From contig NZ_JAMBOL010000024.1 in assembly GCF_023715605.1 (NCBI RefSeq), positions 1-49,681 on the forward strand: a DNA stretch of 49,681 nucleotides, in the 5' to 3' direction. Position numbers and translations under genes: made by a program. Source of the DNA: Halalkalibacter oceani (GTDB lineage Bacteria; Bacillota; Bacilli; Bacillales; Bacillaceae_D). Within the stretch, counting starts at the first letter, position 1, and every line of letters starts with the position of its first letter. Positions 1 through 49,681 of the stretch are shown here, one piece after another. Below the pieces are notes generated by a model that saw only the letters and a program-made list of their open reading frames with translations, made no database searches and was not told the origin of the DNA.

Positions 1-150
1 AGGGATTTAGTGTCGGTGTGGTAACCTCACTATTGCCTAAATTTCAGGGGGTGGCAATTTTTTTGCTTATAAAGCCCTCTATCAAGGTATTTTATAACCT
101 ATTTCTTATAAAAGTTTTGACAATACGCTGAATGATAAGGGGGGATTTTA

Positions 151-954
151 ATGAAGAACAGGCTGGAAAAAAACCGGGTAAAGGAAACGATCAAGCGCGG
201 AGACGTGTCGTTTGGTTTTTATGTAGCTACACCGTCTCCTACTATTGTTGAGTTGGCCGGGGTAGCAGGGATGGAATGGGTGAGAATCGACTGGGCACAC
301 TCTGCTGTTGATCTGCCGATGATTGAGAATATGATCAGAGCAGCTGAAAATTATAACATGGCTCCCTTCGTCCGACTTAATCTCGATGAGCAAAAAATAT
401 CGAGTGTGTTGGAGTTAGGCGCATTAGGAATTATTGTACCTGATATTGAAACGGCAGGTGATGCCAGAATGATCGTCAATGCAGCCAAATTTTCGCCCGT
501 TGGGGAAAGAGGAATGTTTTCGGCGCCTAGAAAATCAGGCTATGGAGCGGTCGATGGTGCCAGTTTTAAAAAATGGACAAATGAAGAAGTGATGGTCGGT
601 ATTCAAATAGAAAATGTAAAAGCGATTGACCAGCTTGAGGATATTCTCGATGTTGACGGAATTGATATGGTGTTAAGCGGAAGAGGCGACCTTGCCAATG
701 CGTTAGGGGTCCCTGGTCAAAGGAATCATCCAGATGTCCTGAGAGTAGAAGAAGAAATTTTTCAAATCGCAAGAAAAAAAGGTAAGGTGATCTCTCCGCA
801 ACTTGACCCGACAGCGACAGACTTTCAGACAAAAATCACAGACTGGAAGGAAAGGGGAGCACAAGTGATTTCTTTTGGGCATGATTTGCCAATTATCAAG
901 CATGCACTGGAGCAAATCGTTCAACTTGCGCAGGCAGCAAAAGCGGTTCATTAA
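151..954 (+). CDS. HpcH/HpaI-family aldolase
   Basis: 267-residue single-domain TIM-barrel protein of the HpcH/HpaI aldolase/citrate lyase family, class II metal-dependent enzymes that cleave 4-hydroxy-2-oxo acids to pyruvate (or a keto acid) and an aldehyde. Visible family signatures are the early VRIDWAHS segment, the PFVRLN strand, GALGIIVPDIETA (metal/pyruvate region), FSPVGERGM, and a late DMVLSGRGDLANALG segment. Length is normal for the family. ATG at 151 follows an AAGGGGGG ribosome binding site at 137-143. It is monocistronic: a strong terminator follows. Its position beside a molybdoenzyme and hydrolase cluster suggests it cleaves a late keto-acid intermediate. The substrate is not readable from sequence. 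Confidence 0.88.
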   Translation: MKNRLEKNRVKETIKRGDVSFGFYVATPSPTIVELAGVAGMEWVRIDWAHSAVDLPMIENMIRAAENYNMAPFVRLNLDEQKISSVLELGALGIIVPDIETAGDARMIVNAAKFSPVGERGMFSAPRKSGYGAVDGASFKKWTNEEVMVGIQIENVKAIDQLEDILDVDGIDMVLSGRGDLANALGVPGQRNHPDVLRVEEEIFQIARKKGKVISPQLDPTATDFQTKITDWKERGAQVISFGHDLPIIKHALEQIVQLAQAAKAVH

Positions 955-976
955 CCGGCTCTCGCTTGCTTTTTCA

Positions 977-1020
977 GAGGTGTGCGAAAAGGAGAATAAT
1001 CCTTTTTGCACACCTCTTTC
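977..1020 (+). terminator. Rho-independent terminator of the aldolase gene
   Basis: GAGGTGTGC at 977-985 pairs with GCACACCTC at 1008-1016. The inner AAAAGGA/TCCTTTT extends the stem, the loop is GAATAA, and TTTC follows. Confidence 0.88.
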
Positions 1021-1114
1021 TGTTGTTCACTTCTCTAACTGATCGCTGAAAAACACTGTGAGATAACTTCACGAAAAGACAGAAAAAACAGACATTAAGA
1101 AATATATTAAGAAT

Positions 1115-1127
1115 ATATCAGTGATAT
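1115..1127. promoter_or_regulatory. Palindromic operator candidate for the GntR regulator
   Basis: ATATCA-G-TGATAT is a perfect 6-1-6 palindrome in the A+T-rich region before the ferredoxin operon. The same palindrome, with only the centre base changed, is at 4971-4983 before the GntR/FCD gene. The pair suggests that the regulator controls this operon and itself. Confidence 0.55.
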
Positions 1128-1130
1128 TCC

Positions 1131-1204
1131 ACTTGATCGGGGAAAGGGTGGACAAGACCCTGACGGCGGTTTACTGCATGAAGGATAACTTGATCGGGGA
1201 AAGG
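1131..1204. repeat. 17-bp direct repeat in the ferredoxin-operon leader
   Basis: ACTTGATCGGGGAAAGG occurs at 1131-1147 and again at 1188-1204, a 57-bp period, between the palindromic operator and the ribosome binding site of the ferredoxin gene. It could be a second activator site or part of a structured leader. I do not recognise it as a known riboswitch. Apart from the terminator and the palindrome, nothing else is seen in 955-1258. Confidence 0.6.
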
Positions 1205-1216
1205 TCCAGCCGTTGA

Positions 1217-1507
<291 letters not shown>

Positions 1508-1552
1508 AGCTGAACAGGTAACATAAAAACGACTTTCAATTGAGGTGAGAGG

Positions 1553-3274
1553 ATGTATTCAACAGATGTATTAGTAGTGGGGAGTGAGGCATCAGGGGCG
1601 CAGGCGGCGATTGCTGCTGCGGAGGCCGGTGCTTATGTAACCGTTGTGACAAAGGGCAAGGTCAATATGAGCGGGGCGACATTAACGGCCAGTGCTGATA
1701 TTAATGTCGACAGCAAGACGGCAAAGGAGCTTGGACTTCCGGGAGATAGTGGAGATTCGGAGGAGCAGTTTTTTACAGATACGGTGATCGGCGGAAAGTA
1801 TTTGAATAACCAAAAGCTTGTCGAGTCGATTGTCAGGAAGATTCCAACCGTGCTTAAAGGGTTGATGGATGATGGGCTGAAAGCGGAGAGCCTGATTCAT
1901 ACGCCGGGCCATGAGTATCCGCGCGGTGTGATCGTTAACGGCTTGAAGCTGACGAGGAAATTGGCACAGAAGATGCGAAAGCATGACAGGGTCACGATCA
2001 TGGAGCAAATTATGGTGCTTGAGATTTTGAAAAAGGACGGCAAAGCCTGTGGCATCTACGGCTATGATCTTGCGAATGGAATGTTTATCACCATTCGGGC
2101 GAAAGCGGTCGTCCTGGCGACAGGCGGGGGAATGGCAGCTTTTCCGATTCGCACCGCTCCGGACGAGCTGACAGGAGATGGCTACATGATGGCCTGGCGG
2201 GCTGGCGCTGAACTGATTGATATGGAGATGCCGCAGTTTATGCCGGGTGTCTTGATCAACCCTCCTGCCTGGCGTGGAAATCAGTTTATTTATGAAATAT
2301 CGTTCGGCAGCAAGCACGGCCTCGAAGGATGGCTGTTAAACAAATCGGGCATCCGCTTTATGAAAGATTGGGACCCTGAAAGGATGGAGAAAAGCACGCG
2401 CGACAAATTATCAATTGCGATTATGAATGAGGTCGTCGAAGGGCGGGGAACGCCGGACGGAGGCGTCTATTATTCAACCGCTCACCTGCCGAAAAATCTG
2501 ATACGCAGATTTGCGGACTGGTACCCGTTCGTAACGAGCGACTGGACGTATGAAAAGCTGAACTTTAACGATTTGATGGAGGAGCTGCTCCGCGACAATG
2601 CGGTTGAGATCGGTGTCGGCTGTCATTTCTTCATGGGCGGTATCCGCATTAATGTCGACGGTGAAACCTCAGTGCCCGGCTTGTATGGAGCAGGCGAAGC
2701 GACGGGCGGATTTAACGGAGCGAACCGGATTTCGGGGAATGCCTTAACTGAAACGTTGGTGCAGGGCGGCGTTTCCGGGGCGGCAGCGGCTGCTTATGCG
2801 AAAGAGCACGAATTACTGGAAATCGAGACGGCCCAATTGGACGCCCTTCATGAAAAGCAGCAAGCTTATTTGAAACGCCAGGACGGGATGAATCCTTATG
2901 AACTCCGGCAGGAATTGGCCAAGCTCTCATGGAACAACATCGGCGTTGTACGTACGACGGAAAACTTACAAAGCGTCATTAAAGAACTGCGGACGATCCG
3001 AGAGGAAAAGCTGCCTCAATTAGTGACGAAGGATAAAACGCTTCATTATAATCGCGAGCTGCTTGAATGCATGCAGCTGGAAAATGTCGTATCCCTGCTT
3101 GAAGCGATTGCGCTAAGCGCGCTTGAACGTAAGGAAAGCCGTGGAGCCCATTATTTGAAGGATATTCCGGAAAGCAGAGAGGATCAGCTAAAAAACATTA
3201 TCGTGCAAAACATCAATGGTGAAATGAAGATTAAGGACGTACCTCTTGTTGTGACAAGCATTCAACCTAACTAA
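1553..3274 (+). CDS. FAD-dependent fumarate reductase/SDH-like flavoprotein
   Basis: 573-residue flavoprotein of the succinate dehydrogenase/fumarate reductase/L-aspartate oxidase superfamily. The N-terminal FAD-binding strand reads VLVVGSEASGAQAA, so the second glycine of GxGxxG is replaced by Glu. ATGGG near residue 190, a HFFMGGI segment, GLYGAGEATGG and GANRISGNALTETLVQGG near residues 395-410 are family blocks of the FAD and active-site regions. The SdhA segment that carries the His for covalent FAD here reads NMSGATLTASAD, without His, so FAD is probably non-covalent. No membrane-anchor subunit lies nearby, which points to a soluble reductase or dehydrogenase working with the adjacent ferredoxins. 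GAGGTGAGAGG precedes the ATG. The substrate is unknown. Confidence 0.85.
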   Translation: MYSTDVLVVGSEASGAQAAIAAAEAGAYVTVVTKGKVNMSGATLTASADINVDSKTAKELGLPGDSGDSEEQFFTDTVIGGKYLNNQKLVESIVRKIPTVLKGLMDDGLKAESLIHTPGHEYPRGVIVNGLKLTRKLAQKMRKHDRVTIMEQIMVLEILKKDGKACGIYGYDLANGMFITIRAKAVVLATGGGMAAFPIRTAPDELTGDGYMMAWRAGAELIDMEMPQFMPGVLINPPAWRGNQFIYEISFGSKHGLEGWLLNKSGIRFMKDWDPERMEKSTRDKLSIAIMNEVVEGRGTPDGGVYYSTAHLPKNLIRRFADWYPFVTSDWTYEKLNFNDLMEELLRDNAVEIGVGCHFFMGGIRINVDGETSVPGLYGAGEATGGFNGANRISGNALTETLVQGGVSGAAAAAYAKEHELLEIETAQLDALHEKQQAYLKRQDGMNPYELRQELAKLSWNNIGVVRTTENLQSVIKELRTIREEKLPQLVTKDKTLHYNRELLECMQLENVVSLLEAIALSALERKESRGAHYLKDIPESREDQLKNIIVQNINGEMKIKDVPLVVTSIQPN

Positions 3275-3288
3275 GGGAGTGATCCAAC

Positions 3289-3600
3289 GTGAAAGAAATT
3301 ACAGTGTCCGTCCAAAGGCAACCGGCACCTGAGGCGGAAACCTACAATGAAACGTTTCAAGTTGAATTAAAAACAGGGATGAGCATATTAAATGTACTCG
3401 ATGAAATCAGTACGACATGTGACTCTTCTTTGGCTTATGAAGCTTCGTGCCGGAGAGGGATTTGTTCCGTCTGTATGGTCAACGTAAACGGAAAAATCGT
3501 CAAATCGTGTATGGAGCTGGCATCGGGTGATCTCGAACTGAAAAATGGCTCGAAGTTCCCAATAAAGGATCTCGCCTTTGGCTCAAAAAAACGAAAATAA
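3289..3600 (+). CDS. 2Fe-2S ferredoxin-like protein (SdhB N-terminal type)
   Basis: 103-residue plant-type ferredoxin fold matching the N-terminal domain of succinate dehydrogenase/fumarate reductase iron-sulfur subunits. The cluster loop is ASCRRGICSVCMV with a later Cys in KSCMEL. The C-terminal domain of SdhB, with its 3Fe/4Fe clusters, is absent; the separate 4Fe-4S ferredoxin at 1259 may supply that function. GTG start at 3289 with GGGAGTG eight bases upstream. It lies 14 nt after the flavoprotein and is almost certainly its redox partner. Confidence 0.85.
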   Translation: MKEITVSVQRQPAPEAETYNETFQVELKTGMSILNVLDEISTTCDSSLAYEASCRRGICSVCMVNVNGKIVKSCMELASGDLELKNGSKFPIKDLAFGSKKRK

Positions 3601-3625
3601 CCGGCTGGTGACTGGAGGAAGAAAG

Positions 3626-4804
3626 ATGACGAACATCAAGCAACAAATCGACGTGGAAGCATTGAAGGAACTGGCGCGCAAGCTCGTAAAACGACCGAGT
3701 CAGCAGACGGAGAAAATGGAATATGATCCTGAAATAAAGGGGTTTATCCGCGACTGTTTACTACCTGAACTAAAAGAGAGGGGCCTGACAAACGTCAAGC
3801 TGGATCAAATGGGAAATTTAATCTGCCGGATTGGCAGGCCGGATTCAGCCAAGAAGGTCCTGTTTTTAGGCTATGCGATGACGCATCCGGCTTCCTCGAT
3901 GAACGAGCCGTTTGCCGGACAAGTTGTGATCGAGGGTGGTCAGGAATATTTGCGCGGCAGAGGCGTTTCCGAGCAAAAGGGCGCATTGGCGGCAATGATT
4001 GCAGCAGCCGAGTACGTAAACAAAAATCTTGAGGAGCTGGACGGCGAGCTGATTTTCGCGGTCAGTCTGGCCGGAGAAACGGGTCGTCATGACGCGATTG
4101 ACAGCATTCGGAAGGAAATCGATTTAAAGGCGGATCTTGGCGTCGTCGGAATTGGAACGAACAGCGAGATTTGCCAGGGGAATAAAGGGCGGGTCGATAT
4201 TCTGGTGAATGTGTACGGGAAGTCATGCCACAGCAGCACGCCATCGCTTGGGGTGAACGCGATTGAAGGTGCGATGGAGGTCGTCGGCAAGCTAAGGGAG
4301 ATGCCGATTAAAGGGGAGCACCCGAAGCTTGGCAAAGCGACGTTAACATCGACATCGATCAAAAGTTTTCCTGACGCGACTCATACGATTCAAAATGAAT
4401 GTCGGCTCGTGTTCGACCGCCGTTTACTGCCGGGAGATGATGTTGCGGCAATTGTGGGAGAAGTAGAACAGACAATTGCCGGGCATGAACCTTACAAAGT
4501 TGATGTCGTCCAAGGGCCTGTCACATTCCCGTCTGAGGTCAATGACGATTCGATTGTTTACAAGCAGTTAAGCGCAGCAATTAAAGCTGTGACCAATGAG
4601 GAAGCGACAGCTTTTTACTCGAACAGTGCGATTGATGCCGGTTATTTAAATAAATGGGACATTCCGAGCGTCATGTTCGGCCCGGGGAAGATGGAGTATT
4701 GGCATACCGACAACGAAATATTAGGGGTGGAAGAGCTGTGGAACAGTGCTGGTATTTATGCGCAGCTCGCCTACAATCATTTACGAAAAAAGTCATCGGT
4801 GTAG
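3626..4804 (+). CDS. M20-fold (ArgE/DapE/YgeY-like) protein with altered metal site
   Basis: 392-residue member of the M20 peptidase/deacylase/ureidohydrolase fold. Recognisable blocks are GRGVSEQKGALAA (family consensus GRGxSDxKG), a dimerisation (lid) domain with SCHSSTPSLGVNAIE, and the C-terminal YWHTDNEILG (consensus HTxNE). The first metal motif, usually GHxDTVP, reads GYAMTHP near residues 82-88, so its His and Asp are Tyr and Met. The bridging Asp is Glu116. Activity as an ordinary di-zinc hydrolase is therefore uncertain. ATG at 3626 is chosen because GGAGG at 3614-3618 sits 7 nt before it; a longer reading frame opens at 3578 inside the previous gene. It may act on a ring-opened carbamoyl or amide intermediate, or be regulatory. 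Confidence 0.8.
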   Translation: MTNIKQQIDVEALKELARKLVKRPSQQTEKMEYDPEIKGFIRDCLLPELKERGLTNVKLDQMGNLICRIGRPDSAKKVLFLGYAMTHPASSMNEPFAGQVVIEGGQEYLRGRGVSEQKGALAAMIAAAEYVNKNLEELDGELIFAVSLAGETGRHDAIDSIRKEIDLKADLGVVGIGTNSEICQGNKGRVDILVNVYGKSCHSSTPSLGVNAIEGAMEVVGKLREMPIKGEHPKLGKATLTSTSIKSFPDATHTIQNECRLVFDRRLLPGDDVAAIVGEVEQTIAGHEPYKVDVVQGPVTFPSEVNDDSIVYKQLSAAIKAVTNEEATAFYSNSAIDAGYLNKWDIPSVMFGPGKMEYWHTDNEILGVEELWNSAGIYAQLAYNHLRKKSSV

Positions 4805-4970
4805 AAGAAGGCGATGGCGTTGAAAAGCTACCGATTTGAGTGAGAGGGGAGGGGACGAAACTGCTGATTTAAGGTAACGCCAAGCGCGAATAACATGTCA
4901 TCATTAAAAACCGTGGCAGATAATGTGACACGGAGCAACTTAAATCTCGAAACACTAGTATATTATGATT

Positions 4971-4983
4971 ATATCACTGATAT
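4971..4983. promoter_or_regulatory. Palindromic operator candidate before the GntR gene
   Basis: ATATCA-C-TGATAT, the same 6-1-6 palindrome found at 1115-1127, lies 88 nt before the regulator's start codon inside A+T-rich promoter-like DNA. It fits autoregulation by the GntR/FCD protein. I see no clear terminator in 4805-5071. Confidence 0.55.
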
Positions 4984-5071
4984 ATTGGTAGCTTTTGATA
5001 AAGTATCGCAATGTTTCAGGTGGCTATTTAAGGAGGCGAATAGAAAGAAAAGCAAAGGAGGGATGAATCGT

Positions 5072-5740
5072 ATGAAAATGGAAAGCGAAATTGGCAAGAA
5101 GCCCCGCTCGGAGCATATTTACAATGAAATACGCAATGCGATTTTATATGGGTATCCGGGATATTTACCCGGGACACTATTGAATGAAAATAAGCTGGCA
5201 GATTACTTTGGCGTTAGTAAAACACCGGCGCGGGAAGCATTGAACCGGCTACGGAATGAGAATCTTGTAGAAGTCATCCCGTATAAAGGATATCTCGTTT
5301 CGAATCCGACGATTCAGGATCTTGTTGAGCAGTTTCAAATGAGATTAATTCTGGAAACAGCCGCTGTTGAGTTGGCCGTGCAACATGTTTCGGCGGTTCA
5401 GATTGAAGAACTGCGTGAGTTGACAAAGGAAGACAAGGTCTATTTTGCGGATGATTTCCGCTTGAACTTTCGTAAAGTAAACCTCGAATTTCATACGAAG
5501 GTCGCTCAAACAAGTGGAAACAGCTTGTTAACGAATTCTGTCAGACAAGTACTGGAATTGATGCAGCGGGCCTTGTTTCATAATTTTACAGAAGACGAGA
5601 TGGAACTCCATCATCAAGAACACAGAGTGCTGATTCAAGCACTGGAAGAGCGGAACAAGGAGCTCGCCGTTAAAAGTATTCAGGAGCAGATTGAATTATC
5701 AAAGCAGAGGATTTTTAATTATCGCAATTATCAATCATAG
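5072..5740 (+). CDS. GntR-family (FadR/FCD) transcriptional regulator
   Basis: 222-residue regulator. The N-terminal winged helix reads IYNEIRNAILYG, then LNENKLADYFGVSKTPAREALNRLRNENLVEVIPYKGYLV, a standard GntR DNA-binding domain (about residues 10-80). An all-helical FCD ligand domain follows, with FHTKVAQTSGN and a late HHQEHRVLIQAL carrying typical metal/ligand histidines. ATG at 5072 is preferred over ATG at 5063 because AAAGGAGG ends at 5062, leaving no spacing for 5063. FCD regulators usually sense small carboxylates, which suits control of the adjacent TRAP transporter and catabolic genes. Paired palindromes at 1115 and 4971 are its likely sites. Confidence 0.88.
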   Translation: MKMESEIGKKPRSEHIYNEIRNAILYGYPGYLPGTLLNENKLADYFGVSKTPAREALNRLRNENLVEVIPYKGYLVSNPTIQDLVEQFQMRLILETAAVELAVQHVSAVQIEELRELTKEDKVYFADDFRLNFRKVNLEFHTKVAQTSGNSLLTNSVRQVLELMQRALFHNFTEDEMELHHQEHRVLIQALEERNKELAVKSIQEQIELSKQRIFNYRNYQS

Positions 5741-5815
5741 ATAAAGAGAATTGAGATTCGGGAGAATGTAGAAAGAACCTCTTAAACAACAAACACGTGA
5801 TGGAGGGGATTTTAC

Positions 5816-6877
5816 ATGAAAAAATTAGTTGTACTTTTAACGATGATGGTACTTTTTGCTTTGACTGCGTGTGGGTCAGGTTCTACCGATACGGGGGCCG
5901 AAAGTGGCGGTGCTGCAGGAGAAACAAGTTCAGAAGGGGCAAGTTCGGAGGAAACGTTCACGATTAAAATTGGTCATGTGCTGGATGAAAATTATCATTA
6001 TCAGGATGGGGCAAATCATTTTAAGGAACTTGTGGAAGAACGCTCTGACGGAAGGATCATTGTCGATGTTCATGCCAATTCAACATTAGGAAATGAGCGT
6101 GACATGCTTGAAGGGATGCAAATGGGCACGGTTGAAATGGGGATTATTTCTTCTGGGCCAATGGCTGGTTTTGTTCCGGAATTCGCCTTGCTTGATTTAG
6201 GATACTTATTTGATAGCAGCGAGATCGCTCAAGAGGTGTTAACAGGTCCAATTGGTGAGCAGCTTAATGAAAAAATGCTTGATGTTGGGATTCGTCGTTT
6301 GGCAACAATTGACGCCGGATTTAGAAATATTTATGCCAGCAAGCCGATTCAAACAGTTGAGGATCTGCAAGGATTAAAGATCCGTACACTTGAAACACCG
6401 GCTCACTTAGAATTATTTCAGGAATTAGGAGCAGCTCCGACACCAATGGCTTATTCAGAACTGTATACAGGGCTGCAGCAGGGTGTAGTCGATGCCGCTG
6501 AAAATGTGCCGGAAGCATTTTATAGCAGTCAGCATTTTGAAGTGTCCAAGGTATATTCTGAAACCCAGCATGTGTACTTAACGATGATGTATTTAATTAG
6601 CGAGGATTTTTATAATCAGCTGCCTGCTGACCTGCAGGAAATTGTGGCAGAAGCCGCTGCTGAAGCAGCTGAATATCATAATGGCGTGATTGCTGAGGTC
6701 AAAGCCGATATTTATCAGTCGTTGGAAGAAAGCGGCGTTGAAATTGTTCAGGTTGACGACTTGACACCATTTATTGAAGGAGCAAAAGCTTCATGGGTCA
6801 AGATTGCTGAATCCGTTCCAAATGGCGACGCATTGCTGGCTGATATTTTAGAGGCGACAGGAAACACATTAGAATAG
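5816..6877 (+). CDS. dctP: TRAP transporter solute-binding lipoprotein DctP
   Basis: 353-residue extracytoplasmic receptor of a tripartite ATP-independent periplasmic-type transporter. It starts with a lipoprotein signal (MKKLVVLLTMMVLFALTAC, lipobox LTAC, lipidated Cys near residue 19) and a Gly/Ser/Glu linker. Family blocks follow: IKIGHVLDENYHYQDGANHFKEL, VHANSTLGNERDMLEGMQMG, and LQGLKIRTLETPAHLELFQELGAAPTPMAYSELYTGLQQGVVDAAEN, which contains the conserved Arg that salt-bridges ligand carboxylates. TRAP receptors of this type bind carboxylic acids, so the imported compound is probably an acid. dctQ and dctM follow. Confidence 0.93.
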   Translation: MKKLVVLLTMMVLFALTACGSGSTDTGAESGGAAGETSSEGASSEETFTIKIGHVLDENYHYQDGANHFKELVEERSDGRIIVDVHANSTLGNERDMLEGMQMGTVEMGIISSGPMAGFVPEFALLDLGYLFDSSEIAQEVLTGPIGEQLNEKMLDVGIRRLATIDAGFRNIYASKPIQTVEDLQGLKIRTLETPAHLELFQELGAAPTPMAYSELYTGLQQGVVDAAENVPEAFYSSQHFEVSKVYSETQHVYLTMMYLISEDFYNQLPADLQEIVAEAAAEAAEYHNGVIAEVKADIYQSLEESGVEIVQVDDLTPFIEGAKASWVKIAESVPNGDALLADILEATGNTLE

Positions 6878-6915
6878 GAGATCCTGGAAAAGGGACAGGG
6901 GAAAAGAGCTTCAAA

Positions 6916-6956
6916 GCAGCAGGGGAAGTCTGTTACACAGGAAGAACTGCTGCTGC
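6916..6956 (+). terminator. Possible attenuating hairpin between dctP and dctQ
   Basis: GCAGCAG at 6916-6922 can pair with CTGCTGC at 6947-6953, followed by a T-rich stretch. A weak stop here would give more receptor than permease, which is common in TRAP operons. The stem is short and the loop long, so this is tentative. Confidence 0.3.
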
Positions 6957-7022
6957 CTGTTTCTTCTTGATTAAGGGCTTTTGCAACTGCCTTTCCGTGA
7001 TCCTCCGAAAAAGAGGTGGCAT

Positions 7023-7511
7023 ATGATCGTCCGTATAAAAAGCGTCTATGATCGAGTCATAGATAGCATTGCTATCCTATTGCTTGTTGTTCTTACCTAC
7101 GTTTCATTTCACCAAGTCATTACAAGATTCATTTTTTCCAATCCTCCTGCTTGGACAGAGGAGCTATCAAGATATTTGTTTGTTTGGGTTACCTTTCTCG
7201 GCGTGGCGATTGCCTTTCGTGTAGGGGCTCATTTAGGAGTTGACTATTTTGTCGGTTTATTGCCGAAAAAAGGCAGTCAGCTTCTTTTACTAATAGCGAG
7301 TATTTTCTTAATCGTGACACTTGCTGTCATTGGATACCAGGGATTTACTGCCAGTCAGGTTGTCAAAAGCCAGCTGTCACCCGTTTTGCGAGTACCGATG
7401 ATTTATCCGTATTTAGCGATTCCGGTCGGGATGGTGCTGAGTATTATAGAAGTTTTATGGAACCTTTTCTATAAAGCTCCGCGGAAAGGGATGAGCCCTG
7501 ATGGGAATTGA
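7023..7511 (+). CDS. dctQ: TRAP transporter small permease DctQ
   Basis: 162-residue integral membrane protein with four predicted helices, at about residues 12-35, 45-70, 85-105 and 125-150. The signature NPPAWTEELSRYLFVWVTFLG lies between helices 1 and 2, as is usual for DctQ. ATG at 7023 follows AGAGGTGG. An upstream in-frame TTG at 6981 lacks a ribosome binding site and would add a polar leader. Its last 11 bases overlap dctM, indicating coupled translation. Confidence 0.9.
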   Translation: MIVRIKSVYDRVIDSIAILLLVVLTYVSFHQVITRFIFSNPPAWTEELSRYLFVWVTFLGVAIAFRVGAHLGVDYFVGLLPKKGSQLLLLIASIFLIVTLAVIGYQGFTASQVVKSQLSPVLRVPMIYPYLAIPVGMVLSIIEVLWNLFYKAPRKGMSPDGN

Positions 7512-8787
7512 ATGGCTACTTATCTTTCTCGGCATTTGCCTCATCATTAATATGCCGGTTGCTTTTGCCTTGACGGCATCCGTGACATTGTATCTGGCGT
7601 TAAATCCGAAGTATCCGCTTATTTTAGTCGCTCAGCAAATGTTTACTGGAATTGATAAATTCGTCTTTCTGGCGATTCCTTTTTTTATTCTGTCGGGGGT
7701 GATCATGCAAAAGGGCGGGATTTCCGACCGCTTAATTAAATTAAGCTCGCTTTTGCTTGACCGTCTGCTTGGCGGCTTCGCGATGTCAACCGCCCTTGCC
7801 TCGATGTTCTTCGCCTCACTGTCAGGCTCAGGTCCGGCAACGACGGCGGCGATCGGCGGAGCGATGTTGCCGACATTGGAAAAGAAAGGCTACGGCAAGG
7901 AGTGGTCAGTCGCCTATATTGCCGCAGCGGGAACGATGGGACCGATGATTCCGCCGAGCATCACCCTCGTCATCTTCGGGGCGATGGCCAGTACGTCGAT
8001 CTCGGCGCTGTTTATCGCTGGAATATTGCCGGGTATGTTGATCGGTGTCGCGTTGATGGTGATGGCTTACTTTCGGGCAAAAAAGGTTGGAATTGAACCG
8101 GATAAGCGCAAGGTGACATCGGGTGAGCTCTTCAAAGCGTTTAAGAATGCGATTTGGGCTTTGCTCATGCCGGTGATCATCATTGGCGGAATTCTTGGCG
8201 GAATTTTCACCCCGACTGAGGCGGCAGTTGTTAGTGTTGTGTATGCGTTGGTCGTGTCACTGCTCATTTACCGTACGATTTCATTGCGCCATTTGCCTGA
8301 GATTTTCAAGCAGACTGTCTCGACCTCGGCTGTCATTATGATTCTGACGGCCAATGCCGCGGCCTTCGCCTGGGTGCTCGGAGCGGAGCAGGCGCCGCAG
8401 CAAATTTTGCAATTTTTATACTCAATAACAGAAAACAAATTTTTACTCCTGTTGATTATCAATTTATTTTTATTGCTGATTGGCTGTTTTATGGATACAA
8501 CATCGGCGTTAATTATTACCGTGCCGACGCTGTTAACCGTCGCTTCAGCTCTTGATATTTCAGGTCTTCATCTTGGCTTGATCGTTGCGACCAATCTTTC
8601 ATTGGGAATGGCTACACCGCCATTAGGGTTCACCTTGTTTACAGCCTGCTCGATTGGCAATGTCTCGATTACGAGAACGATTCGGCCGATTTTACCGATG
8701 ATCGGTGTCATGTGCATCGTACTGTTACTCGTCACCTATTTTCCAGGGTTATTCCTATGGCTGCCTGAACTGTTCGTGAACATGTAA
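7501..8787 (+). CDS. dctM: TRAP transporter large permease DctM
   Basis: 428-residue multi-spanning permease of the DctM family, the sodium-coupled channel of the TRAP system. Recognisable motifs are the N-terminal GIEWLLIFLGICLIINMPVAF, FASLSGSGPATTAAIGGAMLP, AAAGTMGPMIPPSI, FTPTEAAVVSVVYAL and the late LSLGMATPPLGFTLF. About eleven hydrophobic segments and the normal length indicate an intact gene. It works with the DctP receptor and DctQ. Confidence 0.93.
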   Translation: MGIEWLLIFLGICLIINMPVAFALTASVTLYLALNPKYPLILVAQQMFTGIDKFVFLAIPFFILSGVIMQKGGISDRLIKLSSLLLDRLLGGFAMSTALASMFFASLSGSGPATTAAIGGAMLPTLEKKGYGKEWSVAYIAAAGTMGPMIPPSITLVIFGAMASTSISALFIAGILPGMLIGVALMVMAYFRAKKVGIEPDKRKVTSGELFKAFKNAIWALLMPVIIIGGILGGIFTPTEAAVVSVVYALVVSLLIYRTISLRHLPEIFKQTVSTSAVIMILTANAAAFAWVLGAEQAPQQILQFLYSITENKFLLLLIINLFLLLIGCFMDTTSALIITVPTLLTVASALDISGLHLGLIVATNLSLGMATPPLGFTLFTACSIGNVSITRTIRPILPMIGVMCIVLLLVTYFPGLFLWLPELFVNM

Positions 8788-8836
8788 ACCGGACTTCAAA
8801 GAAAAAACGAAAAAGACAACTGGGGGAGAGTATAAC

Positions 8837-10303
8837 ATGAAAACATTAATTGAACATGCGATGATTGTCACGATGAATGACTCACGTGAGGTTATCAAAC
8901 AAGGTTATCTGCTTGTGGAACAAGACCGCATTAAAGAAATCGGCGCAGGAATGTATCAAGGTAACAGGGATGGAGTGGAAATCGTCAATGGGGATAACAA
9001 CATCATCATTCCAGGTTTAATCAACGCCCATACCCATTCCTACGCCAACCTGGTAAAGGGCACGACGGAAAACATTCCGCTTGAGCTGTGGATGCTCTAT
9101 ATTATGGCCGAAGGGAAAAATATGACGAAAGAGGATTATGCGATCAATGCCGCTCTTGGCAGTATAGAGATGCTCAAGAGCGGGACGACAACCTTCCTCG
9201 ATCATCTTGCGCAGGATACTGACGGGATGAAAACAGTTGCTGCTGAATATAAAAAGGCGGGAATTCGCGCTGTTCTGACGCCAATGTTTGGCGACCGGGC
9301 GTATGCCGACAGCTTGCCGGAAGCCCTTCAGATCGAGCTTGGGAAGGAGCCTCATGGACCGAAGGCAGTCGGTTCAGGCTGGCAGGATAATATCGCGATG
9401 GTCGAAAGCGTCATTCAAAACGTATCCGAGCCGGACAAGGGCATTACGGTTGCCGTTGGACCTTCGGGGCCGCAGCGCTGCAGTGATGAACTGCTCGTCG
9501 CCTCGATGGAATTAGCGCAAAAATATGAGCTGCCGTGGCATACGCATCTGCTTGAAACGAAGGCCCAGGAAGTGACAGGCTATGAGCGCTACGGTCATTC
9601 AATGGTGGAGCATCTTGAAAAGCTCGGCATTTTGAATGAGTCGGTCTCTTTTGCCCACGGCGTCTGGGTCAGTGACACCGATATTGAGCTGATCGCCAAG
9701 CGAGGATCGACGATCGTCCACAATCCGACGAGTAATTTATTGCTCGGAAGTGGAGTGCTGCCCCTTATTCCACTCAAGGAGGCCGGCGTCCATATCGGCA
9801 TCGGCACGGATGGAGCGAACTGCTGCGGCTATCAATCGATGTTTGAATCAATGAAACTGGCGGCGATTCTCTCCAATACGTTCACTCCTGACTACAAGCG
9901 TTGGGTGAAGGCGGTTGATGTGCTTGAGATGGCGACGATCGGCAGTGCAAGAGCGGTCGGAATGTCTGACGAAATCGGTTCACTCGAAGCGGGTAAGAAA
10001 GCTGACTTCGTTCTATTAAATAAAGAGGTGAGCAACTTCGCTCCATTAAATGATTTAATTTGGCAGCTCGTATACGGACGGGCCGATATGGCGATCGACG
10101 CCGTTTACGTAAACGGCAAAAAGGTGGTCAGCGAACGGAAAGCGGTCGGCGTTGATGAAAAAGCGATCTTCAACAAAGCGATCGAAAATGGGGCCGACCT
10201 GCTACAGCGAAATCAAACTGAATTTGAAAAGATTAAAAACAAGGCACCTGACATCTATCATATGCTGATGAAGGTTGCTGAAATCCCAACAAAGCAAGCA
10301 TAA
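8837..10303 (+). CDS. TRZ/ATZ-family metal-dependent amidohydrolase
   Basis: 488-residue amidohydrolase-superfamily enzyme of the TRZ/ATZ/guanine-deaminase-like group (also SsnA and 5'-deoxyadenosine deaminase relatives). Metal and catalytic residues are visible: H65 and H67 in NAHTHSYANL, H235/H237 in PWHTHLLE, H274 in FAHGVW and D325 in GIGTDGAN. The N- and C-terminal segments form the usual beta-sandwich (VTMND, IIIPGLINAH, and GSLEAGKKADFVLLN late). These enzymes deaminate or dechlorinate heterocycles, or hydrolyse ring amides. It sits between the TRAP transporter and the molybdoenzyme maturation genes, consistent with heterocycle ring chemistry. RBS GGGGGAGAG precedes the ATG. Confidence 0.88.
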   Translation: MKTLIEHAMIVTMNDSREVIKQGYLLVEQDRIKEIGAGMYQGNRDGVEIVNGDNNIIIPGLINAHTHSYANLVKGTTENIPLELWMLYIMAEGKNMTKEDYAINAALGSIEMLKSGTTTFLDHLAQDTDGMKTVAAEYKKAGIRAVLTPMFGDRAYADSLPEALQIELGKEPHGPKAVGSGWQDNIAMVESVIQNVSEPDKGITVAVGPSGPQRCSDELLVASMELAQKYELPWHTHLLETKAQEVTGYERYGHSMVEHLEKLGILNESVSFAHGVWVSDTDIELIAKRGSTIVHNPTSNLLLGSGVLPLIPLKEAGVHIGIGTDGANCCGYQSMFESMKLAAILSNTFTPDYKRWVKAVDVLEMATIGSARAVGMSDEIGSLEAGKKADFVLLNKEVSNFAPLNDLIWQLVYGRADMAIDAVYVNGKKVVSERKAVGVDEKAIFNKAIENGADLLQRNQTEFEKIKNKAPDIYHMLMKVAEIPTKQA

Positions 10304-10314
10304 AAGGTGATCGT

Positions 10315-11127
10315 ATGGACATTTATCGTAAGCTGGCAGAAGCAATAGAACGGAAGGAAGGCGTGTCTCTTGTTACTATTATCGAGATTGCATCAGCAGA
10401 AGAGAGGCATCGTGAGCTGATCGGAAGGAAGCTGCTCGTTTGGATGAACGGTCAAACAGAAAGTGAATTTCCTCTTTTAGCGGAAGTGAAAACAGCCGTC
10501 TTACAATGTGTCAATGAAGCCTTTGCAAAGCGAAAATCAAAAACATATGTGATTGAAACGCGAGAGATGAGAATGGAATGCTATGTTGACGTTTTTCTCC
10601 CTCCGCTTCGTCTGATTATCGCCGGTGCCGGTCATGTGGCGGTGCCGATTGTCGAGATTGCCAAGCTTGTCGGCTTCGATGTCACCGTGATTGATGACCG
10701 GGCGGAGTATGCGATGAAAGAGAATTTTCCGGCGGCTGATGAAGTGATCTGTCAGCCTTTTCTCGACTTTTTTGCCGAGGCAAAGACGGACAAATCGACG
10801 TATGTGCTGCTTGTGACGCGCGGACATAAGCATGATGTAATGATCCTGCCGAGTCTGTTTGACAAGGAAGTCGCCTATATCGGGATGATTGGCAGCAAAA
10901 GAAGGATATCAGGCGTTTTTTCACAGTTGAAGCAGGAATATCCGAACGCTGATTTTGATCGGATTTATGCGCCGATTGGGCTTGATATTGGTGCCCAGAC
11001 TCCGGAAGAAATCGCCGTCAGCATCATTGGAGAAGTTCTGAAGGTCAAAAATGAGAAATCAGGTATTTCACTACGTGAGAAAATTCCTTACTTTATTGCC
11101 AGAGAGGAAGAGGAACAACATGAATGA
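10315..11127 (+). CDS. XdhC-type molybdoenzyme maturation factor (Rossmann part)
   Basis: 270-residue XdhC/CoxI-family protein, needed to insert sulfurated molybdenum cofactor into xanthine-dehydrogenase-type enzymes. The C-terminal two thirds is the NAD(P)-binding-like XdhC domain: LRLIIAGAGHVAVPIVEIAKLVGFDVTVIDDR (about residues 98-130), TYVLLVTRGHKHD, AYIGMIGSKRR and IYAPIGLDIGAQTPEEIAVSI. The N-terminal part corresponds only loosely to the CoxI domain. A cleaner copy of that domain is encoded as a separate protein right after it. Its stop overlaps the next start by 8 nt. Confidence 0.88.
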   Translation: MDIYRKLAEAIERKEGVSLVTIIEIASAEERHRELIGRKLLVWMNGQTESEFPLLAEVKTAVLQCVNEAFAKRKSKTYVIETREMRMECYVDVFLPPLRLIIAGAGHVAVPIVEIAKLVGFDVTVIDDRAEYAMKENFPAADEVICQPFLDFFAEAKTDKSTYVLLVTRGHKHDVMILPSLFDKEVAYIGMIGSKRRISGVFSQLKQEYPNADFDRIYAPIGLDIGAQTPEEIAVSIIGEVLKVKNEKSGISLREKIPYFIAREEEEQHE

Positions 11128-11440
11128 GCTTGGTTTTATTCAGCAGATTATGACATTACAGGATACGAATGAGCGAGCGGCGTTGGCGACCGTTATTCGG
11201 ACGAAAGGCTCGACCCCACGAAAGGTCGGAGCGAAAATGCTGATTTTTCGCAATGGCAGCATTTCCGGTACGATTGGTGGCGGCTGTGGCGAAGGTGAAG
11301 TAATTGAGAAGGGGCTGGAAGTGATCGAAAGCGGAAGTCCGGTGAGGCACAAAGTCGATTTAACGAAAGGGCTTTTCTATGAGGATGGCGGGATTTGCGG
11401 CGGCATTCAGGAAATTTTTATCGAAGCGATCGGACGGTAA
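11120..11440 (+). CDS. XdhC/CoxI N-terminal-domain protein
   Basis: 106-residue stand-alone CoxI/XdhC N-terminal domain. It reads ALATVIRTKGSTPRKVGAKMLIF, then GTIGGGCGEGEVIEKGLEVI, the conserved CoxI block with the Cys in GGGCGEGEV. It lacks the Rossmann domain of full-length XdhC, which the overlapping preceding gene supplies. The ATG at 11120 fits the AGAGGAAGAGGAAC site; an upstream frame opening at 11051 lies in the previous gene. The two proteins probably act together on the adjacent molybdoenzyme. Confidence 0.82.
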   Translation: MNELGFIQQIMTLQDTNERAALATVIRTKGSTPRKVGAKMLIFRNGSISGTIGGGCGEGEVIEKGLEVIESGSPVRHKVDLTKGLFYEDGGICGGIQEIFIEAIGR

Positions 11441-11446
11441 GGCAAA

Positions 11447-12052
11447 ATGAATTCGGCTATTTTATTAGCTGCCGGACAATCCTCGCGGATGGGAAGCCTG
11501 AAGGCGCTGCTTCCATGGGGCGGCCGCACGTTACTGGAGAAGCAGCTGGACGAGCTGGTTCAATCAACGATTGATGAAGTCGTGGTGGTGCTTGGCTTTC
11601 AGGCCGATTTGCTAAAGCCGCTGATACTGGAAGCGACAAGAGACTTCGCAACGAAGCTGACCATTAAAATCAGGATCAATCGACATTATGAAGCAGGAAA
11701 AACAAGCTCGATCCGGCTTGGGATGAAGCATTTGGCAAAGGCAAGCGACAATGTCCTCATCATCGGTGTTGATCAGCCTGTGCGGGCAGTCACAATTAAT
11801 ACGTTGTTAAGCTCGCGGGCTGAGCTTGCGATTCCGGTCTATCAAGGGAGAAAAGGCCACCCCCCTCTTTTTGCCTCCTCCCTGTACAAGAAGCTTGAGG
11901 CGATCACTGAGGAAACGGAGGGGCTTCGTGCCGTGATCCGCCATCATCCGGGCTGTCAGCTTATTGAGGTCGGACAGCCTCAAATTTTGCTTAATTTAAA
12001 CGAACAGTCGCAGTATGAACAAGCCATCGCCCGACAGCTGGATGGCTACTAA
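11447..12052 (+). CDS. Molybdenum cofactor nucleotidyltransferase (MocA/PucB-like)
   Basis: 201-residue NTP-transferase. The N-terminal nucleotide-binding loop is LLAAGQSSRMGSLKALLPWGGRTLLE. GVDQP supplies the metal-binding Asp, and GRKGHPPLF is the MocA-family active-site segment. MocA attaches CMP to molybdopterin, giving the MCD cofactor form used by many three-subunit molybdenum hydroxylases; PucB is the Bacillus relative in purine catabolism. The location directly before the enzyme's subunits supports a dedicated maturation role. Confidence 0.88.
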   Translation: MNSAILLAAGQSSRMGSLKALLPWGGRTLLEKQLDELVQSTIDEVVVVLGFQADLLKPLILEATRDFATKLTIKIRINRHYEAGKTSSIRLGMKHLAKASDNVLIIGVDQPVRAVTINTLLSSRAELAIPVYQGRKGHPPLFASSLYKKLEAITEETEGLRAVIRHHPGCQLIEVGQPQILLNLNEQSQYEQAIARQLDGY

Positions 12053-12069
12053 TCAGGAGGAGATCACAC

Positions 12070-12942
12070 GTGTTTATCAACGAGATTGAATATCATAACC
12101 CGACAAGCGTCGATGCACTTTTAGCCTGTCTTGACCAATATGGGGAGGATGGCAAGCTGTTGGCGGGAGGGACGGATTTAATTTTGCAAATGAAATTCAA
12201 GCGCTGGTCCCAGCAGCACATTATTAATGTCAAGAGCATACCTGAATTAAAAAAAATCGAAACATCCGATTCTTATTTGGAGATCGGCTGTAACACCACG
12301 TTAAGTGAGCTGCTTGATCATGATGGCGTGAAAAGCTTATATCCGGCTTTATGGCAGGCAATTTATGAGCTGGCTGACCGCCAAATTCGCAACCGCGGAA
12401 CCTTGGTTGGAAATGTGTGCAACGCTTCTCCAGCTGCAGATGCAAATACGGCGCTGCTTATTTATCATTCGGAGGTGCATATTCAGTCTTCCGCGGACTC
12501 AAAGATCGTGCCGATTTCTGAATTTTGGCTCGGTCCAAGTAAGACGATTCTTAAGCCGAATGAATTTGTTCGCGCCATTAGGCTGCCACTTCCGGGAGAA
12601 CGGGCCTTTTCTAGCTTTCAAAAGCTAGGGAGAACGTATGACGATATTGCGATTATTAACGCTGCGGTTAGTGTGGAGCTGGATGAAGCAGGTCAATGTA
12701 CTGGAGCGCGAATTGCGATGGGGGCGGTTGGACCGACAACGCTCCAGGCACCGCTGGCGTCAGCTCACCTTCTCGGCAAGCGCTTAGACAAGACGGTGAT
12801 AGAGGAAGCGGCCAAGATGGCCAGCGACGAGGCAAGTCCGATTACAGACGTGCGAGCTAGTGCCACTTATCGGAGAAAAATGGTCAGCGTTTTAGTCGCC
12901 CGGGCGTTACACGACATCGTGCTTCGATCAGAAGAAAACTAA
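12070..12942 (+). CDS. Molybdenum hydroxylase FAD-binding subunit (CoxM/XdhB type)
   Basis: 290-residue medium subunit of a xanthine-dehydrogenase-family enzyme. FAD-binding blocks are LLAGGTDLILQMKF (about residues 35-48) and IRNRGTLVGNVCNASPAADANTALLIY (about residues 111-137); a CO-dehydrogenase-type C-terminal domain follows with SFQKLGRTYDDIAIINAAV. It passes electrons from the iron-sulfur subunit to the final acceptor. GTG start at 12070 lies behind AGGAGGAG. It is first in the order FAD, 2Fe-2S, Mo. Confidence 0.92.
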   Translation: MFINEIEYHNPTSVDALLACLDQYGEDGKLLAGGTDLILQMKFKRWSQQHIINVKSIPELKKIETSDSYLEIGCNTTLSELLDHDGVKSLYPALWQAIYELADRQIRNRGTLVGNVCNASPAADANTALLIYHSEVHIQSSADSKIVPISEFWLGPSKTILKPNEFVRAIRLPLPGERAFSSFQKLGRTYDDIAIINAAVSVELDEAGQCTGARIAMGAVGPTTLQAPLASAHLLGKRLDKTVIEEAAKMASDEASPITDVRASATYRRKMVSVLVARALHDIVLRSEEN

Positions 12943-12958
12943 TGAGAGAGTGATCATA

Positions 12959-13429
12959 ATGAAGGATATGAAAGTGAATGGAGAGTTCTATGAGCTGGCT
13001 GCTCCAGCGAACCGGACCTTGCTTGAATACGTAAGAAGGGATTTGCAGCTGACCGGTGGAAAAGAAAGCTGCGGTACCGGCGATTGCGGAAGCTGCTCGA
13101 TGCTTGTTGATGGTGAGGTCGTCAAGTCCTGCCTCGTTTTGGCGGCCGAGTGTGAAAACAGTGAGATTACGACGGTGGAAGGATTGGCGTCAGAAGGGGC
13201 ATTGCATCCGATTCAGGAAGCATTCGTCAAGCATTGGGGGACGCAATGCGGCTATTGCACACCGGGATTTGTCATGGCGACAAAGGCATTACTTGACCGT
13301 AATCCAAATCCGACTGAAGAAGAAATCAAGCATGAAACTGCAGGGAATTTATGCCGCTGTACGGGGTATGTAAAAATTATTGATGCCGTCAAGGAAGCTG
13401 CAGCCGTGCTACAGGAAAAGAGGGGTTAG
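12959..13429 (+). CDS. Molybdenum hydroxylase 2x[2Fe-2S] subunit (CoxS/XdhC type)
   Basis: 156-residue small subunit. The N-terminal plant-type [2Fe-2S] domain has ESCGTGDCGSCSML with a further Cys in VKSCLVL. The C-terminal four-helix [2Fe-2S] domain has CGYCTPGFVM and NLCRCTGYVKI. All eight cluster cysteines are present. ATG at 12959 is preferred over an in-frame GTG at 12950 because the GAGAG site is correctly spaced for the ATG. It carries electrons between the molybdenum site and FAD. Confidence 0.92.
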   Translation: MKDMKVNGEFYELAAPANRTLLEYVRRDLQLTGGKESCGTGDCGSCSMLVDGEVVKSCLVLAAECENSEITTVEGLASEGALHPIQEAFVKHWGTQCGYCTPGFVMATKALLDRNPNPTEEEIKHETAGNLCRCTGYVKIIDAVKEAAAVLQEKRG

Positions 13430-13430
13430 C

Positions 13431-15740
13431 ATGAAAAACGAGCCATTACAAGCGGAGAAGCATTGGCTGATCGGAAAGTCCGAACCGAAGATTGACGGGT
13501 ACCAGAAAGTGACCGGTGACTTGCGCTATATTGATGATACGGTGCTGCCGGGGATGCTCTATGGGGCGATTTTACGAAGTCCGCACAGTCACGCGCGCAT
13601 TCGCAAAATCGATACGGGCAAGGCGGAAGCATTAAAAGGCGTTCGCGCTGTCATTACGGCTGCTGATACGGAAAAGGTCAAGTTCAGCTTCAGACCGGAA
13701 CAGGCAGACAACCTCGTGCTTTGTGATGAGTATGTGCGCTTTATCGGCGACGAAGTGGCGGCTGTTGCGGCCGAGACACCGGAAATTGCCGAACAGGCGC
13801 TTGAATTGATCGAAGTCGACTATGAAATGCTGCCGGCGGTGTATCACTATCAGGATGCCTTGAAGGAAGAGAGCGCTCGTGTTCATCAGGAAGCAGACAG
13901 CAATATTGCTCATGAGATGCATACGGAATATGGGGATGTGGAGGCGGCATTTGCCAAGGCCGCTTATATTTATGAGGATCATTTTGAGACGTCGAAGCAG
14001 GCGCATTGCTGCCTGGAAACAAGAGCGTGTATCGCTGAATTCGATCAGTCCGGCCGGTTAACGGTTCGCTCGCAAACACAGACTCCCCATACTTTGAGGA
14101 AGGAACTGGCGATGGTGCTTAATTTGCCGATCTCGCAAGTAAGAGTGATTCGGATGCCGGTAGGCGGCGGGTTTGGCAACCGGCTTGTGATGGATATGAA
14201 GGAGCCGATTGCTGCATTTTTGGCGAAAAAGACGAAAAAGCCTGTACGGATTTCGAATTCCCGGCAGGAGGAATTTATGACGGCACGGCCGCGCTACCCG
14301 TATCAGATTACATTGAAAACCGCGGTTACGAAAGAAGGGGAAATCATCGCCCGTCATTGCACGGCAACGGTCGATAACGGGGCTTATAATGATAAGGGAC
14401 CAAATACGATGAGCTATTGTGAAAACGTGAATTCCTGCTTTTATCGAGTGCCAAATACGAAGTTTGACGGCTATATCGCCTATACGAACAATCAATATTG
14501 TACAGGGTTTCGCGGCTTCGGCAATCCGCAAATCACGTTTGCGATTGAATCACAAATGGATTTGATTGCTGATCGCTTAGGCATCGATCCCGCTCGCTTT
14601 AGACTGCTGAATGCCCATTCACGCGATGAAGTAACGAGCAGCGGGAAGATCATTGATACGGAATCAATGAGGGACACGCTGGAGGTGGCGATGGAAAAGG
14701 CGCGATGGCAGGAAAAGCGCGAGCTGTACGCAAAGCAGCCGGAGAATGCGACGAAGCGGCGGGGAATCGGTCTTGCCTGCATGCTGCAATCAGGAGGCGG
14801 CAGCCGCGGTTACGGCTTCAACTCGACGGAGGCCTTCGTGAAGATTTCAGAGGAAGGCCAGGTGACGATTATTACACCGGCGGTTGAAATCGGCCAGGGG
14901 CCGCAGACGGCGATGGCGCAAATTGCCGGCGAAGTGCTCGGAGTACCATCGCGCTCCATCCACATCATCGATCATGATACGGATATTATTCCGTTTGATT
15001 TAGGGACATGGGGCAGCCGGACAACCTTTGTCAACGGCATCGCCGTCCAGGAAGCGGCTGAACAGGCAAGAAACGAATTATTGGAGCTTGCCGGTAAGAT
15101 GTTCGCTCTTCCTCCGGCTGATCTCATCTGCCGTGATGGAAAAATTGGCCCCGCCGATCAATGGGAGAAGGCGGTTGACTTCGCCGAGGTGACAAGATAC
15201 GCCGCCTATACGGAAGGAAGGACGGTTTCCGGAAAAGGACGCTTCTTTGATCCGGAGGCGCCGAAATTCAAACGCGGGGAAGGCTCACATAACTTTCCGA
15301 ATCTCGTTTACGGCTGTCAGATTGCCGAGGTGGAGGTCGATGTCGAAACCGGACAGGTGAAGGTCCTGAACATTGTCGCCGCTCATGATGTCGGTAAGGC
15401 GATCAATCCAAAAGCGGTTGAGGGTCAATTAGAAGGCGGTATTATTCAAGGCGTCGGTTACGCCCTGACAGAGGGTGTCGTTGAACAAGAGGGAAGAAAC
15501 CGTAATCCGAGCTTTTTGGATTATAAAATTTTATCCAGCTCAGACATCCCGGAAATGGAGATCATCATTGTTGAGGATTTGGAAAATAAGGGGCCGTTTA
15601 AGGCGAAAGGCGTCGGCGAGCAGGGAATCGTCCCAACCGCTCCGGCCATTGCCAATGCGATTTCCAACGCGATTGGCGCCCGCATCTATGATTTACCGAT
15701 GAAACCGGAAAAAATCCTGTCCGCACTCGGACAGCTATAA
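13431..15740 (+). CDS. Molybdenum hydroxylase large (Mo-binding) subunit
   Basis: 769-residue catalytic subunit of the xanthine dehydrogenase/CO dehydrogenase large-subunit family. It begins IGKSEPKIDGYQKVTGDLRYIDD, the usual hammerhead-domain start. Molybdopterin-binding landmarks include MPVGGGFGNR near residue 245, TGFRGFGNPQ near residue 360 (FRGFG as in xanthine dehydrogenase, not the CoxL AYRCSFR active-site loop) and KGVGEQGIVPTAPAIANAI near the C-terminus, whose Glu is the catalytic base. It therefore probably hydroxylates an N-heterocycle or aldehyde rather than CO. The start at 13431 follows AAAGAGGGG; a longer frame lies inside the small-subunit gene. The substrate cannot be told from sequence; purines, nicotinate-like acids and others all use this fold. 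Confidence 0.92.
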   Translation: MKNEPLQAEKHWLIGKSEPKIDGYQKVTGDLRYIDDTVLPGMLYGAILRSPHSHARIRKIDTGKAEALKGVRAVITAADTEKVKFSFRPEQADNLVLCDEYVRFIGDEVAAVAAETPEIAEQALELIEVDYEMLPAVYHYQDALKEESARVHQEADSNIAHEMHTEYGDVEAAFAKAAYIYEDHFETSKQAHCCLETRACIAEFDQSGRLTVRSQTQTPHTLRKELAMVLNLPISQVRVIRMPVGGGFGNRLVMDMKEPIAAFLAKKTKKPVRISNSRQEEFMTARPRYPYQITLKTAVTKEGEIIARHCTATVDNGAYNDKGPNTMSYCENVNSCFYRVPNTKFDGYIAYTNNQYCTGFRGFGNPQITFAIESQMDLIADRLGIDPARFRLLNAHSRDEVTSSGKIIDTESMRDTLEVAMEKARWQEKRELYAKQPENATKRRGIGLACMLQSGGGSRGYGFNSTEAFVKISEEGQVTIITPAVEIGQGPQTAMAQIAGEVLGVPSRSIHIIDHDTDIIPFDLGTWGSRTTFVNGIAVQEAAEQARNELLELAGKMFALPPADLICRDGKIGPADQWEKAVDFAEVTRYAAYTEGRTVSGKGRFFDPEAPKFKRGEGSHNFPNLVYGCQIAEVEVDVETGQVKVLNIVAAHDVGKAINPKAVEGQLEGGIIQGVGYALTEGVVEQEGRNRNPSFLDYKILSSSDIPEMEIIIVEDLENKGPFKAKGVGEQGIVPTAPAIANAISNAIGARIYDLPMKPEKILSALGQL

Positions 15741-15758
15741 AAAGAGGGATAGCTCCGG

Positions 15759-15803
15759 AGCCCGACTTAAAAGGTTTGATTTCCCTTTTGAGTCGGGCTT
15801 TTC
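15759..15803 (+). terminator. Terminator of the molybdoenzyme operon
   Basis: AGCCCGACT at 15759-15767 pairs with AGTCGGGCT at 15791-15799; the inner AAAAGG/CCTTTT extends the stem and a T-run follows. It ends the long transcript that probably starts at the TRAP genes. Confidence 0.92.
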
Positions 15804-15962
15804 GCCGAATAAAGCCTTTGCCATTTGGCCATAGTGATCGGACAAAACATTTTCCTCGTTCCCTTCCTGATAATAAGACGAGCCTATTTCTGACGAAAAG
15901 AAGGATAAGCGCCGTTTCAAAAATCAGCTTTTTACATGTTATGTAGCAAGGAGCTGATGAAA

Positions 15963-16238
15963 ATGGAAGCAGTCTTATTGTTTGCAACCGTCATTTCGCC
16001 AGTAATTTTAGCGCTGGTTGAATTGATCAAACGTTCCGTCTCTTTTCCGAAGAATTATGTTCCAGCAGTCGCTTTTGTCGTTGGCTTACTTGTTGGGGTG
16101 GTGTCCTATCCGTTCACGGATCTTTCATTAAGCTTAAGACTGTGGGCCGGCGGTCTGGCGGCATTGGCAGCAACAGGTTTGTTTGAGGTAGGGAATAACC
16201 GTGAAGGCATGACAAGGGGAATGGATGATGCAGATTAG
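15963..16238 (+). CDS. Phage-type holin (A118-holin-like)
   Basis: 91-residue membrane protein with three hydrophobic segments at about residues 4-22, 32-52 and 60-78, and a charged tail (GNNREGMTRGMDDAD). The layout and the GLFEVGNNR ending recall the A118-type phage holin family. ATG at 15963 is 9 nt after AAGGAG. The 3' end overlaps the following amidase gene, the usual holin-endolysin arrangement, yet no other phage genes lie nearby. It would permeabilise the membrane to release the amidase. It may be a relic or a domesticated lysis cassette. Confidence 0.72.
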   Translation: MEAVLLFATVISPVILALVELIKRSVSFPKNYVPAVAFVVGLLVGVVSYPFTDLSLSLRLWAGGLAALAATGLFEVGNNREGMTRGMDDAD

Positions 16239-16839
16239 GCAGGATTTCATTCCTGCTTCTAATCGTAATCGTCCAGGCACCCGGATTATCCCAACCCATC
16301 TCACCATTCATGAAACAGCGAACCGTTCAAGGGGAGCAGACGCGTTGACTCATGCCCGCTATGTCAAAGGGGAGGATGCGCAAAACCGTCAAGTCTCCTG
16401 GCATTACACCGTTGATGACCAGTATATTATTCAGCACTTACCTAATCATGAACTTGGATGGCACGCTGGTTCGGAAGGAAATCGTCAATCGCTTGGAATC
16501 GAGCTTTGTGTCAATAGTGACGGAGACTTTGAGCAAACCCAGCGCCATGCTCAATGGCTGATCGCCCGCTTAATGAGGGAGCTTTCGATTCCAATTGAAC
16601 GGGTCGTAACTCATCAGCATTGGACAGGAAAAAATTGTCCGGCGATCTTGTTGCCGACATTTAATGAATTTAAAAGGGGGGTTCTTCAAGTGAGTAATCA
16701 AACACCAAGCTCATGGGCTGAAGCCTCATGGAATAAAGCGCTAGCCAAAGGAATCATGAATACAGGGCAAGGCCCCAAAGAACCATTGACCCGAGAACAG
16801 CTCGCCGTGATTCTCGACCGGCTTGGCAAATTGGATTAG
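16225..16839 (+). CDS. N-acetylmuramoyl-L-alanine amidase (Amidase_2)
   Basis: 204-residue peptidoglycan amidase of the T7-lysozyme/CwlA/XlyA type. Zinc ligands appear as H29 in LTIHETANRS, His in VVTHQHW and Cys in KNCPAIL; VSWHYTVDDQYIIQHLPNHELGWHAG and QSLGIELCVN are family core segments. After about residue 155 a linker leads to a short C-terminal domain (SSWAEASWNKALAKGIMNTG, LTREQLAVILDRLG) resembling an S-layer-homology-like wall-binding repeat. There is no signal peptide, so export depends on the overlapping holin. Start at 16225, or 16228, after AAGGGGA. Confidence 0.88.
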   Translation: MMQIRQDFIPASNRNRPGTRIIPTHLTIHETANRSRGADALTHARYVKGEDAQNRQVSWHYTVDDQYIIQHLPNHELGWHAGSEGNRQSLGIELCVNSDGDFEQTQRHAQWLIARLMRELSIPIERVVTHQHWTGKNCPAILLPTFNEFKRGVLQVSNQTPSSWAEASWNKALAKGIMNTGQGPKEPLTREQLAVILDRLGKLD

Positions 16840-16927
16840 GGGTTTTGGAAAGAGAGAGTGGAGTCAGTCAGGAAGAGGCAGGAACGGCTTACTCCCTAGC
16901 GATACGGTGGTTTTGTGCCGCGAAAAG

Positions 16928-16955
16928 TGAGCAGGAAGAACGGATTTCCTGCTCA
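16928..16955. terminator. Hairpin between convergent amidase and XRE genes
   Basis: TGAGCAGGAA at 16928-16937 pairs with TTCCTGCTCA at 16946-16955, a perfect 10-bp stem with an 8-nt loop. T-runs on both sides are short, so it may be a bidirectional terminator of modest strength. Confidence 0.5.
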
Positions 16956-17014
16956 TTGATTTCCCTCCCTGTTGGAGATGAGTTTCACTTTTTCAGCAGC
17001 TTTGCATTCGTACT

Positions 17015-17251
17015 CTAGGAACTCTGTAAGTAGTCCGTTCCAGTTTGATCACATTTCTCCTCGTATTCCCATAAATCTTCGATGGAACAATCTAAATATT
17101 TCGCCAGCCTGAAGGCTTCTTCCAGCTTTGGATAGGCTGCTCCATTGACCCAGTTGCTAAAACGCTGCGCACTAATGTCTAATGTCTTAGTCACTTCATT
17201 TTGTCTTTTTTCTAATTCTGCCAATTTTATGCGGATTTTTGGTTTTAACAT
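17015..17251 (-). CDS. Small XRE-family HTH regulator
   Basis: 78-residue Cro/C1-type helix-turn-helix protein. The helix-turn-helix core is KRQNEVTKTLDISAQRFSNWVNGAAYPKLEEAFRLAKYLDCSIEDLWEYEE. The start at 17251 is chosen because GGAGGGA precedes it on the minus strand; an upstream frame to 17320 lacks a site. It is divergent from the NIPSNAP gene and convergent with the lysis pair. It resembles phage and small chromosomal repressors, so it may be a remnant of the same element as the holin/amidase. Confidence 0.82.
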   Translation of the reverse strand: MLKPKIRIKLAELEKRQNEVTKTLDISAQRFSNWVNGAAYPKLEEAFRLAKYLDCSIEDLWEYEEKCDQTGTDYLQSS

Positions 17252-17291
17252 CCTGTTCCCTCCACTCAACAAAAAAATGTCCCTCTCCTTC

Positions 17292-17320
17292 AGTTTAGTA
17301 TGTTCTATCTTGGTTCGCAA
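17292..17320 (-). promoter_or_regulatory. Promoter of the XRE gene
   Basis: On the minus strand TTGCGA (17315-17320) and TAAACT (17292-17297) are separated by 17 bp, each 4/6 to the sigma-A consensus, about 40 nt before the start codon. Confidence 0.45.
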
Positions 17321-17379
17321 TCTGCTCTACAAATATATCTAGAAAAATGTTATCGGAAAGAAGATTTTAGCAGGAAATG

Positions 17380-17388
17380 TGTTATAAT
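17380..17388 (+). promoter_or_regulatory. Extended -10 promoter of the NIPSNAP gene
   Basis: TGTTATAAT: a perfect TATAAT at 17383-17388 with an upstream TG (extended -10). No good -35 element is seen. It is 46 nt before the NIPSNAP start. Confidence 0.6.
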
Positions 17389-17406
17389 AATTAGAAATAG
17401 TGTTTA

Positions 17407-17420
17407 TGAAAGCGCTCTTA
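17407..17420 (+). promoter_or_regulatory. cre-like (CcpA) site in the 5' leader
   Basis: TGAAAGCGCTCTTA matches the catabolite-responsive element TGAAAGCGCTTTCA at 12 of 14 positions. It lies 19 nt downstream of the -10 hexamer, where bound CcpA would block elongation. Confidence 0.55.
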
Positions 17421-17434
17421 TTGGAGGGAACCGA

Positions 17435-17758
17435 ATGATTTATGAGTTGAGAATTTATACGATGCACGAAGGCAAAATGCAAGCTATTCATGATCGTTTT
17501 TCGCAAGCGACACTGGAAATCTTTGAAAAGCATGGGATGCGTGTAACTCAATTTTGGGAAGACATTGAACCGGAAAATAACCGGATTTTCTATGTAATGG
17601 AATTTCCAGATATGGAAACGCGTAATCAACAATTTGAAAAATTTCAGGCGGACCCGGAATGGCAGCGAGTAAAAGCCGATTCTGAAAAGGACGGCCCAAT
17701 CGTCAAAAAACTGGAAAGTATTTTCTTGAAAAATGTGCCATACTTTACAGGAAAGTAA
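17435..17758 (+). CDS. NIPSNAP-family protein
   Basis: 107-residue protein of the NIPSNAP/dimeric alpha-beta-barrel type. It opens MIYELRIYTMHEGKMQAIHDRF, then HGMRVTQFWEDIEPENNRIFYVMEFPD and a terminal FQADPEWQRVKADSEKDGPIV, all family hallmarks. The biochemical role of bacterial NIPSNAP proteins is poorly known; some relatives are small monooxygenase-like or stress proteins. ATG at 17435 follows GGAGGG with 6-nt spacing. A cre-like site in the leader predicts repression during growth on glucose. Confidence 0.85.
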   Translation: MIYELRIYTMHEGKMQAIHDRFSQATLEIFEKHGMRVTQFWEDIEPENNRIFYVMEFPDMETRNQQFEKFQADPEWQRVKADSEKDGPIVKKLESIFLKNVPYFTGK

Positions 17759-17886
17759 TAAAGGGCTGTCGAATGAATGTCTAAAGGCGATGGAAGAACG
17801 ATAGAGTTACATAAGGGGTGCTGATAAGGTGCTTTCTCGGCCACCCCTCTGCAAGAGAAAAAAAGATAACGCTTTTACGTCATCCT

Positions 17887-18051
17887 TTACCGCTGTAAAA
17901 ACTTAAAACCGAAATATAGATTAACAGGAACTAATAATGTAAACAGATAGAAAAGTGAATCCCCGTAGACTGCGATAGATGCAAGTAGCCAAAAGAGGGC
18001 CATAATAAAAAAAATAATGCTCATAATTGGAAGTGATGATAACTTTCCCAT
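17887..18051 (-). CDS. Small hypothetical membrane protein
   Basis: 54-residue reading frame on the minus strand, starting MGKLSSLPIMSIIFFIMALF and ending FGFKFLQR. Two hydrophobic segments (about residues 8-27 and 32-50) predict a helical hairpin in the membrane. AAGGGGG lies 5 nt before the ATG on the minus strand, a good ribosome binding site, which is the main evidence that it is real. It lies 18 nt downstream of the Sda-like gene on the same strand and may be co-transcribed. Function unknown. Confidence 0.6.
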   Translation of the reverse strand: MGKLSSLPIMSIIFFIMALFWLLASIAVYGDSLFYLFTLLVPVNLYFGFKFLQR

Positions 18052-18069
18052 GCTTACCCCCTTAAACGG

Positions 18070-18219
18070 CTAAATACAGATTTCTTCCGGTGCTTCAATT
18101 TGGATTTCTCTTCTTTCTAATTCTTTTCTGAGGATGGCAATGAAATCTGGGCTGAGGTTAAGTTCGACTGCTTTGTAGTAAGATTCGAGCATCAACGTAT
18201 CATCAATGTGATCTAGCAT
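18070..18219 (-). CDS. sda: Sda-like sporulation histidine kinase inhibitor
   Basis: 49-residue peptide on the minus strand. The core LMLESYYKAVELNLSPDFIA plus LRKELERR aligns well with B. subtilis Sda ([26 protein letters not shown]), a helical hairpin that binds KinA and blocks phosphorelay entry when DNA replication is perturbed. GGAGAGG precedes the ATG at 18219. No clear DnaA box cluster (TTATNCACA) was found upstream, unlike B. subtilis sda. The C-terminal tail (EAPEEICI) is longer than in B. subtilis. It supports a sporulating host. Confidence 0.8.
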   Translation of the reverse strand: MLDHIDDTLMLESYYKAVELNLSPDFIAILRKELERREIQIEAPEEICI

Positions 18220-18607
18220 TTTTTCCTCTCCTAATTCCTTATTTATTCCCTTTGTCTTAATGTTAACTGTTTTCCCCTCATTAATAAAGTCATTTCGTGA
18301 TAAAAATTATCGACAAAATACCTAAAGATCCTGCAATTTTCCAGTTTTCTTCTACAAAATTAAGGAAAAGTACATATCGCCCTGACAATACGCAAAAAAT
18401 CGGCGAACAGTGACTGAAATCGTTCGCAATAGGACGGGCAGCCTTTGACGAAAAAAGATAAAAATAAACAGACTCTGCCATTTGGGATTTTTGGGGAAGC
18501 AATTCATTCAAATGAAAAGAATGGTGCTCGAAAAGTAGTTGAGGTGTGAATCTTCTAGTAGCCGGGTAAAGGATAGCAAGACTTAGCTACTAAAGGAGAG
18601 ATGCGAC
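18220..18607. other. Gene-poor intergenic stretch with inverted repeats
   Basis: No convincing gene. It contains GCGAAC (18403-18408) facing GTTCGC (18422-18427), and TAGTAGC (18556-18562) facing GCTACTA (18586-18592). The second overlaps the AAAGGAG ribosome binding site of the following gene and could mask it when folded. A 34-codon TTG-started frame at 18445 has only weak support. Confidence 0.4.
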
Positions 18608-18970
18608 ATGACACGGGAAACGTATTATGTAAGTGTCGATATGCCGATTCTTAGCATTAGTAAAACGAAAACACCTGAAAATGTGGTTCAGTATGAAATC
18701 AGGGCAACGGAACAGGAAAAAGATGAGCTTTATGCGCTGCTGGACGAGGTTGGCGATCACGACTTTGAGCCGCAGCAAGTGTTTGCCCGCCCATTTGATG
18801 AAAGAGCATCCGATGCTGAAAAGGATCAAACGCAAAAGGAGCTGCGTCAGGTATATGAAAGAATTTATCAGCTTGGCACGGCGGAAACGAGAAAGATTTT
18901 GGACAATCTCCGTCCGGTTGAGACGGCTGAGGAGAGAAACGAAATGTCACGGGAGAGAGATGGATTCTAG
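18608..18970 (+). CDS. Hypothetical protein
   Basis: 120-residue hydrophilic protein, not recognised. It begins MTRETYYVSVDMPILSISKT, is rich in Glu, Asp, Lys and Arg, and has predicted helices over the last two thirds (residues about 40-110). A strong AAAGGAGAG site precedes the ATG, and the compact start and stop suggest a real gene. A hairpin at 18556-18592 may cover its ribosome binding site. It looks cytoplasmic, with no signal peptide or membrane segment. No known domain seen. Confidence 0.7.
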   Translation: MTRETYYVSVDMPILSISKTKTPENVVQYEIRATEQEKDELYALLDEVGDHDFEPQQVFARPFDERASDAEKDQTQKELRQVYERIYQLGTAETRKILDNLRPVETAEERNEMSRERDGF

Positions 18971-19208
18971 CCTCGTTTTTCTTTCGCGCGACCGGACTTA
19001 GTGCCGGTACGGGAGAGGCGGGCTTTCGATGTTCGATAAACCTCGCAAAACCTAAATAGAAGGCGACCTGCCTGCGGTATATGGTGAGAAAGGAAGAAAG
19101 CGGCTTTCCTCACGATGACAGGCAGCTGCTGCTTACCGTTTTGGAGTGTGCTGAGAGGGGAAAGATTCCTTTTTGGCACGCTCTTTCTTGTATAATATGA
19201 TAGACTGC
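18971..19208 (+). other. Intergenic region with a terminator-like hairpin
   Basis: No gene supported. Around 19145-19188 an imperfect stem (GAGTGTGC facing GCACGCTC, with GGGGAA/TTCC inside) followed by TTTCTT resembles a terminator for the preceding gene. A TATAAT at 19191-19196 has no matching -35. Confidence 0.4.
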
Positions 19209-19237
19209 TTGAAAGTCAGCTAGATCTGCCATATAAT
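19209..19237 (+). promoter_or_regulatory. Sigma-A promoter of the YwjA-like exporter
   Basis: TTGAAA at 19209-19214 and a perfect TATAAT at 19232-19237 with a 17-bp spacer. The Fur box starts at the next base. Confidence 0.8.
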
Positions 19238-19252
19238 TGATTATCATTATCA
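19238..19252 (+). promoter_or_regulatory. Fur box
   Basis: TGATTATCATTATCA matches the Bacillus 7-1-7 Fur box TGATAATnATTATCA with one mismatch. It covers the transcription start of the exporter promoter, so iron-loaded Fur would repress the gene. Confidence 0.8.
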
Positions 19253-19334
19253 CTATAGCAAATGAAGGATAGGCTCGCTTTCTAATTACTTTCGTCTGTA
19301 TTGGCCCGCTTGCCTGTTTGAAGGAGTGTTACCG

Positions 19335-21044
19335 TTGTTAAAACGTTTTTTTTCCTATTATAAGCCTTACAAGTTTTTGTTCATTCTTGATTTTTCATGC
19401 GCTGTTTTTGTCGGGCTGCTGGAGCTGGCTTTTCCATTGGCGGTGAATCAGGTCATTGACCGGCTGCTTCCAAGTGGCGACTGGTCGATTATTTTATGGG
19501 CCTGCTTTGGTTTACTGCTCATTTATTTAATTAATACCGGCTTGCATTATGTGGTCACCTATTGGGGCCATATGCTCGGGATTAACATTGAAACCGATAT
19601 GCGCCGCAAGCTGTTTGAGCATATGCAGAAGCTCTCTTTTGGCTACTATGATAATAACAAAACCGGCCATTCAATTTCCCGGCTGACAAAGGACCTGGAG
19701 GAGATTGGCGAGGTCGCCCACCACGGGCCTGAGGATGTCTTTGTCGCGGTGATGACGTTGATCGGCTCATTTGTGCTGATGATGACGATTAACTGGAAGC
19801 TTGCGCTGATTTCATTCATTGTCATTCCGCTTCTGACCTATTGCGCGATTTATTTCAATAAAAAGATGACGCGCACCTTTCGAAAGATGTTCCATGATGT
19901 CGCTGATATTAATGCGAGGGTAGAAGACAGCATCGGCGGAATCCGGGTAGTTCAGGCGTTTGCGAATGAAAAGCACGAGCAGCGTCAATTTGCGAAGAAC
20001 AATCAGGAATATCGAAATACGAAACTGCAATCATACAAAATTATGGCGCAGAACATTACAGCCAATTATATGTTTATGAGAATCATCACTCTTTTCACAC
20101 TGTTGTTCGGAACGTTTTTTGTTATTCGCGGAGAGCTGACGAATGGTGAATTTGTTGCTTTTATTCTATTGGCCAATATTCTTCTTGGACCAATTCAAAA
20201 GATTAACGCGGTGATTGAAAGTTATCCGAAAGGGATTGCCGGCTTTAAGCGTTACACGGAAATCCTTGATACGAAGCCGGATATAGAGGATGCGCCTGAT
20301 GCTGTTGAGATGGAGCTTCAAGGCGATATTCGCTACCGCCATGTTTCCTTTGGCTATGAAGGATTGGAGCGGGTATTGAACGATATTAATCTGACTGTCA
20401 GAAAAGGCGAAACAGTAGCTTTCGTCGGTCCTTCTGGGGCGGGGAAGACGACTTTATGCAGCTTGCTGCCCCGCTTCTATGAGCTGCTGGAGGGCAGCAT
20501 TGAAGTCGATGGCGTCGACATTCGCGATATTAAGCTGTCCTCGTTACGCAGCCAAATTGGGATTGTACAGCAGGATGTTTTCCTCTTCTCCGGTTCGATT
20601 AGAGAGAATATCGCGTACGGTAAGCTGGATGCAGCAGATGAAGAGATTCTTGAAGCAGCCCGCCGGGCACAGCTTGATGAGTTTATCCGCAGTCAGCCGC
20701 AGGGACTTGATACCGTTATCGGCGAACGAGGCGTCAAGCTTTCTGGCGGGCAGAAGCAGCGGCTGGCAATTGCGCGCATGTTTCTGAAAAACCCGCCGAT
20801 TCTCATTCTTGATGAAGCAACTTCCGCCCTTGATACGGAGACGGAGGTGGCGATTCAAAAGTCCCTGGCCGAACTCGCTCAAGGGCGGACAACGTTAGTC
20901 ATCGCCCACCGTTTGGCGACAATCAAAAATGCTGATCGCATTATCGTTGTGACGAAAAAGGGGATCGCCGAACAAGGAAGACATGAAGAGTTAATCGAAA
21001 AAGAAGGAATTTACAGTCGCCTTCATCAAGCTCAATTTGGGTGA
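19335..21044 (+). CDS. ywjA: ABC exporter, fused permease/ATPase (YwjA-like)
   Basis: 569-residue half-transporter. The six-helix exporter domain (about residues 1-310) opens LKRFFSYYKPYKFLFILDF and includes NIETDMRRKLFEHMQKLSFGYYDNNKTGH. The ATPase domain has Walker A GPSGAGKTT, Q-loop IGIVQQDVFLF, signature LSGGQKQRLAIARM, Walker B ILILDEATSALD and switch His in VIAHRLAT. TTG at 19335 is preferred over GTG at 19326, since AAGGAG overlaps the GTG and is 8 nt from the TTG; this also gives the start I recall for B. subtilis YwjA. YwjA belongs to the B. subtilis Fur regulon and this promoter carries a Fur box. The exported substrate is unknown. Confidence 0.88.
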   Translation: MLKRFFSYYKPYKFLFILDFSCAVFVGLLELAFPLAVNQVIDRLLPSGDWSIILWACFGLLLIYLINTGLHYVVTYWGHMLGINIETDMRRKLFEHMQKLSFGYYDNNKTGHSISRLTKDLEEIGEVAHHGPEDVFVAVMTLIGSFVLMMTINWKLALISFIVIPLLTYCAIYFNKKMTRTFRKMFHDVADINARVEDSIGGIRVVQAFANEKHEQRQFAKNNQEYRNTKLQSYKIMAQNITANYMFMRIITLFTLLFGTFFVIRGELTNGEFVAFILLANILLGPIQKINAVIESYPKGIAGFKRYTEILDTKPDIEDAPDAVEMELQGDIRYRHVSFGYEGLERVLNDINLTVRKGETVAFVGPSGAGKTTLCSLLPRFYELLEGSIEVDGVDIRDIKLSSLRSQIGIVQQDVFLFSGSIRENIAYGKLDAADEEILEAARRAQLDEFIRSQPQGLDTVIGERGVKLSGGQKQRLAIARMFLKNPPILILDEATSALDTETEVAIQKSLAELAQGRTTLVIAHRLATIKNADRIIVVTKKGIAEQGRHEELIEKEGIYSRLHQAQFG

Positions 21045-21071
21045 AGAACAGGCATGCAGGCGAGTGAAAGA

Positions 21072-21115
21072 CAGGAATCCAAGAGGTTATGTTAACCTTG
21101 AGGATTCCTTTTTTT
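21072..21115 (+). terminator. Terminator of the ABC exporter gene
   Basis: AGGAATCC plus AGGTTA pairs with TTAACCT plus GGATTCCT around a tight TG turn, followed by seven T (21109-21115). Confidence 0.92.
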
Positions 21116-21258
21116 GTCAGATGGGTTTGGGCACTAAGGCCTGGGCCGCTTACTTTTTTACTGGTTGTTTTTTCCTTTGTTTGTAGACCGGGGGCGAAAC
21201 AAACGACGCCAAAGTTGTAGGGAATAGGAATGGATTTTGGTAAAAAAAAGAAAAGTTA

Positions 21259-21298
21259 TTGTTTTCAAAAAATATCTCGCTTACGATAAAGAGCGAGA
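21259..21298 (+). promoter_or_regulatory. Promoter with flanking inverted repeat before yukE
   Basis: TTGTTT (21259-21264) and TACGAT (21282-21287) are 17 bp apart. TCTCGCT at 21275-21281 and AGCGAGA at 21292-21298 form a perfect 7-bp inverted repeat that straddles the -10 hexamer, a layout typical of an operator. The regulator is unknown. Confidence 0.45.
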
Positions 21299-21322
21299 AA
21301 ATGAACAAGGAGCTGATCGAAT

Positions 21323-21616
21323 ATGTCTGAAATTATTCGTTTAACACCATCAGAGCTGCGAGAGGTTGCGAGGCAGTATGATACAGAAAGCGGCAATGTC
21401 CACGATCTAATTAGTCGCCTGGACAGCATGAGCAGTCATTTGCAGGATGTATGGGAGGGGGCATCAAGCCAAGCCTTCGCTCAACAATATCAGGAGCTGC
21501 GCCCATCGTTTGATCGCATGGCGGTGCTGCTGAACGAAGTATCGATGCAGCTAGCAAACTCTGCACAAGTTCTTGAAGATACCGATCGTCAAATTGCCAG
21601 CCAAATCCGCGGTTAA
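21323..21616 (+). CDS. yukE: WXG100 protein YukE/EsxA
   Basis: 97-residue WXG100 protein, the small secreted substrate of the ESX/type VII system. A helical hairpin is interrupted by the WEG turn (DVWEGASSQAFAQQYQEL, about residues 38-55). A C-terminal DTDRQIASQIRG carries the YxxxD/E-like export region in degenerate form (no Tyr). AAGGAG precedes the ATG. It is followed by an attenuator hairpin and then the machine genes, as in B. subtilis yukE. It is exported as a dimer through the YukB ATPase. Confidence 0.93.
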   Translation: MSEIIRLTPSELREVARQYDTESGNVHDLISRLDSMSSHLQDVWEGASSQAFAQQYQELRPSFDRMAVLLNEVSMQLANSAQVLEDTDRQIASQIRG

Positions 21617-21636
21617 ATCAGTAGCATAACGAGCAC

Positions 21637-21680
21637 AAAGAGCGCTGACAATCATCACTTGTTTTTGCGCTCTTTCTTTG
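21637..21680 (+). terminator. Attenuator after yukE
   Basis: AAAGAGCGC at 21637-21645 pairs with GCGCTCTTT at 21667-21675, a perfect 9-bp stem, followed by CTTTG. Partial read-through would keep yukE expression above that of the downstream machine genes. Confidence 0.7.
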
Positions 21681-21687
21681 TTTAGAG

Positions 21688-21936
21688 GTGAGGACGATAT
21701 ATATTCAGGTTACAATCGATTTGCGCCATTATGCGAATAAGCAGTTTGACCTTAGACTGTCAAACTATTATTCGATCAAAAAGGTGATTGAAATTGTGTG
21801 GCAGGTGGAACGAATCGCAGCCAATCCGAGAGAAGGCTACTGGGTACGCATTTCAAATAAAGAGAAGGTGTGTCATGGACTTGTCACACTTGAGGAAAGT
21901 GGAATTACAAACGGAGATAAGCTAGAAATTCTATAG
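21688..21936 (+). CDS. yukD: Ubiquitin-like ESX component YukD/EsaB
   Basis: Up to 82 residues with a ubiquitin-like fold: a first strand YIQVTIDLRHY, a central helix SIKKVIEIVWQVERIA and a last strand NGDKLEIL. It is the cytosolic ESX accessory YukD/EsaB. The start is doubtful. GTG at 21688 lies inside the AGAGGTGAGG ribosome binding site, with no other site upstream; ATA at 21697 or ATT at 21703 would be better spaced. The true protein may be 77-79 residues with a rare start codon. Confidence 0.85.
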   Translation: MRTIYIQVTIDLRHYANKQFDLRLSNYYSIKKVIEIVWQVERIAANPREGYWVRISNKEKVCHGLVTLEESGITNGDKLEIL

Positions 21937-21967
21937 CATTAACTGGACAAAGGGGTCACCTGAAAGA

Positions 21968-23161
21968 ATGGAAGAAAAGAAGGACTCATACCTGGAAAGA
22001 CAAACGGAAGCGATAATCACGAAGAAGCAGGAAGGCTATGTTTTTCAGTTTCAGAAAGCGAAGGTTAAGCTCAGCGATAAGTTGGAGATCAATATGCTTC
22101 AAGGGCTCAATGATCCGCTTCAGCGCACAATCACTGAGTCAGAAGACGTGGTGGAAGTCAACGTTGTTCCGCCAAAGGGGACATATTCGTTTCAACAGCT
22201 GAAGCGAAAATCACTTTATAGCCGTTGGCTCTTTGCCGACCAGCTGATTAAAGAACTTCAAAGCCGGCGGTTCGAACGGCTTACTATCGTTGTTTGTCCG
22301 GAAAATGTCATCATCGACAGCAGCTTCAAACCGAGCTTTCTCCATTACGGGGTAAAAGAAAGTTTACCTCCTTATTCAAAGGATCAGGAGAAGCTGTTTC
22401 TTGAGATGAAGGCGACGATAGCGGCCGCGGTCGATGATCGCTACTCATTCCATGAATATATACATTTTCATCAGACGCTGAAGCTGTCCGATATGACGAG
22501 GCAGCTCTTCGCAGCCAAAAACACAGAAGAACTTCAGGAAATCGTGCGAGCATCGATTCATGAATTGGAACAGAAAGAACAAAATCTTATTCATCTTCCG
22601 CGAACAAAATGGATGATTCAACGCTACAGTTTGTGGGGCCTCGTTATCCTTTTATTGCCAACGATATGCTATACGGTCTATTCTTTCTTCTTTATTCAAC
22701 CGGAGCAGCAGGCGTATATCAAAAGTGGCGAGTATTTTCTCACAGCGAGATACAGCGATGTCATTGAGCAATTACGCTATTATGATCCTGACGATATGCC
22801 TTACGTGACGAAATATCAATTAGCGACAGCCTATGTTCAATATGAGGCACTAACGGGAGAGCAGAGAGCGAACATTCAAAATACGCTGACGCTGCAATCC
22901 GACCCTGCTTATTTTGACTACTGGATCTATGTAGGCAGGGGGGAAAACGAAGAGGCGGTTGATCTCGGAAGGTCGCTTGGAGACCGTGATCTCGTCATGT
23001 TTGGACTGCTGAAATATAGGGAGGATATTCGAGCGGATGACTCGTTATCAGGCCAGGAAAAAGAAGAAGAGCTCCAGTTGATCGAGCGGGAGCTGGAGGA
23101 GTACGTCCAGGAGCGTGAGCAGCAAAGTGAAGAAGCGGAAGAGCCAGGGAATGCGTCATAG
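21968..23161 (+). CDS. yukC: ESX membrane component YukC/EssB
   Basis: 397-residue bitopic protein. The N-terminal cytosolic pseudokinase-like domain (about residues 1-215) contains YSFQQLKRKSLYSRWLFADQLI. One transmembrane helix WGLVILLLPTICYTVYSFFF lies near residues 223-242, and the outer helical domain (GEYFLTARYSDVIEQLRYYDPDDMP, then YWIYVGRGENEEAVDLGRSL) follows. The acidic C-terminal tail is predicted coiled coil. EssB/YukC dimers form the core of the Firmicute ESX translocon with EssC. The stop is 11 nt before the yukB start. Confidence 0.93.
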   Translation: MEEKKDSYLERQTEAIITKKQEGYVFQFQKAKVKLSDKLEINMLQGLNDPLQRTITESEDVVEVNVVPPKGTYSFQQLKRKSLYSRWLFADQLIKELQSRRFERLTIVVCPENVIIDSSFKPSFLHYGVKESLPPYSKDQEKLFLEMKATIAAAVDDRYSFHEYIHFHQTLKLSDMTRQLFAAKNTEELQEIVRASIHELEQKEQNLIHLPRTKWMIQRYSLWGLVILLLPTICYTVYSFFFIQPEQQAYIKSGEYFLTARYSDVIEQLRYYDPDDMPYVTKYQLATAYVQYEALTGEQRANIQNTLTLQSDPAYFDYWIYVGRGENEEAVDLGRSLGDRDLVMFGLLKYREDIRADDSLSGQEKEEELQLIERELEEYVQEREQQSEEAEEPGNAS

Positions 23162-23172
23162 GAGTGGAGAAG

Positions 23173-26100
23173 ATGAATCAATTATTTTTGTTTTATGACG
23201 ACATGTATCAGTCCTGCCAGCTTGAACAAAGTCATCCGGTCATTCAAATCGGCAATGATGACGACGATACGATCACGATCAAATCGCTTTCCTTTTCGGA
23301 CGGTAAACTAACGCTTGAACGGGATGGTGAACGCTATGTGATCCATCAGGGGAAGCAGCAGGCTGGTGCTCTGACTCAAGATGAGCCGATGACGTTGAAT
23401 GTGGACGGGAAAACATTACGACTGCTTTACCGAACCGCCGCTGAAAAGAAATATACCTACTACATAGGACAGCTAGATGAAGTGAAGATCGGTAACGTCC
23501 AAGGAGCGACAATTCAAAAAGAGGGCCACTTTTTTGCCAATGAAGAAGGCAGCTTTCTGACGCTTGTTAAAGTGGGTGAAACGTGGTTACTCAAGCCGGA
23601 AGAGCAAAGTGTCATGTATTTGAACGGCCTTCGGGTGAGAGAAGCTACTGCTTGTGCAAATGGAGATCATCTTTTCTTTCCGTTTATGACGATTACAATC
23701 GTTGAGGACGACCTGTTGATGATCAGATGTACAGAAGCAGTTGAAACAGAACTTCCCGCCGTACGCCCGCCTGTTTCCAAAATGCAGAAAGCGTACCCTC
23801 TTTACCGTCGTACGCCGCGCTTAATCTATGATCTGCCGGAAGAGAAGGTGACGTTTTCCTTTCCGTCCCAGGAAATCGATAATAACCAACGCGCCTTATG
23901 GTTATTGATTTTGCCGCCGGCGATGATGCTGATCGTTATGACCGTCGTTGTTCTCCTTATTCCAAGAGGAATATTCATCCTCATCTCAATTGTGATGTTT
24001 ACGACGACGATCATGACATCCACGATTCAGTATTTTCGCGAAAAGAAAAAAAGAAAAGAGCGTGAGGAGCAACGGGAACGGGTTTATTCGAATTATTTGA
24101 AGCAAAAGCAGGAGGAGCTGCAAGGCCTGGCAGAAAAGCAGAAAATGGTAATGGCCTATCATTTTCCGAGCTTTGAAGAAATGAAGGCGATGGCGAAGAC
24201 GATCAGCGCGAGAATCTGGGAACGATCGCTTGATAGTGAGGATTTTTTGCAGTTCCGGGTAGGCCGGGCGGAGGTGCCGTCGAGCTATCAGGTAGCAGTC
24301 GGAAGTCTTGACTTTGCCAATCGGGAAATCGACCATTTGCTCGAAAGGTCGCAGGAGATTATCAACGCTTATCAGCATGTAAAAAATGTCGCTTTGCCGG
24401 TTGATCTGTCAAGCGGGTCAATCGGTCTGGTTGGAAAGGATGCGATCGTCCAGCGCCAACTTCAGCAGATTGTCGGCCAGCTGGCGTTCTTTCACAGTTA
24501 CCGGGATGTGCGTTTTATCGCTATTTTCGATCAGTCTCATTATGGAAGCTGGGAATGGATGAAGTGGCTGCCGCATTTTCAACTGCCGCACTCCTTTGCT
24601 AAAGGCTTTATCTACGACGAAAAAACGAGAGACCAGTTATTGTCCTCGATATATGAAATGCTGCGCGAACGCGATATCGACGAAACGAAAGCGAACAAAA
24701 CCTTTGCGCCACATCTTGTCTTTATTGTTCAAAATCGGCAGCTCATTTCCGACCATCTCATTATGGAATATTTAGAGGGAGAGGATCGCGGTATCGGACT
24801 TTCCACGATCTTTGCGACCGACGCGAAAGAGAACCTGACCGACTCGATTCACACCCTTATTAGTTACATTAACAGCCAGGAAGGTGAAATTCTCATTCAC
24901 CGCCACCGGGCCGTTCATACACCGTTTGCTATTGACAAGCATGCGGAGAAAGGCAATGAAAGCTATGCGCGTCTGCTGCGCTCGCTTGATCATCAAAAGG
25001 GGATGAGCAATTCGATTCCGGAGATGGTCTCCTTTTTGGAGCTGAATGGGGCGCAGGAAGTCGCCGACCTGGAGATTGAGCGGAAGTGGCACCGCAATCA
25101 GCCTTCAAAGTCGCTCGCCGTGCCGATCGGCTTAAAAGGTAAGCAGGATAAGGTTGAGCTGAACCTTCATGAAAAAGCGCACGGACCTCATGGCCTTGTA
25201 GCAGGGACGACTGGTTCCGGGAAAAGTGAGCTTTTACAAACGTATATTCTCAGCTTGGCCGTTCATTTTCATCCGCATGAGGTCGCCTTTTTGTTAATCG
25301 ATTACAAGGGTGGCGGCATGGCACAGCCATTTAAACAGCTGCCTCATCTCCTTGGGACAATCACAAATATTAGCGAAAGCAAAAACTTCAGTACGCGCGC
25401 CCTCGCTTCGATTAATAGTGAAATGAAACGGAGACAGCGCCTGCTTGATGCTTATGACGTTACTCATATTCATGACTATGGTGATTTAGTCAAACAGGGG
25501 ATCGCCAAAGAGCCGATGCCGCATCTTTTCTTAATCTCGGATGAATTTGCCGAACTGAAGAGTGAGGAACCTGAATTCATTAAAGAATTGGTCAGCGCCG
25601 CCCGGATCGGACGTAGTCTCGGCGTTCATCTCATCCTCGCTACACAAAAACCGGGGGGAGTAATCGATAACCAGATCTGGAGTAATTCCCGCTTTAAGAT
25701 CGCTCTTAAAGTTCAGGACGCGACAGACAGTAAGGAGATTTTGAAAAACGGTGATGCCGCAACGATCACCCAGACCGGAAGAGGCTATTTACAAGTAGGA
25801 AACAACGAAGTTTATGAGCTGTTTCAATCAGCGTGGAGCGGTGCTCCGTATTTGGAGGAATCTTTTCAGGCGGAGGAAGAGGTCTCGCTTGTCACCGATC
25901 TCGGCCTTGTCCAGCTCTCGGGACTGAGCACGAAGACCGTGCCCGACTCGAAGGAGCAGAAAACAGAAATAGAAGCTGTTGTCGCTGAAATCGCCGCTGT
26001 TCAACAGAAGCTGCAGCTGATCAAGCTTCCAAGTCCATGGCTCCCTCCGTTAGGGGAGTGGCTGCCGAGACCGGAAGTGGATTCTGTGGCGGAAGGTTTT

Positions 26101-27624
26101 CTGATCGGACTGAAGGATGAACCGGAAAAGCAGAGTCAGACCCCATACAGATATCAATGGATCACTGACGGAAATATTGGTGTTTTCGGTTCGTCCGGCT
26201 ACGGGAAATCAACGACGCTGTTCACTTACTTGCTGAGCTTTGCCGCACATCATCGTGCCGATGAGCTGCATTACTTTATTTTCGATTTTGGTAATGGGAC
26301 GTTATTGCCGCTTAGGCAGCTGGCTCATACCGCCGATTATTTCCGTTTTGATGACGAACGAAAGATTGCCAAGTTCTTTACCTTCATCAAGCGTGAAATG
26401 GAGCAGCGCAAACAGCTGTTTTTGGAACATGAGGTGAGCACTATTACGCATTATAACCAAGTGACTGAAGAAAAGCTGCCGGTGCTCTTTTTAGTAGTCG
26501 ATAACTTTGACCTCGTCAAAGAGGAGCTTCCGGAAGCCGAGGCGCAATTTATTCAGCTTGCGAGGGATGGTCAGGCGATCGGGCTTTTTGTCGCGATTAG
26601 TGCGACGAGAATTAATGGCGTCCGCCAGCCATTAATGAACACGTTGAAAACAAAAGTGCTGCATTATGTCATGGATAGCAATGAACAGTACACGCTTGTC
26701 GGCAAAACGCCTTATGAAGTCGAGCCGATCCCGGGCCGTGCCCTGCTGATTAAAGACCAGGCCTCCCTTGTGCAAATATTCCTGCCGGCTAAAGGCAAGG
26801 ACGATCTTGACCAGCTGCAGCAGGTCAAAGATGAAATTAAGCTGATAAACGAGGCAAGTCAGGGCCGCAGCTTGCCTCAGCCAATTCCGATGCTTCCTTC
26901 CCAGCTGAGTATCGTCGAATTTTTCGAGCGTTATGTCGATGATGTGACGGAAGGACAGCTGCCGATCGGGCTGGAAGAGGAGAGTGTGACGACAATGACC
27001 GTTGATCTGATTGGTGAACAGCATTGCTTGATTATGGGCCAGGCGAAAAAAGGAAAAACAAATGCAATGCGTGTCCTGCTTCATGGAATCCTCGAACAAA
27101 GCCATACGTCAATCGGGTTATTTGACGGGGTCGATCGTGGCCTGGCAAATGATGCGAAGCATAAGTCTGTTCATTATATGGAGTCAAAGGAGCAGATTAT
27201 GGAGTGGCTCAACCAAATGGAAGCGGAGCTGAGCAGAAGAGAAGCCGAGTATGTCGCGAGCATTGAACGGCATCATCATGAGCAGCGGGCGTATCCGAAG
27301 GTTTATTTGCTGATTGACAGCTTCTCCCGATTCCAACAAAAGGCAGATACCGCTATCCAGGATAAGGTCGCGACGCTGCTGAAGCTTTATACCCATCTTG
27401 GCTTTACGGTTCTTGTTGCAGGAAATCCGAATGAATTTTCTAAAGGGTTTGATTCCTTTACGAGTGAAATTAAGCAGATCAGACAAGCGATTCTCTTAGC
27501 AAAGAAATCGGATCAAAACCTGTTCCCGCTTCCATTTACAAGAAATGAAGAAGAGATCCAGCCGGGGTTTGGCTATCTTATTAGAAGCGGAAAAGAAACA
27601 AGGATGCAAATTCCTAAATGTTAA
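23173..27624 (+). CDS. yukB: ESX FtsK/SpoIIIE ATPase YukB/EssC
   Basis: 1483-residue motor of the type VII system. Two N-terminal FHA-like domains span about residues 1-200, and two transmembrane helices lie near 240-285. Three ATPase domains follow. D1 has Walker A GTTGSGKSE (about residue 680) and Walker B LFLISDEFAEL; D2 has GSSGYGKST (about 1005) and LFLVVDNFDLV; D3 has the degenerate GQAKKGKTN (about 1290) and VYLLIDSF. D1 is the only one with a standard Asp-Glu Walker B. ATG at 23173 is used because AGGAG is 8 nt upstream; an in-frame GTG at 23164 is within that site. The length matches EssC/YukBA read as one protein. It binds and exports YukE and LXG effectors. Confidence 0.94.
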   Translation: MNQLFLFYDDMYQSCQLEQSHPVIQIGNDDDDTITIKSLSFSDGKLTLERDGERYVIHQGKQQAGALTQDEPMTLNVDGKTLRLLYRTAAEKKYTYYIGQLDEVKIGNVQGATIQKEGHFFANEEGSFLTLVKVGETWLLKPEEQSVMYLNGLRVREATACANGDHLFFPFMTITIVEDDLLMIRCTEAVETELPAVRPPVSKMQKAYPLYRRTPRLIYDLPEEKVTFSFPSQEIDNNQRALWLLILPPAMMLIVMTVVVLLIPRGIFILISIVMFTTTIMTSTIQYFREKKKRKEREEQRERVYSNYLKQKQEELQGLAEKQKMVMAYHFPSFEEMKAMAKTISARIWERSLDSEDFLQFRVGRAEVPSSYQVAVGSLDFANREIDHLLERSQEIINAYQHVKNVALPVDLSSGSIGLVGKDAIVQRQLQQIVGQLAFFHSYRDVRFIAIFDQSHYGSWEWMKWLPHFQLPHSFAKGFIYDEKTRDQLLSSIYEMLRERDIDETKANKTFAPHLVFIVQNRQLISDHLIMEYLEGEDRGIGLSTIFATDAKENLTDSIHTLISYINSQEGEILIHRHRAVHTPFAIDKHAEKGNESYARLLRSLDHQKGMSNSIPEMVSFLELNGAQEVADLEIERKWHRNQPSKSLAVPIGLKGKQDKVELNLHEKAHGPHGLVAGTTGSGKSELLQTYILSLAVHFHPHEVAFLLIDYKGGGMAQPFKQLPHLLGTITNISESKNFSTRALASINSEMKRRQRLLDAYDVTHIHDYGDLVKQGIAKEPMPHLFLISDEFAELKSEEPEFIKELVSAARIGRSLGVHLILATQKPGGVIDNQIWSNSRFKIALKVQDATDSKEILKNGDAATITQTGRGYLQVGNNEVYELFQSAWSGAPYLEESFQAEEEVSLVTDLGLVQLSGLSTKTVPDSKEQKTEIEAVVAEIAAVQQKLQLIKLPSPWLPPLGEWLPRPEVDSVAEGFLIGLKDEPEKQSQTPYRYQWITDGNIGVFGSSGYGKSTTLFTYLLSFAAHHRADELHYFIFDFGNGTLLPLRQLAHTADYFRFDDERKIAKFFTFIKREMEQRKQLFLEHEVSTITHYNQVTEEKLPVLFLVVDNFDLVKEELPEAEAQFIQLARDGQAIGLFVAISATRINGVRQPLMNTLKTKVLHYVMDSNEQYTLVGKTPYEVEPIPGRALLIKDQASLVQIFLPAKGKDDLDQLQQVKDEIKLINEASQGRSLPQPIPMLPSQLSIVEFFERYVDDVTEGQLPIGLEEESVTTMTVDLIGEQHCLIMGQAKKGKTNAMRVLLHGILEQSHTSIGLFDGVDRGLANDAKHKSVHYMESKEQIMEWLNQMEAELSRREAEYVASIERHHHEQRAYPKVYLLIDSFSRFQQKADTAIQDKVATLLKLYTHLGFTVLVAGNPNEFSKGFDSFTSEIKQIRQAILLAKKSDQNLFPLPFTRNEEEIQPGFGYLIRSGKETRMQIPKC

Positions 27625-27642
27625 TTAGGAAAGAAGGGCAAA

Positions 27643-30504
27643 ATGATGTTCGATAAAAAAAGTCTTATTAAATTAATAGTCATGATAGTGGTCATCCTGT
27701 TCTTTCCAACGATGTTTTTCTCTTATATTGAACCGGAACAGGATCAAGCGAATAAAGCGACCGCCAGAGAAATTGCCGTCGTCAATGAAGATCTCGGTAC
27801 GGAATTTCAGGGTCAGCAGCTGCTTTTCGGCCAGGAAGTGATCGCCTCGCTTGAGCGGGACTCTGACTATCAATGGGTCGTGGTCGGACGAAATGCGGCA
27901 GAAGCCGGACTCGAGCGCAATCAGTATGATGCGGTGCTGTACCTGCCGTCGAATTTGTCGGCGCAGGTCATGGGGTTTAAAGAGGATGAGCCGGAAAAGG
28001 CGGTGCTGAATTATCAAATTCAGGGGAATCTGGATGCGGCAAATATGGAGCGTGTCCAGCGAGCTTTGACAACGGCGCGAAACCGCATCAATAGTCATAT
28101 TTCAACGATGTACTGGGACCACGTCTCTCAAGAGGTCGACGATATCAAGCAAAAATTCGATCAAATTCTTGAGCGGGAGATTGCGTTTCAGGAGTCCATG
28201 TATGCCTTCTATTCACCGGGATCCGCTACGATTGCCGAAGAGATCAGGCAGCAGATGGAAATGCTTGAACAATTGCAGGCCGCCGCAGCCGAAGCGATGG
28301 ATGCCTCAAGCGGGACAAATGCCGAAATGGAAGCGTCAGTGTTGCAGATGAATGAGTTTCTGACTAAGGTGCAGCAATATCGTGATTTTCAGGACCGGCA
28401 AAACGATTTATTCCTGACGACGAGTCTGCAGAATCAGCAGCTGCTACAGCAAGGCCTGGCGAGCTATGAAACCAATTTGACAGATGGTGTCCAACGGATT
28501 CTTCATAACAGGGAGATCACCCCGGTTCCGACTGTGGATGGAGATCATTTACTTGACAGTGTCGTGCAAATTCAGCAATCGATCAATCATAATCATGTCA
28601 TTGTTGAACAGATCGAGGAGTCGATTGAAGGCTCAGAGGTCGAGGAACAGTTTGAACGAATCATGGAAGTGCAAGAGGCGATGATGAAGCAATACAGGGA
28701 GGAAACAGAAAAGCAATCGTTGAATCGCCTCGAAGAAAAACTCCTGCCGGCACGAAACGACCTTGTCGCCGCGACGTCCAGTCAGGCGACAAGCAAGGCG
28801 AAGGAGATCTCAGCAGCGGCATTGCCGACAGCCGGGCAGGCGGAAGGCGTCTCGTTAAAGACGGTAAAAGAGCAGATCAACGGCCTTTATCAGGCGCTGG
28901 AAGCCGTCGTGCTTGAAGAAGAAAAGCCGTTGGACGAGATCCAAAAAACGATCTCGCAGCTGGAAAGCAATGTTGAGCTGGTGGAAAATGAACTGATGAA
29001 GCAGGCGTCAGAGCAGGCAGAATGGGAGCAAGTAGTCGAACAGCGGTTGGAAACGATTATTCAGGAACAACGGGAGAGTGTACCTGAAGGAAAATCCGCC
29101 GAAGAGCAGGCAGTTGAGCAGATTAAAGCGAAGGAAGCGGCAATTTTGCAGCTCGATTATTTGGATGATGCCCGTAAACAAAAGCTAGCTTCCCACTTTG
29201 AAAAACCATTGCAAAGCCGTGATATGAATCAATTACTCTCTTATTTTGCCTATTTATCAATCTATGAAGACATTTTGCAAAAGACTGATAGCACTGATCA
29301 GGAGTTAATCGGTGAGATCATTGCGACCCACACTGAGAAAAGCGAAAGTGAAGTGAAAGCGGCCTTTGAGACGCTGAAAGGTGAAACAGAGCATTTTGAT
29401 CAGCTTCGAAAAGGACTGAGAGAATCATCGAGCAACCTCAACCTGCTTGAGGATGAGTTCATTGAATTTGTTGAGGCGACAATCGGGTTTATGGAAGAAT
29501 ACGATGAAGCGGTTAAACAAGAGCGTGAGTTAATGATGCGTGAGCTGGTTGAAATCGAGCACGGCGCCAATGATGTCACTGCGTTTTTACGTGAGGAAAT
29601 AACAGCGCCGGAGGTAGAAGAAGTGCCGGTTGATGGATTGAATGGTGAACTTGTCGTGACCACACAGCAAAATGCGATGATGGATATTCAGGCGATTTCG
29701 AATCTCGTTCATTCATTAGCGGACCGCCATTCGTATGTTAATGACTATACGAATGAACTCTATCAGCGGGTCGATACTGTTCAAGAACGCGCCGATCAAT
29801 TAAACGAAAGCTGGGCGGAAAATGTTGATTCGACGAAGCTGGTCAGAGAGGATCTCTATGATGTTCTCCGCAATGCCGTCGTCGATGGGCAGGCCAATCC
29901 GTACATTTACGAGTATTTAACGAATCCGACGATGATCAGCGGATCAACTCCTGAAGAACGGACGACTCAGGCGCCGCCGGTGGTCATGCTGATTATTCTC
30001 CTGCTTTGCGGCTTGGCGATCGGTTTTCTCGTTTATCATTTTTCTCATGTAGCGTCGATGCTGAATTTTTCCTTGTTTATGCTGCTAACATTGGCAGTTG
30101 GGTTAATGATTAGCATTTATGGCTTAACGATTTACCCGCTCCACGATGTTCAGGTAGTACAATGGACTGTCAGCACGATTCTGTTTCTGATTGCCTGCGC
30201 CGGGATCATTCGTCTCGGGTTGGAAATTGGTCCAGTTACGGGAGGGCTGACTGTTGGAGCGATGCTGATCTTTTTCATCGCGCCGCTGCTTGATTTAGTA
30301 ATCGCCGGCTTCAGCATCCAGCATCCGGTTGCGCAAGTGTTTATGTCGATTCAATATGGCGATCAATCCGCCTTCCTGCCGGCCGTCATTATAACATCGT
30401 TACTCAGTGCGATTGTCGTCGCGCTGCCGTATGTATTGAAGCAGCTGAAGGAACGCAGAAATCAGAGTGTGGAAAGCTATGAAGAGTACGACGAGGTCAG
30501 CTAA
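27643..30504 (+). CDS. yueB: ESX membrane protein YueB/EsaA
   Basis: 953-residue protein with an N-terminal transmembrane helix (LIKLIVMIVVILFFPTMFFSY), a long extracellular helical and coiled-coil stalk rich in Glu and Gln (about residues 30-770), and five or six C-terminal helices from about residue 780. This is the EsaA/YueB arrangement (also the YhgE/Pip fold); in B. subtilis YueB is the phage SPP1 receptor. It starts with tandem ATG codons after AAGAAGGG. It is part of the ESX machine that spans the cell wall. Confidence 0.92.
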   Translation: MMFDKKSLIKLIVMIVVILFFPTMFFSYIEPEQDQANKATAREIAVVNEDLGTEFQGQQLLFGQEVIASLERDSDYQWVVVGRNAAEAGLERNQYDAVLYLPSNLSAQVMGFKEDEPEKAVLNYQIQGNLDAANMERVQRALTTARNRINSHISTMYWDHVSQEVDDIKQKFDQILEREIAFQESMYAFYSPGSATIAEEIRQQMEMLEQLQAAAAEAMDASSGTNAEMEASVLQMNEFLTKVQQYRDFQDRQNDLFLTTSLQNQQLLQQGLASYETNLTDGVQRILHNREITPVPTVDGDHLLDSVVQIQQSINHNHVIVEQIEESIEGSEVEEQFERIMEVQEAMMKQYREETEKQSLNRLEEKLLPARNDLVAATSSQATSKAKEISAAALPTAGQAEGVSLKTVKEQINGLYQALEAVVLEEEKPLDEIQKTISQLESNVELVENELMKQASEQAEWEQVVEQRLETIIQEQRESVPEGKSAEEQAVEQIKAKEAAILQLDYLDDARKQKLASHFEKPLQSRDMNQLLSYFAYLSIYEDILQKTDSTDQELIGEIIATHTEKSESEVKAAFETLKGETEHFDQLRKGLRESSSNLNLLEDEFIEFVEATIGFMEEYDEAVKQERELMMRELVEIEHGANDVTAFLREEITAPEVEEVPVDGLNGELVVTTQQNAMMDIQAISNLVHSLADRHSYVNDYTNELYQRVDTVQERADQLNESWAENVDSTKLVREDLYDVLRNAVVDGQANPYIYEYLTNPTMISGSTPEERTTQAPPVVMLIILLLCGLAIGFLVYHFSHVASMLNFSLFMLLTLAVGLMISIYGLTIYPLHDVQVVQWTVSTILFLIACAGIIRLGLEIGPVTGGLTVGAMLIFFIAPLLDLVIAGFSIQHPVAQVFMSIQYGDQSAFLPAVIITSLLSAIVVALPYVLKQLKERRNQSVESYEEYDEVS

Positions 30505-31024
30505 GACGGTGGGCCGCTGCTGGAAACAGGGAGCCCGCTCCACATACTGGCGCAAGAGTTTGTTGCTCCACGCGTCGCTCATTTGCTTGGCGCTTTTGCT
30601 GCTGTTACTTTTACCGGAGGAAAGCAGGGCGGAGGAAGAGATCGTGGAGCCGCACCGGTATGAGCAAGGGCAGGTCGAACTGAACCTAGATTATTTCCGC
30701 GATCCTCAGCTGCAGCGACGTGAGGCGATGCCGGAAGAGCAGCAGGTGCTGACTTTTCAGCAAGCTGATTACAAATTGTTTGACGAGGTGGAGCGGCAGC
30801 TGTTCGCCCATCCGCTTGATGAAAATCATACGATTGTCGTCAAAGCAGAGCAACTGCGCTTGTTTGAAGCGGCTGTACGAAACAATTCCAATCGTGAGCA
30901 GCAGGAAGCGGAAGCAGGGGCGATTCAGCTGACGACGATTCTGTTTTCGATCGTGCTCTTACTGGTAGGTGTATTGTTTGTCATCATTCTACCTAAACTT
31001 GTGCGCCGTTCTCCTTTAGCATAA
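30479..31024 (+). CDS. yueC: ESX component EssA/YueC
   Basis: About 181 residues. An N-terminal signal-anchor (SLLLHASLICLALLLLLLLP), an extracellular polar domain with YEQGQVELNLDYFRDPQLQRR, and a C-terminal helix (TTILFSIVLLLVGVLFVIILP) followed by basic residues make the EssA layout. The start is uncertain: GTG at 30467 or ATG at 30479, both inside the end of yueB, so translation is coupled. It is the last machine gene before the effector module. Confidence 0.82.
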   Translation: MKSTTRSAKTVGRCWKQGARSTYWRKSLLLHASLICLALLLLLLLPEESRAEEEIVEPHRYEQGQVELNLDYFRDPQLQRREAMPEEQQVLTFQQADYKLFDEVERQLFAHPLDENHTIVVKAEQLRLFEAAVRNNSNREQQEAEAGAIQLTTILFSIVLLLVGVLFVIILPKLVRRSPLA

Positions 31025-31068
31025 TGGGCAACGACAGACGGACTTTTCCATGGAAAGGGTGAAATGAA

Positions 31069-31413
31069 ATGGCTTTGGCAGGCTTATATGCACGTTTAAG
31101 ACAAAAACAGGAGGAGCTATCCCGGCTCAGAATTTGCCAAAATGAGTTGAACAGTTGCCGGCAGGATTTCTACAGTCAGGAGACAATTTGTTTAGAGCCC
31201 GAGCTTTCCGCGAATACGTGGGCCGGAACGTTGGCTCAAGCGTTTGAAACCATCCGTGAAGGCGCGATTGTCCCGAGCTATCAGGATATTCATACAAACC
31301 AATTCAGTCATATTTTGCAGCTTGTAGCTAATAAAATCACACGAACCGAGCAGGAAATCGTCGCAATTAAACAGGCAATTGCAGCGGCCAAAGCAGCCGC
31401 AGCAAGCCAATAA
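31069..31413 (+). CDS. YwqH-like (DUF5082) ESX effector partner
   Basis: 114-residue helical protein opening MALAGLYARLRQKQEELSRLRICQNEL and ending in an Ala-rich helix (IKQAIAAAKAAAASQ). Size, coiled-coil profile and position directly before a YwqI-like and an LXG gene match YwqH/DUF5082, small partners (Lap-like) that pair with the LXG domain for export through ESX. GGAAAGGGTG precedes the ATG. Confidence 0.78.
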   Translation: MALAGLYARLRQKQEELSRLRICQNELNSCRQDFYSQETICLEPELSANTWAGTLAQAFETIREGAIVPSYQDIHTNQFSHILQLVANKITRTEQEIVAIKQAIAAAKAAAASQ

Positions 31414-31439
31414 ACAGATGATAAGAAAGTGGTGAGCCG

Positions 31440-31712
31440 ATGAGCGGAGAAATTAAAATTCTTTACAGCGATGTGGAACAGGAGCTGGCGAAGGTCGAAA
31501 GTGCCGTGCAGCAGGTCGATGGGACTTATCCTTCTTCCATAGGCGAAGGAAATGTACTTGATGTTGTCACACGTTTAAATGAACTCTCAACCGAGCTGCA
31601 GCTGGTCATTGAGCAGTATCAAATGCTCGTCCTGAAAAATATAGAGAGTACGAGACAATCGTTGGAAGTGATGCGGGAAACAGACCATCAAATCAGTTCT
31701 TCTATTCGATAA
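31440..31712 (+). CDS. YwqI/YxiC-like (DUF5344) ESX effector partner
   Basis: 90-residue helical-hairpin protein: IKILYSDVEQELAKVESAVQQV, a central turn with YPSSIGEGNVLDVVTRLNEL, then a second helix ending SLEVMRETDHQISSSIR. The ending resembles that of YukE (DTDRQIASQIRG), which suggests shared export or partner recognition. It fits the YwqI/YxiC WXG100-like family that accompanies LXG effectors. It sits 22 nt before the LXG gene. Confidence 0.8.
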   Translation: MSGEIKILYSDVEQELAKVESAVQQVDGTYPSSIGEGNVLDVVTRLNELSTELQLVIEQYQMLVLKNIESTRQSLEVMRETDHQISSSIR

Positions 31713-31734
31713 GTAGGAGGGAGCCGGCAGTTCA

Positions 31735-33225
31735 ATGAAAACCTTGGATGTAGATGCATTACACAATGGAATTGATCAAGTGATCGAAACGCTTTCCTCC
31801 CAAAAAGAGCAGCTGCAGCAAGTGAAGCTGAACATTCAAGCGGTGATCCATTTAGATGATTCTTTTACAGGCAGCGGGGGAGGAGCGATCCGGTCTTTTT
31901 ACCAGGATTGTCATCTCCCTTTCCTCGCTTTTTTTCAAGCGTTTGCCGTTGAATATGAAAGCGTGCTGGGACGAATGAAAGCTGCCTTGCAGGCATTGGA
32001 GCCTGCACAGGAGGGCTTTATTCGGCAAAGTTATTTGGAGCAGGAAGTATCGCAAGGAATCGAACAGCTGAAAACCGTCACGATGAGCTTAACGAATGAC
32101 GCCAATCAGGCGATTCGCCGCGTGCGTGACATTGTAGCCTTGCCGGATGTTAATGATGAACCGGTTTTGCTAGAAGCTGGAAGAGCGAAGCGCCATACGG
32201 AGGATACGGTTGAACAGCTGTATCAATTTGACCAGCAGCAGACCGAGGCGTTGACGAGCGTCGGAAAAGATATTCAGCTGATGACCCAGTACGTCAAGCA
32301 GGTCGAGGCCATTTTTACGAGTAAGGTTCATTCTCTTGCCTTCTTAACGAATCAGGTGAAACGGAATCTGGCGTATTCTGCCTTGTTAACGAATTTGCAG
32401 AATAAAACAAAGGATCTCTATTCGCTTTCTGCGTTCTCGCCTTTTAACGGAGGGGATATCAATCACCCATACTGGACGGATTCGCTATATATGCATTATG
32501 CGGGCCTCCGCTATGCCGACCAACAGGAATACAGATGGCAGCTGTATTCGACGATGATGAGCTGTCCGCGTCCGACGATGACGGAAAAGGTGGAAGATGA
32601 GGAGGAGGGCCGGAAATTTCTTATCGGGAATGAAAGTGAGCCAAGAGGCGGATTTAGTGCGGCCGGTGGTGTAGGGTATTATGATCATAACTGGACTGGA
32701 ATTTCCGAAGGCTTTCACAATTCCGACTTGCCGATTGGCGGGTCTTCACAATTTACAGGCGTGTATGCCGGATTTGACTTGGATACGAGTATTGTTGACG
32801 GCACGTATGCACAGCGAATGGCTGATACCGAGTTGAAGGCAAGCATTGGCGGCCCGTCGATTTTTCCAATTGTCAAAGCGGAAGGTACTGTGCTGAGGCA
32901 TCATGCGAGAGTTCAGGCCGATAGTGACATTCCGGTTATAGGCCGCACCGGAGTTGAGGGCGATGCGAAGATCCTAACGGCAAAAGGCTATGCCGGAGTC
33001 GACAATGCCTCTGTCGGAGTAGCAGCGAAAGCGGCTGTCATCGAAGGGGATGTCAGCGGGATTCTACCAATTCCGTTCACCGACTGGAATGCAAAGGTGA
33101 CGGCCGGGGCCTCTGGTGGAAGCATCGGGGGAGAAGCGAAAATAGGAAAAGAAACGATGCTCGATTTGCGATTTGTGATCGGCGTCAAATTAGGACTAAG
33201 CTTTGAAAGACAGATTGAGGATTAG
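31735..33225 (+). CDS. LXG-domain ESX effector with unrecognised C-terminus
   Basis: 496-residue protein. Residues 1 to about 220 are an LXG domain (KTLDVDALHNGIDQVIETLSSQ, a GSGGGAIRSFYQDCH turn, then long helices), the export module of Firmicute ESX polymorphic toxins. The rest is glycine-rich and beta-like: GGFSAAGGVGYYDHNWTGIS, SIGGPSIFPIVKAEGTVLRH, VGVAAKAAVIEGDVSG, and ends IGVKLGLSFERQIED. I see no known nuclease, ADP-ribosyltransferase, NADase or lipid II-phosphatase motif. The C-terminal part may be a membrane-active or new toxin, or a domain that lost toxicity. GGAGGGAG precedes the ATG. Confidence 0.82.
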   Translation: MKTLDVDALHNGIDQVIETLSSQKEQLQQVKLNIQAVIHLDDSFTGSGGGAIRSFYQDCHLPFLAFFQAFAVEYESVLGRMKAALQALEPAQEGFIRQSYLEQEVSQGIEQLKTVTMSLTNDANQAIRRVRDIVALPDVNDEPVLLEAGRAKRHTEDTVEQLYQFDQQQTEALTSVGKDIQLMTQYVKQVEAIFTSKVHSLAFLTNQVKRNLAYSALLTNLQNKTKDLYSLSAFSPFNGGDINHPYWTDSLYMHYAGLRYADQQEYRWQLYSTMMSCPRPTMTEKVEDEEEGRKFLIGNESEPRGGFSAAGGVGYYDHNWTGISEGFHNSDLPIGGSSQFTGVYAGFDLDTSIVDGTYAQRMADTELKASIGGPSIFPIVKAEGTVLRHHARVQADSDIPVIGRTGVEGDAKILTAKGYAGVDNASVGVAAKAAVIEGDVSGILPIPFTDWNAKVTAGASGGSIGGEAKIGKETMLDLRFVIGVKLGLSFERQIED

Positions 33226-33261
33226 TCAATAGTACGCGTAATAGGTGATAAAGGAGAGAAA

Positions 33262-33573
33262 ATGATGGCAGAAGAAATCAACCAATTAACCCTCCCTAAC
33301 GAAGGAGAGCTTTTACCGATCGGCTCGGTTGTGACGGTGAAGTTCCTTGATCAGGCCGTAATGATTTATGGAAGAAAGCAAGAACAACAAGGAGAAGAGC
33401 AGAAGATTTGGGATTACGTCGCTTGTCCTTATCCACAGGGCCATCTGTCCAACGAGACGAATGTGTTTTTTAATCGCGACCAAATTGAAGCAGTGGTCTT
33501 TAAGGGATTGGAAACCGCAGGGGAATTGCTTTTACGCGAACGCTTGAAAGAAGTCTTTGAAAAGAGGAGTTAA
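33262..33573 (+). CDS. DUF4176-domain protein
   Basis: 103-residue protein with the DUF4176 wording: LPIGSVVTVKFLDQAVMIYGRKQ, WDYVACPYPQGHLSNETNVFFNRDQIEAVVFKGL. DUF4176 genes recur in LXG/ESX effector modules of Firmicutes, where they are thought to help effector handling. AAGGAGA precedes tandem ATG codons; the second, 33265, is equally likely. No membrane segment. Immediately downstream of the LXG gene. Confidence 0.85.
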   Translation: MMAEEINQLTLPNEGELLPIGSVVTVKFLDQAVMIYGRKQEQQGEEQKIWDYVACPYPQGHLSNETNVFFNRDQIEAVVFKGLETAGELLLRERLKEVFEKRS

Positions 33574-33576
33574 ACC

Positions 33577-33897
33577 GTGAATATGTTGCTACAGCCTGTT
33601 TTTGATGCGATTGCCGAGGTGAAGCAATGCCTCGGTCCTTACAAGCAAACGGACGCCAAGCAGAAGAAAACGAAGTACGCTTCATTAATGATGTTTAATC
33701 TTTTGTTTATTCTTCTTTATGCAATCTTAATTCTCTATTCGCTCTATTACATCATCATGGCCTTTATTCACGGATTTTACGTGCTTTTCGGCTTATGCGT
33801 TACGTTGCCGATGATCGGTGTATTTATCCTCCTGCGAAGAAAAGTATATCCGAGATTTAAGCAGGAATATGTGAAAGGCCATGATCTCGACCTTTAA
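33577..33897 (+). CDS. Two-helix membrane protein, candidate immunity protein
   Basis: 106-residue protein with a polar N-terminus, two long hydrophobic helices (SLMMFNLLFILLYAILILYS, about residues 36-57, and FIHGFYVLFGLCVTLPMIGV, about 63-84) and a basic tail. It is not a recognised family. Its place right after an LXG/DUF4176 pair is where immunity genes usually lie, and a membrane location would suit a toxin acting at or near the membrane. GTG at 33577 after AGAGGAG; ATG at 33583 is possible. Confidence 0.72.
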   Translation: MNMLLQPVFDAIAEVKQCLGPYKQTDAKQKKTKYASLMMFNLLFILLYAILILYSLYYIIMAFIHGFYVLFGLCVTLPMIGVFILLRRKVYPRFKQEYVKGHDLDL

Positions 33898-33921
33898 GAG
33901 ATAATGAAGAAGGAGACAGGA

Positions 33922-34398
33922 ATGAAACGGTTATTTTTATGTCTGAGTCTTGTATTATTGGCAGGGTGTTCAACCCCTGTGAAACAAGAAATGATTCATT
34001 ATGTTAATGAAGAAGTTAATCCGATATACAGCTTGGAGGAGGAAGCGGTTGATCATCTTAGCAGTGTAACGGGCAGTAATTACGTCGATGACGAGACGTT
34101 CTATCACACAATGGTGGAGGAAGTTCTGCCGAGGTATGAACAATTTGTGCAAAGGCTGGAAAGCATTGAGCCGGAATCGGAGGAACTCCACAAGGTCCAC
34201 TCTTTATTTGTGGAAGGGGCCCAGATGCAACGCAATTCGATGCGGCTCTCCTTGCAGGGTGTTGAACAAGGAAGCGAAGAGGTCATTCAGGAAGCGAACC
34301 TTCTTTTAGAGGAAGGGAAGGCGAAGATTGATCAATACATCGCTGAAATGGAATCCTTGGCGGAGCAATACGAGGTTGAGTACGAAGTCTATCAATAA
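33922..34398 (+). CDS. Small lipoprotein, second immunity candidate
   Basis: 158-residue lipoprotein: signal MKRLFLCLSLVLLAGC with lipobox LAGC (Cys16), followed by a hydrophilic, Glu-rich helical domain with EEVNPIYSLEEEAVDHLSSV and ESEELHKVHSLFVEGAQMQRNSMRL. An outward-facing lipoprotein in an LXG module could neutralise a toxin on the outer face of the membrane. ATG at 33922 is chosen because AAGGAG at 33911-33916 precedes it; an in-frame ATG at 33904 overlaps that site. Family not recognised with certainty. Confidence 0.75.
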   Translation: MKRLFLCLSLVLLAGCSTPVKQEMIHYVNEEVNPIYSLEEEAVDHLSSVTGSNYVDDETFYHTMVEEVLPRYEQFVQRLESIEPESEELHKVHSLFVEGAQMQRNSMRLSLQGVEQGSEEVIQEANLLLEEGKAKIDQYIAEMESLAEQYEVEYEVYQ

Positions 34399-34406
34399 AA
34401 AACAGA

Positions 34407-34444
34407 CAGCTGCTAGGTGATTCAAGTCTAGCGGCTGTTTTTGT
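34407..34444 (+). terminator. Terminator of the ESX/LXG operon
   Basis: CAGCTGCTAG at 34407-34416 pairs with CTAGCGGCTG at 34428-34437 (one G-T pair) followed by TTTTTG. It closes the long transcript that begins at yukE. Confidence 0.9.
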
Positions 34445-34467
34445 TCAGCGGGAAAAGAGGTGGTTTG

Positions 34468-34692
34468 ATGAAGAAGCTTCTAATCTTCTTTTTTGGTAAA
34501 AGGTGCGCGCGCAATAGGTGGCTGCAAGGATTTTATTGGTTTGCGGTCGTCTTTTTCTTTATGATGCTGGCTTGTGCGTTGCTGACGGGCTATATGCTTC
34601 TTTTCGTGCCTGTGCTTCTCTTTCCATTTATGTTCCAGATTGTCTACGCTCAGTTTCATCCGGCAGTGGGCAAAAAGAAGCAGCGATACTAG
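34468..34692 (+). CDS. Small basic two-helix membrane protein
   Basis: 74-residue protein with a basic N-terminus (KKLLIFFFGKRCARNRWLQ), two adjacent hydrophobic helices (FYWFAVVFFFMMLACALLTGYMLLF and PVLLFPFMFQIVYA) and a basic tail. It resembles the 33577 product in plan (two helices with a KK-rich tail), though not clearly in sequence. It may be a second, separately transcribed accessory of the LXG module. AAAGAGGTGG precedes ATG 34468. Function unknown. Confidence 0.62.
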   Translation: MKKLLIFFFGKRCARNRWLQGFYWFAVVFFFMMLACALLTGYMLLFVPVLLFPFMFQIVYAQFHPAVGKKKQRY

Positions 34693-34758
34693 CCAAGCGC
34701 AACGTAATTGGAGTACACTTAAAATGGTAAAGGCTTGTAAGGTAAAGGAGTAAAAACT

Positions 34759-35424
34759 ATGAACGAGAAGCAGAAGCCGCTGCGGTGCCTAATCGTGACG
34801 TCAGTGGCTGCGGAAAAAGAAGCTGTCGAGCGGGGCTTTGGACGAGACAGTGGAATAACGGTCATCACCGGGGGGGTTGGACAAGCGGCCGCCGCTGCCA
34901 GCACGGCACGGGAACTGGCGCAGGCAAGCTATGACCTTGTCATTTGCGCCGGGATAGCCGGCGGTTTCTCCGGCCAGGCCGGGGTCGGTTCGATTGTCGT
35001 CGCAGACAGGATCATCGCCGCTGATCTCGGGACAGAATCGGCGGAAGGCTTTATCAGCATCGATCATTTGCAGCTTGGAACCACCGCGGTGATCGAAACA
35101 GAGCACATGCTAAGCCGCCGGCTCGTCACGAGGCTGAGAGAAAAACAGCTGCCGGTTCACTCCGGCCCGATTCTGACTCTTTCCACCGTAACTGGGACAG
35201 CAGAAAGTGCCCGGGTTTTGGCGCAGCGTGTAGATGGGGCTGCTGCCGAAGGAATGGAAGGCTACGGCGTGGCGGTAGCGGCTGCTCAGTTTGCTTTGCC
35301 AGTAATGGAGATCCGGACGATTTCAAATCTTGTGGGCCCACGTGACCGCGATGCGTGGCGAATTAAAGAGGCGTTGGCCGTTTTAGAGCAAGCCAGCGCA
35401 GCATTTATGGAGGTTATCAAATGA
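34759..35424 (+). CDS. mqnB: Futalosine hydrolase
   Basis: 221-residue nucleoside hydrolase/phosphorylase-fold enzyme. The wording GITVITGGVGQAAAAASTA, LVICAGIAGGFSGQAGVGSIVVADRIIAADLG, and AAAEGMEGYGVAVAA (purine-site Glu-Met-Glu) matches MqnB, which splits futalosine to dehypoxanthine futalosine and hypoxanthine in the alternative menaquinone pathway. AAAGGAG precedes the ATG. It overlaps mqnD by 4 nt (ATGA), so the two are translationally coupled. MTA/SAH nucleosidase is the alternative, but the mqnD neighbour decides the call. Confidence 0.92.
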   Translation: MNEKQKPLRCLIVTSVAAEKEAVERGFGRDSGITVITGGVGQAAAAASTARELAQASYDLVICAGIAGGFSGQAGVGSIVVADRIIAADLGTESAEGFISIDHLQLGTTAVIETEHMLSRRLVTRLREKQLPVHSGPILTLSTVTGTAESARVLAQRVDGAAAEGMEGYGVAVAAAQFALPVMEIRTISNLVGPRDRDAWRIKEALAVLEQASAAFMEVIK

Positions 35425-36248
35425 AAATCGCTTATTCCCCTTGTCCGAACGATACATTTGTTTTTCATGCCTGGGCGCATGGTTTGATTGAAGGTGCGCC
35501 AAAGCTCGACGTAACGTTTGCTGATATTGACATTACAAACAAGCTGGCAGCCGAACGCAAAGGACCGGAAGTGCTGAAAATCTCATATGGAGCTCTTCCG
35601 TGGGTGCTGTCAGATTATGCGCTTGTGCCGTGCGGCGGGGCGCTTGGAAGAGGTTGCGGTCCGCTCGTGCTGACGAAAGAGTCGGCCGGACCGGCAGCTC
35701 TTTCCGGTCGGAGAGTTGCTGTGCCGAGTGAGCGTTCCACAGCCTATTTGCTTTTCCGCTTATGGGCGGCTCAGCAGGTACCGGGCGGAGTCGGTGAGAT
35801 TGTCGTAATGCCGTTTCATGAAATCATGCCGGCGGTACGTGATGGGAAAATTGACGCCGGACTTGTCATTCACGAAGCCCGTTTTACATTTCAGGACTAT
35901 GGCTTGAAGCAGCTCGCTGACCTCGGCAATTGGTGGGAAGACGACACCGGCCTGCCGATTCCGCTCGGGGCGATTATTGCCCACCGCTCTCTTAATAGAG
36001 AAGAGATTGCCAAGTGGGCGCGTGCGTCCGTTGAATATGCTTGGGCGCATCCAGAGGATTCAAAGGGTTATGTGATGGAGCACGCCCAGGAGCTTTCACC
36101 GCAAGTGGCGCAGTCTCACATTGATCTATACGTCAATGAGTTTACGGCCGATCTAGGTGAAGCGGGCTATGCCGCTGTCGAGGCATTACTTGGCAGAGCG
36201 GCAGAGGAAGGCTTCGTCCCGGAATTTGACCTGGCAGCATTGCGATAA
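35421..36248 (+). CDS. mqnD: 1,4-dihydroxy-6-naphthoate synthase
   Basis: 275-residue periplasmic-binding-protein-fold enzyme MqnD, which converts cyclic dehypoxanthine futalosine to 1,4-dihydroxy-6-naphthoate. It opens KIAYSPCPNDTFVFHAWAHG (family start) and has KISYGALPWVL, CGGALGRGCGPLVL, AVPSERSTAYLLFRLW, DAGLVIHEARFTF (catalytic His region) and LGNWWEDDTGLPIPLGAI. Normal length. Other futalosine genes (mqnA, mqnC, mqnE) are not in the window. Confidence 0.95.
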   Translation: MKIAYSPCPNDTFVFHAWAHGLIEGAPKLDVTFADIDITNKLAAERKGPEVLKISYGALPWVLSDYALVPCGGALGRGCGPLVLTKESAGPAALSGRRVAVPSERSTAYLLFRLWAAQQVPGGVGEIVVMPFHEIMPAVRDGKIDAGLVIHEARFTFQDYGLKQLADLGNWWEDDTGLPIPLGAIIAHRSLNREEIAKWARASVEYAWAHPEDSKGYVMEHAQELSPQVAQSHIDLYVNEFTADLGEAGYAAVEALLGRAAEEGFVPEFDLAALR

Positions 36249-36332
36249 GAAAAAGAGAAGAGCTTGAGACAAAACTAGCTTTGAGCTAGTGGCAATGGCT
36301 TTACAAGAGCGTGGCAGTTCTGCACATTGCTT

Positions 36333-36378
36333 AAGGGGCTGGGCAAAAGGTAGCAACCATTTCCCCTGCCCCTTTTTT
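36333..36378 (+). terminator. Terminator of the mqnBD operon
   Basis: AAGGGGC with GGGC facing GCCCCTT, closed by further G-C pairs, then six T (36373-36378). Confidence 0.8.
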
Positions 36379-36438
36379 GAACAATTTCTCCCCCTTTATC
36401 TGTCTCTATCACGTATAATACGGTAAGGGGGTATGGTT

Positions 36439-37497
36439 ATGAGAGACGTATATGAAGTGATCATTATTGGAGCGGGACAGGCTGGAATTGCGATGAGCCA
36501 GAAGTTAAAAACGAAAGGAATTGATCATCTGATGATTGATTCCAGTGCTGAAATTGGCCAATCCTGGCTTTCTCGCTATAAATCACTCGTCTTATTTACG
36601 CCTAAACGATTCAGCTCTCTTCCGGGTTTGGAAATGGAAGGAGACCCGGAAAGCTATCCGACCAGGGAAGAAATGGCGGCGTATTTACAAGCATACGTTT
36701 CCCACTTTCAGCTACCTTATGAGCTGAACATCGCCGTTAATAAACTTGAATTCGAGGATAACGTTTTCCGCATTGCAACGAATAAAAAGATCATATACGC
36801 CAGGCAAGTAGTGGTGGCGACCGGCGCTTTTCAAAAGCGCTATATTCCGCCGCTCATTACCAGTACCGCGGAAGAAACCGTCCATCTTCATTCCTCGGAG
36901 TATGTGTCGCCAGCCGATCTGTCTGAAGGGACTGTGCTCGTGGTTGGCGGTGGCAATTCCGGCGCGCAAATCGCCGTCGAATTAGCGAAGGAACAGCGGG
37001 ACGTTTTTCATGCTATTTCTGCTCCGATACGCTTTCTCCCGCTCCGGCTTTTCGGGCAAAGTATCTTCCATTGGCTTGAAAAGAGCGGTCTATTATACGC
37101 CGGTCTCGATACAAAACGAGGAAGATGGTTTCAAAAGAAAAATGATCCAGTGTTTGGAATGGAATTAAAAAAATTAATCAAGGCCGGGCGGGTGATCCAA
37201 AAACCCCGGGTGAGAGATGTCGTCGGTCAGCTCGCTACTTTTGACGACGGCACGCAACTGACAGTCAAAACTATAATTTGGGCAACGGGCTTTGTTCCTG
37301 ATTATAACTGGATTCAGATCGACGGAATATTAACAGCCGACGGGCAACCAAAGCATGAGCGCGGCGTGACAGGCGTAAAGGGTCTCTTTTTCCTCGGCCT
37401 GCCATGGCAGCACCAGCGCGGCTCGGCTTTAATATGCGGTGTCGGAAAGGATGCGGAATATGTTGCCCTTCATATTGAAAAGAACCTACAGACCTAA
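36439..37497 (+). CDS. FAD/NAD(P)-dependent flavin monooxygenase-like oxidoreductase
   Basis: 352-residue two-dinucleotide-binding-domain flavoprotein. FAD motif VIIIGAGQAGIAMSQKL is at residues about 6-22, GQSWLSRYKSLVLFTPKRFSSLPGL follows, and the NAD(P)H motif VLVVGGGNSGAQIAVELAK is near residue 160; a late IWATGFVPDYNWI is the ATG motif. These fit the CzcO/YpdA/flavin-containing monooxygenase-like group. Substrate unknown. The start at 36439 is preferred over 36433 because AAGGGGG ends at 36431. Single gene. Confidence 0.86.
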   Translation: MRDVYEVIIIGAGQAGIAMSQKLKTKGIDHLMIDSSAEIGQSWLSRYKSLVLFTPKRFSSLPGLEMEGDPESYPTREEMAAYLQAYVSHFQLPYELNIAVNKLEFEDNVFRIATNKKIIYARQVVVATGAFQKRYIPPLITSTAEETVHLHSSEYVSPADLSEGTVLVVGGGNSGAQIAVELAKEQRDVFHAISAPIRFLPLRLFGQSIFHWLEKSGLLYAGLDTKRGRWFQKKNDPVFGMELKKLIKAGRVIQKPRVRDVVGQLATFDDGTQLTVKTIIWATGFVPDYNWIQIDGILTADGQPKHERGVTGVKGLFFLGLPWQHQRGSALICGVGKDAEYVALHIEKNLQT

Positions 37498-37946
37498 AAA
37501 ACAGCTCCCTGAAAGCTTAATAATCCAGGAAGACATTGACATTAGCCTTTCAAGTTAGATTCTAATATGAAGCCATTTGGAGAAAGGGTGAACTTCTACA
37601 TACCAACAAATTTCCTCGTCGGGAAATTCACCTGTAAATATGACCATCATATCGACACATCGATTAAGATGTAGCTATGATAGGGACAGATAAGCAGAAA
37701 GTCCTTAATCATATGTGAGGAGTTTCTGCTATCGTAAGAGGAGAGGGGGAAAGAGGCTTCTTAATAGTAAGATAAAAATGATGAAGTTTGCTGAAGGGAT
37801 GATAGCAAAACGATAATTTATCCTCGGCTTCAACATGTAAAATGAAAAAGAAAAGATTAGCATTTAGTTGAGGAAAAAGCAAATCCTGAAAAGTGAATAT
37901 GTTATTAGAAAAATGCTAAAATGCTATTATTAAAGGAGCTATCAAC
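37498..37946. other. Intergenic region left of the CRISPR array
   Basis: No convincing gene. A hairpin lies at 37693-37730: AGCAGAAA facing TTTCTGCT, with TCCT/AGGA inside and a 12-nt loop. A smaller inverted repeat AATTTCC/GGAAATT is at 37609-37628. The final 100 bases are A+T-rich with a TATTAT, but repeat decay beside it marks this as the trailer side of the array. Confidence 0.5.
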
Positions 37947-40900
37947 CTTTATAACCCACTACGTTCAGATAAAAGTGCCCTACAATCTGACCGATCTCCC
38001 GCGTTGTCGGCTTTATAACCCACTACGTTCAGATAAAAGAATTTTTTCCGTATTGAAAGTTCTGAATATGTCAGCTTTATAATCCACTACGTTCAGATAG
38101 AGATTTGAGCCTTACACTGAATCTTTCTTTACAACCCCCTACGTTCAGATAAAATCTAATTGTTTTTTATATCATCTATTATATCATCCTTTTATTGCAC
38201 TGTATTTAGTTGAAAGAGAAATCCAATATATATAACCCCCTACGTTCAGATAAAAGTGGATCGGTACGAGCTGTTTGTCGATGCGAGAGACATCTTTATA
38301 ACCCACTACGTTCAGATAAAAGCAAATAGTCATAGTCACGACCTTTTGATTTCTCCACCCTTTATAACCCCCTACGTTCAGATAAAAGCCGCGCTTTAAC
38401 TAAAGGGAGGGTCGCCTCTTTCATCTTTATAACCCACTACGTTCAGATAAAAGTTATTTGGATTTTTCGGTATGAATTGGGAAACACTTCTTTATAACCC
38501 ACTACGTTCAGATAAAAGTATAACGCACCTTACAACCTTTCACTGTTTGACCCTCCTTTATAACCCACTACGTTCAGATAAAAGTTGAAAAATTCCCTGT
38601 TACATAACCCACTACGTTCAGATAAAAGGCTACACCGAAAGCGTCCTTTAAGTCCTTCCATGCTTCTTTATAACCCACTACGTTCAGATAAAAGAATATC
38701 AACCATGTTCTATCCTCCTTAAACTTTACCACCTTTATAACCCACTACGTTCAGATAAAAGGAAAATGTTCGAGGTACGGAACAAAACCGCTCTTGCCTT
38801 TATAACCCACTACGTTCAGATAAAAGTTGATTCCGTTATCCTATATCGTTTACTTTTTTGACTTTATAACCCCCTACGTTCAGATAAAAGGTTGATGCTC
38901 GCACTTGCTGTGTCATTAGGAGTTAGACTTTATAACCCACTACGTTCAGATAAAAGGATAATATTGACTCTTATGATAAGTTGCTTACATTCTTTATGAC
39001 CCACTACGTTCAGATAAAAGCAACATAAACTCTTATTTCTTCATAAAACTCTTCTCGCTTTATAACCCACTACGTTCAGATAAAAGGCTGATTGTCCACG
39101 GCCAGCTTGAAGCCCATCGCCTCTTTATAACCCACTACGTTCAGATAAAAGGATAAAGTTGTCCCTGCCCTCTATCAGTCCTTGTCCTTTATAACCCACT
39201 ACGTTCAGATAAAAGGTTTACGTATTTCTTATGAAAAGTACCGATTTCCTGCTTTATAACCCACTACGTTCAGATAAAAGGATTCAACCGAAAAAGTCTT
39301 GTCGGCCTTCTTAATGCTTTATAACCCACTACGTTCAGATAAAAGTATTGATAAAATGAGTAGAAAAGGCGATCAGATCTCTTCCTTTATAACCCACTAC
39401 GTTCAGATAAAAGGATGTTTTCCTAGCGACAAATGAAAAAACCCTCCACCTTTATAACCCACTACGTTCAGATAAAAGCGATTAAATCTTTGTTCTTTAT
39501 GCCTTGTACATTCCGCTTTATAACCCACTACGTTCAGATAAAAGGATCGACAATGCAAAATTCAATCTTAAAGGGAGTAAACTTTATAACCCACTACGTT
39601 CAGATAAAAGCGTTGCGACATTAATTCAAAATCAATATCCCCTTCCTTTATAACCCACTACGTTCAGATAAAAGCTTGGCTGGATTACCGGCGGCTATCA
39701 TGAAATTATCCTTTATAACCCACTACGTTCAGATAAAAGTCGTAACATTGTTACTAATTCAGTTAAGTTCATCCCCTTTATAACCCACTACGTTCAGATA
39801 AAAGCGAGCTGAAGCCATGTTGCCGTCTTTCTATTTCAACGAACTTTATAACCCACTACGTTCAGATAAAAGAACATACAAAGCACTGCATTTATTTGCC
39901 GGTATCGGCTTTATAACCCACTACGTTCAGATAAAAGAATCAACGTAGGTGTTATGTTACTTGAACCAGAATCCTTTATAACCCACTACGTTCAGATAAA
40001 AGGCGAGGAAGTCTCACATCAGGTGCCACTCAATCCTGCTTTATAACCCACTACGTTCAGATAAAAGTATGCTCTTTAGCCTCTTTAAGTTCCTTACGCG
40101 CCCTTTATAACCCACTACGTTCAGATAAAAGATTTTCGTCGCTTTGTTTCAATATTTGTTTGCTCTTGCTTTATAACCCACTACGTTCAGATAAAAGGCG
40201 TGTTTTCTTCTCGCCTGCTGTTAGCTTGAGCGCCTTTATAACCCACTACGTTCAGATAAAAGGAACAGTTCCGCCCGCGAACGAAGATGATTGTCTTTCT
40301 TTATAACCCACTACGTTCAGATAAAAGGAGTTTATGTTAATGGTGAATATCATTCATCTGTTAACTTTATAACCCACTACGTTCAGATAAAAGATTGTCT
40401 CAATGTCCGTGTCAATAAAATCAAGGTCTTTATAACCCACTACGTTCAGATAAAAGGATTTCGAAAATGGTCGATGAAGGCGATCTCTCCCCTTTATAAC
40501 CCACTACGTTCAGATAAAAGAACTTTCGCGCTTCTCTTTGTATCTCTTGCCTCCATCTTTATAACCCACTACGTTCAGATAAAAGTCTCCCTAACATCTC
40601 CGCAATATCTCTATTTCTTTTGCTTTATAACCCACTACGTTCAGATAAAAGGATGCCGTGCTCTAGTACGCCGCGTCGGATGTCTTCCTTTATAACCCAC
40701 TACGTTCAGATAAAAGGCTGCGCGCCGCAATTGTCGCACGTATTGCAACCGCCTTTATAACCCACTACGTTCAGATAAAAGGCATCTCTTTCGAGCCGAA
40801 TCGCTTAGTCTCTCACGCTTTATAACCCACTACGTTCAGATAAAAGCGGTGATGTAATGATTGAGTTCGGTAAAACGTTGTGGCTTTATAACCCACTACG

Positions 40901-41694
40901 TTCAGATAAAAGACAAACAGAAAAGAATAATGGGTTCTGATGATTTCTCTTTATAACCCACTACGTTCAGATAAAAGTTTTTATTGGTATCACTTCCAAA
41001 CTTATCCTTTAATTCTCTTTATAACCCACTACGTTCAGATAAAAGCGTGAAGTGATGGTAAATGAATGAAAATGAGGAAGCTTTATAACCCACTACGTTC
41101 AGATAAAAGATCGTTATATTGCCAGTCGGTTAACAAATCAATTTCCTTTATAACCCACTACGTTCAGATAAAAGAATGCACAGCGTGCAAATGTACGCCA
41201 CGCCAAACATCTTTATAACCCACTACGTTCAGATAAAAGACCAGGGCAAATAAATATTCTCGTTGATCCTATTCCGCTTTATAACCCACTACGTTCAGAT
41301 AAAAGGACAGGGCAGGACATCACGTCTTGGCCTATTTTATTCTTTATAACCCACTACGTTCAGATAAAAGCATTTTATGGATTGGGAGAAATGCTCGGCT
41401 TTACACTTTATAACCCACTACGTTCAGATAAAAGCCTCTTCACTCGGTTCTGTTTCGGCTTCATTCTGTCTTTATAACCCACTACGTTCAGATAAAAGTC
41501 CATGCAACCTCCACCTCCATGAACGGGATGACTTCTTTATAACCCACTACGTTCAGATAAAAGGACCGCGACCCGGTCGGACTGATCTTGCTACAAAATC
41601 CTTTATAACCCACTACGTTCAGATAAAAGACTTCCATCAAAAAAGGACCTCTACCAGATGGCATCCTTTATAACCCACTACGTTCAGATAAAAG
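37947..41694 (-). CRISPR. CRISPR array, 58 repeats and 57 spacers, type I-B
   Basis: A 29-bp repeat, plus strand CTTTATAACCCACTACGTTC then AGATAAAAG, counted by eye 58 times from 37947 to 41694, with spacers mostly 35-39 nt. Repeats at 38075, 38127, 38228, 38360, 38600, 38862 and 38992 carry substitutions; all from 39058 to the right end are identical. One spacer is 72 nt (38156-38227) and one only 15 nt (38585-38599). Decay on the left places the trailer there, so the leader is on the right and transcription runs leftward. On that strand the repeat ends GGTTATAAAG before each spacer. Repeat ends are partly inverted (CTTTAT/ATAAAAG). The neighbouring Cas6 should process the transcript. Confidence 0.97.
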
Positions 41695-41993
41695 GCTTGA
41701 AATTGAGCCTCTCAAAACCCGCTGTTTTCAAGGGTTTTGCAGCAGCATAGAAATCATAAGGTTTATTTGTTTTGCTGTAAGTCTCTAGTTGCGTATTTAT
41801 AATTATTATAAATAAACTTGTAAGCATGATAAATAAAGGGGTACGTTGAGTTAACATGAAAAATGATTTACTGCAATTTTGGAGGGATCTAATTTAATTC
41901 AGATTAAAGCAATATATAAGTAGGAGTCAAGGCTGATTGTTTAATAAAGTTGAGAAAGTTATCATAATTTACCGATAATTACATGAAAATGTA
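41695..41993 (-). promoter_or_regulatory. CRISPR leader
   Basis: A+T-rich non-coding DNA between the unmutated end of the array and the WYL gene. It contains the perfect inverted repeat CAAAACCC (41713-41720) / GGGTTTTG (41732-41739) about 20 bp from the first repeat, a possible adaptation or integration signal. On the minus strand TATAAT at 41805-41810 with TTTATC 17 bp upstream (41828-41833) is a candidate promoter for the precursor crRNA. Confidence 0.65.
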
Positions 41994-42022
41994 TTTACGA
42001 CCAAAGTTGTGTATTATATAAT
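41994..42022 (+). promoter_or_regulatory. Promoter of the WYL regulator gene
   Basis: TTTACG (41994-41999, 4/6) and a perfect TATAAT (42017-42022) with a 17-bp spacer, 50 nt before the start codon. Confidence 0.75.
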
Positions 42023-42072
42023 GAATTCAAATAAAATTTATACTGATTCTTTTGGAAGAAAGGAATGATGAA

Positions 42073-43065
42073 ATGGCGCCTCGCAAAATTCGTCAGATTG
42101 AACGTTTATTGATGATTCTGAATCTACTGACCGAACGTGAAACGATAACAGCAAAAGAATTAGCTCATTATTGCGATACGTCGACTAGAAGTATTTATCG
42201 AGATATGCGGACGCTTGAATCAATCGGTGTTATGTTTATTTCCGAAGGCAAAGAGGGGTATAAACTCATTCAGAAACCTGCTCAGCCACATCGTTTGTTT
42301 TCAGAAGAAGAACTTTTGGCATTAACGGTTTATCCAGCACTTTTGGGAAGTACGCAGGCTCTTCAAGATCAGAAAGGAATGAACGCGTATAAAAAAGGAA
42401 TTGAGAAGCTGAAGGCCCTTACGATCACTGGTACAAATGAAAAGTTAATGAAAGTAAGCAGTCACTTAGGAAAAAGAATTTTAATTCATGATCAAGCAGA
42501 GAGCAACTTTAGTAATCACATTATGCCTAGTCTTCTAAGAGCAGTTTTTGAAAATAAAGCACTGGAGGTTGATTATTATGCTATTTCTCGAGATGAAAGT
42601 TCTAGACGGGTGATTCATCCATATTACATTCTACCAAGATCAGGACATTTGTATGTGATAGCAAAATGCTTGTTGCGGAAAGATATCCGTATATTTAGAG
42701 TTGATCGTATCGCGACGGCTACTTTACTGGATAAAACATTTTCAATTCCCCGTAATTTTGATATAAATGATTACCTCTCAAATCGATGGTCAATCTTTGC
42801 TGATGACAAAAGACCGACAACCTTCACTGTAAAATTCAAGTCCTTAGCATCTCGGTATATAAAAGAGCAACAGTTTTATACAGAAACAGAACTCACCGAA
42901 CACGACGATGGGACAATTTTGTTGAAAGCAACTGTGCAAAGTAAAAAAGAATTTATTCGTTGGATTCGATCATTTGGTCTTGATGCGGAGATATTGGAAC
43001 CAGAAGAGGTACGCCAACAGTTGGTAGACGAGTATTTCCGGCAGTTCGAAAAGTATAAAAAATAA
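42073..43065 (+). CDS. WYL-domain transcriptional regulator of the cas locus
   Basis: 330-residue regulator. The N-terminal HTH_11/DeoR-like domain reads RQIERLLMILNLLTERETITAKELAHYCDTSTRSIYRDMRTLESIGV; the central WYL domain (about residues 150-235) has ALEVDYYAISRDESSRRVIHPYYILPRSGHLYVIAKCLLRKDIRIFRVDRI; a C-terminal WCX-like extension follows. WYL proteins beside CRISPR and other defence loci act as ligand- or nucleic-acid-sensing switches. The gene lies between the leader and cas6, so it could control both. ATG at 42073 follows AAAGGA. Confidence 0.9.
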   Translation: MAPRKIRQIERLLMILNLLTERETITAKELAHYCDTSTRSIYRDMRTLESIGVMFISEGKEGYKLIQKPAQPHRLFSEEELLALTVYPALLGSTQALQDQKGMNAYKKGIEKLKALTITGTNEKLMKVSSHLGKRILIHDQAESNFSNHIMPSLLRAVFENKALEVDYYAISRDESSRRVIHPYYILPRSGHLYVIAKCLLRKDIRIFRVDRIATATLLDKTFSIPRNFDINDYLSNRWSIFADDKRPTTFTVKFKSLASRYIKEQQFYTETELTEHDDGTILLKATVQSKKEFIRWIRSFGLDAEILEPEEVRQQLVDEYFRQFEKYKK

Positions 43066-43086
43066 TTGCAGAAAATTTTAAACATC

Positions 43087-43127
43087 TGACACAAGGTGTC
43101 AAATTACTCTTAAAATAATGAGTAATT
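43087..43127 (+). promoter_or_regulatory. Two adjacent inverted repeats before cas6
   Basis: TGACAC-AAG-GTGTCA (43087-43101) is directly followed by AATTACTC (43102-43109) and GAGTAATT (43120-43127). CTGACA and TAAAAT inside them could be -35 and -10 elements, though 19 bp apart. They are candidate WYL-protein operators overlapping a cas promoter. Confidence 0.5.
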
Positions 43128-43160
43128 AAGAAATTTCTTCTGCATGATGGAGGTGAATCA

Positions 43161-43886
43161 ATGCGAATTCAAATTAACTTTCAAGTAGCATCTCTTCCTA
43201 TCGCTTATCGGTTTGTTGTTTTGAGCTTTTTAAAGGAGGCCATAAAAAAAGGAGATGAAACCTATTTTAAAAGATTGTATGAAGAAGGAGAGGGGAAAAT
43301 GAAGCCTTTTTCCTACTCAGTTTTCTTGAAAAACTTTACCATTCAGCGAGACGAAATTGAATTAGACCAAATGTCTGTGACAATAAGTTCTTCAGATATA
43401 GAGTATATGCTTCATTTATTTAATGGGATCCAGTTGATTCGGGAATATCAAACAAGGAGGGGAGCTTGGAAAATGCTCGGAGTGAGAATGGTAAAGGAAT
43501 GGGAGATATCCAGCTCTTCTATTGACTGCCGTACCTTGTCACCAATCTTGATTGAAAATCGTCATGGGAAGCCTGTCCATCTTGAAGATGAAAGTTATCG
43601 GAAGGAGTTTTCCTATTATGCCAATTTGCGAATTAAAGAGTTAAGTGGACGGAATGCATATAAACCAATAATGATCGAACCCATTCGCATGCGTAAAGTT
43701 GTAGTTAAAGAATCTAATTCAACTTTGCGAAAAGAAACAGAGGGGGAACTTTTAACTTACACCGCATACCAAGGAGAATTACGATTAGATGGGCATCCAG
43801 AGGATTTGCAGCTTCTTTATCAATCGGGAGTGGGTAAACGGACTTCCCAAGGCTTTGGCTTGCTGGACATTATAAGAGAGGGGTGA
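43161..43886 (+). CDS. cas6: CRISPR endoribonuclease Cas6
   Basis: 241-residue Cas6 (RAMP) protein. The N-terminal ferredoxin-like half starts RIQINFQVASLPIAYRFVVLSFLKEA. The C-terminal glycine-rich RNA-binding loop GVGKRTSQGFGLLDI is diagnostic. It cuts the precursor crRNA in each repeat. Size is usual for type I-B. ATG lies behind TGGAGGTG. It is the first gene of the cas operon, with 4 nt to the next start. Confidence 0.93.
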   Translation: MRIQINFQVASLPIAYRFVVLSFLKEAIKKGDETYFKRLYEEGEGKMKPFSYSVFLKNFTIQRDEIELDQMSVTISSSDIEYMLHLFNGIQLIREYQTRRGAWKMLGVRMVKEWEISSSSIDCRTLSPILIENRHGKPVHLEDESYRKEFSYYANLRIKELSGRNAYKPIMIEPIRMRKVVVKESNSTLRKETEGELLTYTAYQGELRLDGHPEDLQLLYQSGVGKRTSQGFGLLDIIREG

Positions 43887-43890
43887 GCAA

Positions 43891-45675
43891 ATGGCTATTA
43901 TTCAAATTGAAGCCGAGGATTGGATGATTACAGCTGGGCTGATTGGTCTTGTCCGTTTATTTCCAGAAGATGAACAGATGATCACCAAAACGGGGGTGAC
44001 GATTCATTCTCACCATATTGAGCAATTGCCTGAGCGCTACTTCTCTTATTTATTAAAGACGTTTAGCATTGTTGAAAGAGATGTCGGCCGGATGAGCTGG
44101 TATACATCGCAATTGAAACGACAGCCTGAAAAAGCGAAGCAATATGCAGCAGATGTTCGAAAAATGATGAATGAGCAATTAAAGAAAGTAGAGAAGTATT
44201 TCCCCACTTCCAAAGAATGTAAAGAATTGAACGAGATTACTGAGGCACTGAAGTTAGTGAAAAAAGATGAGAATGCAGAAAAAGTGGAGGAAGCTGTTCA
44301 GGCCTACCGACGGATAATGTCTACACCATTTATTGATAAGAAACTTACACTAAACTACGTAAAAGCTGTTATTCTATCTCCTTTTTTTGGTCAACCGAGT
44401 TTCTTTCAGCCTGTTTTTAATGCAAAATCATTAGAAGAACATATCTACCAGCTTGAGCGGGATTTTACCTATCCGGCAAAAATGGAATTAGAACTGTATG
44501 AACAAATAACAAGACAAACAGAGGGACAAGCTATTTTAGGATATTTAGAGCGTAATCAAGAATATAAGCCTTTTAAAGACTGGTACAAAAAATTAAAGAA
44601 AAGAGAAGGCCCAGAAATTCAAGCTTTTTTTGCTGAGTCATTTCCTTGCTCATTTATTTATGACATGGTTGCGACTCAGTCTTTTGAAGAGATGATTTTC
44701 TCTCCTTTGGCTCTTTCAAAAGATAAGGCAGTTAATTTCAATTGGGAGTTTAATAGAAAAAATCCGGTTCCAATCAGCTCACTTGCACGTCTCTTGCTAT
44801 TTTTAGTTCCCATTGGGCTTGCATTTTATACGAGACGAATTGGTTCTCAACTATCAAATGAAACATTACGTTTTGCTGGAATTCTTCTGTCTCAGCAACC
44901 TTTTCCACTAATAGTAAAAGAGAATGAAACCTATCAAACTTTAAGACAAAAAAAGGGAAACTCCTTTGGTGAAGCCGTAGCTACTTTATTAGAGGAAGTA
45001 ACCGATAAAGCACAGAAGCTAACTCATTCCTACTTGTTTGTAGAAGTCTATTCTAGTTATACAACCAAGAAAACATTATTGGATTATTATCATATGCCTC
45101 CGTATTTAGCTTCGTATTTATCGCTTCATGGAAAGGTAATCAGTAAGCTTGGTCATCGTGAGCTAAAAGATGAATTTCTTCGTACTGTGTTAAAAGGACA
45201 AGATCCAAAACGAGTCGTGTTTGATTATTTACGGCTCGCAGTGAACGAATCGTGGCATGCCAAAGGAGCCTATATTGCAACGCAAGAGCGTTGGAGAATT
45301 ATAGAAGCGAGAAAAGGAGCTGAAAACATGGTTAATCAAGATAAGAAGATACATTTTATTTATACTCGGGGAAGGGCATTGCGTGCGGCAATGATAAAGA
45401 GTCGACCTGGAAGTGAAGAGCTGTATCGAGCAAGCGGTGGAAAAAAAGCAGAGGGCATTGCGTATCGTTTATTAAATGCTCTTAAAGCTGGTAATACATC
45501 GGCTTTTATGGATACGATCTTTCGTGTTCATATGGCGGCTGATTTATCGATTCCATCCATTTTTACAGAAACCTATAAGGAAGAAGGGCTGGACTTTGAA
45601 ACAATTGGCAGTGCTTTTATAGCTGGTTTATTAAATCAAGAACGAAAACAAGAAGGAGGACAAGAAAATGGGTAA
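43891..45675 (+). CDS. cas8b: Type I-B Cascade large subunit Cas8b1/Cst1
   Basis: 594-residue protein placed as the Cascade large subunit of the Tneap-type I-B system (Cst1/Cas8b1). It opens EAEDWMITAGLIGLVRLFPEDEQ and has a HHIEQLPERYFSYLLKTF segment typical of Cst1 starts. The rest is largely helical and divergent, as normal for Cas8. It recognises the PAM and helps recruit Cas3. The call rests mainly on the cas6-X-cas7-cas5-cas3 order and on the N-terminus. It overlaps cas7 by 8 nt. Confidence 0.85.
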   Translation: MAIIQIEAEDWMITAGLIGLVRLFPEDEQMITKTGVTIHSHHIEQLPERYFSYLLKTFSIVERDVGRMSWYTSQLKRQPEKAKQYAADVRKMMNEQLKKVEKYFPTSKECKELNEITEALKLVKKDENAEKVEEAVQAYRRIMSTPFIDKKLTLNYVKAVILSPFFGQPSFFQPVFNAKSLEEHIYQLERDFTYPAKMELELYEQITRQTEGQAILGYLERNQEYKPFKDWYKKLKKREGPEIQAFFAESFPCSFIYDMVATQSFEEMIFSPLALSKDKAVNFNWEFNRKNPVPISSLARLLLFLVPIGLAFYTRRIGSQLSNETLRFAGILLSQQPFPLIVKENETYQTLRQKKGNSFGEAVATLLEEVTDKAQKLTHSYLFVEVYSSYTTKKTLLDYYHMPPYLASYLSLHGKVISKLGHRELKDEFLRTVLKGQDPKRVVFDYLRLAVNESWHAKGAYIATQERWRIIEARKGAENMVNQDKKIHFIYTRGRALRAAMIKSRPGSEELYRASGGKKAEGIAYRLLNALKAGNTSAFMDTIFRVHMAADLSIPSIFTETYKEEGLDFETIGSAFIAGLLNQERKQEGGQENG

Positions 45676-46561
45676 AGCACTTACATTTACAGCTATTTTT
45701 AAAGCAAATTCATTAAATTACGGCGAAGGCATTGCCAATGTATCTGAATTGAAAAAAATTCATCGGGGTAACGGGGATGTTTATACGTTTGCATCCCGTC
45801 AGAGTATTCGATATGATATTGTGCGTTTAGGAAATGAATGGTTTGAATGGAATTTAGACACGGTTGATAAGGCGAAAGGGACTTTGCAATTTAGAGAAGA
45901 TCTATCAATTGCCGATTCGGTTGAAATGGATTTATTCGGTTATCTAAAAACAGGGAAAAAATCGCAGAAACGACCAGCTGTAGTTCGTTTGTCCCACGCT
46001 ATTTCGTTAGAACCATATCGTCATGACCTCGAATTTCTGAATAATATGGGCTTGGCAGAGCGTATTGATGAAGCACCTAACCTGGCAAATATCGAGCAAC
46101 ACGAGAGTTTGTACGCATATACAGTAACTGTTGATTTGGACAAGGTAGGTGTGGATCGTGATGTCGTCTTATCAAACGATGAGAAAGTGGAACGTCTACA
46201 TCAATTTCTGGAAGTGATCAAATTGTTGAACCGTAACATTCGTGGACGTCAGGAAAGTCTATCTCCTTTATTTGTTATTGGTGGTGTGTATCCGGCAGCG
46301 AATCCGTTCTTTCTTGGGAGAGTTCAGTTGGAACAAGGCATAAAAAGTTGGAAATTGAATATAGCCGCATTGGTCGATGTAGCGAAAACAACATTTGCAA
46401 ATCAGGTGATTGGTGAATTTACTCACATTGGATTTATACCGGGTTTATTTGCTAATGAAGTCGACTTTTCGCTAGCTGCAGAGGGGAAAGTTGGTTCTGT
46501 CGAGGAATTCTTTGCTGGATTGAAGCAGGAAGTTAGTGCTTATTTTGGAGTAAATAGCTGA
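45668..46561 (+). CDS. cas7: Cascade backbone subunit Cas7 (Cst2/DevR type)
   Basis: 297-residue RAMP-fold Cas7 of the Cst2/DevR group. It has the usual N-terminus (KALTFTAIFKANSLNYGEGIANVSELKKI), then YTFASRQSIRYDIVR, RPAVVRLSHAISLEPYRHDLEFL and late YPAANPFFLGRV. Copies polymerise along the crRNA spacer. GAAGGAGG precedes the ATG, and its stop shares one base with the cas5 start. Confidence 0.93.
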   Translation: MGKALTFTAIFKANSLNYGEGIANVSELKKIHRGNGDVYTFASRQSIRYDIVRLGNEWFEWNLDTVDKAKGTLQFREDLSIADSVEMDLFGYLKTGKKSQKRPAVVRLSHAISLEPYRHDLEFLNNMGLAERIDEAPNLANIEQHESLYAYTVTVDLDKVGVDRDVVLSNDEKVERLHQFLEVIKLLNRNIRGRQESLSPLFVIGGVYPAANPFFLGRVQLEQGIKSWKLNIAALVDVAKTTFANQVIGEFTHIGFIPGLFANEVDFSLAAEGKVGSVEEFFAGLKQEVSAYFGVNS

Positions 46562-47265
46562 TGAAAGTGTTACGGCTAAAACTTTATCAGCAGACTGCAT
46601 GTTACAAAAAGCCGTTTGCCTTTAAAGTCTCCGAAACGTATCCACTGCCTCCATACTCGACGGTGAAAGGCATGCTCCATGCCGTGCTCAATGCAACATC
46701 GTTAATACCGATGAAGTTAAGCATTCAGGGGAGCTACGATACGTTATTAACAGATTATCAAACGCACTATTTTTTTAAAAGTGATAAAACAGACAAGTTT
46801 ACATTGACAGCAGAGGGTCTTGGCTTTGATCGGGGTTTAGAGGGTGATATCACGACAATGCCAATCTATATGCATTTGCTGTATGATGTTACATTATTAA
46901 TTCATGTAAAGGCAACGGAAGCAGTGCTACAACGTTTGCAGGAGCAGCTCCTGTCTGCCACGACTCACCTAAGTTTGGGACGCTGGGAGGATCTTGTTCG
47001 AATAGATGAATGTGAATTGGTGGAAGCTGTTGCAGAGGAAAGAGACAGAGATGTCGTTCTCCCCTATAATGCGTATGTTCCCAAAGAACTGTTAAATGAA
47101 GGTCACTATTTTCCATATAAATTGAATTGGACCTATCGTTCTGTTGATAATGTCCGAATCTGGGATAAGATTGCAGTCGGTTATGTACAAAAGGGCTATA
47201 CACTTAATGCAGAGGAGGAATTGTTATTTGATGAAAAAGGGAGTTGTCTTTTATTTCCTTCCTGA
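46561..47265 (+). CDS. cas5: Cascade subunit Cas5 (Cas5t/Cas5b)
   Basis: 234-residue Cas5. The N-terminal RAMP domain reads VLRLKLYQQTACYKKPFAFKVSETYPLPPYSTVKGMLHAVLNA, typical of Cas5t/Cas5b, with a glycine-containing hairpin and a later HLSLGRWEDLVRI. It caps the 5' handle of crRNA in Cascade. Coupled to cas7 by the TGATG overlap; a hairpin follows. Confidence 0.92.
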   Translation: MKVLRLKLYQQTACYKKPFAFKVSETYPLPPYSTVKGMLHAVLNATSLIPMKLSIQGSYDTLLTDYQTHYFFKSDKTDKFTLTAEGLGFDRGLEGDITTMPIYMHLLYDVTLLIHVKATEAVLQRLQEQLLSATTHLSLGRWEDLVRIDECELVEAVAEERDRDVVLPYNAYVPKELLNEGHYFPYKLNWTYRSVDNVRIWDKIAVGYVQKGYTLNAEEELLFDEKGSCLLFPS

Positions 47266-47270
47266 AGTTA

Positions 47271-47303
47271 AAAAGAAGAAGTCTATCACGGCTTCTTTTT
47301 TTT
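47271..47303 (+). terminator. Attenuator between cas5 and cas3
   Basis: AAAAGAAG at 47271-47278 pairs with CTTCTTTT at 47292-47299, followed by more T. It could reduce cas3 expression relative to Cascade. Confidence 0.6.
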
Positions 47304-47331
47304 GAAAACTATAGGTCTAAGGAGGACAATT

Positions 47332-49557
47332 ATGAAATTCTATGCAAAGTCAAGTCCGATCGAGACAATAAAAGAGCACACAAAAGAACTATTGAAACGG
47401 TATTCTGTTCTTAAAAAAATCTATTATCATCGTTTGCCCCTTGATGATCGAGATTGGGAACTGCTACGAATTGCGGTGCTTTATCATGATATAGGAAAAG
47501 CAGATACTTTTTTTCAAAATAAAATTCGTAAGGTGATTGGGGAGCCGCTTCTTTTAGTCAAGTCAGAGTTTAATGTTCAACATAACTTTCTGTCTATTTT
47601 AGCCATTCCTTTTAAGAGATTAGGTATTCTCAAGGAAGAACAAAAGCTACTGATGCAAATTATAGCGTATCATCATGAGAGAGGGCAGGATCCTAATAAT
47701 GAGGAAGCTGCTTCGAATTATGAACATAATATCCTGCCATTTCGCGAAGAATTGGAAGCTGAAATGGAATTGTCGCTTGAAACGAGTATACGGTCAGCTC
47801 GATTAGAACAGGTAAAGCATCAGGCAAGAATTCGTGAATATGAACCGGAATTATTTAGGCGGTATGTTTTGCTAAAGGGGCTACTCCATCGGCTTGATCA
47901 TGCTGCTTCAGCACATGTACCTATAGAGGTGGGGCTAGAAATGAATGTTGTTGACCATGTAAATCAGTTTTTCAATAAAAAGTTTGAGGGAAGAAAAAAA
48001 CCATTGCAGCATTTCACTGAACAGAATCAAGATAAGCATCTTGTTGTTGTTGCCCAAACGGGTATGGGCAAAACAGAAGCTGGTCTACTCTGGCTAGGCA
48101 AAGAGAAGGGATTTTTTACGTTACCTTTACGAGTAAGCATTAATGCTATGTATGAACGAGTGACTTCGAATGAGAATATAGGCTTTAGCTTGATTGGAGG
48201 AGAAGGGATAGAGGAAGCAACGGGGCTATTACATTCTACTAGCTTGGATTATTTATATGATCGTAGAGAAGCTGATGACGAGGCATTGGAAAAAATGCAT
48301 TCACAATCAAGGGAGTTTGCTAATAAGTTGACTATTTCGACGATTGATCAAGTGTTGAAATTTCCCTTTTATTATCTTGGATTTGAAAAGGAGTATGCCA
48401 CAGTAGTGGGGGCAAAAGTCATTATCGATGAGTTGCAAGCATACGATCCCCGGATCGCTGCATTGCTTGTTCGTGCCATGGTTTTATTGGATGAGCTCGG
48501 AGGTGCTTTCTTGATTATGACAGCCACTCTCCCAGATTTCTATTTTAAAGCTTTAGAACGTGAATTGAGTTCTTCGAAGCGTCCTCTAGTTTATCAGGAG
48601 TTTATTGATGACGAGGTTAAGAGGCATCATATTCATGTAAGAGAAGAAACGATCTTTGATGCAGTTGAAGAGATTGCTCGGGCAGGTGAGATGAATAAAG
48701 TACTTGTGATTTGTAATACGGTGGATCAGGCAAGAAAGGTTTTTAAGCAAATTCATCTTTTGAACGAAGAGTCTTGGCTGTTGCATGCTCGGTTTATTCA
48801 AAAGGATCGACGTAAAAAAGAGAAAGAGATTTTAGCTTTTGCAAATAGTGAAAGGGCAGGTATTTGGGTGACAACCCAATTAGTTGAAGCAAGTCTTGAT
48901 ATTGATTTCGATCGACTATATACGGAAATGGCTACCTTAGATAGCTTGTTTCAACGATTTGGTCGCTGCAATCGTAAAGGAACAAAGCCTATCGAGGCGG
49001 TAAATATCCATGTGATGGCAAAAGAGGTGAGTGGCGTAGGGTCGGTCTACCACGAAGAAATCTATCAGCGCAGTTTAAGGTTAATTCAGTTGGAGCAAGG
49101 ATTGTTAGTAGAATCAAAAAAGCATGCTATGATTCAGGAGCTTTATAATGAAGAGGCTCTTCAGGGGTCAAACTTTAAGCAACAATTTGATGATACATTG
49201 AAAGAGCTGAAGAATCGCCCTTTATATGAAACGAAGAAATTAGAAGCACAGAAACTATTACGAGACATTCAACAAGTCCAAGCTATTCCGGAACGATATA
49301 TAGGAAGTAAGGAAGTTCAAGATGCGCTTCACGAATGGGAACAAGCAACAAAACAGACCAAGCAAAAGAATCAAGTTAAAGCGATCAAAAGGAAGGCACG
49401 CCGTCAAATTGAGCAATTTACAGTTGGAGTAAATCCATTTAAAGCAAAAGAGCTTTTGGGGGAATTCCCCTTAATAAAAGGGCTTTGCATAATTAGATGT
49501 GAATACGATGAAGATTTAGGTCTGTTAATCGATCAAAAAAAAGACCCCTTTTCTTAA
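47332..49557 (+). CDS. cas3: CRISPR helicase-nuclease Cas3
   Basis: 741-residue Cas3 with an N-terminal HD nuclease domain: H16 (IKEHTKELL), H52-D53 in LYHDIGKADTFFQNKI, then QHNFLSILA and YHHERG. The superfamily 2 helicase follows: Walker A AQTGMGKTEAG near residue 240, motif II IIDELQ near 366 (DELQ rather than DEAH/DEVH), motif III MTATLP near 396, motif VI QRFGRCNRKG near 541. It degrades Cascade-bound target DNA. ATG at 47332 follows GGAGG; an upstream frame overlapping the attenuator lacks a site. Complete in this window. Confidence 0.95.
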   Translation: MKFYAKSSPIETIKEHTKELLKRYSVLKKIYYHRLPLDDRDWELLRIAVLYHDIGKADTFFQNKIRKVIGEPLLLVKSEFNVQHNFLSILAIPFKRLGILKEEQKLLMQIIAYHHERGQDPNNEEAASNYEHNILPFREELEAEMELSLETSIRSARLEQVKHQARIREYEPELFRRYVLLKGLLHRLDHAASAHVPIEVGLEMNVVDHVNQFFNKKFEGRKKPLQHFTEQNQDKHLVVVAQTGMGKTEAGLLWLGKEKGFFTLPLRVSINAMYERVTSNENIGFSLIGGEGIEEATGLLHSTSLDYLYDRREADDEALEKMHSQSREFANKLTISTIDQVLKFPFYYLGFEKEYATVVGAKVIIDELQAYDPRIAALLVRAMVLLDELGGAFLIMTATLPDFYFKALERELSSSKRPLVYQEFIDDEVKRHHIHVREETIFDAVEEIARAGEMNKVLVICNTVDQARKVFKQIHLLNEESWLLHARFIQKDRRKKEKEILAFANSERAGIWVTTQLVEASLDIDFDRLYTEMATLDSLFQRFGRCNRKGTKPIEAVNIHVMAKEVSGVGSVYHEEIYQRSLRLIQLEQGLLVESKKHAMIQELYNEEALQGSNFKQQFDDTLKELKNRPLYETKKLEAQKLLRDIQQVQAIPERYIGSKEVQDALHEWEQATKQTKQKNQVKAIKRKARRQIEQFTVGVNPFKAKELLGEFPLIKGLCIIRCEYDEDLGLLIDQKKDPFS

Positions 49558-49681
49558 GGAGCATTCCTGTAATGAAGAAATTTGAGGATTGAACAAAAAA
49601 GAGCCCTCTTGGTATTATACGAGGTGTCCAAAGCTTCGAAGCAAAAATGGACCCTTAAATTAGTAACCAAGGAGGACTCGT
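49558..49681 (+). other. Downstream of cas3, window edge
   Basis: 124 bases without a gene. AAGGAGG at 49669-49675 is a ribosome binding site for a gene starting beyond the window; in type I-B loci this would usually be cas4 or cas1. This is inference only. Confidence 0.4.

Follow-up and report, generated by a model that had tools for sequence, protein, structure and literature searches.

A rare, conserved gene unit in Halalkalibacter oceani with a possible role in the reductive breakdown of an N-heterocyclic carboxylate

Positions 1259-15740 of the contig analyzed here hold a core unit of genes that we read as a catabolic operon by which an N-heterocyclic carboxylate is taken up and reductively degraded, a reading to which we assign a probability of roughly one half. 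The window, i.e., the whole stretch of 49,681 nucleotides that was analyzed, is one entire contig of the 124-contig assembly of Halalkalibacter oceani, and for this reason nothing upstream of position 151 is readable in place. Pfam and NCBIfam searches recovered every family named in a preliminary description made from the sequence alone, all on the plus strand, with XdhC divided between two open reading frames (Table 1).

Table 1. Features of the core unit and of the unit upstream of it.
Feature	Position	Strand	Evidence
HpcH_HpaI aldolase	151..954	+	Pfam
Intrinsic-terminator-like hairpin closing the HpcH unit	976..1017	+	18-pair stem, consensus match
Single-cluster 4Fe-4S ferredoxin	1259..1507	+	Pfam Fer4_13, 65.2 bits
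SdhA/TfrA-like FAD protein	1553..3274	+	FAD_binding_2 + Succ_DH_flav_C (Pfam, NCBIfam)
[2Fe-2S] protein, SdhB/TfrB N-terminal domain	3289..3600	+	Fer2_3, 64.4 bits, 103 aa
M20-fold protein, divergent subfamily	3578..4804, likely start 3626	+	Peptidase_M20
GntR-FCD regulator	4895..5740, likely start near 5075	+	Pfam; 221-aa H. oceani copy
DctP, TRAP solute-binding protein	5816..6877	+	TIGR00787, 239.8 bits, cut-off 175.05
DctQ, TRAP small permease	6981..7511	+	Pfam
DctM, TRAP large permease	7501..8787	+	Pfam
TRZ/ATZ-type amidohydrolase	8837..10303	+	Amidohydro_1 (Pfam, NCBIfam)
XdhC C-terminal (Rossmann) half	10315..11127	+	PF13478, 145 bits
XdhC N-terminal (CoxI) half, own ORF	11120..11440, frame open from 11051	+	PF02625, 87.6 bits
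MocA-like molybdenum cofactor cytidylyltransferase (NTP transferase)	11447..12052	+	125.8 bits, MocA cut-off 186.45
Mo-hydroxylase FAD subunit	12070..12942	+	PF00941, PF03450
Mo-hydroxylase [2Fe-2S] subunit	12950..13429	+	PF00111, PF01799
Mo-hydroxylase Mo-cofactor subunit	13431..15740, frame open from 13380	+	PF01315, PF02738, PF20256

From the ferredoxin to the Mo subunit, intergenic gaps range from -23 to +103 bp if the FCD frame is taken from 4895. On that frame the regulator gene is preceded by 90 bp and followed by 75 bp; a start near 5075, as the H. oceani copy suggests, widens the M20-FCD gap to about 270 bp. The HpcH aldolase, initially counted as a cluster member, belongs instead to a separate upstream transcription unit outside the core: it is followed by a terminator-like hairpin, lies 304 bp from the ferredoxin gene, and finds no counterpart in the ORFs called over the 18 kb that precede the Ammoniphilus cluster. 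In H. oceani P106, HpcH closes an RraA-Ldh2-HpcH run, and the window genome carries the matching Ldh2 gene (93%) on the minus strand of another contig, right at its start (C59:124-1206). A ferredoxin-NADP-reductase-like gene between HpcH and the ferredoxin is present in P106 and absent from the window.

The core gene order of H. oceani P106 is identical to that of the window, plus one gene. In Ammoniphilus sp. YIM 78166, a member of another family, the core is retained, the FCD gene now standing in front and an extra TRAP set being inserted; most of its core proteins are 47-74% identical to those of the window, with the FAD protein at 74%. The FAD protein was found in one of 397 genomes of the order (the window's own) and in one of 151 genomes searched around Ammoniphilus (Ammoniphilus itself). 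The core is a rare, conserved unit. The preliminary description had named as its main refutation that the flavoprotein and molybdoenzyme genes never co-occur in relatives; both high-identity flavoprotein relatives, H. oceani P106 and Ammoniphilus, keep the two sets together, so that this objection falls.

We presume that the SdhA/TfrA-like FAD protein is a ring C=C reductase and that the 4Fe-4S ferredoxin is its electron donor. The FAD protein has the FAD family and catalytic-region motifs in common with TfrA/TfrB and SdhA/FrdA, and it retains TRD, the H of GCHFFMGG, and GANR of E. coli FrdA. QYHPTG of FrdA is replaced by QFMPGV, and we take the HPTG motif to be the dicarboxylate site of fumarate reductase and succinate dehydrogenase; judged by these motifs, the fumarate site is remodelled. 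Assignment as a fumarate reductase or succinate dehydrogenase was rejected on this replacement and on the partner protein of 103 aa, which holds only Fer2_3, matching the TfrB/SdhB N-terminus and missing the SdhB-like C-terminal Fe-S domain. Against the TfrA model the FAD protein scores 374.8 bits (cut-off 718). The ferredoxin is 92.7% identical to that of H. oceani P106 and 72% to that of cluster L029 of the window genome, where a ferredoxin gene is likewise present, and none of the ORFs called in Ammoniphilus matches it.

Homologues of the FAD-Fer2_3 pair occur in varied surroundings. Within the window genome, SdhA-like pairs stand beside Xdh in L028, with UbiD and 5-oxoprolinase-type PxpA/B/C, and in L029, with UbiD and PxpA; in genome G508 the pair adjoins Xdh and a creatininase-family protein. 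Altogether, three other loci combine the pair with Xdh and lactamase-type genes, and most homologues lie otherwise. The UbiD/Pxp clusters may act on chemically different acids. Outside Bacilli, the nearest FAD homologues (43-48% identity, at places in nine genomes) have threonine-synthase-like, M24-like, NhaC-like and other neighbors, named by eye. Of 19 short loci surrounding FAD homologues from other genomes, 16 had a Fer2_3 match, and Xdh was present in only one of 15 such regions read more widely; an archaeal plasmid homologue is without Xdh, as is the G008 pair, which adjoins PxpA/B/C.

Unlike an ordinary YgeY-type metallohydrolase, the M20-fold protein lacks the canonical metal site and is unlikely to use the textbook two-metal mechanism of hydrolysis. 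Peptidase_M20 and M20_dimer domains are both present, and a structure model of moderate confidence (pLDDT 57) matched DapE 3ic1 (Foldseek E 2.9e-15, TM about 0.4, rmsd 13.6). The protein resembles M20 metallohydrolases (DapE, YgeY, CPG2) in fold and over much of its sequence frame, and differs from them in metal residues. DapE-equivalent H67, D69, D100, E134 and E163 are replaced by Y, M, E, G and I/L, whereas E135 and H349 are retained. Over H67, D100, E134, E135, E163 and H349, which we take to be the two-metal ligand set plus general base, the window, G753 and G726 proteins read Y, E, G, E, I/L and H, and a classical M20 metallohydrolase was rejected on this basis. Canonical residues occur in all 10 weaker homologues of the residue table, in which the G534 row misses the H349 equivalent; Ammoniphilus and Roseivivax residues come from a separate alignment, and G415 motifs were read by eye outside the table. 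Most canonical metal and base residues are lost across the divergent subfamily, which spans seven lineages in two phyla. The window protein may lack activity or have a regulatory role.

An SdhA-like pair adjoins the M20 gene, or PyrK/PyrD lies directly beside it or one gene away, in five of the seven lineages; for G534, with a truncated M20, and G415, the stretch read contains no reductase. Dihydroorotate-dehydrogenase-like PyrD/PyrK thus stands in for the SdhA-like pair beside M20 in other lineages, as expected if this pair catalyzes the ring-reducing step.

The importer carries DctP, DctQ and DctM domains and is a TRAP transporter by these domains and its TIGR00787 score. DctP is 62% identical to its counterpart in Ammoniphilus, 50% in G753, 34% in Roseivivax and 32-36% in three own-genome paralogues, and DctM 70% in Ammoniphilus, 60% in G753 and 39% in G726; the window proteins are therefore nearer to Ammoniphilus and G753 than to own-genome paralogues, and Roseivivax DctP and G726 DctM are no nearer than these. 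The TRZ/ATZ amidohydrolase (64% identical in Ammoniphilus, 41% in G753, no match in the Roseivivax cluster) is presumably a ring hydrolase or deaminase, deamination being commoner than ring opening among TRZ-family enzymes. One plasmid homologue (Ensifer, 36%) lies beside nucleoside-type genes.

We infer the order of reactions, each reaction and the substrate class as follows. The acid would be imported by the TRAP system, and the Xdh-type Mo-hydroxylase, after maturation by XdhC and MocA, would add an oxo group next to the ring nitrogen. The SdhA-like flavoprotein and its 2Fe-2S partner would then reduce a ring C=C, with loss of aromaticity, drawing electrons from the 4Fe-4S ferredoxin, and from the adjacent NADPH:ferredoxin-reductase-like protein as well in H. 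oceani P106. The amidohydrolase would open the ring, and the M20-fold protein would work with or just after the reductase, probably not by textbook two-metal hydrolysis. We favor a substrate of the pyrimidine-4- or pyridine-4-carboxylate type (cf. orotate, 2-hydroxyisonicotinate), whose carboxylate, C=C and ring carbonyl would together make up a ring-embedded fumarate unit. This would explain the fumarate-reductase scaffold where other lineages use a dihydroorotate-dehydrogenase scaffold; we know of no use of the former for N-heterocycle reduction. More tentatively, and with some doubt, the core may represent an undescribed reductive dearomatization by a ferredoxin-driven SdhA-type flavoprotein, interchangeable with a divergent PyrD/PyrK pair and acting on a heterocycle with such an embedded fumarate unit, and by a dedicated, metal-site-less M20 partner with new, non-metallohydrolase chemistry. 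If true, our reading adds a reductive N-heterocycle route in bacilli, with a related form in marine roseobacters on mobilizable plasmids, and brings to light a conserved M20-fold subfamily unlikely to use the textbook metal mechanism; the SdhA-like/PyrD-like exchange yields a concrete, testable prediction on substrate shape.

The Mo-hydroxylase has the FAD, two [2Fe-2S] and Moco domains and the XdhC of Xdh-type enzymes, with MocA assigned by similarity only; the XdhC halves lie in swapped order, identically split in Ammoniphilus. The Mo/W enzyme may instead be a downstream aldehyde oxidase acting on an aldehyde acid released once the ring has been reduced and opened, which we regard as unlikely. 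In the comparable G753 cluster, the ORFs over the 20 kb covered include no Xdh match and an aldehyde ferredoxin oxidoreductase is present instead, so that oxidation of an aldehyde may be the Mo/W step. By model scores, however, the window Mo subunit comes nearest to 4-hydroxybenzoyl-CoA reductase and XdhA rather than to aldehyde oxidases, all below cut-off. Its best solved relative is 4-hydroxybenzoyl-CoA reductase alpha; that identity was itself rejected (650.4 bits, HcrA cut-off 994.55). The Roseivivax Mo subunit is only 28% identical.

Nicotinate breakdown in Eubacterium barkeri (anaerobic) and Azorhizobium (aerobic) takes an N-heterocyclic carboxylate from a Mo-hydroxylase through Fe-S flavoprotein reduction to cyclic amide hydrolysis, three enzyme classes that the core shares. 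The cluster might accordingly encode this route, with 6-hydroxynicotinate formed by the Xdh-type enzyme, tetrahydro-6-oxonicotinate by the flavoprotein, and ring opening by the amidohydrolase. Nicotinate dehydrogenase (3hrd) is among the solved relatives of the Mo subunit, and PMC3511419, which covers the Azorhizobium-type cluster, describes a TRZ/ATZ enzyme making 6-hydroxynicotinate from 6-chloronicotinate. We nevertheless judge the route improbable: the Mo subunit is one chain here and two in 3hrd, the M20 protein is left without a role, no 2-hydroxymethylglutarate-type enzymes were seen among the annotated core genes, and no 6-hydroxynicotinate reductase or enamidase appears by name among the best 25 NCBIfam matches of the FAD and TRZ proteins.

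Two adjacent operons for unrelated substrates, one from ferredoxin to M20 and one from TRAP to Xdh, would fit the FCD gene lying between the halves with the gaps given above, and the wide occurrence of FAD-Fer2_3 pairs without Xdh. The halves, however, stay joined in Ammoniphilus despite the added TRAP set and moved FCD gene, and where the FAD pair is absent M20 and TRAP still accompany Xdh (Roseivivax) or TRZ (G753), which makes this arrangement quite improbable.

A TRAP importer would be unexpected for a purine, which speaks against a variant of the reductive urate (yanthine) pathway of E. coli and C. difficile. In PMC12507026, that pathway likewise unites Xdh-type, flavoprotein reductase, TRZ/ATZ-like and M20 classes (XdhD, YgfK, SsnA, YgeY) in one cluster and varies its reductase between YgfK and DHO_dh-type UacX, and YgeY is the closest NCBIfam model of our M20 protein; yet we consider it very improbable, as the M20 protein (168.3 bits, cut-off 321; 24% identical to E. 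coli YgeY) has changed metal residues, the TRZ protein scores 188.3 and 169.7 bits against cut-offs of 444 (SsnA) and 455.5 and is 24% identical to E. coli SsnA with GuaD scoring slightly higher, the reductase is SdhA-like with no YgfK or UacX domain among the proteins of 1259-15740, and no HyuA, YgeW/UacY or YgeX occurs among the core genes. No open-licence paper on this combination was found by titles and abstract openings, in keeping with the preliminary description, whose interpretation is partly supported overall. Its comparison with nicotinate, pyrimidine and purine reductive routes is borne out for the enzyme classes, and our best reading is that the core parallels the reductive breakdown of urate and of pyrimidines, with different enzymes. 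A block of PucR, carbamoylase, PyrK and PyrD abuts the core in Ammoniphilus and in G753, where it also has a dihydroorotase, and a block of this type is present at another place in the window genome.

The genes running from the 4Fe-4S ferredoxin to the large Xdh subunit (XdhL; Table) form a genuine, rare and conserved operon. We give roughly even odds to the reading that this core carries out reductive catabolism of an N-heterocycle in a new form, as far as the general mechanism is concerned, and place far less confidence in any particular substrate class. All gene families named in the preliminary description were present. The window is a complete contig (C41) of a 4.47-Mb genome in 124 contigs, in which the SdhA-like flavoprotein and the M20-fold protein are 97% and 100% identical to those of Halalkalibacter oceani P106. 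At a threshold of 1e-100 the flavoprotein occurred in one of 397 genomes of the order, the source genome itself, and was absent from two other genomes of the genus (G002 and G388). A search of 151 genomes around Ammoniphilus recovered only Ammoniphilus itself, and a scan of the genome_contigs collection, whose reach is limited to close relatives (2 among 17 pattern matches), gave two loci.

In Ammoniphilus sp. YIM 78166, whose genus is placed by NCBI in Paenibacillaceae, the core genes lie in one run, with identities of 74% (flavoprotein), 57% (Fer2_3), 61% (M20), 62, 50 and 70% (DctP, DctQ, DctM), 64% (TRZ/ATZ-type amidohydrolase), 47% (MocA) and 54, 65 and 72% (Xdh subunits); both XdhC halves are present. 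An additional TRAP set stands behind the M20 gene, the FCD gene (47%) has been relocated ahead of the flavoprotein gene, and no ferredoxin match was found among the ORFs called in the cluster. In all fetched loci ORFs were called mechanically and overlapping ones dropped, so that absence denotes no match among these calls; neighbours were mostly named by eye unless a family model is cited. This one-run conservation implies that the flavoprotein and molybdoenzyme halves travel together. In the two relatives with the flavoprotein at high identity, H. oceani and Ammoniphilus, they were not separated; a lack of any co-occurrence in relatives had been named in the preliminary description as one observation that would count against a common pathway.

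The upstream HpcH aldolase, initially placed in the same pathway, is a neighbour and was dropped from it. It is closed by a strong terminator-like hairpin and separated from the ferredoxin gene by 304 bp, and in H. oceani it is the last gene of a LysR/RraA/Ldh2/HpcH run (the first three named by eye). A counterpart of the H. oceani Ldh2 (93%) lies at the tip of contig C59 of the source genome, so the same gene order is likely there. Upstream of the Ammoniphilus cluster, the ORFs called over 18 kb included no HpcH match. H. oceani carries a gene for a 344-aa pyridine-nucleotide reductase between HpcH and ferredoxin. This protein scored 175 bits with the thioredoxin-reductase model (cut-off 343), and because no CxxC pair was found in its sequence we interpret it as a ferredoxin-NADP reductase. 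In the window this stretch, about 1 kb long, is missing; its place is taken by some 67 bp of unrelated DNA with a 17-bp direct repeat around it.

Table. Features of the window and related loci of the same genome (G000)
Feature	Location	Remark
HpcH aldolase	151-954	
Terminator-like hairpin	976-1017	3' of HpcH
17-bp direct repeat	1131-1204	copies at 1131 and 1188
4Fe-4S ferredoxin	1259-1507	separate small gene
SdhA/TfrA-like flavoprotein	1553-3274	
M20-fold protein	3578-4804	
TRZ/ATZ-type amidohydrolase	8837-10303	
XdhC as two ORFs	10315-11440	C-terminal half first (swapped); likewise in Ammoniphilus
XdhL	13431-15740	
Type VII secretion-like locus	21300-33200	by eye
Low-GC part	37500-49557	by eye
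L110	L110 5035-14377, on G000:C36	TRAP, PucR, carbamoylase, PyrK, PyrD, ring hydrolase
L028	G000:C91:73000-92500	SdhA-like FAD/2Fe-2S + UbiD + Xdh cluster
L029	G000:C36:81000-100500	SdhA-like FAD/2Fe-2S + UbiD + Xdh cluster

The best NCBIfam model for the flavoprotein was the thiol:fumarate reductase TfrA, at 374.8 bits against a cut-off of 718. Compared with E. coli FrdA, it retains the TRD, GCHFFMGG and GANR stretches, and QYHPTG is replaced by QFMPGV. Given the usual roles of these residues, reduction of a C=C bond beside a carboxylate is plausible and fumarate itself an unlikely substrate; a plain fumarate reductase was dropped on the QFMPGV replacement. The modelled flavoprotein structure reached a pLDDT of 36 and was set aside.

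At 1e-80, flavoprotein homologues were found in 18 of 398 genomes sampled across the phylum, at 20 places including that in the window. Fer2_3 also matched in 16 of the 19 other loci in short stretches. Fifteen of these 19 were read more widely (5.5 to 19.5 kb; four as short loci), with Xdh genes in one, L044 of the distant Bacillota genome G508. The closest homologues (43-48%) adjoin unrelated-looking genes. The source genome itself holds six further paralogues (seven match places), five of them read in wide stretches and two lying inside the clusters L028 and L029. Both clusters encode an NMT1-type ABC importer, UbiD decarboxylase, PxpA, the flavoprotein, Fer2_3, XdhB, XdhS and XdhL; L028 additionally has PxpB/PxpC, XdhC, MocA and UbiX, and the L029 ferredoxin is 72% identical to that of the window (L028 UbiD and PxpA by family models, the other genes by similarity or by eye). 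Flavoproteins of this type occurred in two of 130 genomes of the order, twice in the source genome and once in G008. L044, which combines Xdh, flavoprotein, Fe-S and creatininase-family genes and near which PucR-like and TRAP genes were recognized by eye, is a third arrangement of the Xdh/SdhA-like theme. Hydroxylase, SdhA-like reductase and cyclic-amide-type hydrolase recur together in L028, L029 and L044, although G008 offers a counter-example in which flavoprotein and Fer2_3 stand beside PxpA/B/C without Xdh or UbiD (L117). L028 and L029, with their UbiD, PxpA-type lactamase, FAD/2Fe-2S and Xdh genes, perhaps represent another undescribed heteroaromatic-acid route via a lactam.

The M20-fold protein had been likened to the YgeY-type M20 protein of anaerobic purine breakdown. 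At the positions of DapE H67, D69, D100, E134 and E163 (alignment, DapE numbering) its subfamily carries Y, M, E, G and I/L, and the equivalents of E135 and H349 are retained wherever the C-terminus is present. In the G415 protein, outside the residue table, these motifs were also recognized by eye; all ten weaker homologues in that table have the canonical set. As we take these residues to form the metal site, textbook M20 hydrolysis is unlikely and an ordinary YgeY hydrolase was dropped; the protein may instead work with one metal, without metal or as a partner of another enzyme. Foldseek gave DapE as best fold (E 2.9e-15) for a moderate model (pLDDT 57, TM about 0.4).

When 398 genomes of the phylum were searched with the M20 profile, 13 had homologues at 1e-40, of which G000, G753, G726, G534 and G415 scored 730 to 371 bits and the remainder at most 156. 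Extending the search to 199 genomes related to G753 and 199 related to G726 recovered no members beyond G753, G726, G534 and G415, and scanning viral contigs with the M20 profile gave 30 pattern matches, none of them a relative. Searching plasmids with tblastn recovered homologues (40%) on three mobilizable Roseivivax/Roseovarius plasmids; six further plasmid matches of the M20 protein were each below 30%. In the two Roseobacter records whose neighbourhoods were read, one strand carries M20d amidohydrolase, asparaginase, Xdh subunit and TRAP genes, and the opposite strand M20, GntR, PyrK, PyrD, CoxG, SagB-type and Glu-dehydrogenase genes. This Xdh/TRAP/M20/PyrD-PyrK catabolic cassette (L066/L067) is nearly identical across the two genera (M20 99%). 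The G753 cluster comprises TRZ (41%), PyrK2, PyrD2 (62% to Roseivivax), M20 (61%), aldehyde ferredoxin oxidoreductase and TRAP genes (50/46/60%), and adjoins PucR, carbamoylase, dihydroorotase, PyrK1 and PyrD1; G726 has M20, PyrK2, PyrD2, TRAP and other cyclic amidohydrolases. Among the ORFs of the stretches read, no nearby reductase was found in G534 (truncated M20 copy) or G415. M20 therefore adjoins a reductase pair, or lies one gene off (in THAF30, where there is an IS element, two genes), in five of seven lineages. These seven are not fully independent, as G726 and G534 belong to one genus.

Because SdhA-like and DHODH-like enzymes stand in the same place, the substrate may contain a ring-embedded fumarate unit. 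The NS[IV]G motif has Ser in PyrD2 (3/3), which accompanies the M20 protein in other lineages, where PyrD1 has Asn (3/3); PyrD2 thus probably reduces something orotate-like rather than orotate itself. TRAP similarity supports a substrate shared with Ammoniphilus and G753, and gives no such support for a ligand shared with Roseivivax or G726. In Ammoniphilus, a block of PucR, allantoate/carbamoyl amidohydrolase, PyrK and PyrD starts about 20 bp 3' of XdhL (mechanical start). Its counterpart in the source genome (L110; PyrK 64%, PyrD 67%) comes with a TRAP set as well as a hydrolase of the allantoinase/dihydroorotase class, and may encode a reductive route for orotate or a cyclic ureide. The early idea that this block does no more than complete the pathway by way of orotate was retained only as a link, as the hydrolase passes the allantoinase cut-off (385 against 358) as well as that of the dihydroorotase family (359 against 279), and PyrD2 differs from PyrD1.

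Among described pathways, the reductive nicotinate route is one close analogue of the core and a possible reading of it. The other, the reductive urate pathway, corresponds to the core in its enzyme classes; product formation by its YgfK was detectable only when SsnA was also present, according to PMC12507026. The core proteins, however, fall outside SsnA, YgfK/UacX and YgeY, and membership in this pathway was dropped on the scores with the SsnA and YgeY models and the comparison with E. coli proteins. Ectoine, homarine/trigonelline and isonicotinate routes were also considered as candidates; for the latter two, open-licence papers yielded nothing usable. Searches of the open-licence literature, judged by titles and abstract beginnings, gave nothing on this combination of core families. 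Relatives of the TRZ protein occur on plasmids, with 42 records at 35-37% among the matches listed and the neighbourhood read in one. Elsewhere in the window, genes named by eye suggest a type VII (Yuk/Ess) secretion locus, followed by a low-GC segment that holds a repeat array and genes resembling CRISPR-Cas.
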